Source of the DNA: Liolophura sinensis
Lineage: Eukaryota > Mollusca > Polyplacophora > Chitonida > Chitonidae
DNA: 64,000 bases
Assembly: GCF_032854445.1 (NCBI RefSeq)
Contig: NC_088299.1
Location: forward strand, 2,457,001-2,521,000
Direction of reading: 5' to 3'
Every line of letters begins with the position of its first letter. Positions within the stretch are counted from its first letter, which is position 1. Below, one piece after another: positions 1 through 64,000 of this stretch. The notes beneath the pieces were generated by a model. That model saw only the letters and a program-made list of their open reading frames with translations, had not been told where the DNA came from and searched no databases. A program made the translations under genes and the position numbers.

Positions 1-3000
1 CTGAATATAGACGACTCGCTAAAAGAAATAGATTATAATCGTTAACATTGTCGCTATGGAAAAGTGATAGGGGTTTGGGGCTGTATACGTTAGGCAGGCG
101 GTTTTCGTTGCTTGCTATCATGTGCATATAGTGTCTATAGAAAGGGGCTCACTTCCACTAAGATTTTCGTTAAAGCATAAATGTGAAACACGTGGTTTTG
201 ATTCTTAAAGTGAACAAAAAGCCTGCCACTATGTATACATAAACAAAATGATATAGGACCCAGTTATCACAGAAAAATATGTTTAAAAAATTTTATAAAG
301 TTTTGAAAGTCAAGGAGTTCAGCATTGGGTATATGGCATTGACGGACAATTCACTCCATGTAGCCCTTATGAGCTTGGCAAGTCACTAACACTGAAAGCG
401 TCACGTGATAATTGGCTGTCACTTCAAAAAACCTATAAGCTCTCGATTGTCAGTGCGGTTTCTTATAGTGGATAGACAGATATCGATGCAATAAATTGGA
501 TTTTGCGGTTAGTTTAAGGGTTAAACTGATGCATTTTGGACCATAAAACTATGAACAGGCAAATGAGAACGGCTGCCCGTGTCACAATGAATACATGTTG
601 GGCAGGATACTGCAGTAATTTGTGAGGGTGAGCTGGATAGAAAAACACCTCGGGAGATTCATTGCTTGAAGAAAAATATTGTGACTTTGCATTATTTTTC
701 CTTACCAAAGTCAGATTTATTACGAAAATATCTTCCCAAAATCTGAATGAAAAAGTCTGTTACGAGCCAGAAGGTCCTGCTATGTTCGGTAAATTCCCTG
801 GAGTCGGTATAGCCAGCTAGACCAAATACTTACACCATAGCAGGACGGAGACGAGCAGGACCGCTAAAACACGACACTTTTGTTCACAAGGATCGCCATG
901 AGCGAGCGCTAAACTACAAGAAACATAGGCCCTTTGAACACCGAATGGAGCTGATACTCTTTGGTTTGGCATCGGGCGTTTTTGTTTGTATTTTCTCATT
1001 GTCTCATTCCGATGGTACGGGAGAGCTCCTTGGTTTTGTGACGTTACTCTTGATAGTTATAACATGGCAAAATTGCATCACTAAATGAGTACCTAGGTGC
1101 TCATGATTGTTTGCTGTTTATTTAGTTGACAAGCGGTGTAAAATTTAAAAAATATTTTTAGAACATTTCTGAAATACTTCTTTATTAATTAATTCAGATT
1201 TAGTAAGGGGGGGGGGGGGGGAGGAGATCGCGAACTGAGGGCGTTAGGCCAGTCCCGCGTTCCCATTTTGTTCATCGATGAGATCGTGAGGTCGACCACT
1301 GACGGAAAATATGTATAAAATAAGAAATTTAAATATGCCTCAAAAATGACAGAATTTTCTCAGTTTTTTGGCATATCTTTCTTCATTTTCCTTAGAACCA
1401 TACTCTTTGTTATATAGTGCATTTTCATGTATCTTTTCAGATTTCGTTAATGACGTTACCTGAATGTGATAGCAGCATAAGAGACGTTTTCGCGAATAAA
1501 GTGACCAAAATACTGTATTTTGTGATAAAATTGTTAAAAGCCGATTTGAATGCCTATCCGGTCGTGCAGGACATGCCATTTACTATACTTATTTTATCAT
1601 GCCAAAACAATTTTACTAACCTTCACAAAGTGAACCCGTGTGCCTCCCTGCGTGGTGATACACTTGAAATTTGTCACTTCTGTTAAGTGTTTCCTCGTAC
1701 TTATCGCTGAGTGAACAGCTATATAGAGGACAGGTGTCACTGTATAACAACTCCTCCAAAAGACACACACACAGGATGTTATTTTCTGCATATGGTGGTT
1801 GTATTTGATAATAGCACGTCCTTACATCAGTTTGAAAGAATAATAAACTTTAAAATAAAGTATATATACACGTTTAGAGAATACCGTTTAACTGTCAAAG
1901 AAAAACTAGTTTGCTTTAACTTTTAAGATTAATATAATTTTTAAATGAGTTGTAAGTATTTAAAATATTGTACTGTACGATGTCATGCGTATAAACACCA
2001 GTGTACCCCCAGTACAGAAATGTAGAAGCGAACATAACGATATGAGAGTGGATACAATCACATGATGTATATCTCACGTAACTTGAAGCTCACACGGAGC
2101 TTATGCCCCCAAGATACCTCCGTAAAATTCATTATTTTGAATGCTTATATAGCCGACTTGAGGAATAAAATGAAAGTTTTATTGGACAATTTCTGATGGC
2201 CGCTACTTTTGATGTAAACTTGTTTTAAAAGGAACGACAACAACAAAGAAGTCGCCATGATAAGGCGCATGCATTAGTGTAAACAGTGCTTAAAAATACC
2301 TTAACTTACTATTTTTTTTAACTTTCTGGAATATATTTTAACTATTTTTAAATATTTAAAATCTGACCTGGGCTTTAGATTTGTGTTCTTTAACAGCAGG
2401 AGAACAGAAATCCTGTTATAAGTGCATCATGCTAAATACACTTACATATACAATGAGCTATATATTCTGCCTGTATCACAACTTGTCAGGCCTTGGTGAC
2501 GGACAATAAGGGGCCACTCATCTGACAGTTTGGACAGTTAAACGATCCCACCAAATATGGTGTACATGTTTGTAAGTTACATAACAAAGACTGCCATCGA
2601 AAAAGTGAAAAATTCTACAGTATGGCGTTATGCATATGTATATTAAATAAATAAATTTGACTGCATAATGCATGGCTAACAGCAAACGAAAAAAGCTGGT
2701 GAAATACGTCACACCAAACACGTTCAAAAAATCTCACTTAAGAAATTTTTCATCTCTGAAAAAATAAAAGTGCGTGAAAGTACTTTAAACAGTCCTAGAG
2801 TTTACAATGGTGCATGTGTCTTATGACGATGGCGTCGTCTTGTGTTTCCTTTATAGCAATACAACTGGTCACTACATGGTGAAAGATAAATCAAAAGAAA
2901 ATAGAATGATCCATGTGCTGTCACAAACTGCGACGCATGCGCATTTCAAATGCGACCCAGAACAAGAACAAGAACATACCTGGCAAGAAGAACAACTGGC

Positions 3001-3111
3001 AGTGATCCCACAGAGATTCTTGTACCTAGAAAATCAAACTCAGTAGTGACGATTGGGTAAGCCTTGAAAAATGGGATGTATAGTGCAACAATACTGCATA
3101 ATGTATAGACT
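1..3111. other. Gene-free left block
   Basis: No exon, RNA gene or recognisable element was found here. All open frames are under 105 codons, with compositions typical of AT-rich noncoding DNA. The only notable item is an uninterrupted run of 15 G at 1207-1221. A small coding exon of an unrecognised family cannot be excluded without transcript data. Confidence 0.6.
1207..1221. repeat. Poly-G tract (G15)
   Basis: Fifteen consecutive G residues in otherwise AT-rich sequence. Similar runs occur at 19885-19897, 46751-46762 and 58248-58260. Confidence 0.95.
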
Positions 3112-3273
3112 GGGTTCCTCTCTGGCCGTAAGTGGGAAGGTCTTCCTTCAGATGGTCGTGGGTTTCCCCCCGGACTCTTCGCCCGGTTTCTTCCCACCAT
3201 AATGCTGACCACCGTCGTATAAGTAAAATATTCCTGAGTACGGCGTAAAACACCAATCAAATAAATAAATAAA
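3112..3273 (+). mobile_element. SINE family A, 5'-truncated copy
   Basis: Carries the body and tail of family A: the CCGGTTTC-like block, the block reading CACCATAATGCTG, then GTATAAGT, the ACGGCGTAAAACACCAATCAA tail signature (here given in part) and an (ATAA)n tail. The tRNA-like head is absent. More than fifteen copies of the family occur in this window in both orientations. Confidence 0.85.
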
Positions 3274-3795
3274 GAATGTATAGATCTAAGCAGACATACA
3301 CCTTACAGGACAAGGCTAATGGTGGCAATGCTGTAAAGCCAATGTACAGAGCAACGCATGGCCTGTAAGGAGTATGCTAATGAGAGTCTACAGACCATGA
3401 TGGGGGCGACCTCGACCATAAAACAAATACACCATTATTTTGTGATTCTTGGCCTCTCAGTCGTAAAAACTGGTCTGTGACTTTCCTGTCAGTTTGCCTT
3501 TGAAATGTTCAGACAAAACCAGCACAATGTTATTCTGATAGCTGTTAGTCTGTATCATCAAAAGAGAGCATACGATTAAGAACTGCCGCAATAAATCTTG
3601 TGCATAAGTTGTTGTAACGAGGCTGTTTTTGGTTGGAAACGTGAATATTAGCTTTCCATATATATTATATGGTCATTCATAACCATATACCCGCTAAGAG
3701 TGTTACTAATAGCTTATTTACATGCCTACATAAAACTACATTCACATTTCATATTTTAGAGGTGTTAGACAACCTTCATAACGGCTATATTTATA

Positions 3796-4010
3796 TTTAA
3801 TTCATTGTGTTTAACACCATATACTCACCAGTTTTGTACGGTGAGTTATATGAGTGGAGGTAGGCGGACTATTTGAGATAAACCAGCACCCTTTGGCAAG
3901 TTACTGACGAACTTAACCACGTGTGACATACATGTATAGAAATGTGCTCGCTGTATTGGTGGAAGACAAGTCGAACATTAGACTGCGACAACGACCAAAT
4001 GAACGTGGTA
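3796..4010 (-). mobile_element. Dispersed repeat family B, degraded copy
   Basis: The block around 3885-3930 (TTTGGCAAGTTACTGACGAA) is the reverse complement of a block in the better-preserved copy at 43257-43490. The left end carries the reversed AACACCATA tail shared with family A. No tRNA head was recognised in this family. Confidence 0.6.
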
Positions 4011-4162
4011 GGTCCCTTATTGTCACCACGGCCCCAGGATCAGCAGTGGCGAGGGTTTGATAGATCCCCTGGAAGGTTTAAGACGGGGATAAAACGCACA
4101 TTTCGTGTATCCTATATATAGCGACAATCGTCTTAACCATTTGACCACAACCCACTCCGGTA

Positions 4163-4297
4163 TGGCAGCAACATGCAGATGGTTGTGGGTTTCCGTCGGG
4201 CTCTGACCGGGTTCCTCACACTATAAAGTGACCGCCGTCGTTAAGTGAAATATTCTTGAGTACGGCGTAAATCACAAATCAAAAAAATTAATAAATT
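4163..4297 (+). mobile_element. SINE family A, 3' fragment
   Basis: Shares the GCAGATGGTTGTGGGTTTCC block, the CCGCCGTCG block and the TATTCTTGAGTACGGCGTAA block, with an AATAAAT tail. The 5' half is missing. Confidence 0.75.
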
Positions 4298-5646
4298 AAA
4301 CAACTCGATCTTTAATTTATAAGTGCACTGTATAGCTTCTTGAGGTAGGTTAGGAATATCAACTAAATCCAGGGTCTCACCAAGAGCATCTTCTAAACCG
4401 TTTGCCCGTATAATATTAACGAGTACAGTCAACCATGAATCCGATATTTTAAAAGTATGAAAACATTCAAAACTAATAGCGTAATCGTAGAAAGCTTAAT
4501 GTGTTGATTGGAGAGGCTAAACACGTTAACATTTGTGCAGATCCATAATGTTTTTTTATTATTATTGAGAAAAATTTTCGAAATTTTAAGCCGTATGACA
4601 ATTCGCTATTTTTAATAATTCTACCGTTGTAACAAGCTTTTTAACCGCCTCCTCATTTGTGGACTATCTTCCTTACACGCTCAGTAGGTAGCGCCAAAAT
4701 GTCCTTCCCGCTGGAATTACTCTTCTCTCAGAGAAAGGCTAATCTCTCTCGTTCTTTCCCTATCTCATGTTTTCTTAACAATACAAGTGAGCAGGAGTAT
4801 ATGAGCTGCCTGCGGCCAAGCGCCTGTCCACATCTGTCAGGAGAGAGAACACCGTAAATTCTAAATGTCTATTGCGCGATATTTCCACTCCACTGTTGGT
4901 TATCTTTCATTTCCACGCGACTGTCGTGACGTTATGCCCATCGCTCACACCGAGTATCTGAATAGGTGCCGATAAGTGGAGAGTGCGATAGCGTTCGATA
5001 CTGCTGGAGCGCAAAACGACACTTTATCTCCCAACGCCAGACGTTCCTTATCAAGATCTGCGCATGCGCGTTATCATGCCTCTTTTTATGTTTGCTTCTG
5101 AGACTTCTTGGGTATTATTGCTGATTTTGTAGAAATGATTATTTAAACGTTTAGCCTGTGGTAATTTTCAGTCCAGTGATATCTGGCAACCCTATTTAGC
5201 GAGGTTCTCGGGCCCACGACAAAAACCGTCCGCGACATAAACCATTTAGTGCCTTACTATCGGTGGGCATAAGAAGCCAGCAAATGCTTATTCACTGAGA
5301 AGTTCATTATACGGACAAAAAAGGTAAAAATTGCTTAATTAGCTCATTACCGCCATGCAAATAACAACACATTTTTTACTGATACGATGGCAAGTTACAT
5401 ACACTTATTTTATAATTTAGGTCCAAAAATGTTCACATTTTAAGACAAAATATCTGTAAAAATCGCCTCACTCTGGGACAGAAATAATAATTGATCACAA
5501 AATAATCAGGGTTGAAAAACAAAAGGACATCAGCCAAAAAAACAATTCCACGCGAACTTACAATGTCAACAAGTTCGATCCAATGATGGGGTGTTCCTAC
5601 TGAGAAATAAGTTTCTTTCTCAACTCGAGATTTTAATTTTTTTTTT
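4298..5646. other. Gene-free stretch
   Basis: AT-rich sequence with no exon, repeat-family match or RNA gene recognised. Longest frames are about 65 codons and are not convincing. Confidence 0.5.
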
Positions 5647-5850
5647 CATTATTTCATTGGTTTTTAACACCGTACTAGAGAGTTTTTCACCTATACAATG
5701 GCAATCGGAGTTTTGGGTAGAGGAAACCACCGACCTTTGCCAGATACCTGACAAAACTACTGCGGCATCCGAAACAGCAAGAACTGGATTCGAACACACG
5801 ACCTCCACATTGTTAGACAGGATATAGCTCCTTGCAGCTATTCAGTGAGC
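5647..5850 (-). mobile_element. Family A/B-like SINE, degraded
   Basis: Begins with a reversed tail (TTTCATTGGTTTTTAACACC, then GTACTAGAG). It continues with a GAGGAAACC block and a reversed tRNA B-box-like GGATTCGAACAC segment near 5787. The order matches reversed family A/B copies, but divergence is high. Confidence 0.5.
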
Positions 5851-5948
5851 TTATAACAATAAGGTACTTGTAAGCCAAGGCACCATAAAATTATCATTAT
5901 GGATCGTTATCAGAGACACCAATACAAATTGTACACTCCAAAATTAAT

Positions 5949-6136
5949 CTGTTAATATTCTGTTATTGCAACGGCATGCTGTGTTACATTGAACATGTTA
6001 TGTTAGAATGGTTAGCCTGACAGAATGGTTATTTTGGATGAATAGAATATGTGTGCTATATTTAACAGAATAGTCTGCTGCAAAAACAAAATATATTCTG
6101 GCATCACTCAGATAATAGACTTTCTGTTAAATTTAA
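5949..6136. mobile_element. MITE-like element, degraded copy
   Basis: Matches the element at 44405-44618 over its central and right part: GTGTGCTATATTTAACAGAA, then a right end reading AGACTTTCTGTTAAA. The left inverted repeat is degraded. No coding capacity, so it would be a non-autonomous DNA transposon. Confidence 0.55.
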
Positions 6137-8361
6137 CACATTAATTTTTTGTTTAGTCATAAGGACAAGCTTTAAGAAAACCACTACATATGCATATCAA
6201 TAAAATACATATTTGTGGATCTATCCTCGGTTAGAGTCACCTATAATCAGCCGATCAGCTGAGAGAGAGACAAAGAGATGACGTTTGAGGCAGGATGTAT
6301 TTATATGTTTTAATATTGATGTCCACGTCTGTAAATACATTTAGCCCTCTTTGTATTAAGCTTATATTCACTGGATTTTAAAAATTCCAAAAAACGAGAT
6401 AAATTGCTCTCATTTTTTGTTTGCTTGTTTATTTCTTGCTTATACGTACGCCTGTTCAACTCCACGAGATAATGTGCGATATTGCCTTCACGTGTACCCT
6501 CTATAGCAGGTTTTACTGGTAAATATCGTTGACATTCATGACCGGTGAGTGGCTTCAGAGCACACAGGAAAGGCATGTTCATTGAACTACTTCACATAAC
6601 AGGACTAGGCAGTTCCGATGTAAACAGCATGGCTATCTATTTCCTTTATAACCCATCATGGTCAACACCGATAGCGGCCACTGGGAGAGGCTACCGGTGC
6701 TCGACAAGGTCCGTGTTGGCCACAGACCCGCATTAATTTTCTTATCGGCAATGTTAACGTTTAGCTGTGTAGCTCAGCCCCAAACACTCCGTGGCCAATA
6801 AGCTTTGGTGCATACCTGGCCCAGCCTGTGAGAAAAAAGTAATAAAAAATCTTGACATAGGTTGACGGTCAAAATCTGGACCTTTCTATGCCGGCAGCTG
6901 GGAGGGGTCCCTAGCAACGCCAAAGGGACGTCACTCGCAGCCTCTTCACCACCTGTCTCCTTGTGCCCTCTCGTCCATGATTTCACACTTTCATCATTAA
7001 AACTCATACCTGCACAAAGCATAGACCGTTTCCATCATTTTGACGGCAGGCTTGCAACGAAAAAAGACTTTACACCCTAAAATACACAGAATTTGAAGTT
7101 ATAATGGGGGTCTGTGTTTTGTTAGCCCCTTAACCGGGTCCGGTTTACGGCAGTCAAACATTTAATAATGAAGAGGCCGTTGATAACAACTTTACGATGC
7201 GCATCAAAAATGCGGTAAAAAATCACATCACTTTTGTACACTGTTAGAATTGCTAGTAAACCTTCAGCGATTACTGTATATGCTTTACACATATTGTGTA
7301 AATGTTTACCTTTTACAGTTAATATTCCACATCTATAAGATGCATGAAATAAGTAGTCCACTTAGACTCACATTGTGATAGTAGCCGTCACTACACACGC
7401 ATGTACGGGTATATATCCCACTCTCCACCCAAATAGCTGAACGTTTACACTTGGCCATGTAATACGCTCGTGTTCCTGAAATTATGTGTATTAAATCACT
7501 TCTTTCCTAAATGAATGAGGACCACAAATCTAGGCTGCATCTTTTCAGTTAAATGCTTCATCAGAGTTTTACTCATGATCGATAAAAGTTTACCAAGATA
7601 AATTATGACCTTTACATATACAAAAGAAACCGTATACGAAGTGGAAATTTACTGAATCGGATGCAACCCAGCTGCAACCTTTTCAGTAAGCCCTTAACAG
7701 TATACTGTGACAGTTAGTATACCAGTGAATTTTGGAATATTCGAACGCAAACATCATAGGATGTAGTGAAAAACGTTATTTGTGGAAGTCAAGGAAAACC
7801 ACTGATGGCAGTGCATGGATCACCTATTCTAAAGTGTTTTAAGCTATGCATTAACATAATCTTATACAAGTTTCATTTCTTTTTGGTGTAAGAATGATCT
7901 GATTTATGTCTGGTTATTAATATACCCCTTAAACAATACCGTTTCCCGAATGAAACCATAAATCCAGATATAGGCACTGCAAGAGATAACGGTTAGACAG
8001 CATATAATTACGAGTAAATTTATTCCCGGCGGAGCGTTATAAATATGAGTATCAGAAGCTAATTATGGAACTGTCATATTCCGTGTACACCTTGAAATCC
8101 TTTTCACATATTCTCACAAACAGCGATGTCTATCTCGTCATGAAAATTCCCGTTATTGATAATACTCTACAAACGTGTCGAGAAGCCATAGTTAACTCTG
8201 CCAGCGGGATAGGGTAAGTTGCAGGGTCTTTTAAGGCCAATGGTGTACATGCGATACCTTTGGGGATGTTTTTATTGAAATTATTTTCATTACTTGCTTA
8301 TTACTATTTTGGCTTCAAACTATATGCGCATATATGGGAATGTCACGAGTAAACGTGAAGG
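6137..8361. other. Gene-free stretch
   Basis: No exon or repeat family recognised. Open frames up to 90 codons (for example 6310-6582 minus) have no recognisable domain and no splice-consistent continuation. Confidence 0.5.
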
Positions 8362-8376
8362 CTTTCTTTAAAAATT

Positions 8377-8629
8377 GACTTGATTTATTTGATTGGCGTT
8401 TTACATCGTACTCAAGAATATTTCACTTAAACGATGGCGGTCAGCATTATGGTGGGAGGAAACCGGGCAGTTCCCGGGAGAAACCCACGACCATCCGCAG
8501 ATTCCCGCCAAACCTTCCCACGCACGGCCGGCAAGAGCTGGACTTGAACTCGCAGCGACGGCATTGGCGAGTGGCTCCCGGGTCATTACGCTGCGCTAAC
8601 GCGCTAACCAACTGAGCCAAGGAGGGCCC
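8377..8629 (-). mobile_element. SINE family A, near full-length with 15-bp target duplication
   Basis: Read on the minus strand, it starts with a tRNA-like head (GGCTCAGTTGGTTAGCGCG as A box, GAGTTCAAGTCCAGCTC as B box). The lineage body follows, then a tail of TTTACGCCG/CAATCAAAT type. It is flanked by the perfect direct repeat CTTTCTTTAAAAATT at 8362-8376 and 8630-8644, which marks a retrotransposition event. Confidence 0.9.
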
Positions 8630-9617
8630 CTTTCTTTAAAAATTCATTGAAGTTATAACAATGCAAGATCGCATATATGTACTCAGAAAACCTTGTTTGT
8701 GTTCTAAATTGATAGCGTTAACTGAATAAAAGTATTGTAAGTTTTGTGTACTGATGGATGTGAGCAATGCATGAAAAAATGAGAAATCAGCCCAAAACAG
8801 AAAAGGAACGTACATAAAGATTAGCCTTTCACCCTTTCTTTAATAAAAATCGAAAAGATTTTCAAGGATTTTTTGTATAATTCAGAAACTTGACTTCAGT
8901 ACAGATATCCTATTGTTTATAACTGAGTTTCGACTATACAGATGAGACCCGAGTAAACGACTGCATCTGACTGTTTATCAAATTTCCTCAGAATTACACA
9001 AAAGTCAGCCTACTTGACAGAAAAAGAACAAACCACAAGCTTTTCAAAGCCATTATGAGCTTAAAAGAAAAATAACACGTTGAGGTTGTAGCGAATCTGT
9101 ATATATACACGACACTACTACACAGTGGCTCGAGGAAATTGCATTGAACATGTACATAGTTCATACAGGCCTATTGTTCTAAACACCTTTACCTCCGGTA
9201 CACATTTTAAATACCACAGATCTTGTTTTAGTTTTTTTTTAAATTATAAAGTATTTCCAACTATAGCGTTGGTCTCGTTGTATATCGGATGGGCTTCTTG
9301 AACAATGCAGTCGCAGACTCGAATGCAAGTCACTAGTAATATAGTTTGTTAGATAACCCAGGCAGTCGGTGTTATCCAAGCATCCATAACTCGCCTTTGT
9401 ATAAATGAAGTAGTTGTACTTCGGTCTCGGATATAAGACTAGAGCCAGGAGAGTAAGATTAGAGGAGTGACAACAGTCTGATAGTTGGTAAATGGTCACA
9501 CGTAAGCTTGGAGTGGAATTTAGTTCACCTCAGTTAAGGTTTTAGTCTAATTGCTCAAGCAAACAACAATCGAGTTCACGATAGAAAACAAATGATGTTT
9601 GTAAACTTTCAATCATA

Positions 9618-9850
9618 TAAAGACTAGGAGTCGTTAGGTGTGTGTACATATACTGTGTCTTCCATTCCATGTAGCCAAAGTGCTGCCTCCACTGTAGTAT
9701 TATGCCGAAGACATCAGGCATGACACCGCACCAAGTCACATTATACTGACATCAAGCCAACAAGCCCTGTTCCTTTGCTCTAACCACACAGTACTGAGCG
9801 CCAAGTCAGGCGTCGACAAGTTCCATCCTGAAGTCTTACGACTTCGAGGC
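9618..9850 (-). mobile_element. SINE family D copy
   Basis: Shares with 38893-39175 the blocks AAGTCACATTATACTGACAT and CTGAGCGCCAAG, the reversed CAGTGGAGGCAGCA-like block and the ATGTACACAC-like end. Family D shares its TTGGCGCTCAGCA and TCAGTATAATG blocks with family C, so it looks like a shorter relative. Confidence 0.7.
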
Positions 9851-10065
9851 CTATGAAGAGGTTAACAAAAAGATGTTATCGATAACGAACCGATGACTGA
9901 AGCCTATATATCCGAAAAGACTAATTTTAAGAGCATTTTATTATTTGTAAGGTCTCTTTTGGTATCAGTGACCAATAACTTACTGCTGAAATGGTTCGTA
10001 TGTGCTCATTAATTACGCTAGTAAATGTCACTTGAATGTCTCCCAACTGAAAGTTCTACATCACT

Positions 10066-10345
10066 TTTATTTATTTATTTATTTTATTTATTTATTTGGA
10101 GTTTTACCCAGTATTCAAGAATATTTCACAGTTTACACTATTTTAATGGTGGGGGGAAACCAGGCAAATTCCTGCGGAAAGGAACGACAATTGGAGAGTG
10201 GCTGATGACAGACCTTAATTACCACAAATGATCAGAGAGGAAGCCGACATGAAGTAGACTTGACCCTATAGTGATCCCATTGGTGAGAAGCTCCTCAACC
10301 ACAGAAACTGCGCAAGCGTGCTAATCACTTGGCCACGGAGGCCCT
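10066..10345 (-). mobile_element. SINE family A, full-length but divergent
   Basis: The left end has a (TTTA)n tail and the right end a reversed tRNA-like head ending in CCACGGAGGCC. The internal GGTGGGGGGAAACCAGGCAA block is diagnostic. No convincing long target duplication was seen; short similarity CATCACT flanks it. Confidence 0.8.
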
Positions 10346-10488
10346 TTGCATCACTGCAAGCATTTAACATTAACAACATGGTCCATGATGTAGGAAAGGC
10401 GGTTAAGTATGAACCGAGGGCGGGATTCCTACAAATGATTGCAGGGTATTCGGTGAATTACATGCATAGGTATAATATTAACTTCAGG

Positions 10489-10656
10489 TGGCCTCCGTGG
10501 CCGAGGTGGTTGGCGTGCCAGTGCGGCTCACTGACCCAGAAGCTTCGCACCAGTGCAGTGGCTGTGAGTTCAAGTCGAGCTCATGCCGGATTCCTCTGCG
10601 ACCATACGTACGAAGGTCTGTCAGCAGCCTGCCGATCGTCGTGGATTTCCCCAAGG

Positions 10657-10657
<1 letters not shown>
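10489..10657 (+). mobile_element. SINE family A, head and mid-body, interrupted by (TA)n
   Basis: Starts with GGCCTCCGTGGCCGAGGTGG and retains the B-box-like GAGTTCAAG. It proceeds to the GTCGTGGATTTCCCC block and is then cut off by a 90-bp (TA)n tract instead of its normal 3' end. The 3' half is absent after the tract. Confidence 0.85.

Positions 10658-10747
<90 letters not shown>
10658..10747. repeat. (TA)45 microsatellite
   Basis: Ninety bases of perfect TA dinucleotide repeat. Frames through it give IY-repeat pseudo-proteins that should not be annotated. Confidence 0.98.
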
Positions 10748-10749
<2 letters not shown>

Positions 10750-12837
10750 GCAATGGGTTTGGAATTAACATTCTAGTTTTATCTGTAGTACAACTGCCGA
10801 GAACTACATGCAGCTAGCAGTTGTACATAACAATTGTCAACGATATGTCAGCGAGAGGCCATACAAAAACTGCTGTCCGGGTGGAACGTTATAACTAAAT
10901 GCATCGCCAGGAGGGACATAGTGTGTTGACTGCCAGTGTCATCTATATAACAGTAAAATGCATAATATGGTGAAGTGTGACTTCGAAACAGAAATTAGTA
11001 GCATACATGTACAAATTGTCAACTAATTTTGTCAACCAAAATAATGCTTAATGCAAACTACCAGTGAGCTAAAACAAATTACACAAGACGAGATATACAG
11101 GGCTAAATTCTAGACTTTCTAGACAAAATTGTTCATATACATATATATCACAAGTTCTTGCACCTTTTTCAGGTTGATCAGCCATTCTTTTTCCTATGGA
11201 AGTTTCGTCCACACCGAATGCGATGTTGGCCAGAAAGTTGATCTAATGAGCAAGCCCAGTTAAACAACTTGTTAAATTTGAACTTCGTTTTCAAAATCAA
11301 ATCTCTCTTCACTGCTTTCAGAAGTAAATGCAAGGGTTAAAGACAATGTAGCTGGTGTCAACTTGTCCATGAGAATCTTGATTGTATTTCCACAGCAAGA
11401 TGAATAAATTTAGGTCTGTATGATAAAGGTTAAAACTACTGTCACACTCGGCAACCAAATGTTTAACGCCATTTGATAGCGTCAAAACATTTCCTTCGAT
11501 CAGTTATTATTGCTGTTGGAACACCTATAATTCTGCATTATCTTGTTGAATGAAAACTTCCCTCTCATCACTGTGGTTTCTAGCTGTGAATAATTTATAT
11601 GGTTTCTACACGAGGGTCTCCGTACATTCTCCTTGCACTCGGGATTACATTGGGACTCCTCCAGGCAGATTGATTAGCCCTTGTTTAACCCGAAAACAAT
11701 AGACTTTCTTGGCTGTCAGAGAGAATAATATCATTTGTATTTTATCGCATAACGAAATAAACAACCAGCCTATTCCTTGTGACGATAGCATCTCCATCGT
11801 CTCAAGTATTTCTGGGAACTGTGTTTTTGGCATTAGAAAGGAAGCGCCGTGAAAAAGGTTTTGGTCAGCGTACGAGTTAACGGCGTCTGCCCCTTAAGAA
11901 TGGGCACCGTGGCTGAGGTCAGACCGAGGCCGAGTCACGAAAGGATTAAAACCGTCTTAGCTCTAGTCTCGCCATACTACGGCATTTTTCTCTTTTCGTT
12001 TTTCCTCCTGGAATTAAACGCGGCCTTATCCGAAGCATAAGCTTTTCACCCGGTCAGATACCCGTATTTCCAGATTGTTCAAAAACTCGATCGATACATT
12101 CCAGTAATTTTAAAACGGCTGTAAGATTTAATGAAATTACATATAGTGGGCTAGTGTGACTGGCAGAGCTAGATGGTTATCGACGTAATCATCCTCAGCC
12201 CGTCTGCCTGGCGCGCGAAAAGATAAGTGTCGCCTAAGCCCGGGACCCCAGGACGCCATGGCGATAAGCCGTGCCTCCTCGCTGCTCCACCGCCTCCTTA
12301 CATTGTGTCTGGGGTAAATGCTGATATAGTTGCCGGGAAATTATCCTCTTATCGCTAATGGGATCGGCCGGCTGGATTGCGACTGATAGGAAAGGAGCAA
12401 GAGAAGTGAAAGCGATAGTGGCCCCTTCCAAGTCTCAGTCGCCATTGATAGAGGACGGAGCAACGCTTATCTGGGAAATCCTCTCAAAAGACGTAAACAC
12501 TCACCGTCATATTACAGATATTAGATTTGAAAAATATTAAAAGCTTTCCTTAATCAGTGGCCGTATGGGATGATAGAATTTGCTATTTGCTGGCTCACAT
12601 GGTTTTTCGTTATGAATTAAGTCTCCAGCTCAGTGAAGCAGAGGGTATTGGCCGACGACCAAGGAGAGAGATGGACGAACCTCAAACCACCTGACGCGCA
12701 GCCTGTTCAGATTCCTCTGAGGCTGCGCAGAACAGGCAGGGCAATGGATGGCCTGTAAAGCATTTGAGATCCACACGCGCTTTATAGCAGCCGCGGCCCC
12801 AGTACATCGCAGTGCCCTGTCGCCAAATGACGTCCAT
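10748..12837. other. Gene-free stretch
   Basis: No exon, RNA gene or dispersed family recognised. The segment 12180-12480 is more GC-rich than its surroundings and has overlapping open frames on both strands (about 60 codons each). It shows no recognisable domain. Confidence 0.5.
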
Positions 12838-13180
12838 TGCCATAATCTGAGACAGTCTTGTTCTAACTGTTCATGTAAATACATAAACAGAAGCAATCTA
12901 CATGCTCTCAAGCACCGTGGCCTAAGCAGAATTAGGTATAAATAAATAAAGTAATTAAACGTTACTGCTCTGGAATTACTCAAAGTGCGGTGTTGTCATC
13001 ACATTTAACACACAATCACACTAATTAAATGACCATTGTCTTCTTGTAATTATTAAGGAGCATACGTGCCAGTCATCTTCGCAAAGGCATGGGTGAATGG
13101 CAGCCCACAGAGCTTAAGGTGAGAAAGATTCCACATTTACAGGTAATTGTTCAGTGTGATACTTTACAGTGGGCGCCCTC
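12838..13180 (+). repeat. Dispersed repeat family E, copy 1
   Basis: Shares blocks with 17190-17560 and 19250-19400: a TTGTTCTAAC-like block, the AGAATTAGGTA block, CTGGAATTACTCAAA and TTGTCATCACAT. The blocks keep their order. No ends, tRNA head or coding capacity identified. Confidence 0.6.
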
Positions 13181-13324
13181 AAGGTATAAAACAATGTGTG
13201 CGCTAATGCTACTGACTGACGTTATGTTTTAGGTAGATCACGTAATTTGTATGCTTATAGTTTTAGACTAGATATTTAAAGTTGTTGGGTGATACCAAAG
13301 ACTTTAAAGTGGTATTTGTTGCTG

Positions 13325-13555
13325 CCTCGCTTCACGCTCAGCACTGAGAGGTTAGAGTGGTTGTCCCGGTGTAAGTATCATGTGACTGTCGTGTCTGGTG
13401 TCGACACTTCAGTGGCAGCAGCACTTTAGAGGCATGGATACTTTCCCTTCTGTCTTTGGTCGCAATGAGCTGTTGACAGTGCTCGTAGCGTGGGTCGTGT
13501 ATGTAACCGTGCTTTTACATGAAGTCCGCCTGAGAACACACACATACATTAGTAT
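13325..13555 (+). mobile_element. SINE family D copy, partial
   Basis: Contains GCTCAGCACTGAGAGGTTAG, GACTGTCGTGTCTGGTGTC and ACTTCAGTGGCAGCAGCACT, matching the reversed copy at 38893-39175. The open frames here on both strands (13398-13709, 13409-13681) fall inside this repeat. Confidence 0.65.
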
Positions 13556-13861
13556 ACATGGCTCGAGAACACATGCTTTCAACCTATATGACAGATACTT
13601 CATGTCCGTCACATGCATGTGGGGAAAGTGGTCGCCAGAAGTCGGTGGTTTATTCCTTAGGCTCTGGTTTCCTCCACCCATAAAAGTGACTCAATCAACT
13701 ATGGGATAAGTCAAACATTCTTAAGTATTTAACCCTAACCTAATAAATAAAATGCACCGTTGTCCTTCACTCAATGAATGCAACTTAAAGGTGGTATGCT
13801 TTATGTGTAGAGTAAGCCGGAATGTCAAGTAAACCACAAACCATCGTCAAGTATATACCAT

Positions 13862-14098
13862 ATATCTATTGATCTAAGCCTTGCTTTACGCAGAATTCAG
13901 TCACGGGTAATTTACATATCCGACGGCGATCAGATGTATGGGCGGAAGAAAATGGACAGAACCGGACGAAACCACCACAAATGGCCTGATACGTGACAAA
14001 TCTTCTGGCTTAAAGCCACAGCCGAAACAGGGACGACAGGGATTCCAATTATCGAGCTCCTGTAGAGGTCATTAGCCGCTTAGGTTGCGAGGGCCCAA
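13862..14098 (-). mobile_element. SINE family A, strongly diverged
   Basis: The left part reads as a reversed tail (TTGCTTTACGCAGAATTCAG), then CCGACGGCGATCAG. The right end is GAGGGCCC, like the head end at 8620-8629. Many substitutions indicate an old copy. Confidence 0.55.
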
Positions 14099-14944
14099 GT
14101 CTCTTCAAGACAGACCATTTGAATCTATTGATTCTATACTACATGTAGCTCTACCAAAAGACATATGGTTTTGTGATACACATGTATGAATTAAAAGTGA
14201 ACACTCTCTACGCCCAGAGTATATATACAAACGAGTATAAACTTGAATAGGTCGAAGTGAAGGTGTATCTTCATTAATATTCACATAACTTATATACACA
14301 GAAGCAGATTGTCGACTACAGTCTCGTATTTCAAACAAAAATAAAAACTACCTATGCTAACCTTTGCAATCTAGTCATATAGGTATCTCTACTTTATGTC
14401 TTAACTTTTACGGTGCCCATTTGTGGCGTGATCAGTGCCTAATTTGCGTGCGCAATTCGCAACTTTTCGGACCTACACATATCATGCGATGCATTTCTTT
14501 TCGATCCTCAGCAATTCATGCCGCAGCAGCAAGTATAAAGTCGATCGCTTTTGGTGAAAACCGAAGGACAGAAATACAGAGACATACTTCCTTATAATTA
14601 GATAATATAGTCTTAAAAAAAGACATCGTGAATGATAAGATACATGGATGGCTTCCAGTTACGTCCGAGCAAATTGCCTCTATTAAAAGATGTCAAATTG
14701 TACCCACTTGCCCACGCACCCATCAACCTAACGATGAACTCATATATAAGGATTGTAGAACGAGCCCGCAGACTCTCGTTAAGTTACTGGACCATGTTAT
14801 ATAGTCCAATGTGACCGTCAGATAGGCAGACCGTCAGATTCACATACAACTGCTCGTCGAAGCTACTGGATACTAAGATATCGATACTAAGATATCTATA
14901 TGTAGATAAAGACTTACAGGACGTAAGCGAAATATCGACAACGA
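14099..14944. other. Gene-free stretch
   Basis: No exon or repeat recognised; open frames are at most 77 codons without domain signatures. Confidence 0.5.
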
Positions 14945-15175
14945 ACGGTCGGCGACGCTCGTGTGGCCGTTTGCGCGGTCTGACGTTCGTTGCAGATTTT
15001 CCATCAATATTGTGTGGATATTTGCACGTAACTCGTGGGAAAATTATCATTAACTTGCCTAATGCCTGTGGTTTACCACGTGGGCACTCCGGTTTCTTCC
15101 ACTCATGCATCTGACCGGCATCGTGTAAGTAAAAAATTCTGAAACATGGCGTTTGGCAACATTCAAATAAATGAA
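14945..15175 (+). mobile_element. Dispersed repeat family B copy
   Basis: Aligns with 43257-43490 from GTCGGCGACGCTCGTGTGGC through TTCGTTGCAGA, TTGTGTGGATA and GCACGTAAC to the TTCTTCCACTC block and a CAAATAAATGAAAT tail. Confidence 0.7.
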
Positions 15176-15325
15176 ATATATAACAGATTCATATATCTTG
15201 TATTTTCTGATTGCATAACAGTTAAACTGTAAGTACAACGAAGAAAACTAGAAAAATTCTTATAAACAAACCTTAAAGAAAAATAATTCCACATGAGCCA
15301 AATTGTAAAAATGTCATGTTAGATG

Positions 15326-15524
15326 GTATTTTATTGGTGTTGAAGCCGTACACGAGAACATTTCACTTATATGACTGCCCCTAGCATTTTGGTGGGAGGA
15401 AACGACGCAGAACCAAGTTGAAACCCACGACCATGTGTAGGTTCCTGGTAGACCTACTCACTTACGACCGCAGAGAGGAAGCCAGCAAGAGCTGGTCTTG
15501 AACTCACAGAAACCGCACTGGTGA
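15326..15524 (-). mobile_element. SINE family A, lacking most of the head
   Basis: Reversed tail TTATTGGTGTTGAAGCCGTA, then TTTCACTTATA, GGTGGGAGGAAAC and ACCCACGACCATG, to GAACTCACAG near the B box. The A-box end is missing. Confidence 0.8.
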
Positions 15525-16595
15525 TAATATATACAGTATATACGAGGCACGATTCAAACAATCGAGTCGCATGAAAAGCCCTTAAAATTCCGGTTATCGG
15601 GAAAAACCTTCATCCAGTTTGTTGTAGCACCAAAAATATGACTATTTCCTTTGGGGGAATGCCCAATTTATTTGCAAATTGTAAGTCAAAACTTATTTCA
15701 TGTTATATTTCAGGGGCCGATTCCACAAAGCCGGTTGCGATTTATGTCAAAATTTAAACAGTGCTCAGTTTGTGGTATAGGGGGTGGAAATTTAGACACA
15801 TTTGTTTTAAGGTAACATAGATGAGGTGGGCAAAATTTAAATTCATAAAGTGGAAAAATAAGCTGTAAGATCGCATTTTAAATTTTAACTTAAGCGAGAA
15901 ATGACTTTGTGGAATCCATCCCAGGACCTTTGATTTATTACCAAAAATGTACACAAAAAATCCGCCTAAACCATACAAACTGTACTGTGGTGTTATTATC
16001 TGTCATGAGTTCGTACATCGTGTTTTTATCAAATAGGTATTATGCAGTCGTTATCAAAGCATTTCGCATAGAATATATTTGGTTATTTTTCCGAATTATT
16101 TTCATGAATGTTGTTCGAATATAGGGCGAAACACTTGGGATCTACTAAAGCATATAGAGACATTTCTCATACGAAAACTTGACTCCATGCACAGTGACTC
16201 AGAAGATTTAAACAAAAGACAATAAAAGATATAACCTTAGATATATAACATTAGAAGGGGGTGATCGAAACAGACCTTTAGGGAAAGGACAACACGAGAC
16301 CAAATGTGCAAATGCATGCGAGGACATTTTTATTTTTGTAATGTTGCATAATCGAGATATCGCAGTTCAAAATCATCAAAATCGCGCACAGTGAGAAAAT
16401 CGAATGCGTCGACGTCTTATCACTTTTAGCCAATTAAGTTCGGAAACCGCAGCTGTTCCCACTGACGTCACGCCAACCCTGTTTCTCCTTTTAGCCATAA
16501 GTGCGTGGGGGTTCCAGTGATGCGATCGTGTTCTGCGGCTATAGAAATAAGTGAGAATTCGCAAGGTGATATGCCGATATAACATGCCGGCGGAT
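15525..16595. other. Gene-free stretch
   Basis: Nothing recognised. Frames reach about 75 codons (15754-15978 minus) and have no domain signature. Confidence 0.5.
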
Positions 16596-16610
16596 TCTAA
16601 TTTCACTCTG

Positions 16611-16975
16611 ACCGGCCCGGATAGCACAGTTGGTAGAGCGTCCGCTTCGGGAGCGGTAGATCCAGGATCAATCCTTGGTCGAGTCACACCTAAGACTTTA
16701 AAAGAGGAAGTTGTAACTTCCTCGCTTGGCGTTCAGCATGAAGGGGATAGTGCAACGACTGGTTGACCCGTATCAGTATAATGGCTCGGGCGGGACGGCT
16801 TACTTGCCTTCGGTAAGTCGTCTCAGTGATGCAGCACTAAATAAAAGAGCGGTGGAAATCCGTCCTGCAACAAGGAGGCACATTACACGTGCATGCACCC
16901 TAATGATTCCTTCGTCGTCATATGACTGAAAAATTGTTGAGTACGACGTTAAACCCCAAGCACTCACTCACTCAC
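16611..16975 (+). mobile_element. SINE family C, full-length with 15-bp target duplication
   Basis: Begins with a tRNA-like head (GGATAGCACAGTTGGTAGAG as A box; a B-box region near 16665-16685), followed by a body containing CTTGGCGTTCAGCATGAAGG. The end reads CATATGACTGAAAAATTG, then GTACGACGTTAAACCCC and (CACT)n. The perfect direct repeat TCTAATTTCACTCTG flanks it at 16596-16610 and 16976-16990. Open frames here on both strands are not genes. Confidence 0.9.
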
Positions 16976-17189
16976 TCTAATTTCACTCTGTGGTTGTTTC
17001 GGCTTACTCTGAGCTGCGATATCTGGGTTATACAACATTATACAACAAAAATACCATGTAGGTACGCTTTTTGAAATATGTACAGTTGATCCCATGCTAT
17101 AATTAAGACATACAGGATAGGGAGAAAAACCGGAGAAGGGACGACAGCGGCAAATGGGTCACACCTAACGGGTGAAATAGGGCCTTTTT

Positions 17190-17560
17190 TCGATTTACCT
17201 CAGTTAGGGTTTTATTCTGTTCATATAAATGCTTAAAACAGTAGCTAATTACACGTCCCTAGCAACATGGCTTCAGTAGAATTAGGTAAAAAGAATTCAG
17301 TGATGTTAATTGCCATGTATTACACGTCATTGGTCTGGAATTATTCAAAATTACGTGTTTTCATCACATTGCAACATATAATAACATTAAAACTATGCAT
17401 AGGCAACAGATTCTTTTCCCTTGCTTGTTTAGATACAAATTTCTAAAATGCTTCTAAAATGTTTACAGCGTAGCATTAGGGCCAACGTGTACACAGGGCT
17501 GCCTGAAGCGAACTTGTAAGGTGTTTGGCTTGTAGATTAGAAGCATATTGTACTGTTAAT
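17190..17560 (+). repeat. Dispersed repeat family E, copy 2 (longest)
   Basis: Begins near TCGATTTACCTCAGTTAGGG and shares AGAATTAGGTA, TCTGGAATTATTCAAAA and TTTTCATCACATT with copies at 12838 and 19250. A weaker right part (GGCTGCCTG..., ATGCTTTACGG) resembles 13080-13180. Confidence 0.6.
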
Positions 17561-18231
17561 GCTTTACGGTCAGGTTACACGCATTTTTAATGAGAGGTAG
17601 ACCTGTATTTTTACGTAACATCTGAAGGGCCTGGGGGCACAGAGACTGGATAAGCTTGTATAAGCCATGAGTAAGCGTCCCACAATGGATCACATTAACA
17701 ATTATTTTATCATCAAAATCTAACTGTCAAATCTGACGACCACATAGCAGTCGTTATCCGATGAGCGGAGCGTTCAGAATTGATTATCACCATGGTCCAT
17801 TTCTTAAACACCGATCATTGGCACTTATTCCTACACAAATATATATGCAAAAAAGAAACACACACCTCACATTTCAGGTTTATGTGTGTTAACGAGTTCT
17901 GTGTGATCTCGGTCACGAGACACAGCCTCGTTCCTGTATAGAACAAACTGACATAATCAATGTCCACTTTTTAAACATTAATTTGGTGTACACTCAATAA
18001 CGAGGATTCACACGAGGATAACGAGGATGTAGATATTAGTAATATTTATTTTGGTGCCCAGTGATATATATTTACAACATCCTTTTATCTTCAACCACAG
18101 TCAAATACGAATCAGTAGTTTCTGTATCAATATCCAAATCAGTACCCGGGTCAGATTGACTGAAAGCAAGAGACAAGAATTAAGTTTTAGAATTAACCAG
18201 CACCAGTACGCTTTCAACAATTCACATGGAG

Positions 18232-18234
<3 letters not shown>

Positions 18235-18324
<90 letters not shown>
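18235..18324. repeat. (TA)45 microsatellite
   Basis: Ninety bases of perfect TA repeat, the same length as the tract at 10658-10747. The open frames spanning it on both strands are artefacts. Confidence 0.98.
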
Positions 18325-18327
<3 letters not shown>

Positions 18328-19249
18328 TACCAAATCTGTTAGATGTAAAACTGTATACACATGCCAAAAAACATAGGCCTACACCATACTGCCATTCTAC
18401 TATATGTGTTAAAGGGGAGGGAAACATAAAATCCATAGGCTGTTTAAACTCTGTCACAATACCTTATTGAATTTTATTCAGACCTGAACATGATGACGCA
18501 GAGAAAGTTGTGTGACGTCATATATGATGATATACTTGATCAATATTGTCCCAAAAGTAAACAAAAAAAAAACAATAAGTAATTTATTGTATTTTCAGAT
18601 ACAATTTAATTGCTTTTTTTAAACTGATATACCTACTTCGTTTTGATATATCGTTCCCTTTAATGATCATGCCAGCCATAAATATGACGTACAAACGAGT
18701 CAAGTTCCTGTCGGGCGAGTTTGATTCCTTTCCATCTTCCTGATCGTCTGAGAATCTCTTTGGCTGACATTCCCAGAGTTCGCTTCCGGTCGACCAACGG
18801 CCTCCCGAGTGTCGGCTTCTCAAGCTTTTCCACTGATCAGTTTGTAATCTCGATCGAAAGATTGGCAGGCCGAGGACGTTATCATGTCTCTCTTATCCTG
18901 ACTGTGTCACTCAGCCACCGTGGTTATTAAAGATTATGCCGATACGGCTCGATTTCCGATCTAATTACCTGAAGTTCTAAAGCTGCACATTGGGGCACGG
19001 GAGGTGGGGTGAGGGAGCTTGCAACCTGTATACTTGGTACTGCTTATCTTTCCTCAAACCGTAATATGAAGCAAAATGAAGCAAAAAAAAAAAACGTACG
19101 TAGCGCATGTGCGTGCGATGTATACTATATATATTTCTATATCTAATGACAGATGACGATAATCGAAATATAACAGATAACGGTATAAATAGCAAAACCA
19201 GAGCAGCAAAGACAGTGCAGCCGTTCACACGGCTAACCAGTGAAATCCG
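18325..19249. other. Gene-free stretch
   Basis: No exon or named repeat recognised. The 18650-18930 portion has higher GC content and a 69-codon plus frame (18721-18930) without a recognisable domain. Confidence 0.45.
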
Positions 19250-19400
19250 CGGCCTCTTCTCGATTTACCCCAGTCAGGGTTTTGTTCTAACTTCTCACGT
19301 AAATGTTTCAATGGTAGTGCAATAGACGTCCCCTAGAATTAGAATTACAGTACTCAAAAATCTGAGTTGTCATCACACTGAAAAAACAATCATATGACAT
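19250..19400 (+). repeat. Dispersed repeat family E, copy 3
   Basis: Starts with TCTCGATTTACCCCAGTCAG, then GGTTTTGTTCTAAC and GACGTCCCCTAGAATTAG. It ends near TGAGTTGTCATCACACTG. This is the shortest of the three main copies. Confidence 0.6.
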
Positions 19401-19826
19401 GACCAGGTCTCGGGGTCAGAGTCAGTCTGCCGTAGGCTAACCCACCGGCATCGTGAACTTCCCCACACGAAAATGATGCACAGATTATCAATAGCAAAGC
19501 GAGCTTCAGTTTTATGTTGTATTAGTGGAAGTCAAGTGATCTCTGGTGATAAATTCATGATTACCTACACTTCGCGGATTATTTTGGTTTATCCTTTATA
19601 AAATGGCACATTTGTGCAAGTGTTAAGTCTTAGTTATGAGAAGGGCATAAAATATGATATCTGTCAAGAGTGCGATGTCTGAGACCAATTTGATGCCATC
19701 AGCCATTCGATCGAATTTATGTCAACAATGAAAAACATGAGCTCAGTTTATGACAGTTATTCAATCATTCAAATTACTGGCGATTACCTGAACTAAATTT
19801 AAGATAGCATTTATATACTTACGTGA

Positions 19827-20010
19827 TAGGAGTTTTAAGCCGTGCTCAGAAATATTTCACTTAAACGACGGCGGACAGCATTATGGGGGGGGGGGGGAAA
19901 TCGGAGTACACGTACACGTTCAACCAAAGTGGAAACAAGCACGAACTCGAATGGAACTCATAGCGACAGCATTGGTAAGAGGCTCCTGTTTCAGGCTAAC
20001 TGCCAGGTCG
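19827..20010 (-). mobile_element. SINE family A, partial, with poly-G run
   Basis: Reversed tail TTTTAAGCCGTGCTCAG, TTTCACTTAAACG and GGCGGACAGCATTATG, followed by 13 G at 19885-19897. It then degrades into a GAACTCATAGCGACAGCATT head-proximal block. Confidence 0.75.
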
Positions 20011-20343
20011 CCGAGGTCCAATTTAAGGTAGTTGCCAGTCAGTCAAGGTTGTAGCGACAGTACTATACCTGGATGCAAATTTGACAGTCAGCAAAGTATC
20101 AGCAAACAGTGCGATACTAGAGGTCAATTTAAGACAGTCCCTCAAGTTTCTGGCATCACCGCGATGAATGAGCTGAATTTAATGCAGTCTCCAGTCAGTC
20201 GGATTTCTGGCAACTGTGCGATACCTGAGCTCAATTTAAGTCAATCAGTCAGTCAGTAAGTAAAGTTTTCGGTAACAGTGCTACATCAGTGCTGATATTA
20301 ACGTTGTCAGTCTGCCAGCCAAGTTTCTGACGACAGCGTGATA
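20010..20343 (+). repeat. Degenerate tandem array, unit about 65 bp, about 5 copies
   Basis: Recurring ordered blocks: AAGTTTCTGGCAACAGTGCG, ATACCTGAGCTCAATTTAAG and CAGTCAGTCAGT, in variant forms. Copy boundaries fall near 20045, 20110, 20145, 20208 and 20270. It lies outside any recognised gene and directly follows a SINE fragment. Confidence 0.7.
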
Positions 20344-21212
20344 CAAAAATTCGGATATCCATGCGATTCTCACAAACGCTATCTCATTCCTTCATATCTC
20401 ATATTCCTTTCCGGCGATATGGAAATAAAAATGGTGATGTTTGTATCGATTTTCTGTATTTCACCGACGATATCGCATACAATCCGGCAGGTGCAGCCAA
20501 AGATTGAGGATTACATCTAGCACATTGATTTATTAGTCGCGGAAAGACGTTCAAAGGATTCTGTGCTATTCGGCACGATCTGTACTTGGCAGACCCTGGA
20601 GCGCTGTGTCACTTGATCCACTTATTATTACATTTTGTATGACAAACGTGGCCCTAATACACTGAGGCTGCTGATTGCCAAACACAACCCATAACAGACG
20701 TGTACAAGTGGACGTAACTGTATATCATGATATCATTGCCACCATCACAAAGAAGTGCTTAACGTGATACCCGCACATTGCATGGACACATGGATGTGTA
20801 TGATGAAGTAGCATTCATGTCCGTGTTTGTTCTTATGTTATATTCCCACCGGGGTGCATAAGTTATGTTATCATACACCTTGCACGATTGCCCATCTTTT
20901 AGCATTGTGGCGATCAGATCGTGCCGCATTTGGCTTATATTGCACGTCACCATGAACAGCATTCATACTGCTCCTCATTCAATGACACCGCAAAATTTCT
21001 CTGAACATATCCTTACACTGTTCATGAAAAATTACTACGAATTTGACGATATTTTTTCTTTCTGTCAAATTTTCATTTTCGGCAGCTAAAGTTTGCTCTC
21101 TACAGTTGAAATGATTGATGTTTGGTGCATAAGCTCGTTCACGCTTCAAGTAAAGATAGAATTCGTCCACATCAGCTCCTATTCATTCAATAATTTAACC
21201 TATAAATATTAC

Positions 21213-21475
21213 GGGAGCCTCCGTGGCTCAGTTGGTTAGCGCGCTAGCGCAGCGTAATGGCCCAAGAGTCTCCCACCAATGCGGTCGCTGTGAGTTCAAG
21301 TCCAACTCATGCCGGCTTCCTCTCCGGCCGTACGTGGGAAGGTCTGACAGCATCCCGCGGATGATTGTGGGTTTCCCTCGGCCTTTCCCGGTTTCAACCC
21401 GCCATAATGCATATCGTATAAGTGAAATGTTCTTGAATACGGCGTATAACACCAATCAAGTATACAAATAAATAC
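21213..21475 (+). mobile_element. SINE family A, full-length with 9-bp target duplication
   Basis: The best preserved plus-strand copy. Head starts GCCTCCGTGGCTCAGTTGG, then TTAGCGCGCTAGCG; B box in GTGAGTTCAAGTCCAACTC near 21290. Body includes CTCCGGCCGTACGTGGGAAG; the tail is of CACCAATCAAGTATAC type. AAATATTAC is repeated at 21204-21212 and 21476-21484. A tRNA-like A and B box imply RNA polymerase III transcription, as known for tRNA-derived SINEs. Confidence 0.92.
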
Positions 21476-22195
21476 AAATATTACAACCATACAGGGTTGT
21501 ATGTTATTATATTATTATTACTATTATATTTTATAGTACTCCCCTATAGACACGTATATATGATATTACATATGTATATGATTAACTCTTATCTGCATGG
21601 TGCCAAGGGCGAATGACCCCTAACCTATGAGGTTGTAGCCTCGAATCCAGCATTACTGTATTATCAGGTCATTGTAAGTGTTTTTGTACATTACGGAGTG
21701 GTATTGTACTCATACATGTTGTGTTAAAAATCCACATTGTGACCTACCTTTTTGCTTTACGAAGACAAATACATGTACAGGGAAACAGTGACGTACTGCA
21801 GAAAAGAACAAGACAGTAAACCGCTTAGACTGACATGTACGTTTAGCCGGGATATATTCCCCATAGTTTGTAGAGACAGTAGACAGTGTACTAGTTAATG
21901 TACGTTTCTAGTAACAACGGGTTACTGCTGTTAGAAGAACAAAGTGACAGTACACAAAGAGATCGTTAACACAGTTAATTAATGACTTCATACATGCAAT
22001 GCTGATGGATTACAATAGCTTAATTAGAAAGCTGGTTCCGTTCAGCCTTCGGACTGAGACAAGGGAAACAACTCCGTATTTGTAAATGCAGTTTAATTCC
22101 TTATGCTCTGGTTGAGGAGTTGCGACTATATTTATGTCTCTCGCTGTGGGTTAATTTATTTTTCTATATTTTTAATATTTTATATTTTATCTTTT

Positions 22196-22290
22196 GACTT
22201 GATTTGTGTTTAACTCCGCGTTCAAGATTTTTTCTTAAGTGCCGGTATTTCAAAATCAGCAAATCAGCTTTATTGGTGGAGGAACTCGGT
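22196..22290 (-). mobile_element. Family A/B SINE tail fragment
   Basis: Reversed tail (TTGTGTTTAACTCCGCGTTC, AAGATTTTTTCTTAAGTG) followed by TTATTGGTGGAGGAACTCGG. Too diverged to assign to A or B. Confidence 0.45.
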
Positions 22291-22638
22291 CATTAATTTT
22301 TAAAAAGTTGTAACTGTATGGTGGCGAGGCAGCTAGCAGCTCATCGCGCTTGTCAGATAGCAAAGGGTGGTCACAGCTGAACTTCACAAGAATGCCCGCA
22401 GGATTTCAGGTAACGCGAGAGCGTACGAGATTCTACGAGAGGACACTTATCCCTCCCTTAGAGGGATTACTCTTACAGGTATACCTACGTATACAATGAA
22501 TGCTTGGTGTTGCATACTTGTGGTGGTGGTAGTTTGTTTAATGGTGTTTTCCATTCTAATGAATGATGCACGCCACGATCAGTGTTGAAACCAAGTAGTG
22601 TTCACATTAATGCATTATGACATAGAGATGAGAATGAA

Positions 22639-22923
22639 CTATACTCTAAATTTTCTCCTAGCACATGGAAGCAGGAACCTTACTGTAGCTTCGAAGACTC
22701 GACCATACTTCTTCCCAGGCCTTAAAACATTGTCTGAGCGGGGGTCTATAATGCCAGCACAGAGTAGTTCCGCATAATAGCCATGTCTCTGGAGAGTATA
22801 TTGTGGGCATCGGAACAACATATGCTCAATTGTTTCCTCAACATGGCAATGATCACATACACCCGTATCATGTAAATGAACTCTGTTTAAATAAGAATTC
22901 GTTTGAATGTGCCCGGTCCTCAA
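22639..22923 (-). pseudogene. LINE ORF2 C-terminal Cys/His region
   Basis: The frame starts MRTGHIQTNSYLNRV and contains a CDHCHVEETIEHMLFRC zinc-binding-like segment. This is the usual conserved tail after RNase H in I-group LINEs. It ends with a stop at 22639. It is in a different frame from the RNase H segment upstream, so a frameshift separates them. Confidence 0.8.
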
Positions 22924-22944
22924 TCTGTTGCATAGGATTTCTGC

Positions 22945-23579
22945 TCACCTGGAAGAAAGACTAACAAGGTGAGGATTAGAAACACTGTTATTAAAATTAT
23001 AAGCATATTTCCCTTTAGTGGAGGTGTCCCCGTCTTCCTGCCAAATTGAAATAAAATTATGCTTAAATACATACATTGCTTCTGAAACAGAAACATGTTG
23101 AACAATATGTAACTGAGACACCGCTTGTTTCGCTAACTTGTCCGCCCATTCATTACCTGCAATACTAGAATGGCCTGGGACCCACTCAAAACAGATTTCC
23201 ACACCTTGGTAGAATAAACAGGTACATAGATGAAGTATATCAAAAATGATTTGAGAGCCTTTCCTTGGCGTAAAATTCTGTAAAGCAAGTATCGCACTTA
23301 GAGAATCCGTGAAGATAATGGCTCTTCCTGGTTTAAAAACTGCTAAAACTCCAACGCACACAGAATCCCAGTCAATTCAGCAGTAAATACCGATACTGCA
23401 TCCGTAAGTCTAAACACCTTACTATGGTGAATTTCTGGGACACAAAATGCACAGACGGTTTTGTCAGTATCCGCCCACTTTGAGGCATCTGTAAAAGCCT
23501 GTAGATAGTGGGCCCACGTTCTGGCAATATAATCCCTAGAGAAAAGGGAGACAAACTCTGAGTTATCTGGCTTTTTCAC
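22945..23579 (-). pseudogene. LINE ORF2 RNase H domain, frameshifted
   Basis: Two overlapping frames (23579-23343 and 23361-22945) together give an RNase HI fold. The first carries AFTDAS and AELTGI; the second carries FTDSLSAI and WVPGHSSIAGNEWADKLA. The four acidic catalytic positions (D, E, D, D) are all visible, but a frameshift near 23350 separates the first two from the last two. Confidence 0.85.
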
Positions 23580-23806
23580 TTCTTGGTGTAATGCTTGTGA
23601 AATATTCGGTAGACGTAACTTCCATGGAGGAAACGCAGGAATAAAATTGTACCAGATTTAAATGCAGGCGATCTACATTGTGTCGTACATACATTTCACT
23701 CGTACACTAAAGGGCTCTCTGTTTCTGCTTGTACCTTCAAACGGATTTTCATGATAGGATCGTCTGAAAATGTCAGTTGCTGAGTTCCCATGTGAAGCCA
23801 TCAACT

Positions 23807-24528
23807 TCACTCCAAATTGCAGTGATCGAACAAAAAAGGCCATTCATTACATATATGTTGAAGTATATTTAATGGAGTTGTTTTAAGCGTACCTGTTGCA
23901 ATACGGATCGCTGAACATTGAATACTGTCAAGCTTAGCTTTAACTGAAGCACAGGCAAAATCACATCCATAATCTAACCGTGAACGAATAAGCGCTCGAT
24001 ACATTAACAACAGACAATAAGTGTCAGCGCCCCAACATTTCCCAGGTGCAGCTCTCATCAGATTGTGAGCTTTCTGACATTTTGCTACAATGGAATTTAC
24101 ATGAGCATTCCAAGTAAGTTTAGAGTCAAACAAAACACCCAAATAACGAAATGATTGTACAATCTTAACCTCTTGTCTGTGAAAATTACGGCTTCTGTCT
24201 TAGCTATTAACAACTTGAACTCCTATGCTTTACTCCAGGCTGAGATAGTATCTAAACCTTCTTGTATGTACTTTCTAGCAAGCAGAAGATTTCTTGTACC
24301 ATACCATATGACTTTATCGTCTGCAAATAGCGAACGGCTTAAATCAGGATTCAACACTTCGAGGAGGTCATTTATGGCGATATTGAAGAGAGTCGGCGAT
24401 ATTACGCTTCCCTGGGGCACCTCGGTATCAACAAGAACAGGATGGGAATAGGTTTTGTCAATACGTACCTGAATTAGCCGGTCAGGCACAAAACTTAACG
24501 CAACCAGATAAGTTACCACCAATACCAA
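23807..24528 (-). pseudogene. LINE ORF2 reverse transcriptase palm and thumb, broken
   Basis: The frame 24528-24223 has PQGSVISPTLFNIAINDL (RT block 4 type) and LFADDKVIWYG, where the FADD box supplies two catalytic aspartates. The frame 24142-23807 continues with MGVLFDSKLTWNAHV and LIRSRLDYGCDFACAS, the usual post-catalytic thumb and connection blocks. A frame change separates the two near 24150-24220. Confidence 0.85.
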
Positions 24529-24650
24529 GGTCTCTCATCTTCATCAGCATGCCGTGTTTCCGTAGCATATCATAATCTCTCTTTCTCTCAATGTCCAAGA
24601 AAACTGCAAAAACGGACTCTTTCTTGGCCAAGGATCTAAGAATGGTTGAC

Positions 24651-24987
24651 TTAAGTGTTACAATATGCTTCTGTTAGCTCGAAATCCGCTTTGGGTGGGC
24701 GAATAAATGTTGTTTTAGTCAGAAACCAAACCAACCTGGAATACACTATAGTCTCCATGACTTTACAAAGATAAGACGTCGGTGCAATTTGGTCGGTATG
24801 ATGACGGAAGCCATGCGTTTTTTCCAGGTTTGGCAATTGAAACATTGAGTGATTTCACCTGAGACCACACGGTCTTAAGAGAAGTGCGATTGGTGAGATT
24901 TGGGCAATATTTACGCCAATGGGCTTTCTGTGTTTGCTCAATAACACGCTGTGCAACAGCGATGTTTATATTCAATGATATCTTCAT
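24651..24987 (-). pseudogene. LINE ORF2 reverse transcriptase fingers, broken
   Basis: Two overlapping frames (24987-24763, 24845-24651) with segments resembling the start of RT: APTSYLCKVMETIVYSRL is the usual I-group fingers motif. Several shifts and a missing stretch join it poorly to the FADD-bearing part. Confidence 0.7.
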
Positions 24988-25195
24988 AGATACGCGTACG
25001 ACATGTCCTATTCCATGTCCGTTTTCTGTCCCTTATAGCTGAGCTGCATTCCTCATCCCACCATGGGACTGGTGTCTTTCCTAGACTAGGCTTCGACTGA
25101 GGAATAGATTTCTCAGGTGCAAAGTTGATGGCATCAACAACGTTTGAATAAAAAGTATCAATATCATTTTCAAAAGTAGTTTCAGAAAAGCTCGT

Positions 25196-25920
25196 CTAAG
25201 ATTCCTTACGATATTTGAACCAGTCTGCCTTCTTCAATTTCCATTTAGGGAGGCCTACTCCAGAGCTGCAATGCGGTAACAAAGCAAAGTTAATCACTAT
25301 CGGAGAATGATCGCACCCGCAAGGGGAGACATCGTCAACGTCCCAAGTGAAGGCAGAACATATATTTGCAATACAGATGGTAAGATCAAGTGCCGATACT
25401 TTGCCAGTACGGATATCAAGTCTTGTACCGGAGCCATCATTTACGAGAACTAGCTTATTTTCATCTATAAACTCAGCAACTGTACCACCATTACTATCTA
25501 TGTTGTCACTTCCCCATAGTTCCTTATAAGCGTTAAAATCTCCGCATAATATTACTGAGCGGTCCAATGACTCAAGTACTTTGCTCAGGTCACGTGGTTC
25601 AATCTTATTGCAGGGATTGTAAAGATTTACAACGTTCACAAAACATTCATCACACAATGCAGTTTTATAACACTGACATTCAATTGACTGCAGATTAGGT
25701 AGCACAACTTCTGTAAAAGACAAAGAATTCCTAATAAACGTTACCAACTCTCCTCCAGTACGATTGACTCTATCAGCACGGAATATTCCATAGCCAGGGT
25801 ATGTGAAGTCTAGATGGGGTTTTAAAAACGTCTCCTGTAAGCAGACAATAGCTGGTTTATATGCAAGTGATGACAGTAAAAATTTAAGTTCTTGACCATG
25901 TGAATATAAGGGTTATATAT
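25196..25920 (-). pseudogene. LINE ORF2 AP-like endonuclease domain
   Basis: The frame from 25747 to 25196 contains VILCGDFNAYKELWGS, then LDLTICIANI and CGCDHSPIVI, the usual catalytic Asn/Asp and SDHxP-type His boxes of APE endonucleases. The G-S-D-H box reads CGCDH here. Upstream sequence to about 25920 continues the domain (CLQETFLKPHLDF-like), with the catalytic Gln-Glu-Thr box. Frame is largely intact over 240 codons. Confidence 0.85.
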
Positions 25921-26479
25921 TCTGATGAAGGAGATTGAAACCCATAATTATACAAAGAAGACCAAACAGAAGATGTTGAACTCGTACCTAGTAATCCATT
26001 ATTTCGAGCTTGTTTTCTGTACTTTAACATATTCATTAACTCAGTGGAGTCAATTATATCCGTGCCAAGGTAACGCTGAGCACACCCCGCAAGATATTTG
26101 ATTATGTCAGAATTTTAGGTACTTGACAACAATGAAACAAAATCTCGGTGAAAAAGCAACTATGTTCGTAAGTACATCAGGCGCAAGACCATCGGTTTGT
26201 ATACTCTCTTATTGTTTTCTGTTTCAGTTTCAACAGAACACATTTGGGGCGTCGGTCTCGGTGGATGGGATTCATTCATGACAAGTGTATTATGCTGTAC
26301 TATGGCTGTATTTGGCCCTGGGCCATGGGAAATTCCACTACTTGCACGAGCTGTGGGTGCTGACCCCTGGTGGGGGAGGGTAGCTCGAACTTGATTGACC
26401 GGATTGCCACGGACAGTTTTCAGTGCAGCTGCTTAAGACACATTTTCAGTTGCTTTTATGAACCGCGCTTTGCTCGCTT

Positions 26480-27100
26480 CTTTATCGGGTGGACAGCCTT
26501 ATGCAGCAATGTGTTTTCCCCCACAGTTACAATATTTTGGGGACTCTAAATTAGGACATTTAGGAAGCTCATGTGCTCCACCACATCGAGGACATCTGGC
26601 CGACCCTTTACAACGCATTGCTATATGCCCTATTCTCTGGCATTTGTAGCAACGAACCACAGCAGGAATAAACGTTTGACAGAAAACACAGGATAACCCA
26701 ATTTTACTTTTTATGGGAGTGATTTATGGTCAAAATGTAGTATCATTACGTTGCTAGGAGACTTATTCTTTCCGGTCTTTAGCCTTTCAACTTTACGACA
26801 TTTCTCGGATTTCGGGACAAAATTTCGTCCGGAGATATATCATCCCAGTTGCCGTATATAACACCCTTTAGCAAAGACTTGTTTTGTACAGTGCAGGTTA
26901 TATCTCTACCATGATACTGTTTAGTCTCAGCAGTTTGCTACGTTGTCCTGAAAAAATATCACAATGAAATCCCCCGACGGCATTTTTCTAACTGACTTTA
27001 CATTACCCACTGCCTTTTGTAATTCTACTCCTAACTTTATAGGACTGAAGGCCGCGATAGGGACATTACCAACAGCCGACATTATAACATGGCCTGGTTG
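26480..27100 (-). pseudogene. LINE ORF1 (gag-like) remnant with CCHC knuckles
   Basis: At about 26660-26490 the minus strand encodes CYKCQRIGHIAMRC (CX2CX4HX4C), then CPRCGGAHELPKC (CX2CX3HX4C), then a half knuckle CNCGGKH before a stop. Upstream, ISPDEILSRNPRNV resembles the PRE/gag region of I-group ORF1. Several in-frame stops are present. Confidence 0.8.
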
Positions 27101-27349
27101 ACAGTTGTCTCTTTTGGCGTTTTACCTCTACTGTCATTTTTTCGCGAGTATCATCTTCGGGAGACCAACTTCATTTACTTCTGGCAACAGAAGTTTGAGT
27201 TTGAAATATGTCCTTGCATTGCTCTTCCATAATTGGGTTGGTCGCTATATACGTGCATCGACAAGTGAAGTTAGTACACTGACAGTTATTGGGATACTCC
27301 ACCCCCGGGGCGCCTCGGGGCAAGGGACAAGACAACAGGTGCCCTAATT

Positions 27350-28309
27350 ATTTTAGAGTCTCACTGTGCACCCTCACACGATTTCCTAAACCTAGCCTAC
27401 TCTAACAATTCATTGATTTTTTTTTTAATTTTACCTCCCAAATCAAACGACCAATAATAAAAAAAAAGGAGAAGAAGAGGAAAAAGGAAGAAAGATTAAA
27501 GTAAGCAGTTATACAGTTAGCAACATATCTGCAGAGTTAAATTTTTATATACATACGTACATACAATCTGATTCTCAGTGCAAGGACTGGGCAGCTGTTC
27601 GTGTGGCCCATGACAGAGCTGGGTCAAAACACGTCCGTACTCTACGGCCTCTCAAACCGGTCCTGTGTTGCGTACTGTCCAGTTATATTAAAACGAGTTT
27701 GAGGAAGCCTATACAAGAAATTTGTATGGTTCGATGATGTATGGTACATTTTGGAAAGTACAGACCTACACCTTTTTCCTTTCTCTTGTGCGAAGTACTG
27801 TGCCTCTGTTTAATACGTTGGTGTGTTATAGCTTACACGGCGGCAGCCATATTTATAATTGAATCGGAGTGTCCTGACATCACCGCCTCTATTTGCTATC
27901 GGTATAACTCGAACAAACATGCTGACATAAGTCTCAGACGACTTGCCAAGAGCTAGATTCGAGCCTGTGACTATTGTATTCATCAGGTGTCGATGGGCTG
28001 TGACCAAATCGATAGTTTATGTGACGGAGGTATAACAAGGGCTTTAATTTCGAATCGTATGTCACGTGTGGCAGTAAAAGCTTTACAGTATATAGCACCT
28101 GACGTTTTATATAAAGACAAACCTATTTTGGTGTGGCCCGATGCTTCTGGAGCCATGCACGATGACAACAAGCAGTTGGTGGTGCTCGTGCCGATGATTT
28201 ACACTTTTTCCACCCTCCATAAAACTGACTATACAGTTGCTTATGTAAAACATTTCTTGCGACTACAGGGGCTTTATTTATTTATTTGATAGGTGTTAAA
28301 CAGACGAGG
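27350..28309. other. Gene-free stretch
   Basis: Contains an A/G-rich strand-biased tract at about 27455-27503 and otherwise nothing recognised. A 100-codon plus frame (27987-28289) has no domain signature and no splice partners. Confidence 0.45.
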
Positions 28310-28450
28310 TGGGAGAGGGGATGTCAGTGGCAGCAGCACTTTCGCGGCATGGACTCGCCCTGCCCATTGAGATATATAGATAGATACAGGATATGTACAC
28401 ACACTTAATCATTCCCCGTCGTCGGCACAAAACCCCAAGCATACATACAC
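28310..28450 (+). mobile_element. SINE family D fragment
   Basis: Shares GTCAGTGGCAGCAGCACTTT and CGGCATGGACTCGCCCTG with 38893-39175 (reversed), and ends in CACAAAACCCCAAGCATAC. Confidence 0.65.
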
Positions 28451-28970
28451 ACATACATATTAAAGCAAAGCGGCTATCTTTAAAACATCTCATCTGCTAT
28501 TCATACAATGACATTTTCCATGATACCGTTCCTACTGCATTTAAATTATAAAGTTATTGAAATATATGTCTCGCGATAATAAACATACATTTAGATATAT
28601 ATACGCACAACTGCGTCTTTGCTGTCGTCAAAGTATTATATTTATTCAAAATGTTAGATGTAATCGCCACATCCACTGTCTTGTCTGCATCTGGAAAAAA
28701 ATCAATGGAACAAACTGCACTAGAAAATCTGCAAATCGTCGTATCTCTTAGCGTTTATTGTAAACATGCATTTTTGTTTCAAGCTGCTGTAGCTGCTAGA
28801 TAACCTCATTCTTCATTGGAAAAGAACATGATACTCCACTTTTAATTTTTTTTTCTCGTATTACAAGTGTATAAAATTACAATGATAACTGGATATTTAT
28901 CCAGACATTGTGATTCATTCATATTCAATTTTTCCATATACATGTATATACGCATGTATTTAAGGGGTTA

Positions 28971-29184
28971 CCTGGCTCCCCTCAAATGCGGTCGCTGTGA
29001 GTTAAGTCCAGCTCAAGCCGGTTTCCTCTATGGCCGAAAGTAGGAAAGTCTGACATCAACCTGCAGATGGTCGTGGGTTCCCCTCGGGCTCTGCCCGGTT
29101 CCCTCCCACCATAATGCTGATCGCCGTTGTATTAGTGAAGTATTCTTGAGAACGACATAAAAAACCAACTAAATAAATTAATCA
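28971..29184 (+). mobile_element. SINE family A, missing the A-box end
   Basis: Starts near AAATGCGGTCGCTGTGAGTT (B-box side) and continues through GGTCGTGGGTTCCCC and CTCCCACCATAATGCTGAT to a TAAATAAATTAAT-like tail. Confidence 0.8.
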
Positions 29185-29245
29185 AAGTGCATGTGACTAC
29201 AGGCAATTCTCCGCTATAGTCTACATGGGCCTGTTGATCCATTTA

Positions 29246-29425
29246 TATATTTATTTGATTATTGTTTAACACCATATTCAAGAACTATTAACATTTACGA
29301 TGACCTTATGTTTTATGGCTTTAGGAAATCAGAGTGCCCCGAAATAATCCACCGGCCTTCCACAAGTTACTCACGAAATTTCGTATGAGCTTATTAAGTC
29401 TATAACATCCTCATCGCCAGGCCAC
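29246..29425 (-). mobile_element. Dispersed repeat family B, degraded copy
   Basis: Reversed tail TTATTTGATTATTGTTTAAC, then ACCATATTCAAGAA, and a CACAAGTTACTCACGAAATT block corresponding to the one at 3885-3930. Confidence 0.6.
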
Positions 29426-30600
29426 ACGTGACAGATTATTCATACATATGTACTGTTTGAAACTTTCACTATTTGGGAACACGGCTGATGGGGCATGCAG
29501 GTGTGCATGTTTTAATATAAGAGGGCGAAATGTCCACCGAGCACGGTCAACTGGGGAGCCAGCGGTGGTTTTCCCGGGGGAACTCCGGTCAAAAATTCGG
29601 GGCAAAAACTTTGACGTTAAACAACAATAAATCAATTTATCCTGGGGGACCCACTATGAAAATTGTCAGTGGGGTGGGTGCAGAATATATACCTGGGGGA
29701 AGAGGGGGGCTGTACCAGTCAGTACATGTCGACGATAGGATCAACATTAACCAAAGCAGAACAAAATTCATATCAACCTAACGAGAATAATACAGTAGGC
29801 TTATATCCCTCACAATATGTCAGGAGCAGAAACTGTAGGTAAATATAGGCTTGTTACCTTAGGACAGTTACTAAAAAAAGAAAATTAATACGACGGTTAT
29901 TTATGTTTTGATAAATCAGCTACTTTTCTTCAGAGCAAAACATCCTTGACAGAAATTCGGCCGACGGAAATATATCAGTTATTTCTTCTCTTTTTTGGGG
30001 GGCATTTAAGGAAACTATAACGTGTCAGTTATAACATATGATTACGTAAACTGTACCCTAATAAGGTGTCTAGCTTCTCCGTTAGAGAGCTCGCCATTCA
30101 GCCTGTGTCAGTGGCTCTTACTTACACAAAGGCTGTTAAAATCTAAATACCGACATCATTGTTTCAATACTCATGTGCATGTTCACAGATTTTACCAGAT
30201 CACAGGTGTTGCTTAAAATATGCGGAATACCCGGATGAACCACCATCTGTCTCATAATCCTTTACGAAGGAAAAATTGCTGGTTTTCAATTTAATTTGAA
30301 ATGGGACAGTTATTTCCGAAAAATGTTATGTCATCTATATGCATAGGCAGAATATGGGAACTATACCTTCATAAACAGTTTCTTTCACTTCAGCAAGAAA
30401 TTTTGGTCACCCACTACTTCCATGGTTTTCGGGGCCTTGGTGGCAACAGGTGGTCTACTATGCTCTCTAGTGTGGCTTAGCATGAAGTTCACTGCAGGTT
30501 ACTTGCCTTTCAGCTCTTTACCATGTGACACACATGAGGCTGTAAAAATCGTTTGTTACGGAAATATTCTAGTGTTCTAGAAATTTTGTTCAATTTGTAA
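29426..30600. other. Gene-free stretch 3' of receptor gene 1
   Basis: No exon recognised. The 3' UTR of receptor gene 1 would run leftward from 30661 into this block. No canonical AATAAA on the minus strand was identified with confidence. Confidence 0.4.
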
Positions 30601-30660
30601 GTAAGAAATGTCTTGATAACACATATCGAGAAAATGTGAGCAAACGTCTTTTTTTTTTTG

Positions 30661-31094
30661 TTAGTTGTAAGTAAGAAGCGACATCACGACAGTCGCTCCG
30701 CAGATTGTAAGAGCCAGGGAGAACCAGAGAAAGAAGCGATCACATCGTCGTGCAAAACTGCTCACGCTCGCTTCTGTGTTGGCGGACGCGTTCGCCTGCG
30801 TCTGCCGCTCCGAGCCCCTTGCAGAGTCCATCTTCAGTGACTCATCATCGGACTGGCTGAAAGTTTCAAATGTGCCGTTAAGTTTTTCACTGAGGTTGTC
30901 GAACTGTTCGATGCCCGGAAGGAAATCTGGTGGATTTGCTGGCCTGTTGATCGATGCAGAGCCGCGAGGCTGCTGACTTGATGTGACGTCGGACGCCTGT
31001 AGCTGACCTTTGACCCGGTGATGAATCATGATAACAATGGCGGACAACAGGACGGACAATGTTCCCATCCCCATTACAAAGATCATGTAGATAC
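30661..31094 (-). CDS. Receptor gene 1, last exon (M3, loop, M4)
   Basis: Begins after CTGCAG with phase 1, completing a Gly codon, then IYMIFVMGMGTLSV for M3. It encodes a short intracellular loop of about 95 residues and M4 (FLWFSLALTICGATVVMSLL), ending TYN and TAA. The loop is Ser/Gln/Asn-rich and contains no clear receptor-targeting motif. Confidence 0.92.
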
Positions 31095-34000
31095 CTGCAG
31101 GTATAAAATCAGGGCAAAACTAAATAACAAGTTGTACACATGTATGAAAAGACAATATCAAATTATGTATTAGCATACGAAAACTGTTAATCTCTACAAT
31201 TGATCAAAGAACTTGTCTTAGACCGGTAATCTCACGACAGAGAAAATTACCACACTTTTCTCAAGTACGACTGTAAATGACTAATCTCTTGATGTCAAAT
31301 CTCAGTCAAAATAGCTTTAGACCGATTCACGATATTCGCAAAGAGAGAAAAGCCGTGTTAGCGCATTAAACCCGGCTTTATTTCAAACTTACCACGGATG
31401 GAGAAGGAAAGAGATGTTCATGAAGAAGGCGAAGGAGAGGAAACCTTTGAATCCGATTTTACTTTGAAACTTACCTAGGATGGAGAAGGATAGAGAAGTC
31501 CGCGGCATGGATTTATTCAGGATACTCATGAAGAAGGCGAAGGAGAGGAAACCTTTGAATCCGATTTTACTTTGAAACTTACCTAGGATGGAGAAGGATA
31601 GAGAAGTCCGCGGCATGGATTCATTCAGGATACTCATGAAGAAGGCGAAGGAGAGGAAAACCGTGACCGCCAAGGACATCTTCTCTCCAGATTCAGGGGG
31701 GAGCACAAAGTCAACAACATTCAGGAAGGAAAACAGAAGGACAGGAATTATCACCGTCAGGACGTAGAACGTCTTCCTCCGACTCAGGATCATCGAGAAT
31801 TCGACCATCACTGTGCTCTCGCCCGGACAGCACTCGAAGCTCTGCTCCGTGCGCTGAGACTTGGTAGAGATGACGTCCCACTCGCCGCTCTCATCGTAAT
31901 CCGCCAAACTGACGTTCCCAAGGGGCACGACGTCCACTTCACTCACGTCATACATCCAGGTACCCATCATGATGGTACACGTCTGCGTGTCGAAAGGGTA
32001 GAGGGTGATATCCACAGTGCAGTGGGTGTGAAAAACGTCTCCCGGAGACCATTCCACCATGCCGTCGTAGTCGAGACGGGCCAGATAGTCACCGGTCTTG
32101 TACTTTGTCATTCTCTCATAGCTGCCAAGGCAAGGAATTAGTTTGTTTGATTGATTGATTAATTAATTAATAGATTCTGCTTCATTCATAAAACCGCCAC
32201 TTTTATATGAGTGAATATTGTCCGGTTATTACACCCAAACACAAAAAATAATGTACAGATTATTTATTCCACATGCATGTCTACATGGCTCCGGATATCT
32301 GGCGCTACTTTCGAGACATCAGCATCTCAGAAATACAAGAAATTGCCTCGCAATAGACACACAGCTGTTCTAGACCGCGCATTTGGGCATGGGGCATTTC
32401 ACTCACTTGAGGCAGTGGAAAGCAGACGATGAGGTGAACGATAACACGGGTAGGTATAGGGAAATGACGCATTGGACGAGATGCTGAGAACTACGGCTGA
32501 TAATAACTGGAAATTATTACGTTGTGTTGGGTTACAGCACAATCTGCACATCATATGCATGAGTTACGCATCAGGCACGTTGGGGCGAGTAAAACAGCAA
32601 ATGCCCGGATGCCCGCGACCTCAAATAACCTTTTGGCTAACCTTACCACACTTTTAGAAACCTAACAAGAGGTCCATGAAACCTGGACAATGAGTTCTCG
32701 TCCATCTCGTCCAAGTCTCATTTAGCTAGGGCATGATCATGGGTTTATTGTAATAGTGCATATTCTAATTCAGGTGTTGCCAGGGATACCGGAGGGATTG
32801 ACGTCATACATGTAACGTCATGCATGTCCACAAGTCAAGTGACCAATCAGAGCAGAATAATCTAACAGAGAATTGTGACAATCATCGGACTTGGTCAGGT
32901 GCATTCACATGTTTGACAGTAGCTCTAGCGTGAATCGGCAGTCAAACCAGCAGGAATTGTCATCGTCAATAAAGAACCCATAGCAGAACTTTTGGCTAGA
33001 CAGACAGATGAGAGGAAATTACACATATTGGCCTATATCCCCAAATCTGTCCACCACAAGCCATTTTGTCGCCTCTAGTTTCGATCTACTCTTTCCGATT
33101 CCATGGAAGCCAGTAGTTTCCACTCGACATCCCTTGGTCCCCACAATATCAAATACTTTTACCCTTGTATAGACCAGAAGGGGAGCACATGTAAAATCTA
33201 GCGCTTTGAACAAACTAACCTGTTGGAGATGGCGATGTCTGGTCTCCAGACTTGGGTAGGAGCCACCAGTATTGAGGACACACCGTTATACATAGCCGGG
33301 TCCCATTGTAAAAAATCATCGCTCCATTCCTTCAAGAATGAACACGTTAGCATATAAGGCACAGTGCCCTTTGGGCTACAGAATTAACACATTAGCATAT
33401 AAGGCACAATGCCCTTTGGGCTACAGAATTAACACATTAGCATATAAGGCACAGTGCCCTTTGGGCTATAGAATTAACACATTAGCATATATGGCACAGT
33501 GCCATTTGGGCTTCAGAATTAACACATTAGCATATAAGGCACAGTGCCATTTGGGCTTCAGAATTAACACATTAGCATATAAGGCACAGTACCATTTGGG
33601 CTACAGAATTAACACATTAGCATATAAGGCACAGTGCCATTTGGGCTTCAGAATTAACACATTAGCATATAAAGCACAGTGCCATTTGGGCTACAGAATT
33701 AACACATTAGCACATAAGGCACAATGCCCGCTGGGCTATAGATCTGCAGTTTAGATTAACCACGGAGAATTAGTGTACGGATTACGAGGAGATAAACAAT
33801 ATATGTTTTGGAATTACAAGCAAAGGACCTCGTATGGTAAGGCGAGGAATCGGACCCAGTGCAAGAAACTGCGGACCTCGAGTAGCGAAACTGATTATAG
33901 TTGTGAGTGACAGCTGCTGACACACTCATGAGGCTACTTGCTTTTTGAGTTCCGTTTTACTCGTCTTTTCCATTTATATGGCAAGCATGCAGCTTATAAA

Positions 34001-36107
34001 GCTCCAAACATGCACTGAAGCGATGTATAGGTCATAAAATCGAAAAATTGTATCCAATTACTGTTACACTGAAATATATATAATTTTTTTTTGTATTAGG
34101 CACTGTAGAGTTATGAAAATCACTGCACTACAAATGTAACTTTCTGAAAATTCTTGAACACGAAGTTATGCATCAATCAATTAAATAAATATGTAACAAA
34201 TGTAACTTTCGGCCTTATACTTTCTCTACACATAACATGTTAACATTAATGATAGCTAGTCTACCATATGTGCTCTCAACCAGGATTCACGTATGATATC
34301 GCTATAGGTGGGAAATCTAATTTTGATTCATTATAACACTTATTTAATGCAAGGTTGGGTCTGCCTGCAACCTGCGGATGGTCGTGGGTTTCCCCCGGGC
34401 TCTGCCCGGTTTCCACCCACCATAATGTTGGCCGCCGTCGTATAAGTGACATGTTCTTGTGTACGGCGTAAAACACCAATCAAATAAATCAATAATGCAA
34501 GGTTGCCTTTGTCTTTACTCAAACAAAAGTACGTTTTCAAAGGAAAAGAAACAGCCACAAAGATTCGAACTTTTCACCCATATGCAGCATTTTTTCCTCA
34601 ATGACTTTGTTAGTCCACTGTACTGTGGTGGATGCCTGATAGACCCTGGCAACAGTACAGATTTTAGACCAGATAAAATATGACAAAACTCATCAGATTA
34701 TAAAGTTTATGTTTTACATATGAAGACAAATGTTAACCACAACGAAACTTTGACAGCACGTAGAAATACATGCGTGAAAGTTTCAGTATAGATATTTTTC
34801 TGGTTAACGTTGATCTTCATACTGAAAATTAAAAACACAGTGCCTCGTTTGAACGATAATTTGGTGTTTTTGATCGAGAGTGCATTTTTGGAGAGTTATT
34901 ACTAAGTAACCATCTCCTTTATGGCATTATAACTTTCATGAGTGCTTCGACCAAGTCTTATACTTCTAGTTCCGACATTTGCAGAACTGTGTTGGGATTT
35001 TGAAATTTGCACTTTCTCATTGTACCTCTCTGGGGCCGATTCTCCGCCTTACTCTACCAGGTCCTTTATTAGGTTGGGAGATGAAAGACAAACCCAGGGC
35101 TAGTGAGCAAACTATACGCATTGACAAATATCCAGAGGTATTTTCTAATTAACACTTCAGATGTGCTGGTGACATGCAGGCAAAATATAACTACTGCTCC
35201 AATCGTCCTAAATACGAGTTTATTTAGTGTTTTATTTATTTTGAAACAAACAGACCAATGTCCACCACCAGGCTCGATGAAAATAACCCTTTACAGTACT
35301 TGTGGTGATAAAAAAGACAAAGAAAATACATAATAGTACTGACAGACAATATAATGCAGCAGTGCCATAATTATACCAACCTATGTAAAAACAATCTGAA
35401 AACGCAGAATTATAATCAGATGCAGTAAAACTTTGATTACCAAGTACACACCATATAAAGCCAAGCCGAGAAGGAGAATTCCTGTTCTTTCTCATCCTGA
35501 AAAAAAAAGTTGAAAAAATAAGACAATATTTTGCACTTAGAAGGGTTTTTTGTGGAAAATCAGCATACTATTGGACGAAAGCTGTGGCTGCGACTAACAG
35601 TGTCTTCAAATACACAAACAGATAATGAATTCAAACACAAATTAACAGATACTGGATTCAAGTGCACAAACTAACGGAAACTCAATTCAAATACACGAAT
35701 TAACGGAAACTCAATTCAAATACACGAATTAACGGAAACTGGATTCAAAAGCACGAAGCGGGATTGGTAATATCAAGCCCACAACTCTTACATTTTAATT
35801 AACACATATTTTTTTGCTTTCCTCCATTTATTGTTAGGGTACACTTAAGATTTCATATAACCATGTCAGATGCGTAATGTTGAGTAACTGTCCACTCAGT
35901 CTCTAATCGTTCACCTACCAACTGATGAATATACATGAGGTAAACGTTAACTCCAACTGTAATGGCGTGCGATTGATTCTTGACAGGTCGCACGTGCTTA
36001 GTGTAATTGGTGAAGAGGTCTGTTTGAAGCCGCTGTACATCTTCATTACTATAACCTTTGACGGTTGCCATGGCGATCAAAACTGTGAGAGATAAAAATT
36101 GAATCAT
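30661..36107 (-). CDS. Nicotinic acetylcholine receptor-like subunit, alpha-type (receptor gene 1)
   Basis: Ligand-gated cation channel subunit of the Cys-loop family, expected as a plasma-membrane pentamer. Exons on the minus strand: 36107-35919, 35496-35452, 33329-33220, 32121-31583, 31094-30661. The join is 1,317 bp, 438 aa, with GT-AG ends and consistent phases. Seen in order: N-terminal hydrophobic signal (1-18); loop A VWRPDIAI; Cys-loop C149-X13-C163 (CTVDITLYPFDTQTC); vicinal C212-C213 in loop C, the alpha hallmark; M1 about 231-254; M2 263-280 preceded by GEK (Glu at -1', cation-selective type) with Leu 9' and Thr 6'; M3 about 296-318; a variable cytoplasmic loop; M4 about 415-435; stop TAA. 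The 45-bp and 110-bp exons are the classical nAChR exons 3 and 4. The ligand is not certain: many lophotrochozoan paralogues are untested. The start codon could lie in an upstream exon (see 37744). Confidence 0.9.
31387..31657. repeat. 108-bp tandem triplication across the exon 5 donor of receptor gene 1
   Basis: Three copies in minus-strand order: 31657-31550 (authentic exon end), 31549-31442, and 31441 to about 31387 (shortened). Each unit is about 76 bp of exon 3' end (from FLSFAFF in M2 to SILG) plus GTAAGT and about 25 bp of intron. Anchor TGAAGAAGGC recurs at 31421, 31529 and 31637, exactly 108 apart. Because 108 is 36 codons, the coding frame stays open through copies 1-2. Confidence 0.95.
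31583..32121 (-). CDS. Receptor gene 1, exon 5 (Cys-loop to M2)
   Basis: From the acceptor CCTTGGCAG to the first GTAAGT donor. Encodes YERMTKYKTGDYLARLDY through the Cys-loop, ECCPG loop C, M1 and M2. The open frame runs on past the donor to 31389 only because of the 108-bp duplication; the added residues are repeats of the M2-M3 segment. The first donor is chosen because it joins in frame to the M3 exon and matches the junction in receptor gene 2. Confidence 0.92.
33220..33329 (-). CDS. Receptor gene 1, 110-bp exon 4
   Basis: Encodes EWSDDFLQWDPAMYNGVSS, then the loop A region ending VWRPDIAISN. The AG of the acceptor is at 33331-33330 and the donor GTTAGT begins at 33219. The frame enters at phase 0 and leaves at phase 2. 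The size equals that of the corresponding exon in receptor gene 2. Confidence 0.93.
33330..33740. repeat. 45-bp tandem array of the exon 4 acceptor (about 9 copies)
   Basis: Unit begins at the AG of the authentic acceptor. Read on the minus strand, each unit holds TATATGCTAATGTGTTAATT (branch-point-like CTAAY), a short pyrimidine-rich step and a CTGTAG or CTGAAG end. Copies repeat every 45 bp from 33376 on. The copy at the exon has one extra base (46 bp). The plus-strand 138-codon frame across it (33338-33754) is an artefact of a 15-codon unit without stops. Confidence 0.93.
34358..34492 (+). mobile_element. SINE family A, 5'-truncated, with 13-bp target duplication
   Basis: Contains only the 3' half, from CTGCAACCTGCGGATGGTCG to the CAAATAAATCAA tail. 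The direct repeat TAATGCAAGGTTG flanks it at 34345-34357 and 34493-34505, so it inserted already truncated. It lies in receptor gene 1 intron 3, between the 45-bp and 110-bp exons. Confidence 0.9.
35452..35496 (-). CDS. Receptor gene 1, 45-bp exon 3
   Basis: Fifteen codons, DEKEQEFSFSAWLYM, between a TTTTTTTTTCAG acceptor and a GTGTGT donor. The motif matches the DEKNQ-type beta1-beta2 strand at this position in nicotinic receptors. Too short for ORF callers; identified by splice signals, size and homology. Confidence 0.9.
35606..35756. repeat. 29-bp tandem array in receptor gene 1 intron
   Basis: About five copies of a unit such as AATTAACGGAAACTCAATTC followed by AAATACACG. The two central copies are identical. 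It lies between the first and second coding exons and does not touch a splice site. Confidence 0.85.
35919..36107 (-). CDS. Receptor gene 1, first coding exon
   Basis: Codes for MIQFLSLTVLIAMATVKG as a plausible signal peptide, then NEDVQRLQTDLFTNYTKHVR, PVKNQSHAIT and so on, ending HQL before GTAGGT. A strong acceptor-like run (TTTTTATCTCTCACAG) lies inside the exon and ends at 36083. If used, the start would be in an upstream exon and translation would enter at 36082 in the same frame and phase (1) as exon 2 of receptor gene 2. Confidence 0.8.
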
Positions 36108-37320
36108 CCAAAACTCGTAGATGCCAGCCGTTTAAATGGAACCTAGTAAACATTAAATTCTTTCTCTGTACTTGGTTGTAAATAGAATAGAATTTGAATT
36201 TGATTGACAGTGTAAAATGGGACACAATAGACATATTGTATCTGTATTCCCTTTTTGTTACAGAAATTCATCCAGGTCGTATCCGTTATGGGATAATCGG
36301 TATCGACAGCCATAGTAAATTTATGTATTTATTACGCATTGTTGTTACCTGGCGAACATATGCTGTCTCAAGCACATCGAAACAGACATAGGGTGAGTCC
36401 AACATATATTTTGCGAGAAAAAATGAAATCTGAGAACGGACAAATATAGGGGAAATATATTACATTGAATGTAAATTATTTTGTACTGCCACTGATCAGT
36501 GGGTAGTTCACATCTATCAGACGTTATCACAGGCTATATCTTGCCAGATGTGCATATAGTTGACAAACAAGAGCAATCCATTCTTGAACTATCACCATCA
36601 AAACCTTGACAACTTACTGTTCGTTTAAAAATGACATTGTTCACTGTTTTACTTTCCCTGAATTTCGCATAAATTGTAGAAATGTAATTGTGTTAACTCC
36701 GTTATATAATATCGTTATATCGGCGTTTGATCAATGGCAGCAAGGTAATGGACCGTGGACGAGTGGTTAGGGTGGTTAAGTGTAAGGAGGTGTGGGCTTA
36801 AACCCGGTCCAAGACACGGAATTTGTTAGAGACCACCTCTCTTCTTTCAGTATACTTATTTGGCTGGTCTTTACTCCGTACTCAAGAACAAATACCAATA
36901 TATAAGCACACCAAATTAGTGGAGAGCAAATTTTCTTCAACGAACGTTAAAATGCAAAAACAGCTCACATAAACGTCGTCTGTCGTTTATTGTCAACAAG
37001 TCTTCACAAGCTGTGGTCGCTAGGGAATCCACAAATTCCCTGCACAATGCAGGGTTTGAACTCGTGTGTTCCAGCGCTTGAAAGGCAAGGATCATTAATC
37101 CCTTTCACGGCTCGTTCCCTTGTCCTTAGATGTTATCTCCACAACAGTTACTTCTTGTCAATCCACCCTTACTGAAAGTATTGCTGGAGACACCAAGAAC
37201 ATACAGTTTCGAGCAAGTATCGAAAAATTAGATATTCAGTTTTGGAAATGATGACGTCACAAAGGCTTTCGATCAGAACTTTGTTATCCATCATGCATAT
37301 GTCCAAAGGACACTGCACTA
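36108..37320. other. Upstream flank of receptor gene 1
   Basis: Would hold the promoter and 5' UTR of receptor gene 1 if translation starts at 36107. A degenerate tRNA-like head is seen at 36750-36840 on the plus strand (GGACGAGTGGTTAGGGTGG). No core promoter motif could be assigned. Confidence 0.4.
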
Positions 37321-37645
37321 GTTCTAATACCGGCTGCAGTCGCGTAGTTGATAGAGTGTCTGCCTCTTAAACGGTGGCTCCCGGCTTCAATTCCCAATCG
37401 AGTCATTTACCCGAGACCTTAACATTGGTAAACATAGCTTGGCGCTCTCTATATACTCGAAATGGATCAAGTACTTGTCGACGCGGTGTCAGTATAATGT
37501 GATTTGGTGCACTGTAACTGGTGTATTCGGCATAGCGTTCCAGTGAGGCAGCATTAAGAATATATCGACACTGTGTGCGGCCTGCTATAAGGAGACATCG
37601 TCATAATGTTAAAAGTGACCTTAAACCCCTATCAATTATGCAGCA
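37320..37645 (+). mobile_element. SINE family C/D, full-length but diverged
   Basis: tRNA-like head (CGCGTAGTTGATAGAGTGTC, then a B-box-like GGCTTCAATTCCCAATCG), the CTTGGCGCTC block, GTGTCAGTATAATGTG, GTTCCAGTGAGGCAGCA and a CTTAAACCCC end. It combines parts of C and D and supports their relationship. Confidence 0.7.
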
Positions 37646-37743
37646 AACAAACAAACTAGTTCTGAAAAACACAAGTGTGTAACAGTTGTTAAAACGCATT
37701 TTACCTCAATAATAGCGCTGATAAAAATGTACTGTGAACTCAC

Positions 37744-37801
37744 CTATAAATACCCGGAGTTTTCTTCGAGCCGGGGCCCACACACTCGCTATGAAATCCA
37801 T
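37744..37801 (-). CDS. Possible alternative first exon of receptor gene 1
   Basis: ATG at 37801 opens 19 codons plus one base (MDFIASVWAPARRKLRVFI) before a GTGAGT donor, a 58-bp segment. It would splice in phase to the cryptic acceptor at 36083. The size and phase equal those of exon 1 of receptor gene 2 (58 bp, phase 1). The encoded N-terminus is a weak signal peptide, hydrophobic only after joining. Chance is a real possibility. Confidence 0.25.
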
Positions 37802-38892
37802 CTGTTTGGATATCACCGCAGAAAAAATCCAAGGGCAGTCCACAACGACATTTACTCCCAGCGGCTGAGCTGAGCAAGGCTATATCATATATATTTATTT
37901 CACATGTGTTTTATTCTACATGTACCTATCGATATCATACATCGCATTGATCCTTCTTAACACTTCTAAACATTTACTTAACGTAATTTGCAATTGTATG
38001 GTTTCAGCGCTCTTCAGCTTCGGCAGCTGTGCGATGAATATTGTTTGAACAAGAATTTCCCTGAACCATGTGTCATGTACCTTTCCACGCGGCTATTCTC
38101 ATGTACTAAACGGCCTTGGCATGGCTCTGTTCAAAGTCCACAGGCTTTGAGCCCACGTATGTTCACACAATAATAAAGATGACACAGAAGAAGAAAAAAT
38201 TTATTATACACTCTGCGTTTTATTGATGAAAACATGTTATTTAAGACTGGTAGGAGCAAAAGATACGTGTTGCAAGCATGCCCTGGAACTCACATGAAGA
38301 TTGGCAATTTTCAGGACGAAATGTCAGCCCAAACACGGTTTATTGATTCCAAGGTAATCAAGAATCTCTGACAAACCTGAAAGCGAACACATGAAAGTTT
38401 ACCAGGGTGTTGTACGTGACAGGTATTGCCACGTAAGAGATGAACGTGCCCTCCTCGATTCGCATTTATAAGCTACTTCTTTCATCCATGTTCCTAAACA
38501 CACAAAACTGCCTCATGAAAAGAAACAGCGACTACATGGTATTAATTATATATCAAAGGCTTACGATCCGTGACTTATCAGGGTTAAGTCGTGTTCATAC
38601 GGTCTGATTTGTAGAAACGACTGGAATAATTCAACAAAGTCGAAAACTATGACCTGATTGTTAGTTGGAGTACCAATTGTATGACGCATATAGCTTTTTC
38701 CACTTTCATACGATTAATCGCATACGAGGAGCAGACACGACAAATCGAACAGTGTAATCGACCAAGTATAGGACCCCTCCTATACGAAAAACGCCCTAAT
38801 TGTCTTATTTTCAAATGACTATATGTATGCATGTATGCTTGAGGTTTTAGGTCATACTGAGCAATTTTCAGTCATATGACAATGAAAAGTCA

Positions 38893-39175
38893 TGAGATGT
38901 GTGTACATATAATGTTTCGTCTTAAGAATTGTAACAGGGCGAGTCCATGCCGCCAAAGTACTGCTGCCACTGAAGTACCATGCCCAAGACACCAGACATG
39001 ACACCCAGTCACATTATACTGACATCGGACAAATCAGTACCGTTTCCTTGTTCTAAACTATCAGTGCTGAGCGCCAAGCGAGGCAGCAAAAAGTGCCAAT
39101 TTTACGTCTTTGGTATGATACGACTCGGGTTTAATCCCGGGTCTCCTGAATTCGAGGCGGATACTCCATTCGATA
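38893..39175 (-). mobile_element. SINE family D, most complete copy
   Basis: Contains ATGTACACAC-type end, CAGGGCGAGTCCATGCCGCC, CTGCCACTGAAGTACCATGC, CAGTCACATTATACTGACAT, CAGTGCTGAGCGCCAAGCG and, at the right, a reversed B-box-like GGGTTTAATCCCGGG with GAATTCGAGGCGG. Defines the family used for the other D calls. Confidence 0.75.
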
Positions 39176-39424
39176 AATAGACACGACAAATCGCAGTGTA
39201 GACGGTTTGTCCTATCTTCATTGAACTATTCGAATTCGCTATGGCAAATCACAACAGGTATAATAAGGTCAAGGCAATGTCGTAACTCCAGGCAAAAAGA
39301 CAGCCACATTTAATTGTGCATGTTCAAAAGACAAATCTGGGGGATCATTTAGTGGATGGCATTTTCCTTCTAGGTACATTTAAAAGAGTGTTTATTTATG
39401 TATTTATGTACATAATTTATCTCG

Positions 39425-39480
39425 ACTGCAGTGCGTAATTGTTCCGCGATAGCACGCTAACCACTAGGCCACGGAGATCG
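39425..39480 (-). mobile_element. SINE family A head fragment
   Basis: The right end (GCGATAGCACGCTAACCACT, AGGCCACGGAGA) is a reversed tRNA-like head of family A. The body to its left is unrecognisable apart from a TTTATTTATG stretch. Confidence 0.5.
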
Positions 39481-39783
39481 TCAATTAAAGCAGTAGCCCT
39501 AAAGCAGCTCCATCGGCACTGGGTCTGAGTATCAACCGGGAGGGAAGACTTCACCGCAGGCTAATCAAAATGTAACTGACTTCTTTTAGTGGATTCAAAA
39601 GCTGGTTTAGATAACCTAAGACATACATGGATCACAACTTCCGTTCATCATTATGCTTGATAACGGTATTGTATCTACACGTACATCTAAACGTCGCTCT
39701 CTGAATTAAATGAACCTACGACTGGACACAGTGCTGATATATTTATAGTGCGCCTCACTTGAACGCCATACAGCAAACACGAG

Positions 39784-39925
39784 ATACCGTGCACTACCCA
39801 GTCACATTATACTGACCGATACTTGGCCTTTTCATCTTGTGATGAGTGCCAAGCGAGGTAGTGCCAAGATTACCGATGTTTAAGTCCGAAGTATGACTAG
39901 ATTCAGGATTGAACCCAGGATGTGT
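39784..39925 (-). mobile_element. SINE family D fragment
   Basis: CCCAGTCACATTATACTGAC, then GATGAGTGCCAAGCGAGG, and a reversed B-box-like GGATTGAACCCAGGATG. Confidence 0.65.
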
Positions 39926-41111
39926 TGAACGAAGTTCTCCCACAACATATGCGATTATTGACCCGGAACATACATCTTTGTTGACGGCTGGTATACGAAT
40001 GTCTGTTTCATGGCATCGATTCTTGTTTTTGTCGTTCTTAATGATGATAAAGTTTTTGTTATTGATCGTGGGTTACATTTTGGAAATACACATGAGTCAC
40101 AACTTGTGACCACATGTCGGTAATTCTTTCTTCTTCATTCATATCATATTTTATGCTGAATTACCTGTGATGACTCAAGAATCTGTCTACACGACAAGTA
40201 AATGACCACAGACGTCCACATGTGTTTTATGTAGAACGTTTGACCGTTCTTTAGACAAAGAATAGATGGATTTACCACTTAAGCAGTAGGAATATAATTA
40301 TTAATATGTCTAATTTGAGATATCATCGACACGTAGGTAAATATTCAGCCGATGTACGCTGGTATTTTTGTTTGACCAAGTCACTGGTACAGCTGGGAGA
40401 GTACATCTTTGTACGTGTACTAACTAAACAAGGACACGCTTATGTTTACTTAGCCAGTGGTGTCTCATGTACCAAAGTGAACGACTAAAGCATTTCGTCG
40501 ATAATCCAAACACAATGCAGAAGAATTACTGGATGAAATATCGTTCTTGGAGCTTGCAATGCCGTTGCGATACGAATGCCTTAAAATGATATTCTTCAAC
40601 AACGGCAAGCACTTTTAGTTATTTATCGAGTGGGCATAAAACAAGTCCTAAGTATACAGAACAAATTTCAATTTCATCCTTTAAGATTTCTGTTTATGGG
40701 ACCAAAATCAAAAAAGAGTCAAAAACGCATGTTCTGGACATTTCCAAATGATGTTCTACTTTGTTTTACTTGAAAAGGTAATCAATTCCTTGTCCGTCGC
40801 AGAGAAAACCATCTTGATTCAGCAAAACCTACGCCTATCTGGCAGAAGGGTTTCACTGACACTAGACCCAGACAATTTTTCCACACGACACTTGATTTTT
40901 GCGTGTCACACAGGTGCAGCGCGCGCTCTACTCATGACATCTGACAGGTGATGCAAAGTGGGTCACCGGAACGTGCGTGTTTGAGGCTATGTTTTCATTT
41001 TAACCCTGTGTACAGACTATTCAAGCTATGACCTTGAAAACTGGTCAGTGCCATTTGAATGTCTAAAGTTAGAAAGGGTTTGAACAAAGGATAATGGAGC
41101 AATGCATCAAA

Positions 41112-41115
<4 letters not shown>
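39926..41115. other. Gene-free stretch between receptor genes
   Basis: No exon, RNA gene or named repeat recognised; open frames do not exceed 67 codons and show no domain. Confidence 0.5.

Positions 41116-41198
<83 letters not shown>
41116..41198. repeat. (AT)n microsatellite with one interruption
   Basis: Eighty-three bases of AT repeat interrupted by one TACATA step at 41151. Confidence 0.97.
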
Positions 41199-41201
<3 letters not shown>

Positions 41202-42078
41202 GTCCTATTTTCTGATTTAACGTCACAGGTTTTCAATTGTATTTTCCATGTTAGCCATTTTCCCCTACTAACAGAATGAACCGGACGTCAAGACATTGTC
41301 GTAAAACGTGTAGTGTTAATCCAAGGAATTAAATCATTTTTATAATATTAATCAGCATTTTATTATCAGAGATAATAAATGGGTCACAGAGACAAATGCG
41401 CTTGTAACATTTTCTGTGGAAATATCCAATGACATGAGAGTATTACAATAAACAAATGATAAACAAAATGTAGTATTATGGCTTGCATGTAACCTTCTTG
41501 TAACAATCATTACAAAGCAGTTAACGAAGTTTAGCCATACTTGAAAAACTGGTAAAGGCGTTAAATAAAATGGACCAAATTTCAGATGTCGCTTCGAATG
41601 GTTAATGTTTCTTGAAATCAGCCGAGAATTAAAAAAGAGTTCCGAAAAATCATTGTTACGTCCGTCATGGCTGAGTAAACATATAATTCCGTCTTGAATT
41701 CACAAGATCATTTTATTTCGAATGATGTGTTGGCCTACAGGAAAAGTCAATGTATTATAAAAAGGGGCATAACACGGGCGTAGATTTTAAAGTGACGTGA
41801 TTCGTGGCATGTATAGGTGGCATAAAAACAGAAAGTGAATCTATATTCTATAGATATGATGGTAACGCCGAAAATATTTCGGACGGACGGATTGAAGGAC
41901 AAATCCGTATAATAAAATCTGTTAGAAACACTGCTCTATTCCAAATCGTGCATATCCGAGCACTTTACCAATCACCGGCAATGATTAACAGACAACGATA
42001 ACATGGGAAGGAAATGAATAACATTGGCTATTTCTGAGAAATATTGCTAAAAGCAGCTTTTTAATTAACGAAGAATGT

Positions 42079-42464
42079 TCAGGAAGTAGACAACAATAGG
42101 AGTACAACTACGGCGCCAAGAACAGTCAGTAAAAAAGATGCCTGCAACATGGCTCGATTACATGTTTCAGCCAGTCGGCTGTTTCCTAGAGGCCTGTTCT
42201 GAGGACAGACAAGTATAGATAAACTTTTACCACTCTCTGGGTCAATACGGAAATCGCCAGAACTTTGATGATGACCCTCGTTCAAATCCTCAATTCTATA
42301 TACTTTCGACATTGCTTTGCGTAACTTCCGCTTCCTGTCACGTGCTGGTGGCGTCATCTTGTGATCATTTACCTGGGCTTTAGCCTTGGTGTGGACGGCA
42401 ATGGTGATGGCTGACAAGCAGACTGATGCCGCCCCCATACCCATAACAACCAATAGGTAAATAC
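42079..42464 (-). CDS. Receptor gene 2, last exon (M3, loop, M4)
   Basis: Starts after TCTGTTTCAG in phase 1 (Gly), then IYLLVVMGMGAASVCLSA for M3. A basic stretch RDRKRKLRKAM follows in the loop. The C-terminal M4 is LLTVLGAVVVLLLL. The upstream Met at 42510 is in the intron and is not the start of anything. Confidence 0.92.
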
Positions 42465-45400
42465 CTGAAACAGAGAATACAACATACATTGAAATACTAG
42501 ACACCAGCATGTGAATACCCGAAAAAGTGAATACAGTCGAATCTGCGAAACTGCAAAAAATTCCTGTGTATGTGAAAAAGGGAATACTGAAGGATATGTG
42601 AGAAACAGAGGGTAAATATCAGTGTATCTGAAACAAGGTATACAGCCGGATATGTAAGAAAAAGAGGGTAAATACCAGTGTATCTGAAACAGGGTATACA
42701 GCCAGATATGTGAGAAACAGAGGGTAAATATCAGTGTATCTGAAACAGGGTATACAGCCAGATATGTGAGAAACAGAGGGTAAATATCGGTGTATCTGAA
42801 ACAGGGTACACATCCGGATATGTGAGAAACAGAGGGTAAATATCAGTGTATCTGAAACAGAGTATACAGCCAGATATTTGAGAAACAGAGGGTAAATATC
42901 AGTGTATCTGGAACAGGGTATACAGCTGGATATGTGAGAAACAGAGGGCAAATATCAGTGTATCTGAAACAGGGTATACAGCTGGATATGTGAGAAACAG
43001 AAAGTAAATACCAGCGTGGCTGAAACAGGGAACATAGCAGGGTATATGAGAAAGAGCGAGTGAAAACCAGTGTATCTGAAACAGGGTATACATTAGGATA
43101 TGTGAAAAGCTGAGAGTAAATGCCAGTGTATTTGAAGCAAGGGATACAGCAAAATATGTGAAAAATCAGTTTTTCAATATAGTGAACGATTAAATATAGT
43201 TAGAGCAGCAGCCGACGCCATCGATTTCTGCACAAATTCAAATGGAAATGTTACAAAGTCGGCGACGCTCGTTTGGCTGAGTGCACAGTCTTTAACCTTC
43301 GTTGAAGACCAGTTGTCTTTCATCCATATATGGTGTGCATAACTGCATGCACGTAACAGGCGGAAAAGTTCGTCAGTAACTTGCCAAAGTTCGGTTTACC
43401 CCTGGCCCGCCTTCCTCCCCAGTCAAACTGAGCATTGTTGTATAAGTGAAAAAGCTTTGAGAATAGGGTTAAAGGACAAATAAATAAATAAATCCATTTT
43501 TATATGTATTTGATTGGTGCTTTACGCCGTACTCAAGAATATTTCACATACACGACGGCGGCCAGCATTATGGCGGGAGGAAACCGGGCAGAGCCCGTGG
43601 GAAACCCACGACCATCCGCAAGTTAAAGGAAGGCCTTCACACCTATCGCTGAAGAGCAAGCCAGAAAGAGCTGGACCACACTGGTGACAGCCTCCTGGAT
43701 CATTTCGAAGCGCTGGCGTGCTGATCACCTCGACCACGGAGACTGTAAGTAAATAAATAAATATTTTATTTATTTATTTATCTTCAACTGTTTAACAATT
43801 TTGTGTTCTTACTCACCTAGGATAGGCGTGGAGGCGGATGTCCTGGGCATGGAGTCATTCAAGAGGCTTATGAAGAAGGAGAAGGAAAGGAAGACCGATG
43901 CTGAGACAGTCACTTTCTCCCCTGACTTCGGCGGCAGTACGAAACCGACCACGTTGAGGAAAGCGAACATGAGGACGGGCAGGATGACGTTCAGAACGTA
44001 GTACGTTTTCCTGCGGGTGAGGAGCAGGTTAAACGTGACGCTGACGGTGACGGGGGCGTCAGCGTTAGGCTGGTACAGGTGCCTCACCCTGTCCATCCCC
44101 GGGGGTTCTTTAAGGACCCACTCGACGCTGGGCTGGCAGAGGTCACTGTTCACGTACTCCGGCCAGAGGTCCACTTCAGCCTCCGACGACATCCAGGTGG
44201 CCAGTGTGATGTTACAGGTTTGAGCGTCGAACGGATAATAGGTGACGTCCACCTGGCAGTAAGTTCTGAAGAAATGGCCAGGCATCCAGTGGACATGGCC
44301 ATCGTGGGACACGCGCACTAAATTGTCATCACTGATAAAATCTGATAAATCGTCAAAACTGAGTGGGGAAAGAAACAAATACACTAAATAACTAATCTGT
44401 TAATTTTAACAGAAAGTCTGTTGTCTGAGTAATGTGAGAATGTATTCTGTTTTCACAACACAACACTCCACATATTCAACATCGTACATCCTGTTAGTGT
44501 GATACATATTTTATGTTAAAGTAACAGAATACATGTGTGCTATATATTTAACAGAATACTGTACAACGACAACAGAATACATTCTAGCATCAATCAGACA
44601 ACAGGCTTTCTGTTAAACTGGACCGATTATGTTTTGTGAGAGTACGAGTTTCAAACAATCAGTTATACTCATTGGACACGTCAAACGAAATGATCAAAAC
44701 ATGCGCTTGGCGTAACGTCAATTTTATTGGTGTTTTACGCCGTACTCAAGAATGTTTCACTTATACGACGCTGGTGGAGTGACGGATGGTGGGAGGAAAC
44801 CGGGCAGAGTTCGGGGGGAAACGCACAGTCATCCGCAGGATTTTGGCAGACCTGCAAACGTACGGTCGGAGGGGAACCCAGTATAAGCTGAATTTGAACT
44901 CACGGCCACCGTAATGGTGATCGCAACGGTGGGTATTGGGCCGTTAACCCCCTCTGCTACGGAACTCATCACCCCGCCGTAACGTGAATGACAACATATA
45001 TATTACAGTTCTTAGATAATGTGCTTGAGGTTACAATGCCACAGCTTTGTAGAAGACTCGGGTCAGTTTCATGAAGTATACTTATGTTAAGTAGGTCTTA
45101 GCTAAGTACACTCCATACCCCTACCTCAATCAAAACGCCTATTCTATATATTCTAATGTTAGGCCTAATATCGGGCTCCGAACAAGCCTTGCTGGTAAAT
45201 GATCAACTGCTACCTGGTAGTGACTTCTATTCCCGACCCTTGAATTAGTCTTGTTGGTAAGTGGTGAACGGTTACTTGTTAGTGACGGCTATATCGGGTC
45301 TCAAGACCAGACCTGGTGGTATAAAACGGGATGGTTACCTGTTGGTGGCGGCTATATCGGGTCTGTAGACAAGGCCTGGCGGAATAACGTGAGATGGTTG

Positions 45401-48400
45401 CCTGACAGTGGCGGCTATATCAGGTCTCTAGACAAGGCCTGGTGGTATAAGGCGAGATGGTTACTAGTTAGTGGCGGCTATATCAGGTCTCTAGACAAGG
45501 CCTGGTGGTATAAGGCGGAATGGTTACTTGTTAGTCACGGCTATATCGGGTCTCTAGACAAGGCCTGGTGGTATAAGGCGGAAGGGTTACTTGTTAGTCA
45601 CGGCTATATCGGGTCTCTAGACAAGGCCTGATGGTACAAGGCAGAATGGTTACCTGTTAGTGGCGGCTATATCGGGTCTCTAGGCAAGGCCTGGTGGTAT
45701 AAGGCGGAATGGTTACTTGTTAGTCACGGCTATATCGGGTCTCTAGACAAGGCCTGGTGGTATAAGGCGGAAGGGTTACTTGTTAGTCACGGCTATATCG
45801 GGTCTCTAGACAAGGCCTGATGGTACAAGGCAGAATGGTTACTTGTTAGTGACGGCTATATCGGGTCTCTAGACAAGGCCTGGTGTAAGGCGGGATGGTT
45901 ACGGCTATATCGAGTTCCTGTACATGGCCGGGCGATATAAAGGAAAATGATTACCAGATAGTGACGGCTATATCTATCTCCAGACAATGCGCAGCGGTAA
46001 GTGCAGAACGGTTACCTTTTAGTGACGGCTATACATAGGGTCTCCAGACAAAGCCTGGCAGTAAGTGGAGAATGATTAGCCTACCTGTTAGTGACGACTA
46101 TATCTAGACAAGGCCTATAAGCGAAAATGTTTACTTTCTAGTGACAGCTAAATCGGGTCTTCAGACAAGGGCTGGCGGTAAGGATAAATGGTTACCTGTT
46201 AGTGACAGCTATATCGGGTTTCCAGATAAGGTCAGACCGCAACAGCAGATGGTCAACCTCTTCGTACTCGGACTTGTTCCAAGTTAATAAATCGTCATGC
46301 CATTCCTACAAATATTACACACAATAAAAATTCAGCACTTGGGAAGGTCTGACATGCAGTAATCTGCTTATGGTTGGGGGTTTCCCACCAGGCTCTGTCC
46401 GGTTTCCTCCCACCATAATGTATAAGTGAAATAAATAAATAACTAAAAATTTATTAACTCTATCGGTATCCAGAGGCTAGAATTCATAGAATTGTAGTAT
46501 GTTTGAAATTGTATAAATACAAAACATACAAATATCTTCACTGTTAATCTCATACCCAGGAGCGTCCCACCAATGCGGTGGCTGTGAGTTCAAGTCCAAC
46601 TCATTCTGGCTTCCTCTCCGACCGTAAGTGGGAAGGCCTGTCACCAACATGCAGATGGTCGTGGGTTCTGCCCGGGTATATGCACCCAACTGATGTCTTT
46701 TCTCATATTCATTTAACTTACATTTATAAGTACAACATGAATTGTGCTATGGGGGGGGGGGGAGGGGATTACCTTTAAGCCCCATTCACAGGTTCACATT
46801 TGTCGCACCAAACTGATTGACAAAATGGCCCGGGACAAACGCCATGTCATACAATTGGTAGAATTCGACAAATTACATTGTTGAAATATACACATTACTA
46901 ATTCTATTTTCATCCATGACGTTGTCAATTGTCAAGGCTTCACAAAACCTCTAATATAGTTTGTTTCTTTTATCTTGTCGCCTGTATTCAACACTCTGTA
47001 AAATCAGTCATACTCGCTACCAAAATTGCGTTTCGTCAGTGACACGTAACGCCATAAGCTCTATACACATCGATATGTTGGACGTCCATATTATTGTAAA
47101 CAAAATGCTGTTAGAATACTTTCTAACTCACAATTCCATATGTTTGGTCTAGGCAACAAGAAATCATTGGTGACGCTATAAATATTCAAAACAAGTGTAT
47201 AGACCTACCAACAGAACCCTCTCAAATGTTTTCTTTGCGTTGTGTGGTGCAACTTATTTTAAATACAATCTAAATATACTGTAAATTTTATGATAAAAGT
47301 GAAATATTCACTTACCAAATCAAACCAGGCAGAAAAAGCAAACTGCTGTTTCCTTTCCTCCTGAAAAGAAACATACAACGCAATTGACGTTTATATGGTT
47401 ACTCACTGTTAATTAATAACCATAAACTGTTGCGTCCTTTCTTTATTTTATCCTATTCGATTCGGAACAGCAGATAAAACCTATACTACAACCTGGGGCC
47501 CGTTATTCTAATGGGTATTAAAAGTTTAGCTTTCAATACCAGTCGTCTAATGCAAAGCCAACGGAACTAATAGTATATGCATCAGTGAAAACAATAATAC
47601 CAGACTCTTTAGAATAACTGGCACATGTTACATAAAATCACGTAATATACCATTTAGTGCTTCTCGCCATTAAAAACAATAAGCCAGATTGCGCATAGCT
47701 CCACATATACTCAATATTTACTAAAATCACGACAAAAAAATAATGCATACATGTGCGCGGCTATCTATTATGCGATGCGTACATTTACATAAATGAGATT
47801 TGTAAGGAATACGTGTATTTGAAAATGGCAAACAATATTCTTTGTATTAAGTGTCTGACTTATCATAAAGAAGAACCAGTTATTGAAGGCCTTGTTCACG
47901 TTTCGATCTTATTGTCACATTAACAGTTTCAGACACTCATATATACTGAATGAGTGAGTGAATGAATGAATGAATGAGTGAATGGGTGTGTGGGTACATG
48001 AGCTATAATGGCTTCGCCAGATCGGCAGTATTGCACCCATATCGTGGTGAGAACACGCAAATTCTATTACCACGTATAAGATGTATAGGCCTACACCGCA
48101 CATAGGATTGGAAATGACAAAGTAATGGATTGATTTGAAATGTCGATGTTTCAATTATTATAATCACCTTACCAGACTATGAATAAACATAAGGTGCGGG
48201 CTAACCCGGACCAGCACCGCCTCTGTTTGGTTGTACACAGGCCGGATGCTCGTGTTGTACTTCCGGAACAAATCATTCTGAAGACGGAAAGTTTCCTCTA
48301 TGGCGCTGGTTCTACATGTGCCTACTTGAAGAGATTCAAAAATAAATCAGTATATACCTGCATGGTATCACAGAGAAGCATTCAGATGCTTTTTTTATGG

Positions 48401-49155
48401 CAAATTCGTGAATAACCCGCTCTGGCATGCATGATGTTTTCCTCGTAAAACTTACTCTCAAAAAGCAAATGTGTACCGGTTTGTGTATTGTGTCGTACAC
48501 ATGCATATGTTTGTGTACCTCGCGATATACAGGTAAACATGATGTACGTCACACGTACACAATTCGGCAAACAAAGTGTAGGTACCGGTACCCAAAGATG
48601 ATACATGCGAGATACATGTACACATCAAGGTTCCCGTGCGAAGTTGTTAAAACCGATGAGGCACACATCTTATGTTTTTGTGTGTACACAATTGCTCTTA
48701 GAGAGTACCTTCGGAGTAAGTTAAACAGTTAAACACGTTGAGTATGAAACATAATACACTAATTAAACAGACAAAATACCCTCTAATTAGTACAGTAGCA
48801 ACATGCCTATATATATTTGGGGGCATTTACCAATAAAGAAGCGCTATGCACCACAAAGCCAGTTTTGTTCTGTCATTGTCTGTGGAAATGCATGCATGCT
48901 TGAAATCATTATATTGCAGAATGCGATAACACTAATTACGTCTTGGAAACCTTTAAAGATTCCTGTCTATTAATTGTTTGCTTTACGCCCTATATTATAT
49001 ATTTAAAAAATTTTAAATCATCTCTAAAATGAGTCACAAATTGGTGACGGTATAGGCCGAATATAGTCATGCGCTAATTTGTTTATGATAATCTTACCGA
49101 TTGCAGACAAACACATGGCAAAGGCTAAAAATCCTTTGGTGAATGGTCGGAGCAT
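42079..49155 (-). CDS. Nicotinic acetylcholine receptor-like subunit, non-alpha type (receptor gene 2)
   Basis: Second Cys-loop channel subunit, same strand as receptor gene 1. Exons on the minus strand: 49155-49098, 48324-48173, 47360-47316, 46305-46196, 44358-43817, 42464-42079. The join is 1,293 bp, 430 aa plus TGA, all phases consistent. Seen: signal peptide MLRPFTKGFLAFAMCLSAI (N-terminal basic, then hydrophobic); FRLQNDLFRKYNTSIRPVYN with glycosylation sites; loop A LIWKPDIAV; Cys-loop C156-X13-C170 (CQVDVTYYPFDAQTC); no vicinal Cys pair in loop C (PNADAPV there), hence non-alpha; M1 about 240-262; M2 271-288 after SGEK; M3 and M4 in the last exon. As a non-alpha it would normally need an alpha partner; the neighbouring alpha-type gene is an obvious candidate, by inference only. 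Confidence 0.9.
42446..43145. repeat. 56-bp tandem array of the exon 6 acceptor (about 12 copies)
   Basis: Exact 56-bp spacing of the GGGTAAATA anchor at 42611, 42667, 42723, 42779, 42835, 42891, 42947 and onward. Copies at 42500-42600 and 43000-43145 are more degraded. The unit (plus sense) holds GGTAAATAYCAGTGTATCTG then AAACAGGGTATA. The authentic exon start reads GGTAAATACCTGAAACAG, the same without an 8-base insertion. On the minus strand each unit contains CCTGTTTCAG, an acceptor-like end. Confidence 0.93.
43257..43490 (+). mobile_element. Dispersed repeat family B, best copy
   Basis: From GTCGGCGACGCTCGTTTGGC through GTTCGTCAGTAACTTGCCAA and CCGCCTTCCTCCCCAGTC to TATAAGTGAAAAAGC and an (AAATA)n tail. 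The tail end resembles family A; the head is not obviously tRNA-like. It lies in receptor gene 2 intron 5. Confidence 0.75.
43505..43743 (-). mobile_element. SINE family A, near full-length
   Basis: Reversed tail TTTGATTGGTGCTTTACGCC, TACTCAAGAATATTTCAC, CGGCGGCCAGCATTATGG, GGAGGAAACCGGGCAGAGCC, then head end TCGACCACGGAGAC. It sits in the same intron as the family B copy, directly upstream of exon 5 in + coordinates. Confidence 0.88.
43817..44358 (-). CDS. Receptor gene 2, exon 5 (Cys-loop to M2)
   Basis: From the acceptor CCCCACTCAG to the GTGAGT donor, 542 bp, phases 2 in and 1 out. The Met at 44384 of the open frame lies in the intron. Ends SASTPILG, the same junction as in receptor gene 1, but here without any tandem duplication. 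Confidence 0.93.
44405..44618. mobile_element. MITE-like element with about 45-bp inverted terminal repeats
   Basis: Left end TTTAACAGAAAGTCTGTTGT then CTGAGTAATGTGAGAATGTA, ending TTCTGTT at 44450. Right end is its near-perfect reverse complement, 44571-44618. No coding capacity. A related copy is at 5949-6136. It lies in receptor gene 2 intron 4, just outside exon 5. Confidence 0.85.
44721..44977 (-). mobile_element. SINE family A, full-length, with target duplication
   Basis: Reversed tail TTATTGGTGTTTTACGCCG, TACTCAAGAATGTTTCACTT, GGTGGGAGGAAACCGGGCAG, a B-box-proximal GAATTTGAACTCACGGCC, and a degraded head. CGTAACGTCAAT (44711) and CGTAACGTGAAT (44978) flank it, 11 of 12 bases identical. 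Confidence 0.87.
45160..46250. repeat. 63-bp tandem array of the exon 4 donor of receptor gene 2 (about 16 copies)
   Basis: Core copies recur every 63 bp with GGCTATATCGGGTCTCTAG near 45350, 45413, 45476, 45539 and on to 45854; outer copies are degraded. The authentic exon end is itself one unit (plus sense: GGTTACCTGTTAGTGACAGC, then TATATCGGG). On the minus strand every unit ends with a GACTAACAAGTAACC or AACAGGTAACC donor-like site. The plus-strand 126-codon frame (45251-45631) is an artefact. Confidence 0.93.
46196..46305 (-). CDS. Receptor gene 2, 110-bp exon 4
   Basis: Encodes EWHDDLLTWNKSEYEEVDHL, then LLRSDLIWKPDIAVTN. Acceptor TTTGTAG, donor GTAACC. Its last 40 or so bases are the template of the adjacent 63-bp array. 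Confidence 0.93.
46338..46442 (+). mobile_element. SINE family A, 3' fragment
   Basis: GGGAAGGTCTGACATGCAG, GTTGGGGGTTTCCCACC, CCTCCCACCATAATG and a TATAAGTGAAATAAATAAAT end with an internal deletion. Confidence 0.75.
46551..46677 (+). mobile_element. SINE family A, middle fragment
   Basis: CCACCAATGCGGTGGCTGTG, GAGTTCAAGTCCAACTC, CTTCCTCTCCGACCGTAAG, ATGGTCGTGGGTTCTGCCC; both ends missing. It is in receptor gene 2 intron 3 with the preceding fragment. Confidence 0.8.
47316..47360 (-). CDS. Receptor gene 2, 45-bp exon 3
   Basis: Fifteen codons, EERKQQFAFSAWFDL, between a TTTTCAG acceptor and a GTAAGT donor. FSAW is shared with the same exon of receptor gene 1. Confidence 0.9.
47948..47995. 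repeat. TGAA/TGAG short tandem repeat
   Basis: Runs of GAATGAATGAATGAATGAG with variants, about 48 bp, in receptor gene 2 intron 2. Confidence 0.85.
48173..48324 (-). CDS. Receptor gene 2, exon 2
   Basis: Starts after CTCTTCAAG (phase 1) and runs to a GTAAGG donor. Encodes GTCRTSAIEETFRLQNDLFR, then KYNTSIRPVYNQTEAVLV and LMFIHSL. This acceptor was chosen because the nearer TGTAG gives the wrong phase. No in-frame stop; not visible as a long ORF. Confidence 0.85.
49098..49155 (-). CDS. Receptor gene 2, exon 1 (signal peptide)
   Basis: ATG at 49155 followed by LRPFTKGFLAFAMCLSAI and a GTAAGA donor. Short but with a typical n- and h-region signal peptide. Found by phase matching to exon 2. 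Confidence 0.75.
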
Positions 49156-49867
49156 GCTTCTGTCAACGTCTAATTACCCCGCTCTGATGAGAACCCAGTG
49201 ATGATTTGAGGTACTATGAATTCGTGTCCACATTGCCAGGTACAACCAGTGGTTACCTCATGGGAAGGCCGTGGAGACAGAGATTACCAATCAATACACG
49301 TACGTGCTTCTGTCAGACTGCAGCGGCCAAGTTAACTGCTACCAGGATTACACAAACTTTAACAAACTACTAACTACCACGTGCACAAGGATTGAAGCGG
49401 ACATGTTACAGATTTCTCTTTTATAGTCAGTAATTTATTTAATTTGCTCTAATACGTTTGATCAGTGGGTATTGGTAAATAGTTCAATATATACAGACTG
49501 TGTGTGTGATCGGATTACACAAATAAATATTGCTCGGATAAGAGGGCAGGCTGTAAATACATGAGGGCCATGTCGTCTTTTGCGTCAAGTCTGTTTTATG
49601 CCTTGCAAAATAATGGTTGCCTGTGTTTGACAAAGGCCTACATCGTACAAACTGTGCAAAGCTGTGCGTGATACTAAATTTAAAAAATGTTGAGTCCGTT
49701 AAATGTGAAGGCATTGCAGAACTGTCTCCAGAAATACTTTGAAATGACAAAAAAGCACTTATTTTTTTATGGGGTGAGTTTTTGAAACATTTTCATACTA
49801 TTTTAACGCCTGAAAATCCATTTAAACTTATTAGGAGGATCCTACAATAGAATTCACGAAAATCAAG

Positions 49868-50047
49868 CACATGCTGGCTTCCTGTAGGGTCTTATGTGGG
49901 AAGTTCCTCCAGCAACCTGCGTATGAACGTCATGAGTTTCCCCGGGTTCCGTCTGGTTTCCAGCCACCATAATGCTGCATGGGTCCTGTTGCATATGTGA
50001 AATATTCTTGACCACTGCATAAAACACGAATCAAACAATAAATAAAT
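49868..50047 (+). mobile_element. SINE family A, head missing
   Basis: CATGCTGGCTTCCTGTAGGG, GCAACCTGCGTATGAACGTC, CCAGCCACCATAATGCTGC, GTGAAATATTCTTGACCAC and a CAATAAATAAAT end. Confidence 0.8.
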
Positions 50048-50124
50048 GTATCAAGGTAGTGATGTGACGTCAAATGTATACAGAAGTTTTGAATTTATCC
50101 TATTTCAAATTCTTTTTACGGCAC

Positions 50125-50220
50125 TATAGCGGACTAAGACTGCACTAGGTGTCGTCTCTGGTGTCTTCGGCATAGTGTTCCATGCAGTGAGGCAGCATGC
50201 ACTTATGAGTGTGTCTGCAT
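50125..50220 (+). mobile_element. SINE family D fragment
   Basis: GACTGCACTAGGTGTCGTCT, GTCTTCGGCATAGTGTTCC, CAGTGAGGCAGCATGC. Confidence 0.6.
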
Positions 50221-51274
50221 TAATTGATTATGGATAATTATTTAATCTTTATCGATATTGATTTTAGTTGCCTAAAAACTGGATTAGTGCTTTATGTCAT
50301 ACCATTACTACAAATAATCTTTAATTTACGTTATCGAAATTTACGAGTGTTGGCTCACAATAAAATACGTGTATAGGTCCGCCAAGCCACTCCTTAAAAA
50401 AAAATGACCCAAGTTACCCCTGCATGTGCAGTAATTGATTTACACACATTCTTTTGAACACAAATTAACATTGTCTGCTCATCGAAAATCATACTAAGGC
50501 CTTACAGACCAAGATTTATAGACCTATCTGGGAGAATAGGCTCCTATATTGTCTCATATTTATTAAGACTTCAAGACAAGAAGTATAGACCCTAATTGCA
50601 CGTATCCAAATGTTTGAATGATTTAGGGACCATACTAACAGAATACGTTCCATCACATTTTTGTGTTTATTTTCACCTTCAGACAAAATATGCGGAAACA
50701 TTAGGCCTTAGTAAACTTTTGATAGGGTAATAAAAACTACCGGTATTCCAATATTGAAGGCTGGGAAACATTTCTGAAGACGTCTGATCCTGAGAGATTA
50801 AGCACAGGTTATTTGGTTCATAAAGCCGACCGTATAATTCACACAACAAAATTCATCTAACTCTCGTTAAAAACTCTACTGAAAGAAAAAATTAAAGCAT
50901 TCATACGCATAGTTTTCTGATTGCCTGGACTCCGGCCTTTCCCAGTGTGAAGGTTGACCCAATGGGATGGAGCTTAAACAATAAATCTACGATGGAAATA
51001 AAGGGAGATAAGTCGTACCGGATGTTACCGGCGAAAAGCATGGCGGAAAGCACAAGTTCGTTGTTTTTCTCACGTTGAGTGGAAACTTTATCAGCCAGGT
51101 AATTGATGTAAATAAATTGCATGGACCAACATTTTTTTAGGCTAATGGGCTTAGATTTGTATCCTAAAGATTTCATTTATGTGCAATAATGACAACGTTT
51201 ATGCGCCGGTGACGAGTGTTTGCTTGAAACAACAACAACATAATAACAAAACTCGAAACGTTAAAAATCGTAGG

Positions 51275-51425
51275 ATCGTTCGGGTTTACGAGAGATCACT
51301 TCTTTTCCATCCACAGCCGATGCACGCACACATCGCTCGCTCTGATGGTGAAATTATGTGGTACATACAATTGTACGAAAGTTCGTCAGTTACAAAGACT
51401 TGCCAAAGCCAACCAGATGGTAAGT
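51275..51425 (+). mobile_element. Dispersed repeat family B, 5' fragment
   Basis: TTTCCATCCACAGCCGATGC, then GTTCGTCAGTTACAAAGACT and TTGCCAAAGCCAACCAG, corresponding to the middle of 43257-43490. 3' half missing. Confidence 0.5.
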
Positions 51426-51600
51426 AGTCCACCTAGACGTGCATGTAGATCCGTCTTCAGTCGTCTTAATTCAGCCCAGAAGGTCATAAAAAAAAAACTT
51501 GTATGTTTAGTGTAGGTAAGTTTGGGGGCCATCAGTGCGATCTCTATTGCCATCGGTTCCATCTTGTTGAGAGGTAGAGGTGGACTCCGAATGTCAGAAT

Positions 51601-51758
51601 TTTATTTATTTATTTGATTGGTTTTTTACTCCGTACCGGCACTCATGAATATTTCATATGACGGCAGCCAGCAGTATGGTGGGAGGAAACTGGGGAGAGC
51701 CTTGGGGAAACCCAACCTGCAGGTTGTTGGCAGACCTTCCCACATACTGCAGGAGAGG
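51601..51758 (-). mobile_element. SINE family A, head missing
   Basis: Reversed tail TTATTTATTTATTTGATTGG, TTTTTTACTCCGTACCGGC, GGTGGGAGGAAACTGGGGAG, then a truncated block at CTTCCCACATACTGC. Confidence 0.8.
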
Positions 51759-52056
51759 AAAAGGATTATAAAATTTCACACTGAGACCATCTGCATAGAC
51801 TAGCAAATACATTTAGTTTGCTGAGTTGAACATTTTCTATGTTATTATTTATTGTTTTCTTTGTTGTTGTTTTTTGTCCTTATTGCTCATCAGACTTCCA
51901 GCAATCAAGAGAACTCTTGATATACTGAATATGATTATATAAGTGATGTGGAATGAGGCTTGCAGTTTTAATACCTGTTTTAATCTTGTATTATTTTCCA
52001 GTGGGATATCTGACCGCCTGAACTAGCAGAGAACTGACTCGCACCCAGAAGCTGTG

Positions 52057-52200
52057 ATGTATGCCATTCACAAGCAGTCTCACCCTTCTACAGGGATAGA
52101 GCATGCCATTTACTGTAACTTCTTCTCCCCCAGGGAGAAGAACCTGGTTACAGCTGGTGTTAACCAGCTTCATGTATACAGACTGTTTCCAGATGTTGAG
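52057..52200 (+). CDS. CPSF1: CPSF1 exon 1
   Basis: Starts ATGTATGCC after an upstream acceptor-like TTATTTTCCAG at 51991-52001, so the first noncoding exon is probably further 5'. Encodes 48 residues ending YRLFPDVE before GTAAAG. Confidence 0.93.
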
Positions 52201-55200
52201 GTAAAGGCCTTAGTGTAATGAAAACCAGTACATCTACATATATTATAAACCAAACTTGCATTTCAAATGGGAGGCCTCTGTGGTCTAGGTGATTAGCCTG
52301 ACGTCGACGCGCAGTGACCCAGAAGCCTCTCACGAATGCGGTCGCTGTGAGTTCAAGCTCAGTTCATGCTGGCATCCTCCCTGGCCGTATGTGGGATGGT
52401 CTGCAGCTACCTGCGGATGCTCATTGGTTCAGCTGGCCTCTGCCCGGTTTCCTCCCACCTGAATGCTGTTCGCCGTCAAGAAGTGAAATATTCTTATAGT
52501 ATTATATAGTATGGTGTATAGCAATAAACAAAGTAAATTAATTAATCATTTCAGATGGCCACCATTTCTCGGTTTAAATGTCACAAGATCTCACAGTACA
52601 CCGAAGCTGAGTGCTCATTTTCACTCCGAAGTCTTTGCTCTAACCTTGCGGCAACATGCTTGCTACATTGAGTTTCCGTTTCATTGAAATTCTACATTGG
52701 AATCAAATTGTGTACCAGTTCACAGTTCCATGTAGAAAATGTTACTTTGAAATGTTGCTGATTTATTGGCCTTGGAAAGGAGCTACAGCGTTAAACTTGA
52801 AAGCCATCTGTCCAGGACGGAGTGCAAATTTGACCATGGCCATTCTGTTGTATTGGGTGTGGTAGAGCACTGCCTGGAATGCTAATGTGGCTTTAAGAAG
52901 TGTAGCATTCTTCAATATAGCGGAAAATTAATCAAAGAAAGAAATAATAGAACTATTAAAGCGTTCTCATCCCTGCTGTGTGTTAAATGTTTTCATTTTA
53001 AAGAAAAGATGTGAAAATAAACTGTTGTAATGTCTTAAGTTTAATACTGGGTTATTGTTTTAATGATATGGTATTTTGTCATGTTACAGGCTGAAATACC
53101 ACTTGATACATTAACAGACAAAGGTAAGAAGTGTGGTTTATCTTTCAATGATAATATTACTTGAAAAATATCAGTTATATGAGAAATGAGTCCATTGTCT
53201 GTGTAGTCCCCATGGGAACAAGTTTAATACAATTTTGCGATTTTTGGCAAAGAAACTACAACCCTCTAAAGATGGGACAAACACAAACTGTACACCTCTT
53301 TCGGATAAGCCATGTTTTAAACCTAAAATTAGATGTATGATTTGTTAACCAATAAGAATACAAAACTCTTGACAGTCCTTGTACATCGCAGATTTGGTTG
53401 TGGGCAATGGTTGCACAGAGGAGTATGTAAATCTTCTGTGTTATATGAATATGGAAATATATGAAAGGCTGTAGAATATTACCTCCAAACACAGAAAAGT
53501 TCAAGGTTCAAGTAGATGGCTTTCGGTTGAAAATGGTGTTGATCAAATATTTGCATTCATACTTTGTTGAGTATACTGGTACTCATTTACAAATTGAACA
53601 GTTCATGAATATGATCAAGAGAGTTTTTAAATGTTCTGATCTTTACAGAGTTTTTTGGGTTAAATGTGGTTGAGATTGTTAATATATTTGAGTTATATAT
53701 TGTTTGACCACTTCAGCTGCAGCTTAAAGTGAAGAGGTTTGTCATGTACTTGGTAAAGATTGATGAAGTACACAGGAAACTTAGATCCCCTAAACTCATA
53801 AACTTGACCGCCATTTTTTTGAAGCGAAAGTTCTTGAGTATGAGGTAGAGCGGTACATCAAGGGTCAATCCTGGGTCGAGTCACACAAAAGACTTTGAAA
53901 GAGGAAGTTGCAGCTTCCTCTCTTGGCGTCCTGTATGAAGGGGGATAGTGCAAGACTGGTTGACCCATATCAGTGTAATGGCTTAGGCGGTGCGGCTTAC
54001 TTACCTTTGGTAAGGCGTCTCAGTGAAGCAGCACTAGATAAAAGAACATGGGAAATCTGTCCTGCAACAAGGAGGCACATTACATGCACTCTAAGGATTC
54101 CTTCATCGTCATATGACTGAAAAATTGTTAAGTATGACATTAAACCCCAAGCACTCACTCACTGTTGAGTATGACATTAAAAACCATTTAGATTCATGGT
54201 ATGAATTGCTAGTTTTGTCTTGGTCTTTCAGATCTTCAGGGAAAGAAGTGTAAGCTAGAATGCTTAGCTTCCTACTCCCTGTTTGGGAATATCATGTCCA
54301 TGCAGAGTGTGAAGCTGGCAGGTGCTCACAGAGATGCCTTACTGCTCAGCTTCATGGAGGCCAAGGTACAAGATATCATATGTGGTCTTATGTGTATCAT
54401 CAAAAGTCCATTACCTACAAGTATGCAACTTCCTTATAGCTAGTTTCCATGGCACTTACTTCGACTTCTACGCTTTTCTTCAATCTCTAACACATTTATG
54501 TGTAACGCATCTGCGCAGCCAAATATTTTTTCTCTCTGTTGAACATCAAACATTTGAGAAATGGCTGATGCATGGTGAGAAAAAATGTTCCAAACACTGT
54601 TGTGTTAAAAAATTATGTTAACGGAGAGTTATGTAAACGGACAACAGTGTCTTTGATAGTTATGGTTTTAGAGTTAGCTAGGAAATATAAAAATAGTCAC
54701 TGGGTTTTTAATTGCATAGCAAGAATGATTAGAAAAATCATAGTTCTTGTAGGAGCGGTTTACATTAGATTTCCCATGACTCACAATTTCAACCCAAGAG
54801 GTTGGCATACTTCTTTAGTAGGTGGCTTGAGCTTCTACAGATGATGTAACATGTGTACAATGCCGTAGAGACTAGCTGTAAGGGAGTTGCATATTTCTAG
54901 TGGATGGACTTCTGGTATCACTGTTGTTGTCTTCGGGGTGAAAAGAATAGGAAACGTATAGCCAGTAGTCAGGGTTGTTGTGAAAAATGACTACAAACCT
55001 GGGGCCGTTTTCATAACATTTTGTTCTGGGCGTACCAAGCCCCTATCACAAAAAATAGGGTCACCCTGATCAGTCGGATGGGAATTCTCTTTATTGTGGC
55101 TGATCAAAAAGGTAGGATTTTAGAAAAATTAACATTGTAAGAGAAATAAAAAAAAGTCTATTAAATCCGAATTAAACCTTTTCAGGTGGACCCATTTTTG

Positions 55201-58200
55201 GAGGGTCGGTCAGATTACGCCCAATATATTTAATGATAGCCTAGTAGAGCTCTCCCAAATGGCGTCAGTAAACAGAATACACCCTCATTTATATTTAGCC
55301 GTAATGGTGTTCTCCACAGGGCTATAGCCCTGTATTAAATGTTGTGATAACATTATTGGTGATGCTGTAATGTTCATGACACTTTACAACTCACAGGGAT
55401 ATTGTATACAAACTTAAATTTAAGAGGTTTTTGAAATATTAATTGAGTTTTGTTTACCTGGTTTTAAGTATGCTTCTTTTTGTTCTGATATTGAATTCTC
55501 ATGTAAAAACCCTCGTTCCTGGTGAGAAAATATTCTTGTCATGGTCGTGACGGTATGGCTGAAACGCTACCACACTAATGTGGCATTAATCCCAAATTAA
55601 TTATTTATTCTCCAGTAACATTGTAGCTCTCTTAGATTGAGAGGTTGCAATGCCTCAAAATGATTTAAGGACTTGATTGTTGTTATCGTTAGTATGTTTC
55701 ATTAATATTTCTGGCTAATTAGTACACCCTTTGAGTTAAAGACCTACTCCTTTAGAAATACAGGTATTTGTATCCACTGCTTTAGAAATACAAGTACTTG
55801 TATCCATAGCTTTAGAAATACGGGTACTTGTATATCCACTGCTTTAGAAATACAGATACTCATATCCATAGCTTTAGAAATACGGGTACTTGTATCCACT
55901 GCTTTAGAAATACAAGTACTTGTATCCACTGGATTAGAAATACAGGTACTTGTATCCACTACTTTGGACATACAAGTACTTGTATCCATAGCTTTAGAAA
56001 TACGGGTACTTGTATCCACTGCTTTGGAAATACAAGTACTTGTATCCATAGCTTTAGAAATACGGGTACTTGTATCCACTGGATTAGAAATACAGGTACT
56101 TGTATCCACTGGATTAGAAATTCAGGTACTTGTATCCACTGCTTTAGAAATACAAGTACTTGTATCCACTGGATTAGAAATACAGGTACTTGTATCCACT
56201 GCTTTGGAAATACAAGTACTTGTATCCACTGCTTTAGAAATACGGGTACTTGTATCCACTGCTTTGGAAATACGGGTACTTGTATCCACTGCTTTAGAAA
56301 TACAAGTACTTGTATCCATAGCTTTAGAAATACAAGTACTTGTATATCCACTGCTTTAGAAATATGGTTACTTGTATCCACTGCTTTAGAAATACAAGTA
56401 CTTGTATCCACTGGATTAGAAATACAAGATATTGTATCCACTGCTTTAGAAATACGAGTACTTGTATCCACTGCTTTAGAAATACAAGTACTTGTATCCA
56501 TAGCTTTAGAAATACAAGTACTTGTATCCACTGCTTTAGAAATACGAGTACTTGTATCCACTGCTTTGGAAATACAAGTACTTGTATCCATAGCTTTAGA
56601 AATACAGGTACTTGTATCCACTGCATTAGAAATACGGGCACTTGTATCCACTGCTTTAGAAATACAAGTACTTGTATCCACTGGATTAGAAATACAGGTA
56701 CTTGTATCCACTGCTTTGGAAATACAAGTACTTGTATCCATAGCTTTAGAAATACGAGTACTTGTATCCACTGCTTTGGAAATACGGGTACTTGTATCCA
56801 CTGCTTTAGAAATACAAGTACTTGTATATCCACTGCTTTAGAAATACAGGTACTTGTATCTACTGCTTTAGAAATACAAGTACTTGTATATCCACTGCAT
56901 TAGAAATATGGGTACTTGTATCCATAGCTTTAGAAATACGGGTACTTGTATCCACTGCTTTAAAAATACAAGTACTTGTATATCCACTGCTTTGGAAATA
57001 CGGGTACTTGTATCCATTGCTTTAGAAATACCAGTACTGATACATGCAGGTCTGTATCACTATGCCACAACATGCATGTCCAAATTTGATAGCAAAAATG
57101 TTGGTCCTACTGGCCAAATTTTCACATCTCTTCCTGACCAGATGGTTAGATAGGCCGAATTGAACGGCCTCTGCATACTACATTGTTAACCTACTCATTG
57201 TAATGAGGAAATTTTATTTTCATACACAGTTGAACTGAACTTGGCTACATTTAGAGCCATTTTAGCTTAGAGAATGTTTGGACTCCCAGACTAGTCAAGC
57301 TGTATTAAAACCATCATGTGAATTAAACAAAAATATGATTGTTTGCCAATAAAAAGTTAAATTGTCGTACAAATTTCTTTCATCCACAGGCTATAAAGCT
57401 CTCTTAAAGTAGCATTTTGAGTTTTAATGTATTAAAATTTCTTTATATGTCTGTTCACAATATGAAGTTCGGTCTCAGAATCTTCTGTTCATTTCTAGAT
57501 ATGGCCCCAGTGTTACTTCTTTGATGACTTTGTGTATCTGTTTTATCCATGTCTTTAATTTGTTTGTGTGTGTTGTCTACAGCTAGCCCTTGTGGAATAT
57601 GACCCGGGCACTCATGATCTGAAGACGTCATCTCTCCATTATTTCGAGGACAGTGAACTCAAGGTTTGCAATTATTAACTGGTATAAGAAATATCTCTAA
57701 TATATTTATAATGTATTATAATGATTTATTTATTATATTTGCTCCTAAAAATATCCTTTTTAGGCCAGGTCTTAGGAGGAGAACAGTATTATTAAGGCTG
57801 GACAACTTTTTTTGGCCATTCATGCACCACATGTACTTGACGTGTATTACATTATCGTAAATATCTGCCACACTGACAATACTCCGTGCACCAACCATGT
57901 CACTAAACCCTGTCCCCAGGAGGGTAAGCTTGACTGTCAGGACCTGCCGCTGATCCGCGTGGACCCAGATGGACGCTGTGCCGCTATGCTGATATACGGT
58001 CACAAGCTGGTGGTGTTACCCTTTAGGCGGGAGGTCAGCACAGATGATACAGATACAGTCATGGGATCCAGGTATGATCGGGCAACCATAAGATTCAGTC
58101 ATTCTTCTCAGAATTTCCCTTGAAAGATTTAAAAATGCATTGATTTAGGTCTGAATACTTTTTTTTTTTAATTTTGATTCTTGAGTAGAATTTTAGACAC

Positions 58201-61200
58201 ATATACTAATGCCTTTCAAAATTATTCAGTATCTTTGTTTTTTTTTTGGGGGGGGGGGGGTGTCTGAGTGCCCATATGCAGCCACTTTTTAGCAACTGCA
58301 CTTGAAAAAAGTTTACTTCTTCTGCCATGTTTGAAATCAGTGGACCCCCAAATATTTTTCTGATTAGATCTCTGGAATGGTAATTTGAGTATGTGTAATG
58401 TTATAAAATGCTAACTCAATAGGTCATGGACACTGCACATCAAAACAGTGTTGCAAGCTTTCAGATGTTTATATGGGGGTCATCTCTGAGACCGTGAGCT
58501 GTGATACCTAGGAATCCGACTCTCATCGGTTTAGATGTGGTCATATGTTAGGGTACTCTGGTGTGCAAGAGGCAGTGGTTGTGGCCATTGTCGTGTATAA
58601 AGGGAAGTACTATATTTCACCTTAGAGCAGGTGTTCTGGAACATGTGACACATTTTGCTTGATTCTGATTGATGGATCCATCTTAAAGAGGATTTATTTG
58701 AAGTTTGATTAATTTCTTATCAGAAAAACTCAAGTGTAGGCATCAAAAGTATCATTTTGAGCCCTGTATGTGCTCCTGAAAGTGCCTTTTTACATACCAA
58801 ACTGTAGCAGAAATAAATGTTTTGAATACGATGTGATACATAATAAATAAATTATGCAAATACAAACCTCTGTCAGTTTAGGTGGGATGGTTTACATTGA
58901 CTATCATTTTTAGTAAGAGCCATGTTTTTTGCACCCTCTGTTTCAGCAAACTTTTAAACAACTTTTCATCATGTTATTTTGAAAACAAATGACTAGATTA
59001 AAATATTTTTTTTTCTTTTTTGCAATTCAGCAAATCTCCAATTATGTCGTCCTACATCATAGACCTGAAGAGGCTGGACGAGAAGATCACAAATGTACTG
59101 GACGTTCAGTTTCTACACGGTTACTTTGAACCCACGCTCTTCATCTTGTATGAACCTCTTAAGACATGGTCTGGGTAAGGACACGCCCACAGATTTACAC
59201 TGTTGGTAGAAACACTACCTAGCTACACCCATGCAATAATTAAAGCTCGGTCGCGATTTCTGGTGATAGTGATCATTTTCCTCTGAGTTAAGTTGAATGC
59301 CTTACGCTAATTTTGTCCTATAATTACTTGTACCGGTAATTGAGAAATATTCTTGTTCAATAAGACAAGACTATCTCATAATCTATCCAGTGGGATCTAG
59401 AATGATAAAAGTTGGACTTTCAGCTCAGCACAAAGTGCTTGTCAGTGACAGGCTTTAGGCTCTACCCAGTCCTTGAAGTTCAGGGGAATTCCATTATAAA
59501 GACACATCGACAGTCGGCTGTGAATGATGTAAACAAATGTAAAGCAAATTCTGACTTCGTTACATATTAAAAGCGAGATTTCTAAACCTCGACAACATAT
59601 GGTTGAAAAAGACCAGTCGAACAGATCCAAATAAACCTTTCAAAACAACTGTGGGAAAATAATATTTTTCCCAAATTGTCTGACTACCTCGCTTTAACTT
59701 AATGGGTGTGTCCTCGGACCTTTATTGTGGCACTACTTTTGACACAAGACTGAGTACAATGACATGATAGACTAAAGGGAGATAATCTTCTGCTCATGTG
59801 TCAGTTCGAAAAAATAAAAGAAGTAAAGAACTACAAAGCTCCAAGCTTGATCTCTCACATGTCGGAGAGCTTCCTGTAAACTAAAAGTTGTTCAAATAGA
59901 AGATTGTAAGACTTGTTTACAGAAAATATTGTAAATGCCTTTAAATTCGCGTGGTACTAACACTCACGGATTTCGCGGCAAACACAATTCTGTGAAAATA
60001 AGTGCCATCAAATATAAAACCCATGTAAGTAATTTATTAACGTAGCATGCGTTACACTTTTGTTAAAAAGCACTACAGTTCTAATACGTTTTCAAACACG
60101 TTAATTAAAAATACCTAACTAGAATGTATTCCTGCTTTCACGAATCCAGCTTAACTGATCGTCAGTTAATCTTGCTTTCTTTTAAGGAGGCTTAGCTCGG
60201 TATAAGTATCGCCACAATGCGACGTTGTTGTTGTTGATTTATTGCCGTGGTTAGAAACATACCAGTTGATAATCTGTACTGGGCGTGTGTATGTGATAAG
60301 ATATACATACAATGAGAGAGGCTGTTTTTTTTATTGACTGTACTTGCCTTCCAGTTAGATCACCTTTCCAACGCACCCAATACATTGCTCAGGGGTTTCT
60401 GCACTTTAAACTTCCTTTTCATAATGATGATTTCTGAGAAATTTGCTCAAATCTGTCACAGTTCACTTAAAGTTTTACTCACACTGCTGATGCATGAGAA
60501 TTAAACAGTGGGATTTATTTATATCACATTTAATCCTTCGTCATCTCCCAGAGTGAGTGACACAAATATTTGCTCACTCAGCAGGTAAGGGTTTCGTTTT
60601 ATAAAGATTAACATTCTTCAAAAGATTAAAAGCTTAGGAGGATTAACTTCCTTTGTCTGATCAAGGTACTGTGTTGTATAAAATTTTTGTCACATCCTAC
60701 AGGTACAGACAAGTTTAAATGATCACATTGTTACTTGAATGCTTGAGTTGTTTTATAACTTGCTTTTTCTGTATTGAAGTTTGATTTTCGTTTATCAGTT
60801 GTCCAATAATTCTGTTAAGATCCGCGAAAGTTGATTCCCACGAATGTGTCTTATTACCAAATCCGGGAAAATTTATACCCGCAAATAAAAAGCCATTTAC
60901 AGTAGTACGTTTAACACTGATGTTGCGGTGATAATGTATCACCTTCAACAGAGTAAAGGTCACACCCAGGAACAAGCTATAAATACACCATGACCTACTT
61001 AACTGGTTCTGTTAAGTTTAACTTTCAGGAATCACCTGACAGTTTTGAAGTTAGTTGATAGGTTTTATTAACTGTGTGTTTTTTGTGTGTTACAGCCGTA
61101 CGGCCGTCAGGACAGATACCTGCTGCATTGTTGCCATTTCCCTGAACATCCTGGAGAAGGTTCACCCGATCATCTGGTCACTCAGTAATCTCCCTTTTGA

Positions 61201-61936
61201 CTGCTTCATGTCACTGGCTGTCCCAAAACCTGTGGGTGAGTGTTGATACTGAGTAGTCTCCCCTTTGACTGCCTAATGTCACTGGCTGTGCCAAAACCTG
61301 CGTGTGAGTGTTGATACTGAGCAAGCCCCCTTTGACTGCCTAATGTCACTGGCTGTCCCAAAACCTGTGCCTGTGGGTGAGTGTTGATACTGAGTAGGCT
61401 TCCTTTGAATGGTTCGTAACTGAACTTGAGTGTGTTATTAATTTATTTATTTGATTGGTGTTTTATGCCATATTGAAGAAGATTTCATTTTCGAGACGAG
61501 CCTCGGAAAACTGACAGACCTTATATATAGCCTCTTTAACAACAATCAACAAATAGATATATCCAAATATATAATATAGCATGTTATTTTTCCTGTGTTG
61601 CAGGTGGTGTGTTGGTGTTTGCGGTGAACTCACTGCTCTACCTCAATCAAAGCGTTCCTCCATACGGTGTTTCTGTCAACTCTATACCGGACTCCTGCTC
61701 ACAATTTCCTCTCAGTAAGATTTACTTCAGACATACTTTTGATTGTCTGTAGCTTAGATGATAACTTTATACAGAGATTATTCTCTGACTGATATTAACT
61801 GGTAAAGAAAACCGCAAAGGAAACCAATGACACAAGGAAACTTATGGTACAAGGAGAACATAAAGGAAACCAATGACTTGAGGAAATCCTGAAGGATGCT
61901 GGTACGAAGAAACTTTGAAGGAAACAAATGACATGA

Positions 61937-61970
<34 letters not shown>

Positions 61971-63114
61971 GTTATGTTTCTCTGGTATGTTTAAAAGATT
62001 GAAAAGATTTGAATCAAAATTTTATTTTTATCTGCATATGTTTTAGTATATCTACTCTTTTGATTTTCCATATACCTTTAATATCTATATTCTAGAACTA
62101 AGCATGTATGAGTTAAAGAGTGTCAAGATGTGTTTAACAGTATCCTTCTTCTTTCCCTTTCAGAGCCCCAGGAAGGAGTGCGCATGGCCTTGGACTGCGC
62201 CCAGGCTGCTCTCATATCCAATGACAAACTCGTCCTGTCTCTCAAAGGGGGAGAACTGTGAGTTTGCTGGTTTGTCAACATTGGATATCCGAGGATGTCT
62301 TACATGACATTTGCATTAATTACATTCTTGATTTCCGGTTAGCTACATGTATGTGACAGCAAAGTATACAAGGTCTGCACTACGGATTCAGTAATGTTAA
62401 CAGGAACATACAGCCTGATCAAGTTCAACTTGGGATGAATCATTAGATTGCAGTAGAGAATTGCCTCGTATTTCACGGAATTCTGCACCCCCAACCACGT
62501 TGTTGTTGAAACTGTAATACAGCATGATGATTAGTTTGTGAAAAATAAGCCTTTGATTTATTTATTTATTTATTTGATTGGTGTTTTACGCCGTACTCAA
62601 GAATATTTCACTTATACCACGGCAGCCAGCATTATGGTGGGAGAAAACCGAGCAGAGTCTGGGGGAAACCTATGACCATCCGCAGGTTGCTGACAAACCC
62701 TCGCATTTACACCCGGAGAGGAAGCCAGCATGAGCTGGACTTGAGCTCACAGCCACCGCATTGGTGAGAGGCTCCTGGGGCATTATGCTGCGCTGGCGCG
62801 CTTACCAACTAAGCCACGGAGGCCCCCAATAAGCCTTTGAAGCTTACCATAAATCACATATTAAATGTCACATTATTTTTCACTAAGCCGCTCCAGCATT
62901 GTAAGTAATCCAGTGAAAACTATAGGTGATTTTATATGGTACTTGTGAATGTATTCTGTATACATGGTTTTGCAGAAAAAAAAATAGTCCCTATTTTAAA
63001 CTCGTTGAATGTGTTTGTGTGTGCAGGTACGTCCTGACCCTGGTTGTAGATGGGATGAGAAGTGTTCGCAGTCTGCATTTTGACAAAGCTGCATCCAGTG
63101 TCCTCACAACATGT
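52057..63114 (+). CDS. CPSF1: Cleavage and polyadenylation specificity factor subunit 1 (CPSF160), N-terminal part
   Basis: Nuclear scaffold of the mammalian-type polyadenylation specificity factor; with WDR33, CPSF30 and FIP1 it recognises the AAUAAA signal in pre-mRNA (known for the family). Ten exons seen: 52057-52200, 53090-53123, 54232-54365, 57583-57663, 57920-58071, 59031-59174, 61096-61235, 61604-61714, 62164-62257, 63027-63114. They join in frame to 374 residues and stop at phase 0 at a GTAAGT donor, so the gene continues right. Diagnostic stretches: [20 protein letters not shown] at the N-terminus, [74 protein letters not shown] and [20 protein letters not shown]. These form the first beta-propeller of the CPSF_A/MMS1 class. 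The family is about 1,400 residues, so roughly a quarter is present. The start matches the family N-terminus. Confidence 0.96.
52269..52532 (+). mobile_element. SINE family A, full-length, diverged
   Basis: Head GAGGCCTCTGTGGTCTAGGT, B-box side GAGTTCAAGCTCAGTTCATG, body CTGCCCGGTTTCCTCCCACC, 3' end with a diverged TAGTATGGTGTATAGCAATA tail. In CPSF1 intron 1. Confidence 0.85.
53843..54164 (+). mobile_element. SINE family C copy lacking the A-box end
   Basis: GGGTCAATCCTGGGTCGAGT, AGAGGAAGTTGCAGCTTCCT, GACTGGTTGACCCATATCAG, CTGCAACAAGGAGGCACATT and CATATGACTGAAAAATTG, matching the full copy at 16611-16975. An extra partial copy of the end (TTGAGTATGACATTAAAAACC) follows. In CPSF1 intron 2. 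Confidence 0.85.
54990..55300 (+). repeat. Dispersed repeat family F, copy 1
   Basis: Shares with 63590-63900 the blocks ACAAAAAATAGGGTCACCCT or its variant, GGATTTTAGAAAAATTAACA or its variant, AGTCTATTAAATCCG or its variant, and a TTACGCCCA...GATAGCCTA end. It lies in CPSF1 intron 3. Confidence 0.55.
55745..57035. repeat. 30-bp minisatellite with a 16-bp palindromic core, about 43 copies
   Basis: Unit CTGCTTTAGAAATACAAGTA followed by CTTGTATCCA. Variants: ATAGCTTTAG, CTGGATTAG, CTGCTTTGG; ACGGGTACT, ACAGGTACT and ACGAGTACT alternate with ACAAGTACT. In many copies the core ATACAAGTACTTGTAT is a perfect inverted repeat. A few copies are 32 bp (TATATCCA). Open frames of 280-337 codons on both strands are artefacts of a 30-bp stop-free unit. 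It lies in CPSF1 intron 3 about 1.4 kb from the exon 3 donor and 0.55 kb from the exon 4 acceptor. Confidence 0.97.
58248..58260. repeat. Poly-G tract (G13) after a T run
   Basis: Thirteen G preceded by about eleven T (58237-58247), in CPSF1 intron 5. Confidence 0.95.
61096..61235 (+). CDS. CPSF1: CPSF1 exon 7
   Basis: Encodes [20 protein letters not shown], then [19 protein letters not shown] and LAVPKPVG. The acceptor is GTGTTACAG and the donor GTGAGT at 61236. The first donor of three copies is the one that joins in phase 1 to exon 8. Confidence 0.95.
61194..61410 (+). repeat. CPSF1: 67-68-bp tandem triplication across the CPSF1 exon 7 donor
   Basis: GACTGC anchor at 61199, 61267 and 61334. 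Each copy repeats the last 40 bp of exon 7 (ATGTCACTGGCTGTCCCAAA, ACCTGTGG), the GTGAGTG donor and about 25 bp of intron (TTGATACTGAGTA). Copy 2 has CCTGCGTGTGAGTG and copy 3 has an 8-base expansion before its donor. Reading through the first donor meets TGA, so copies 2-3 would not give a functional extension. Confidence 0.94.
61439..61500 (-). mobile_element. SINE family A tail fragment
   Basis: Reversed tail TTATTTATTTGATTGGTGTT, TTATGCCATATTGAAGAAG. In CPSF1 intron 7. Confidence 0.65.
61939..61964. repeat. Short (AT)n microsatellite
   Basis: About 26 bases of AT repeat in CPSF1 intron 8, much shorter than the other three tracts. Confidence 0.9.
62557..62827 (-). mobile_element. SINE family A, full-length with 13-bp target duplication
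   Basis: Reversed (TTTA)n tail, TTTGATTGGTGTTTTACGCC, TACTCAAGAATATTTCACTT, CAGCATTATGGTGGGAG, GACTTGAGCTCACAGCC, and head end CTAAGCCACGGAGGC. AATAAGCCTTTGA flanks it at 62544-62556 and 62828-62840. In CPSF1 intron 9. Confidence 0.92.
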
Positions 63115-63230
63115 GTAAGTCAAACATCATCGTGTATATGTACTGGTTACCATGCTGTCAAAAACTACTCTTGGCTGACACCTTTCCATTCACACTACCT
63201 GTGGTACACATTAAACTGCAGAGGTTTACT

Positions 63231-63490
63231 GGGGCCAACATGGCCTAATGGTTAGCATGCTAGAGCAGAGCCATGACCCAGGAGCCTCTCGCCAATATGG
63301 TCACTGTGAGTTCAAGTCCAGCCCATGTTGGCTTCCTCTCCTGTCGTACATTGGAAGTTTGCTAGCACCCTGCAGACAGTCGTGAATTTCCCAGGGCTCT
63401 GGCGAGTTTCCTCTCACCTTTCTGCTGGCTACCATCGTATCAGTGAAATATTCTTGAGTGCTCCGTAAAACACCAGTAAAGTAAATAAAA
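63231..63490 (+). mobile_element. SINE family A, full-length
   Basis: Head GGGGCCAACATGGCCTAATG, GTTAGCATGCTAGAGCAGAG, B-box side GAGTTCAAGTCCAGCCC, body CTCTCCTGTCGTACATTGG, tail ATTCTTGAGTGCTCCG and TAAATAAAAT. A short CAGAGGT repeat flanks it. In the CPSF1 intron that follows exon 10. Confidence 0.87.
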
Positions 63491-63589
63491 TAAAACAGAG
63501 GTCTACCCTGGACGCTCTGTTGTCATCTATCCATAAATGTCGTCATATAAGTGAACAATTCTTGAGCATGACGTTTACTGTCCCTAACT

Positions 63590-63900
63590 CAAGCAAACTG
63601 GTGTGGCAGAATTGAGAAAGTATAAGGCCACCCATGAAAAATTCTTCGTTGGAGGTAACCTGTCACAAAGAATAGGGTCTGTCAGTGGGAAAGTTTTGTT
63701 TTCATTCTGGCAAATGAAAAAAATCGAGATTTTAAAGACTACACTTAATTAATAGTGAGAGTAAAATTTAGAGAATGTATATATGAGAAAGAAATCTTCT
63801 ATCAAAACCGCAACAAACACAATAGGGTATGGCCCGTTTTTGAGAGAGTGAGTTGGGTTACCCCACACAAAAATACTTTTAACAATGGCCTAATCTTGTC
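63590..63900 (+). repeat. Dispersed repeat family F, copy 2
   Basis: ACAAAGAATAGGGTCTGTCA, GAGATTTTAAAGACTACACT, AAGAAATCTTCTATCAAAAC, GGCCCGTTTTTGAGAGAGTG and a TTAACAATGGCCTAATCTTG end, in the same order as 54990-55300. Both copies are in CPSF1 introns on the same strand. Confidence 0.55.
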
Positions 63901-64000
63901 TTATTGACTGATGTAGAATTTAATTGGAAACGGTTATATTGAGATTGTTATCAGATTGTTTTCCACTCCATAATGCAGAATACTATGAGATTTCTTGAAG

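Follow-up and report, generated by a model that had tools for sequence, protein, structure and literature searches.

Five minisatellite arrays lie against exon-intron junctions in a 64,000-nucleotide stretch of the Liolophura sinensis genome (hereafter, the window, i.e., the whole stretch of DNA analysed), and their units resemble the junctions themselves. The question raised by this locus is whether such arrays are built from the splice sites they abut, as a preliminary description of the window proposed, and whether splice junctions recurrently seed tandem duplication.

Genes in the window

The window holds two paralogous nAChR genes, which have a common exon structure, and the 5' part of CPSF1, in agreement with the earlier placing of the arrays in two receptor genes and one unrelated gene. 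All junctions, in the window as in the genome sample described below, were taken from protein-guided gene models, not from transcripts. nAChR gene 1 (30660..36128, minus strand) was modelled with five exons at about 36128-35919, 35496-35452, 33329-33220, 32121-31583 and 31094-30660, and nAChR gene 2 (42075..48330, minus strand) with five exons at about 48330-48173, 47360-47316, 46305-46196, 44358-43817 and 42464-42075. Open frames result from splicing both models. Both genes matched Pfam receptor domains, the last-exon piece of gene 2 taken alone having no Pfam match. The gene 1 product matched solved nAChRs in a PDB search, one entire minus-strand frame had no match in PDB, and all eight gene 2 junctions were recovered from the gene 1 protein with our own spliced-alignment script.

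For CPSF1 (52057..63114, plus strand), the models place the first nine exons at 52057-52200, 54240 (or 54255)-54365, 57583-57663, 57941 (or 57920)-58071, 59031-59174, 61096-61235, 61604-61714, 62164-62257 and 63027-63114, and the gene continues past the window end. These exons matched human CPSF1 (PDB). Two methods differed by 15 and 21 bases in the acceptors of exon 2 and exon 4, respectively, with no array affected.

Several repeats of other kinds were seen in the window. A broken LINE-type retrotransposon lies on the minus strand at 22639-25912, its endonuclease, reverse transcriptase and RNase H fragments being split over separate open frames. A dispersed SINE-like repeat, which we take to resemble a molluscan SINE, has many copies on both strands (e.g., 3106-3276, 8380-8630, 21213-21474, 43496-43741 and 62550-62846), and a 320-bp dispersed repeat, 87% alike, is found at 16651-16972 and 53848-54163. 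Receptor-intron sequence at 44386-44453 and 44523-44637 matches window positions 6041-6152 in both orientations, perhaps as an inverted-repeat element.

Tandem arrays at splice junctions

Searching with TRF at a score above 130 gave seven minisatellite arrays in the three genes. Five of them have the unit lengths originally reported (45, 56, 63, 67-68 and 108 bp). The other two, absent from the preliminary description, are counter-examples with no junction origin: a 29-bp array in intron 1 of nAChR gene 1 (35628..35757, minus strand) and a 30-bp array in a CPSF1 intron (55746..57038, plus strand).

The 108-, 63- and 68-bp units each consist of an exon end, the real 5' splice site and the intron start. 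The 108-bp array (31366..31659, minus strand; TRF 31418-31659) covers the exon 4 donor of nAChR gene 1, where the exon ends at 31583. In addition to the authentic copy, it has a near-identical one (donor 31475) and a truncated one (31393), the copies being 99% alike according to TRF. The 63-bp array (45200..46253, minus strand; TRF 45266-45902 plus a 61-bp row at 46125-46253) covers the exon 3 donor of nAChR gene 2, the exon ending at 46196. It contains the authentic copy, another 15 matched ones (46135-45214) and a further unit that carries a deletion. At a 5' splice site of CPSF1 (last exon base 61235), the 67-68-bp array (61180..61411, plus strand; TRF 61180-61408) has two further copies, at 61303 and 61376.

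Two arrays lie next to 3' splice sites. The 45-bp array, with nine copies (33335..33742, minus strand), adjoins the exon 3 acceptor of nAChR gene 1, where the exon begins at 33329; its unit nearest the exon ends 5 bases before the exon, and its copies of the splice signal require a 1-base gap. The 56-bp array (42521..43165, minus strand; TRF 42566-43165), with about 11 copies plus degenerate sequence, lies upstream of the exon 5 acceptor of nAChR gene 2 (42464 being the first base of the exon), and its unit contains CTGTTTCAG. Its TRF edge is 102 bp from the acceptor, and the gap holds a degenerate copy (27/40 bases, 54 bp upstream). The proposal that all five arrays are built from their own splice sites, three spanning 5' sites and two spanning 3' sites, was therefore sustained for the three 5' arrays; the 45- and 56-bp arrays come near to it with degenerate copies of the signal, and they adjoin their acceptors without spanning them.

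Each of the five junction units had its best match, among the 33 modelled junctions, at its own junction. Random windows scoring as high numbered 0/3000 for four of the units and 1/3000 for the 56-bp unit. The five arrays occupy 996 of 1837, 645 of 1352, 217 of 488, 176 of 368 and 408 of 2122 bp of their host introns, and the suggested intron lengthening is thus plain in the sequence.

Chance tests in the window and in the genome sample

In a founder-level test, each array was reduced to one founding unit, which was placed at random within genes. The three clear straddling units in the window compare with 0.56-0.74 expected (P = 0.012-0.029 in three versions), and with the two doubtful acceptor arrays added, the P for five was 3.6e-5 to 1.9e-4. 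Plain position gave no enrichment in the window, a tandem copy (30/40 bases) being found near 3/33 junction cores vs 147/800 random gene positions. The window alone cannot decide on chance, because it was chosen for the pattern in the preliminary description.

Array-junction overlap was also compared with chance in a sample of the same 609-Mb genome, comprising 42 loci with 218,594 bases, 179 donors and 167 acceptors. The loci were the remainder of CPSF1, 28 further receptor loci of ~3.5 kb (30 less L014 and L015, the window genes), 12 compact kinesin loci and one Na/K-ATPase. The kinesin loci were chosen for compactness, so fewer arrays are to be expected there. TRF with a period of at least 20 and a score of at least 80 gave 30 arrays. 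Dropped before counting were very short CPSF1 exon calls (8 and 9 bp), one unsupported 51-bp call in the same gene, receptor and kinesin exon calls below 20 bp, and one false exon within the L054 array. Two donors, those of L024 (2032) and L050, were set by eye, and a rule of thumb located the exon-4 donor in 13 receptor loci.

Seven of the 30 sampled arrays were founded on a donor vs 1.41 expected (P = 3.2e-4), so in this sample founding segments are about five times commoner on donors than random placement predicts, an excess visible only after arrays are collapsed to founding units, which is our own model of array origin. Counting L032 as an eighth donor array gave P = 4e-5, and four other TRF settings without L032 gave donor P values of 1.7e-4 to 3.1e-3. 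Without one or both of the eye-placed donors (L024 and L050), six arrays (P = 0.0021) or five arrays (P = 0.011) were left. Acceptors had no excess, with one founder among the 30 sampled arrays vs 1.27 expected (P = 0.73). Plain position likewise gave no enrichment in the sample, as 7/179 donors and 1/167 acceptors were in arrays vs 9.0% of intron bases; the donor share is below the intron-base share because arrays expand in introns. The claim that junctions recurrently seed duplication thus stood for donors at the founder level, and it stood neither for acceptors nor by plain position.

By set, donor arrays accounted for 3/10 arrays in the CPSF1 remainder, 3/13 in the receptors and 1/7 in the kinesins (another 1/7 of the kinesin arrays being on an acceptor), and three of the seven sampled donor arrays come from CPSF1, a gene already flagged in the preliminary description. 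The kinesins alone showed no excess (1 donor array vs 0.53 expected, P = 0.43), and no array of period at least 20 was found among the 38 junctions of the Na/K-ATPase gene ATP1A.

The sampled donor arrays of CPSF1 have units of 72 bp (C5:2529881-2530227), 80 bp (C5:2549519-2549928) and 123 bp (C5:2557414-2558431), those of the receptors have units of 72 bp (L018), 26 bp (L024) and 23 bp (L036), and that of the kinesins has units of 34 bp (L050). The 49-bp array of L032 repeats an apparent receptor exon-3 end (PDIVLYN); its authentic copy must lie outside the locus, and it was counted only where stated. The sole sampled array with an acceptor inside has units of 26-27 bp and is found in L054, a kinesin that is presumably KIF11-like.

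L035 has a 40-bp array whose units include GTAAGT (gene sense, 433-551); it was not counted, as no modelled exon is tied to it. At a Na/K-ATPase donor, a 15-bp, 1.9-copy duplication spans the site (L056, gene sense, 519-547) and is possibly a nascent array. The sampled loci also include, in a CPSF1 intron and away from any junction, a 3.35-kb array composed of 45-bp units (L005:6973-10000 plus L006:1-324), and a receptor exon-4 donor that is apparently GC, not GT (L033:2005, gene sense). Two clusters of nAChR-like genes are located at G000:C7:48746719-48819042 and C8:26505386-26845753.

Origin and growth of the arrays

The homologous exon-4 donor of the receptors bears unrelated units of 108 bp (nAChR gene 1), 72 bp (L018), 26 bp (L024) and 23 bp (L036). 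At the exon-3 donor, the units are of 63 bp (nAChR gene 2) and 49 bp (L032). Neither of the window nAChR paralogs has an array at the donor where the other has one, and most paralogous receptor exon-4 donors in the sampled loci are without an array. Because homologous donors bear unlike units and the window paralogs lack each other's array, we infer that the receptor donor arrays arose separately and are of independent origin.

The 63-bp array contains a 158-bp exact repeat, 189 bp apart. When 13 of its copies were compared, the nine central ones were 86-100% like another copy and the four edge ones 62-76%. The exact repeat, together with the alike inner and unlike edge copies, fits growth by multi-unit exchange. 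Exact microhomology at the founding edges was rejected, as 0 bases were shared at the three edges inspected.

Decoy donors

The preliminary description expected chains of decoy splice sites, and GT is indeed retained in 74 of the 98 decoy donors scanned in ten donor arrays (the three of the window and the seven sampled ones other than L032). At least two of the 98 hits are misplaced, one in the 108-bp array being a half-unit hit and one in the 68-bp array being shifted by 6 bases. Based on ViennaRNA energies, pairing with U1 was weaker than at the authentic site for 71 of the 98 decoys, equal for 22 and better for five. Outside the window, the decoys scanned in the three CPSF1 arrays (15/15) were all about as strong as the authentic donor, and therefore strength cannot mark out the real donor there. 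The four decoys scanned in the CPSF1 80-bp array matched the authentic site at every one of the 33 scored columns.

Splicing from the next intact donor would introduce a premature stop in the window 63- and 68-bp arrays, the CPSF1 72-, 80- and 123-bp arrays, L036 and L050, and a frame shift in L018 and L024. Among the ten donor arrays read, the 108-bp array alone has a next decoy that is open and in frame, so an in-frame isoform is possible there, and use of donor 31475 would insert 36 residues. L018 was considered as an in-frame decoy and rejected, since its first copy is 73, not 72, bases on and the frame is shifted.

There was no clear selection on the decoys, with donor columns less diverse than flanks in six of nine arrays (means 0.18 vs 0.22). 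Selection on the decoy exon parts of the 63-bp array was rejected: the P of 0.023 with all ten copies became 0.18 without one edge copy. For exon- vs intron-derived columns of this array, column rotations were equally extreme in 30/63.

Discussion

The arrays are quite probably mirage-type minisatellites, in which a segment of the exon-intron border, mostly at a 5' splice site, was duplicated and grew into the intron with the exon-proximal copy used. In the course we propose, a segment of 23-123 bp across the border, mostly a 5' splice site, would be tandemly duplicated, and this duplication is visible in the sequence. Slippage or unequal exchange, in part by several units at a time, would then extend the array into the intron. 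By analogy with human F7, the spliceosome would pick the exon-proximal copy and read the decoys as intron, and the arrays would be tolerated for that reason. The decoys would afterwards drift, with no visible selection for or against their use.

Why donors are favoured is a separate matter. A tentative but plausible reading is that tandem duplication in this lineage has its mutational hotspots at 5' splice sites, perhaps via an event at the transcribed donor (pausing, nascent-RNA pairing), which would drive part of intron growth, the same conserved donor being struck repeatedly in paralogs. Somewhat less likely is that duplications start anywhere at an equal rate and that arrays at donors last longer, contraction onto a diverged decoy being selected against. 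Decoys do diverge in several arrays (the 63-bp edge copies, at 62-76% to the nearest copy, L050 and L024), and in most arrays a lengthened exon would run into a stop or lose the frame, so contractions could be harmful. However, longer survival predicts no donor excess among very young arrays (for which the sample is small), and some donor arrays look young, given the CPSF1 80-bp decoys identical over 33 columns and the 99% likeness of the 108-bp copies.

It is improbable that introns rich in minisatellites simply have some arrays falling on junctions by chance. The window P of only 0.012-0.029 for the three clear arrays, the position-level counts without enrichment, the 9.0% of sampled intron bases in arrays, the acceptors at chance level and the kinesins and ATP1A without excess would all fit such an account, but the donor founders (7/30 vs 1.41 expected, P = 3.2e-4, or 0.011 with five) were counted in sequence that was not chosen for arrays. 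Less likely again are functional arrays, whose donor-like chains would hold U1 snRNP near the exon and so aid recognition or block premature polyadenylation. The strong decoys of the three non-window CPSF1 arrays (15/15) are as expected for such a role, but 71/98 decoys pair worse with U1, donor columns are without clear extra conservation, and most paralogous exon-4 donors do without an array. An assembly artefact is very unlikely: copy numbers rest on one assembly, not on reads, and the copy number of amphioxus PGBD5 differed between two assembly versions (PMC3902484), but the copies here differ by substitutions and small indels, the assembly has contigs of up to 96 Mb, and like arrays with different units recur at unrelated loci.

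Reading the arrays as mirage-type minisatellites relates them to known systems, and the original paper on amphioxus mirages reportedly dates from 2002. The pattern was at first held to be undescribed, which is not so in general, as both the amphioxus mirages (PMC3087553, PMC3902484) and human F7 intron 7 (PMC6627357) precede it. Mirages are described as tandem repeats across the exon-intron borders of Adh3, the globins BflGb6 and BflGb9, troponin C and PGBD5, with units of 10-160 bp, AG/GT kept in many but not all copies, and central copies homogenised while cluster boundaries are not (PMC3087553, PMC3902484). Length polymorphism and somatic instability are further traits of mirages, and intron gain from them had already been proposed in the globin study (PMC3087553).

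The arrays reported here share with mirages a unit spanning the exon-intron boundary (three of the five window arrays, the 45- and 56-bp ones only partly, and seven donor plus one acceptor of the 30 sampled), the occurrence of both 5' and 3' boundaries (donor arrays and one clear acceptor array, L054), splice signals kept in many but not all copies (GT in 74/98 decoys here), and inner copies that are alike with the edges excluded (here in the 63-bp array only). They differ in that normal splicing of the amphioxus globin mirages was backed by RT-PCR, whereas our arrays are known from sequence alone, and in that single genes are described in amphioxus, whereas the present count yields a rate across the genes sampled.

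In human F7 intron 7, which has 37-bp repeats, the most upstream site alone is reported to be used in the normal condition (PMC6627357). In human paralogs within segmental duplications, internal tandem repeats (minisatellites) at exon-intron boundaries change gene structure (PMC2812944). The F7 study is experimental work on one gene, and novel introns and alternative transcripts are reported for the segmental-duplication paralogs, whereas ours are sequence-level arrays in several genes. The AGGT tandem genomic duplication model shares the copying of splice signals by tandem duplication; in that model (PMC3443670), an exonic AGGT is duplicated to yield a new intron, whereas both the donor copied here and the intron receiving the copies were already present.

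Among the literature matches listed (titles and abstract openings, mostly without a focus on molluscs), no such arrays were recognised in other animals, which is weak evidence of absence. New here are the frequency and donor bias of mirage-type arrays, in three unrelated gene families, as a first estimate from a small sample. If donor-founded arrays are a sizeable share of intragenic minisatellites (7/30 in this small sample), they would be a measurable source of intron growth. If common, such arrays would also be a natural experiment on how the spliceosome chooses among many equal 5' splice sites, and CPSF1, with its four donor arrays, makes the 'first donor wins' rule and the mirage model of intron gain directly testable.
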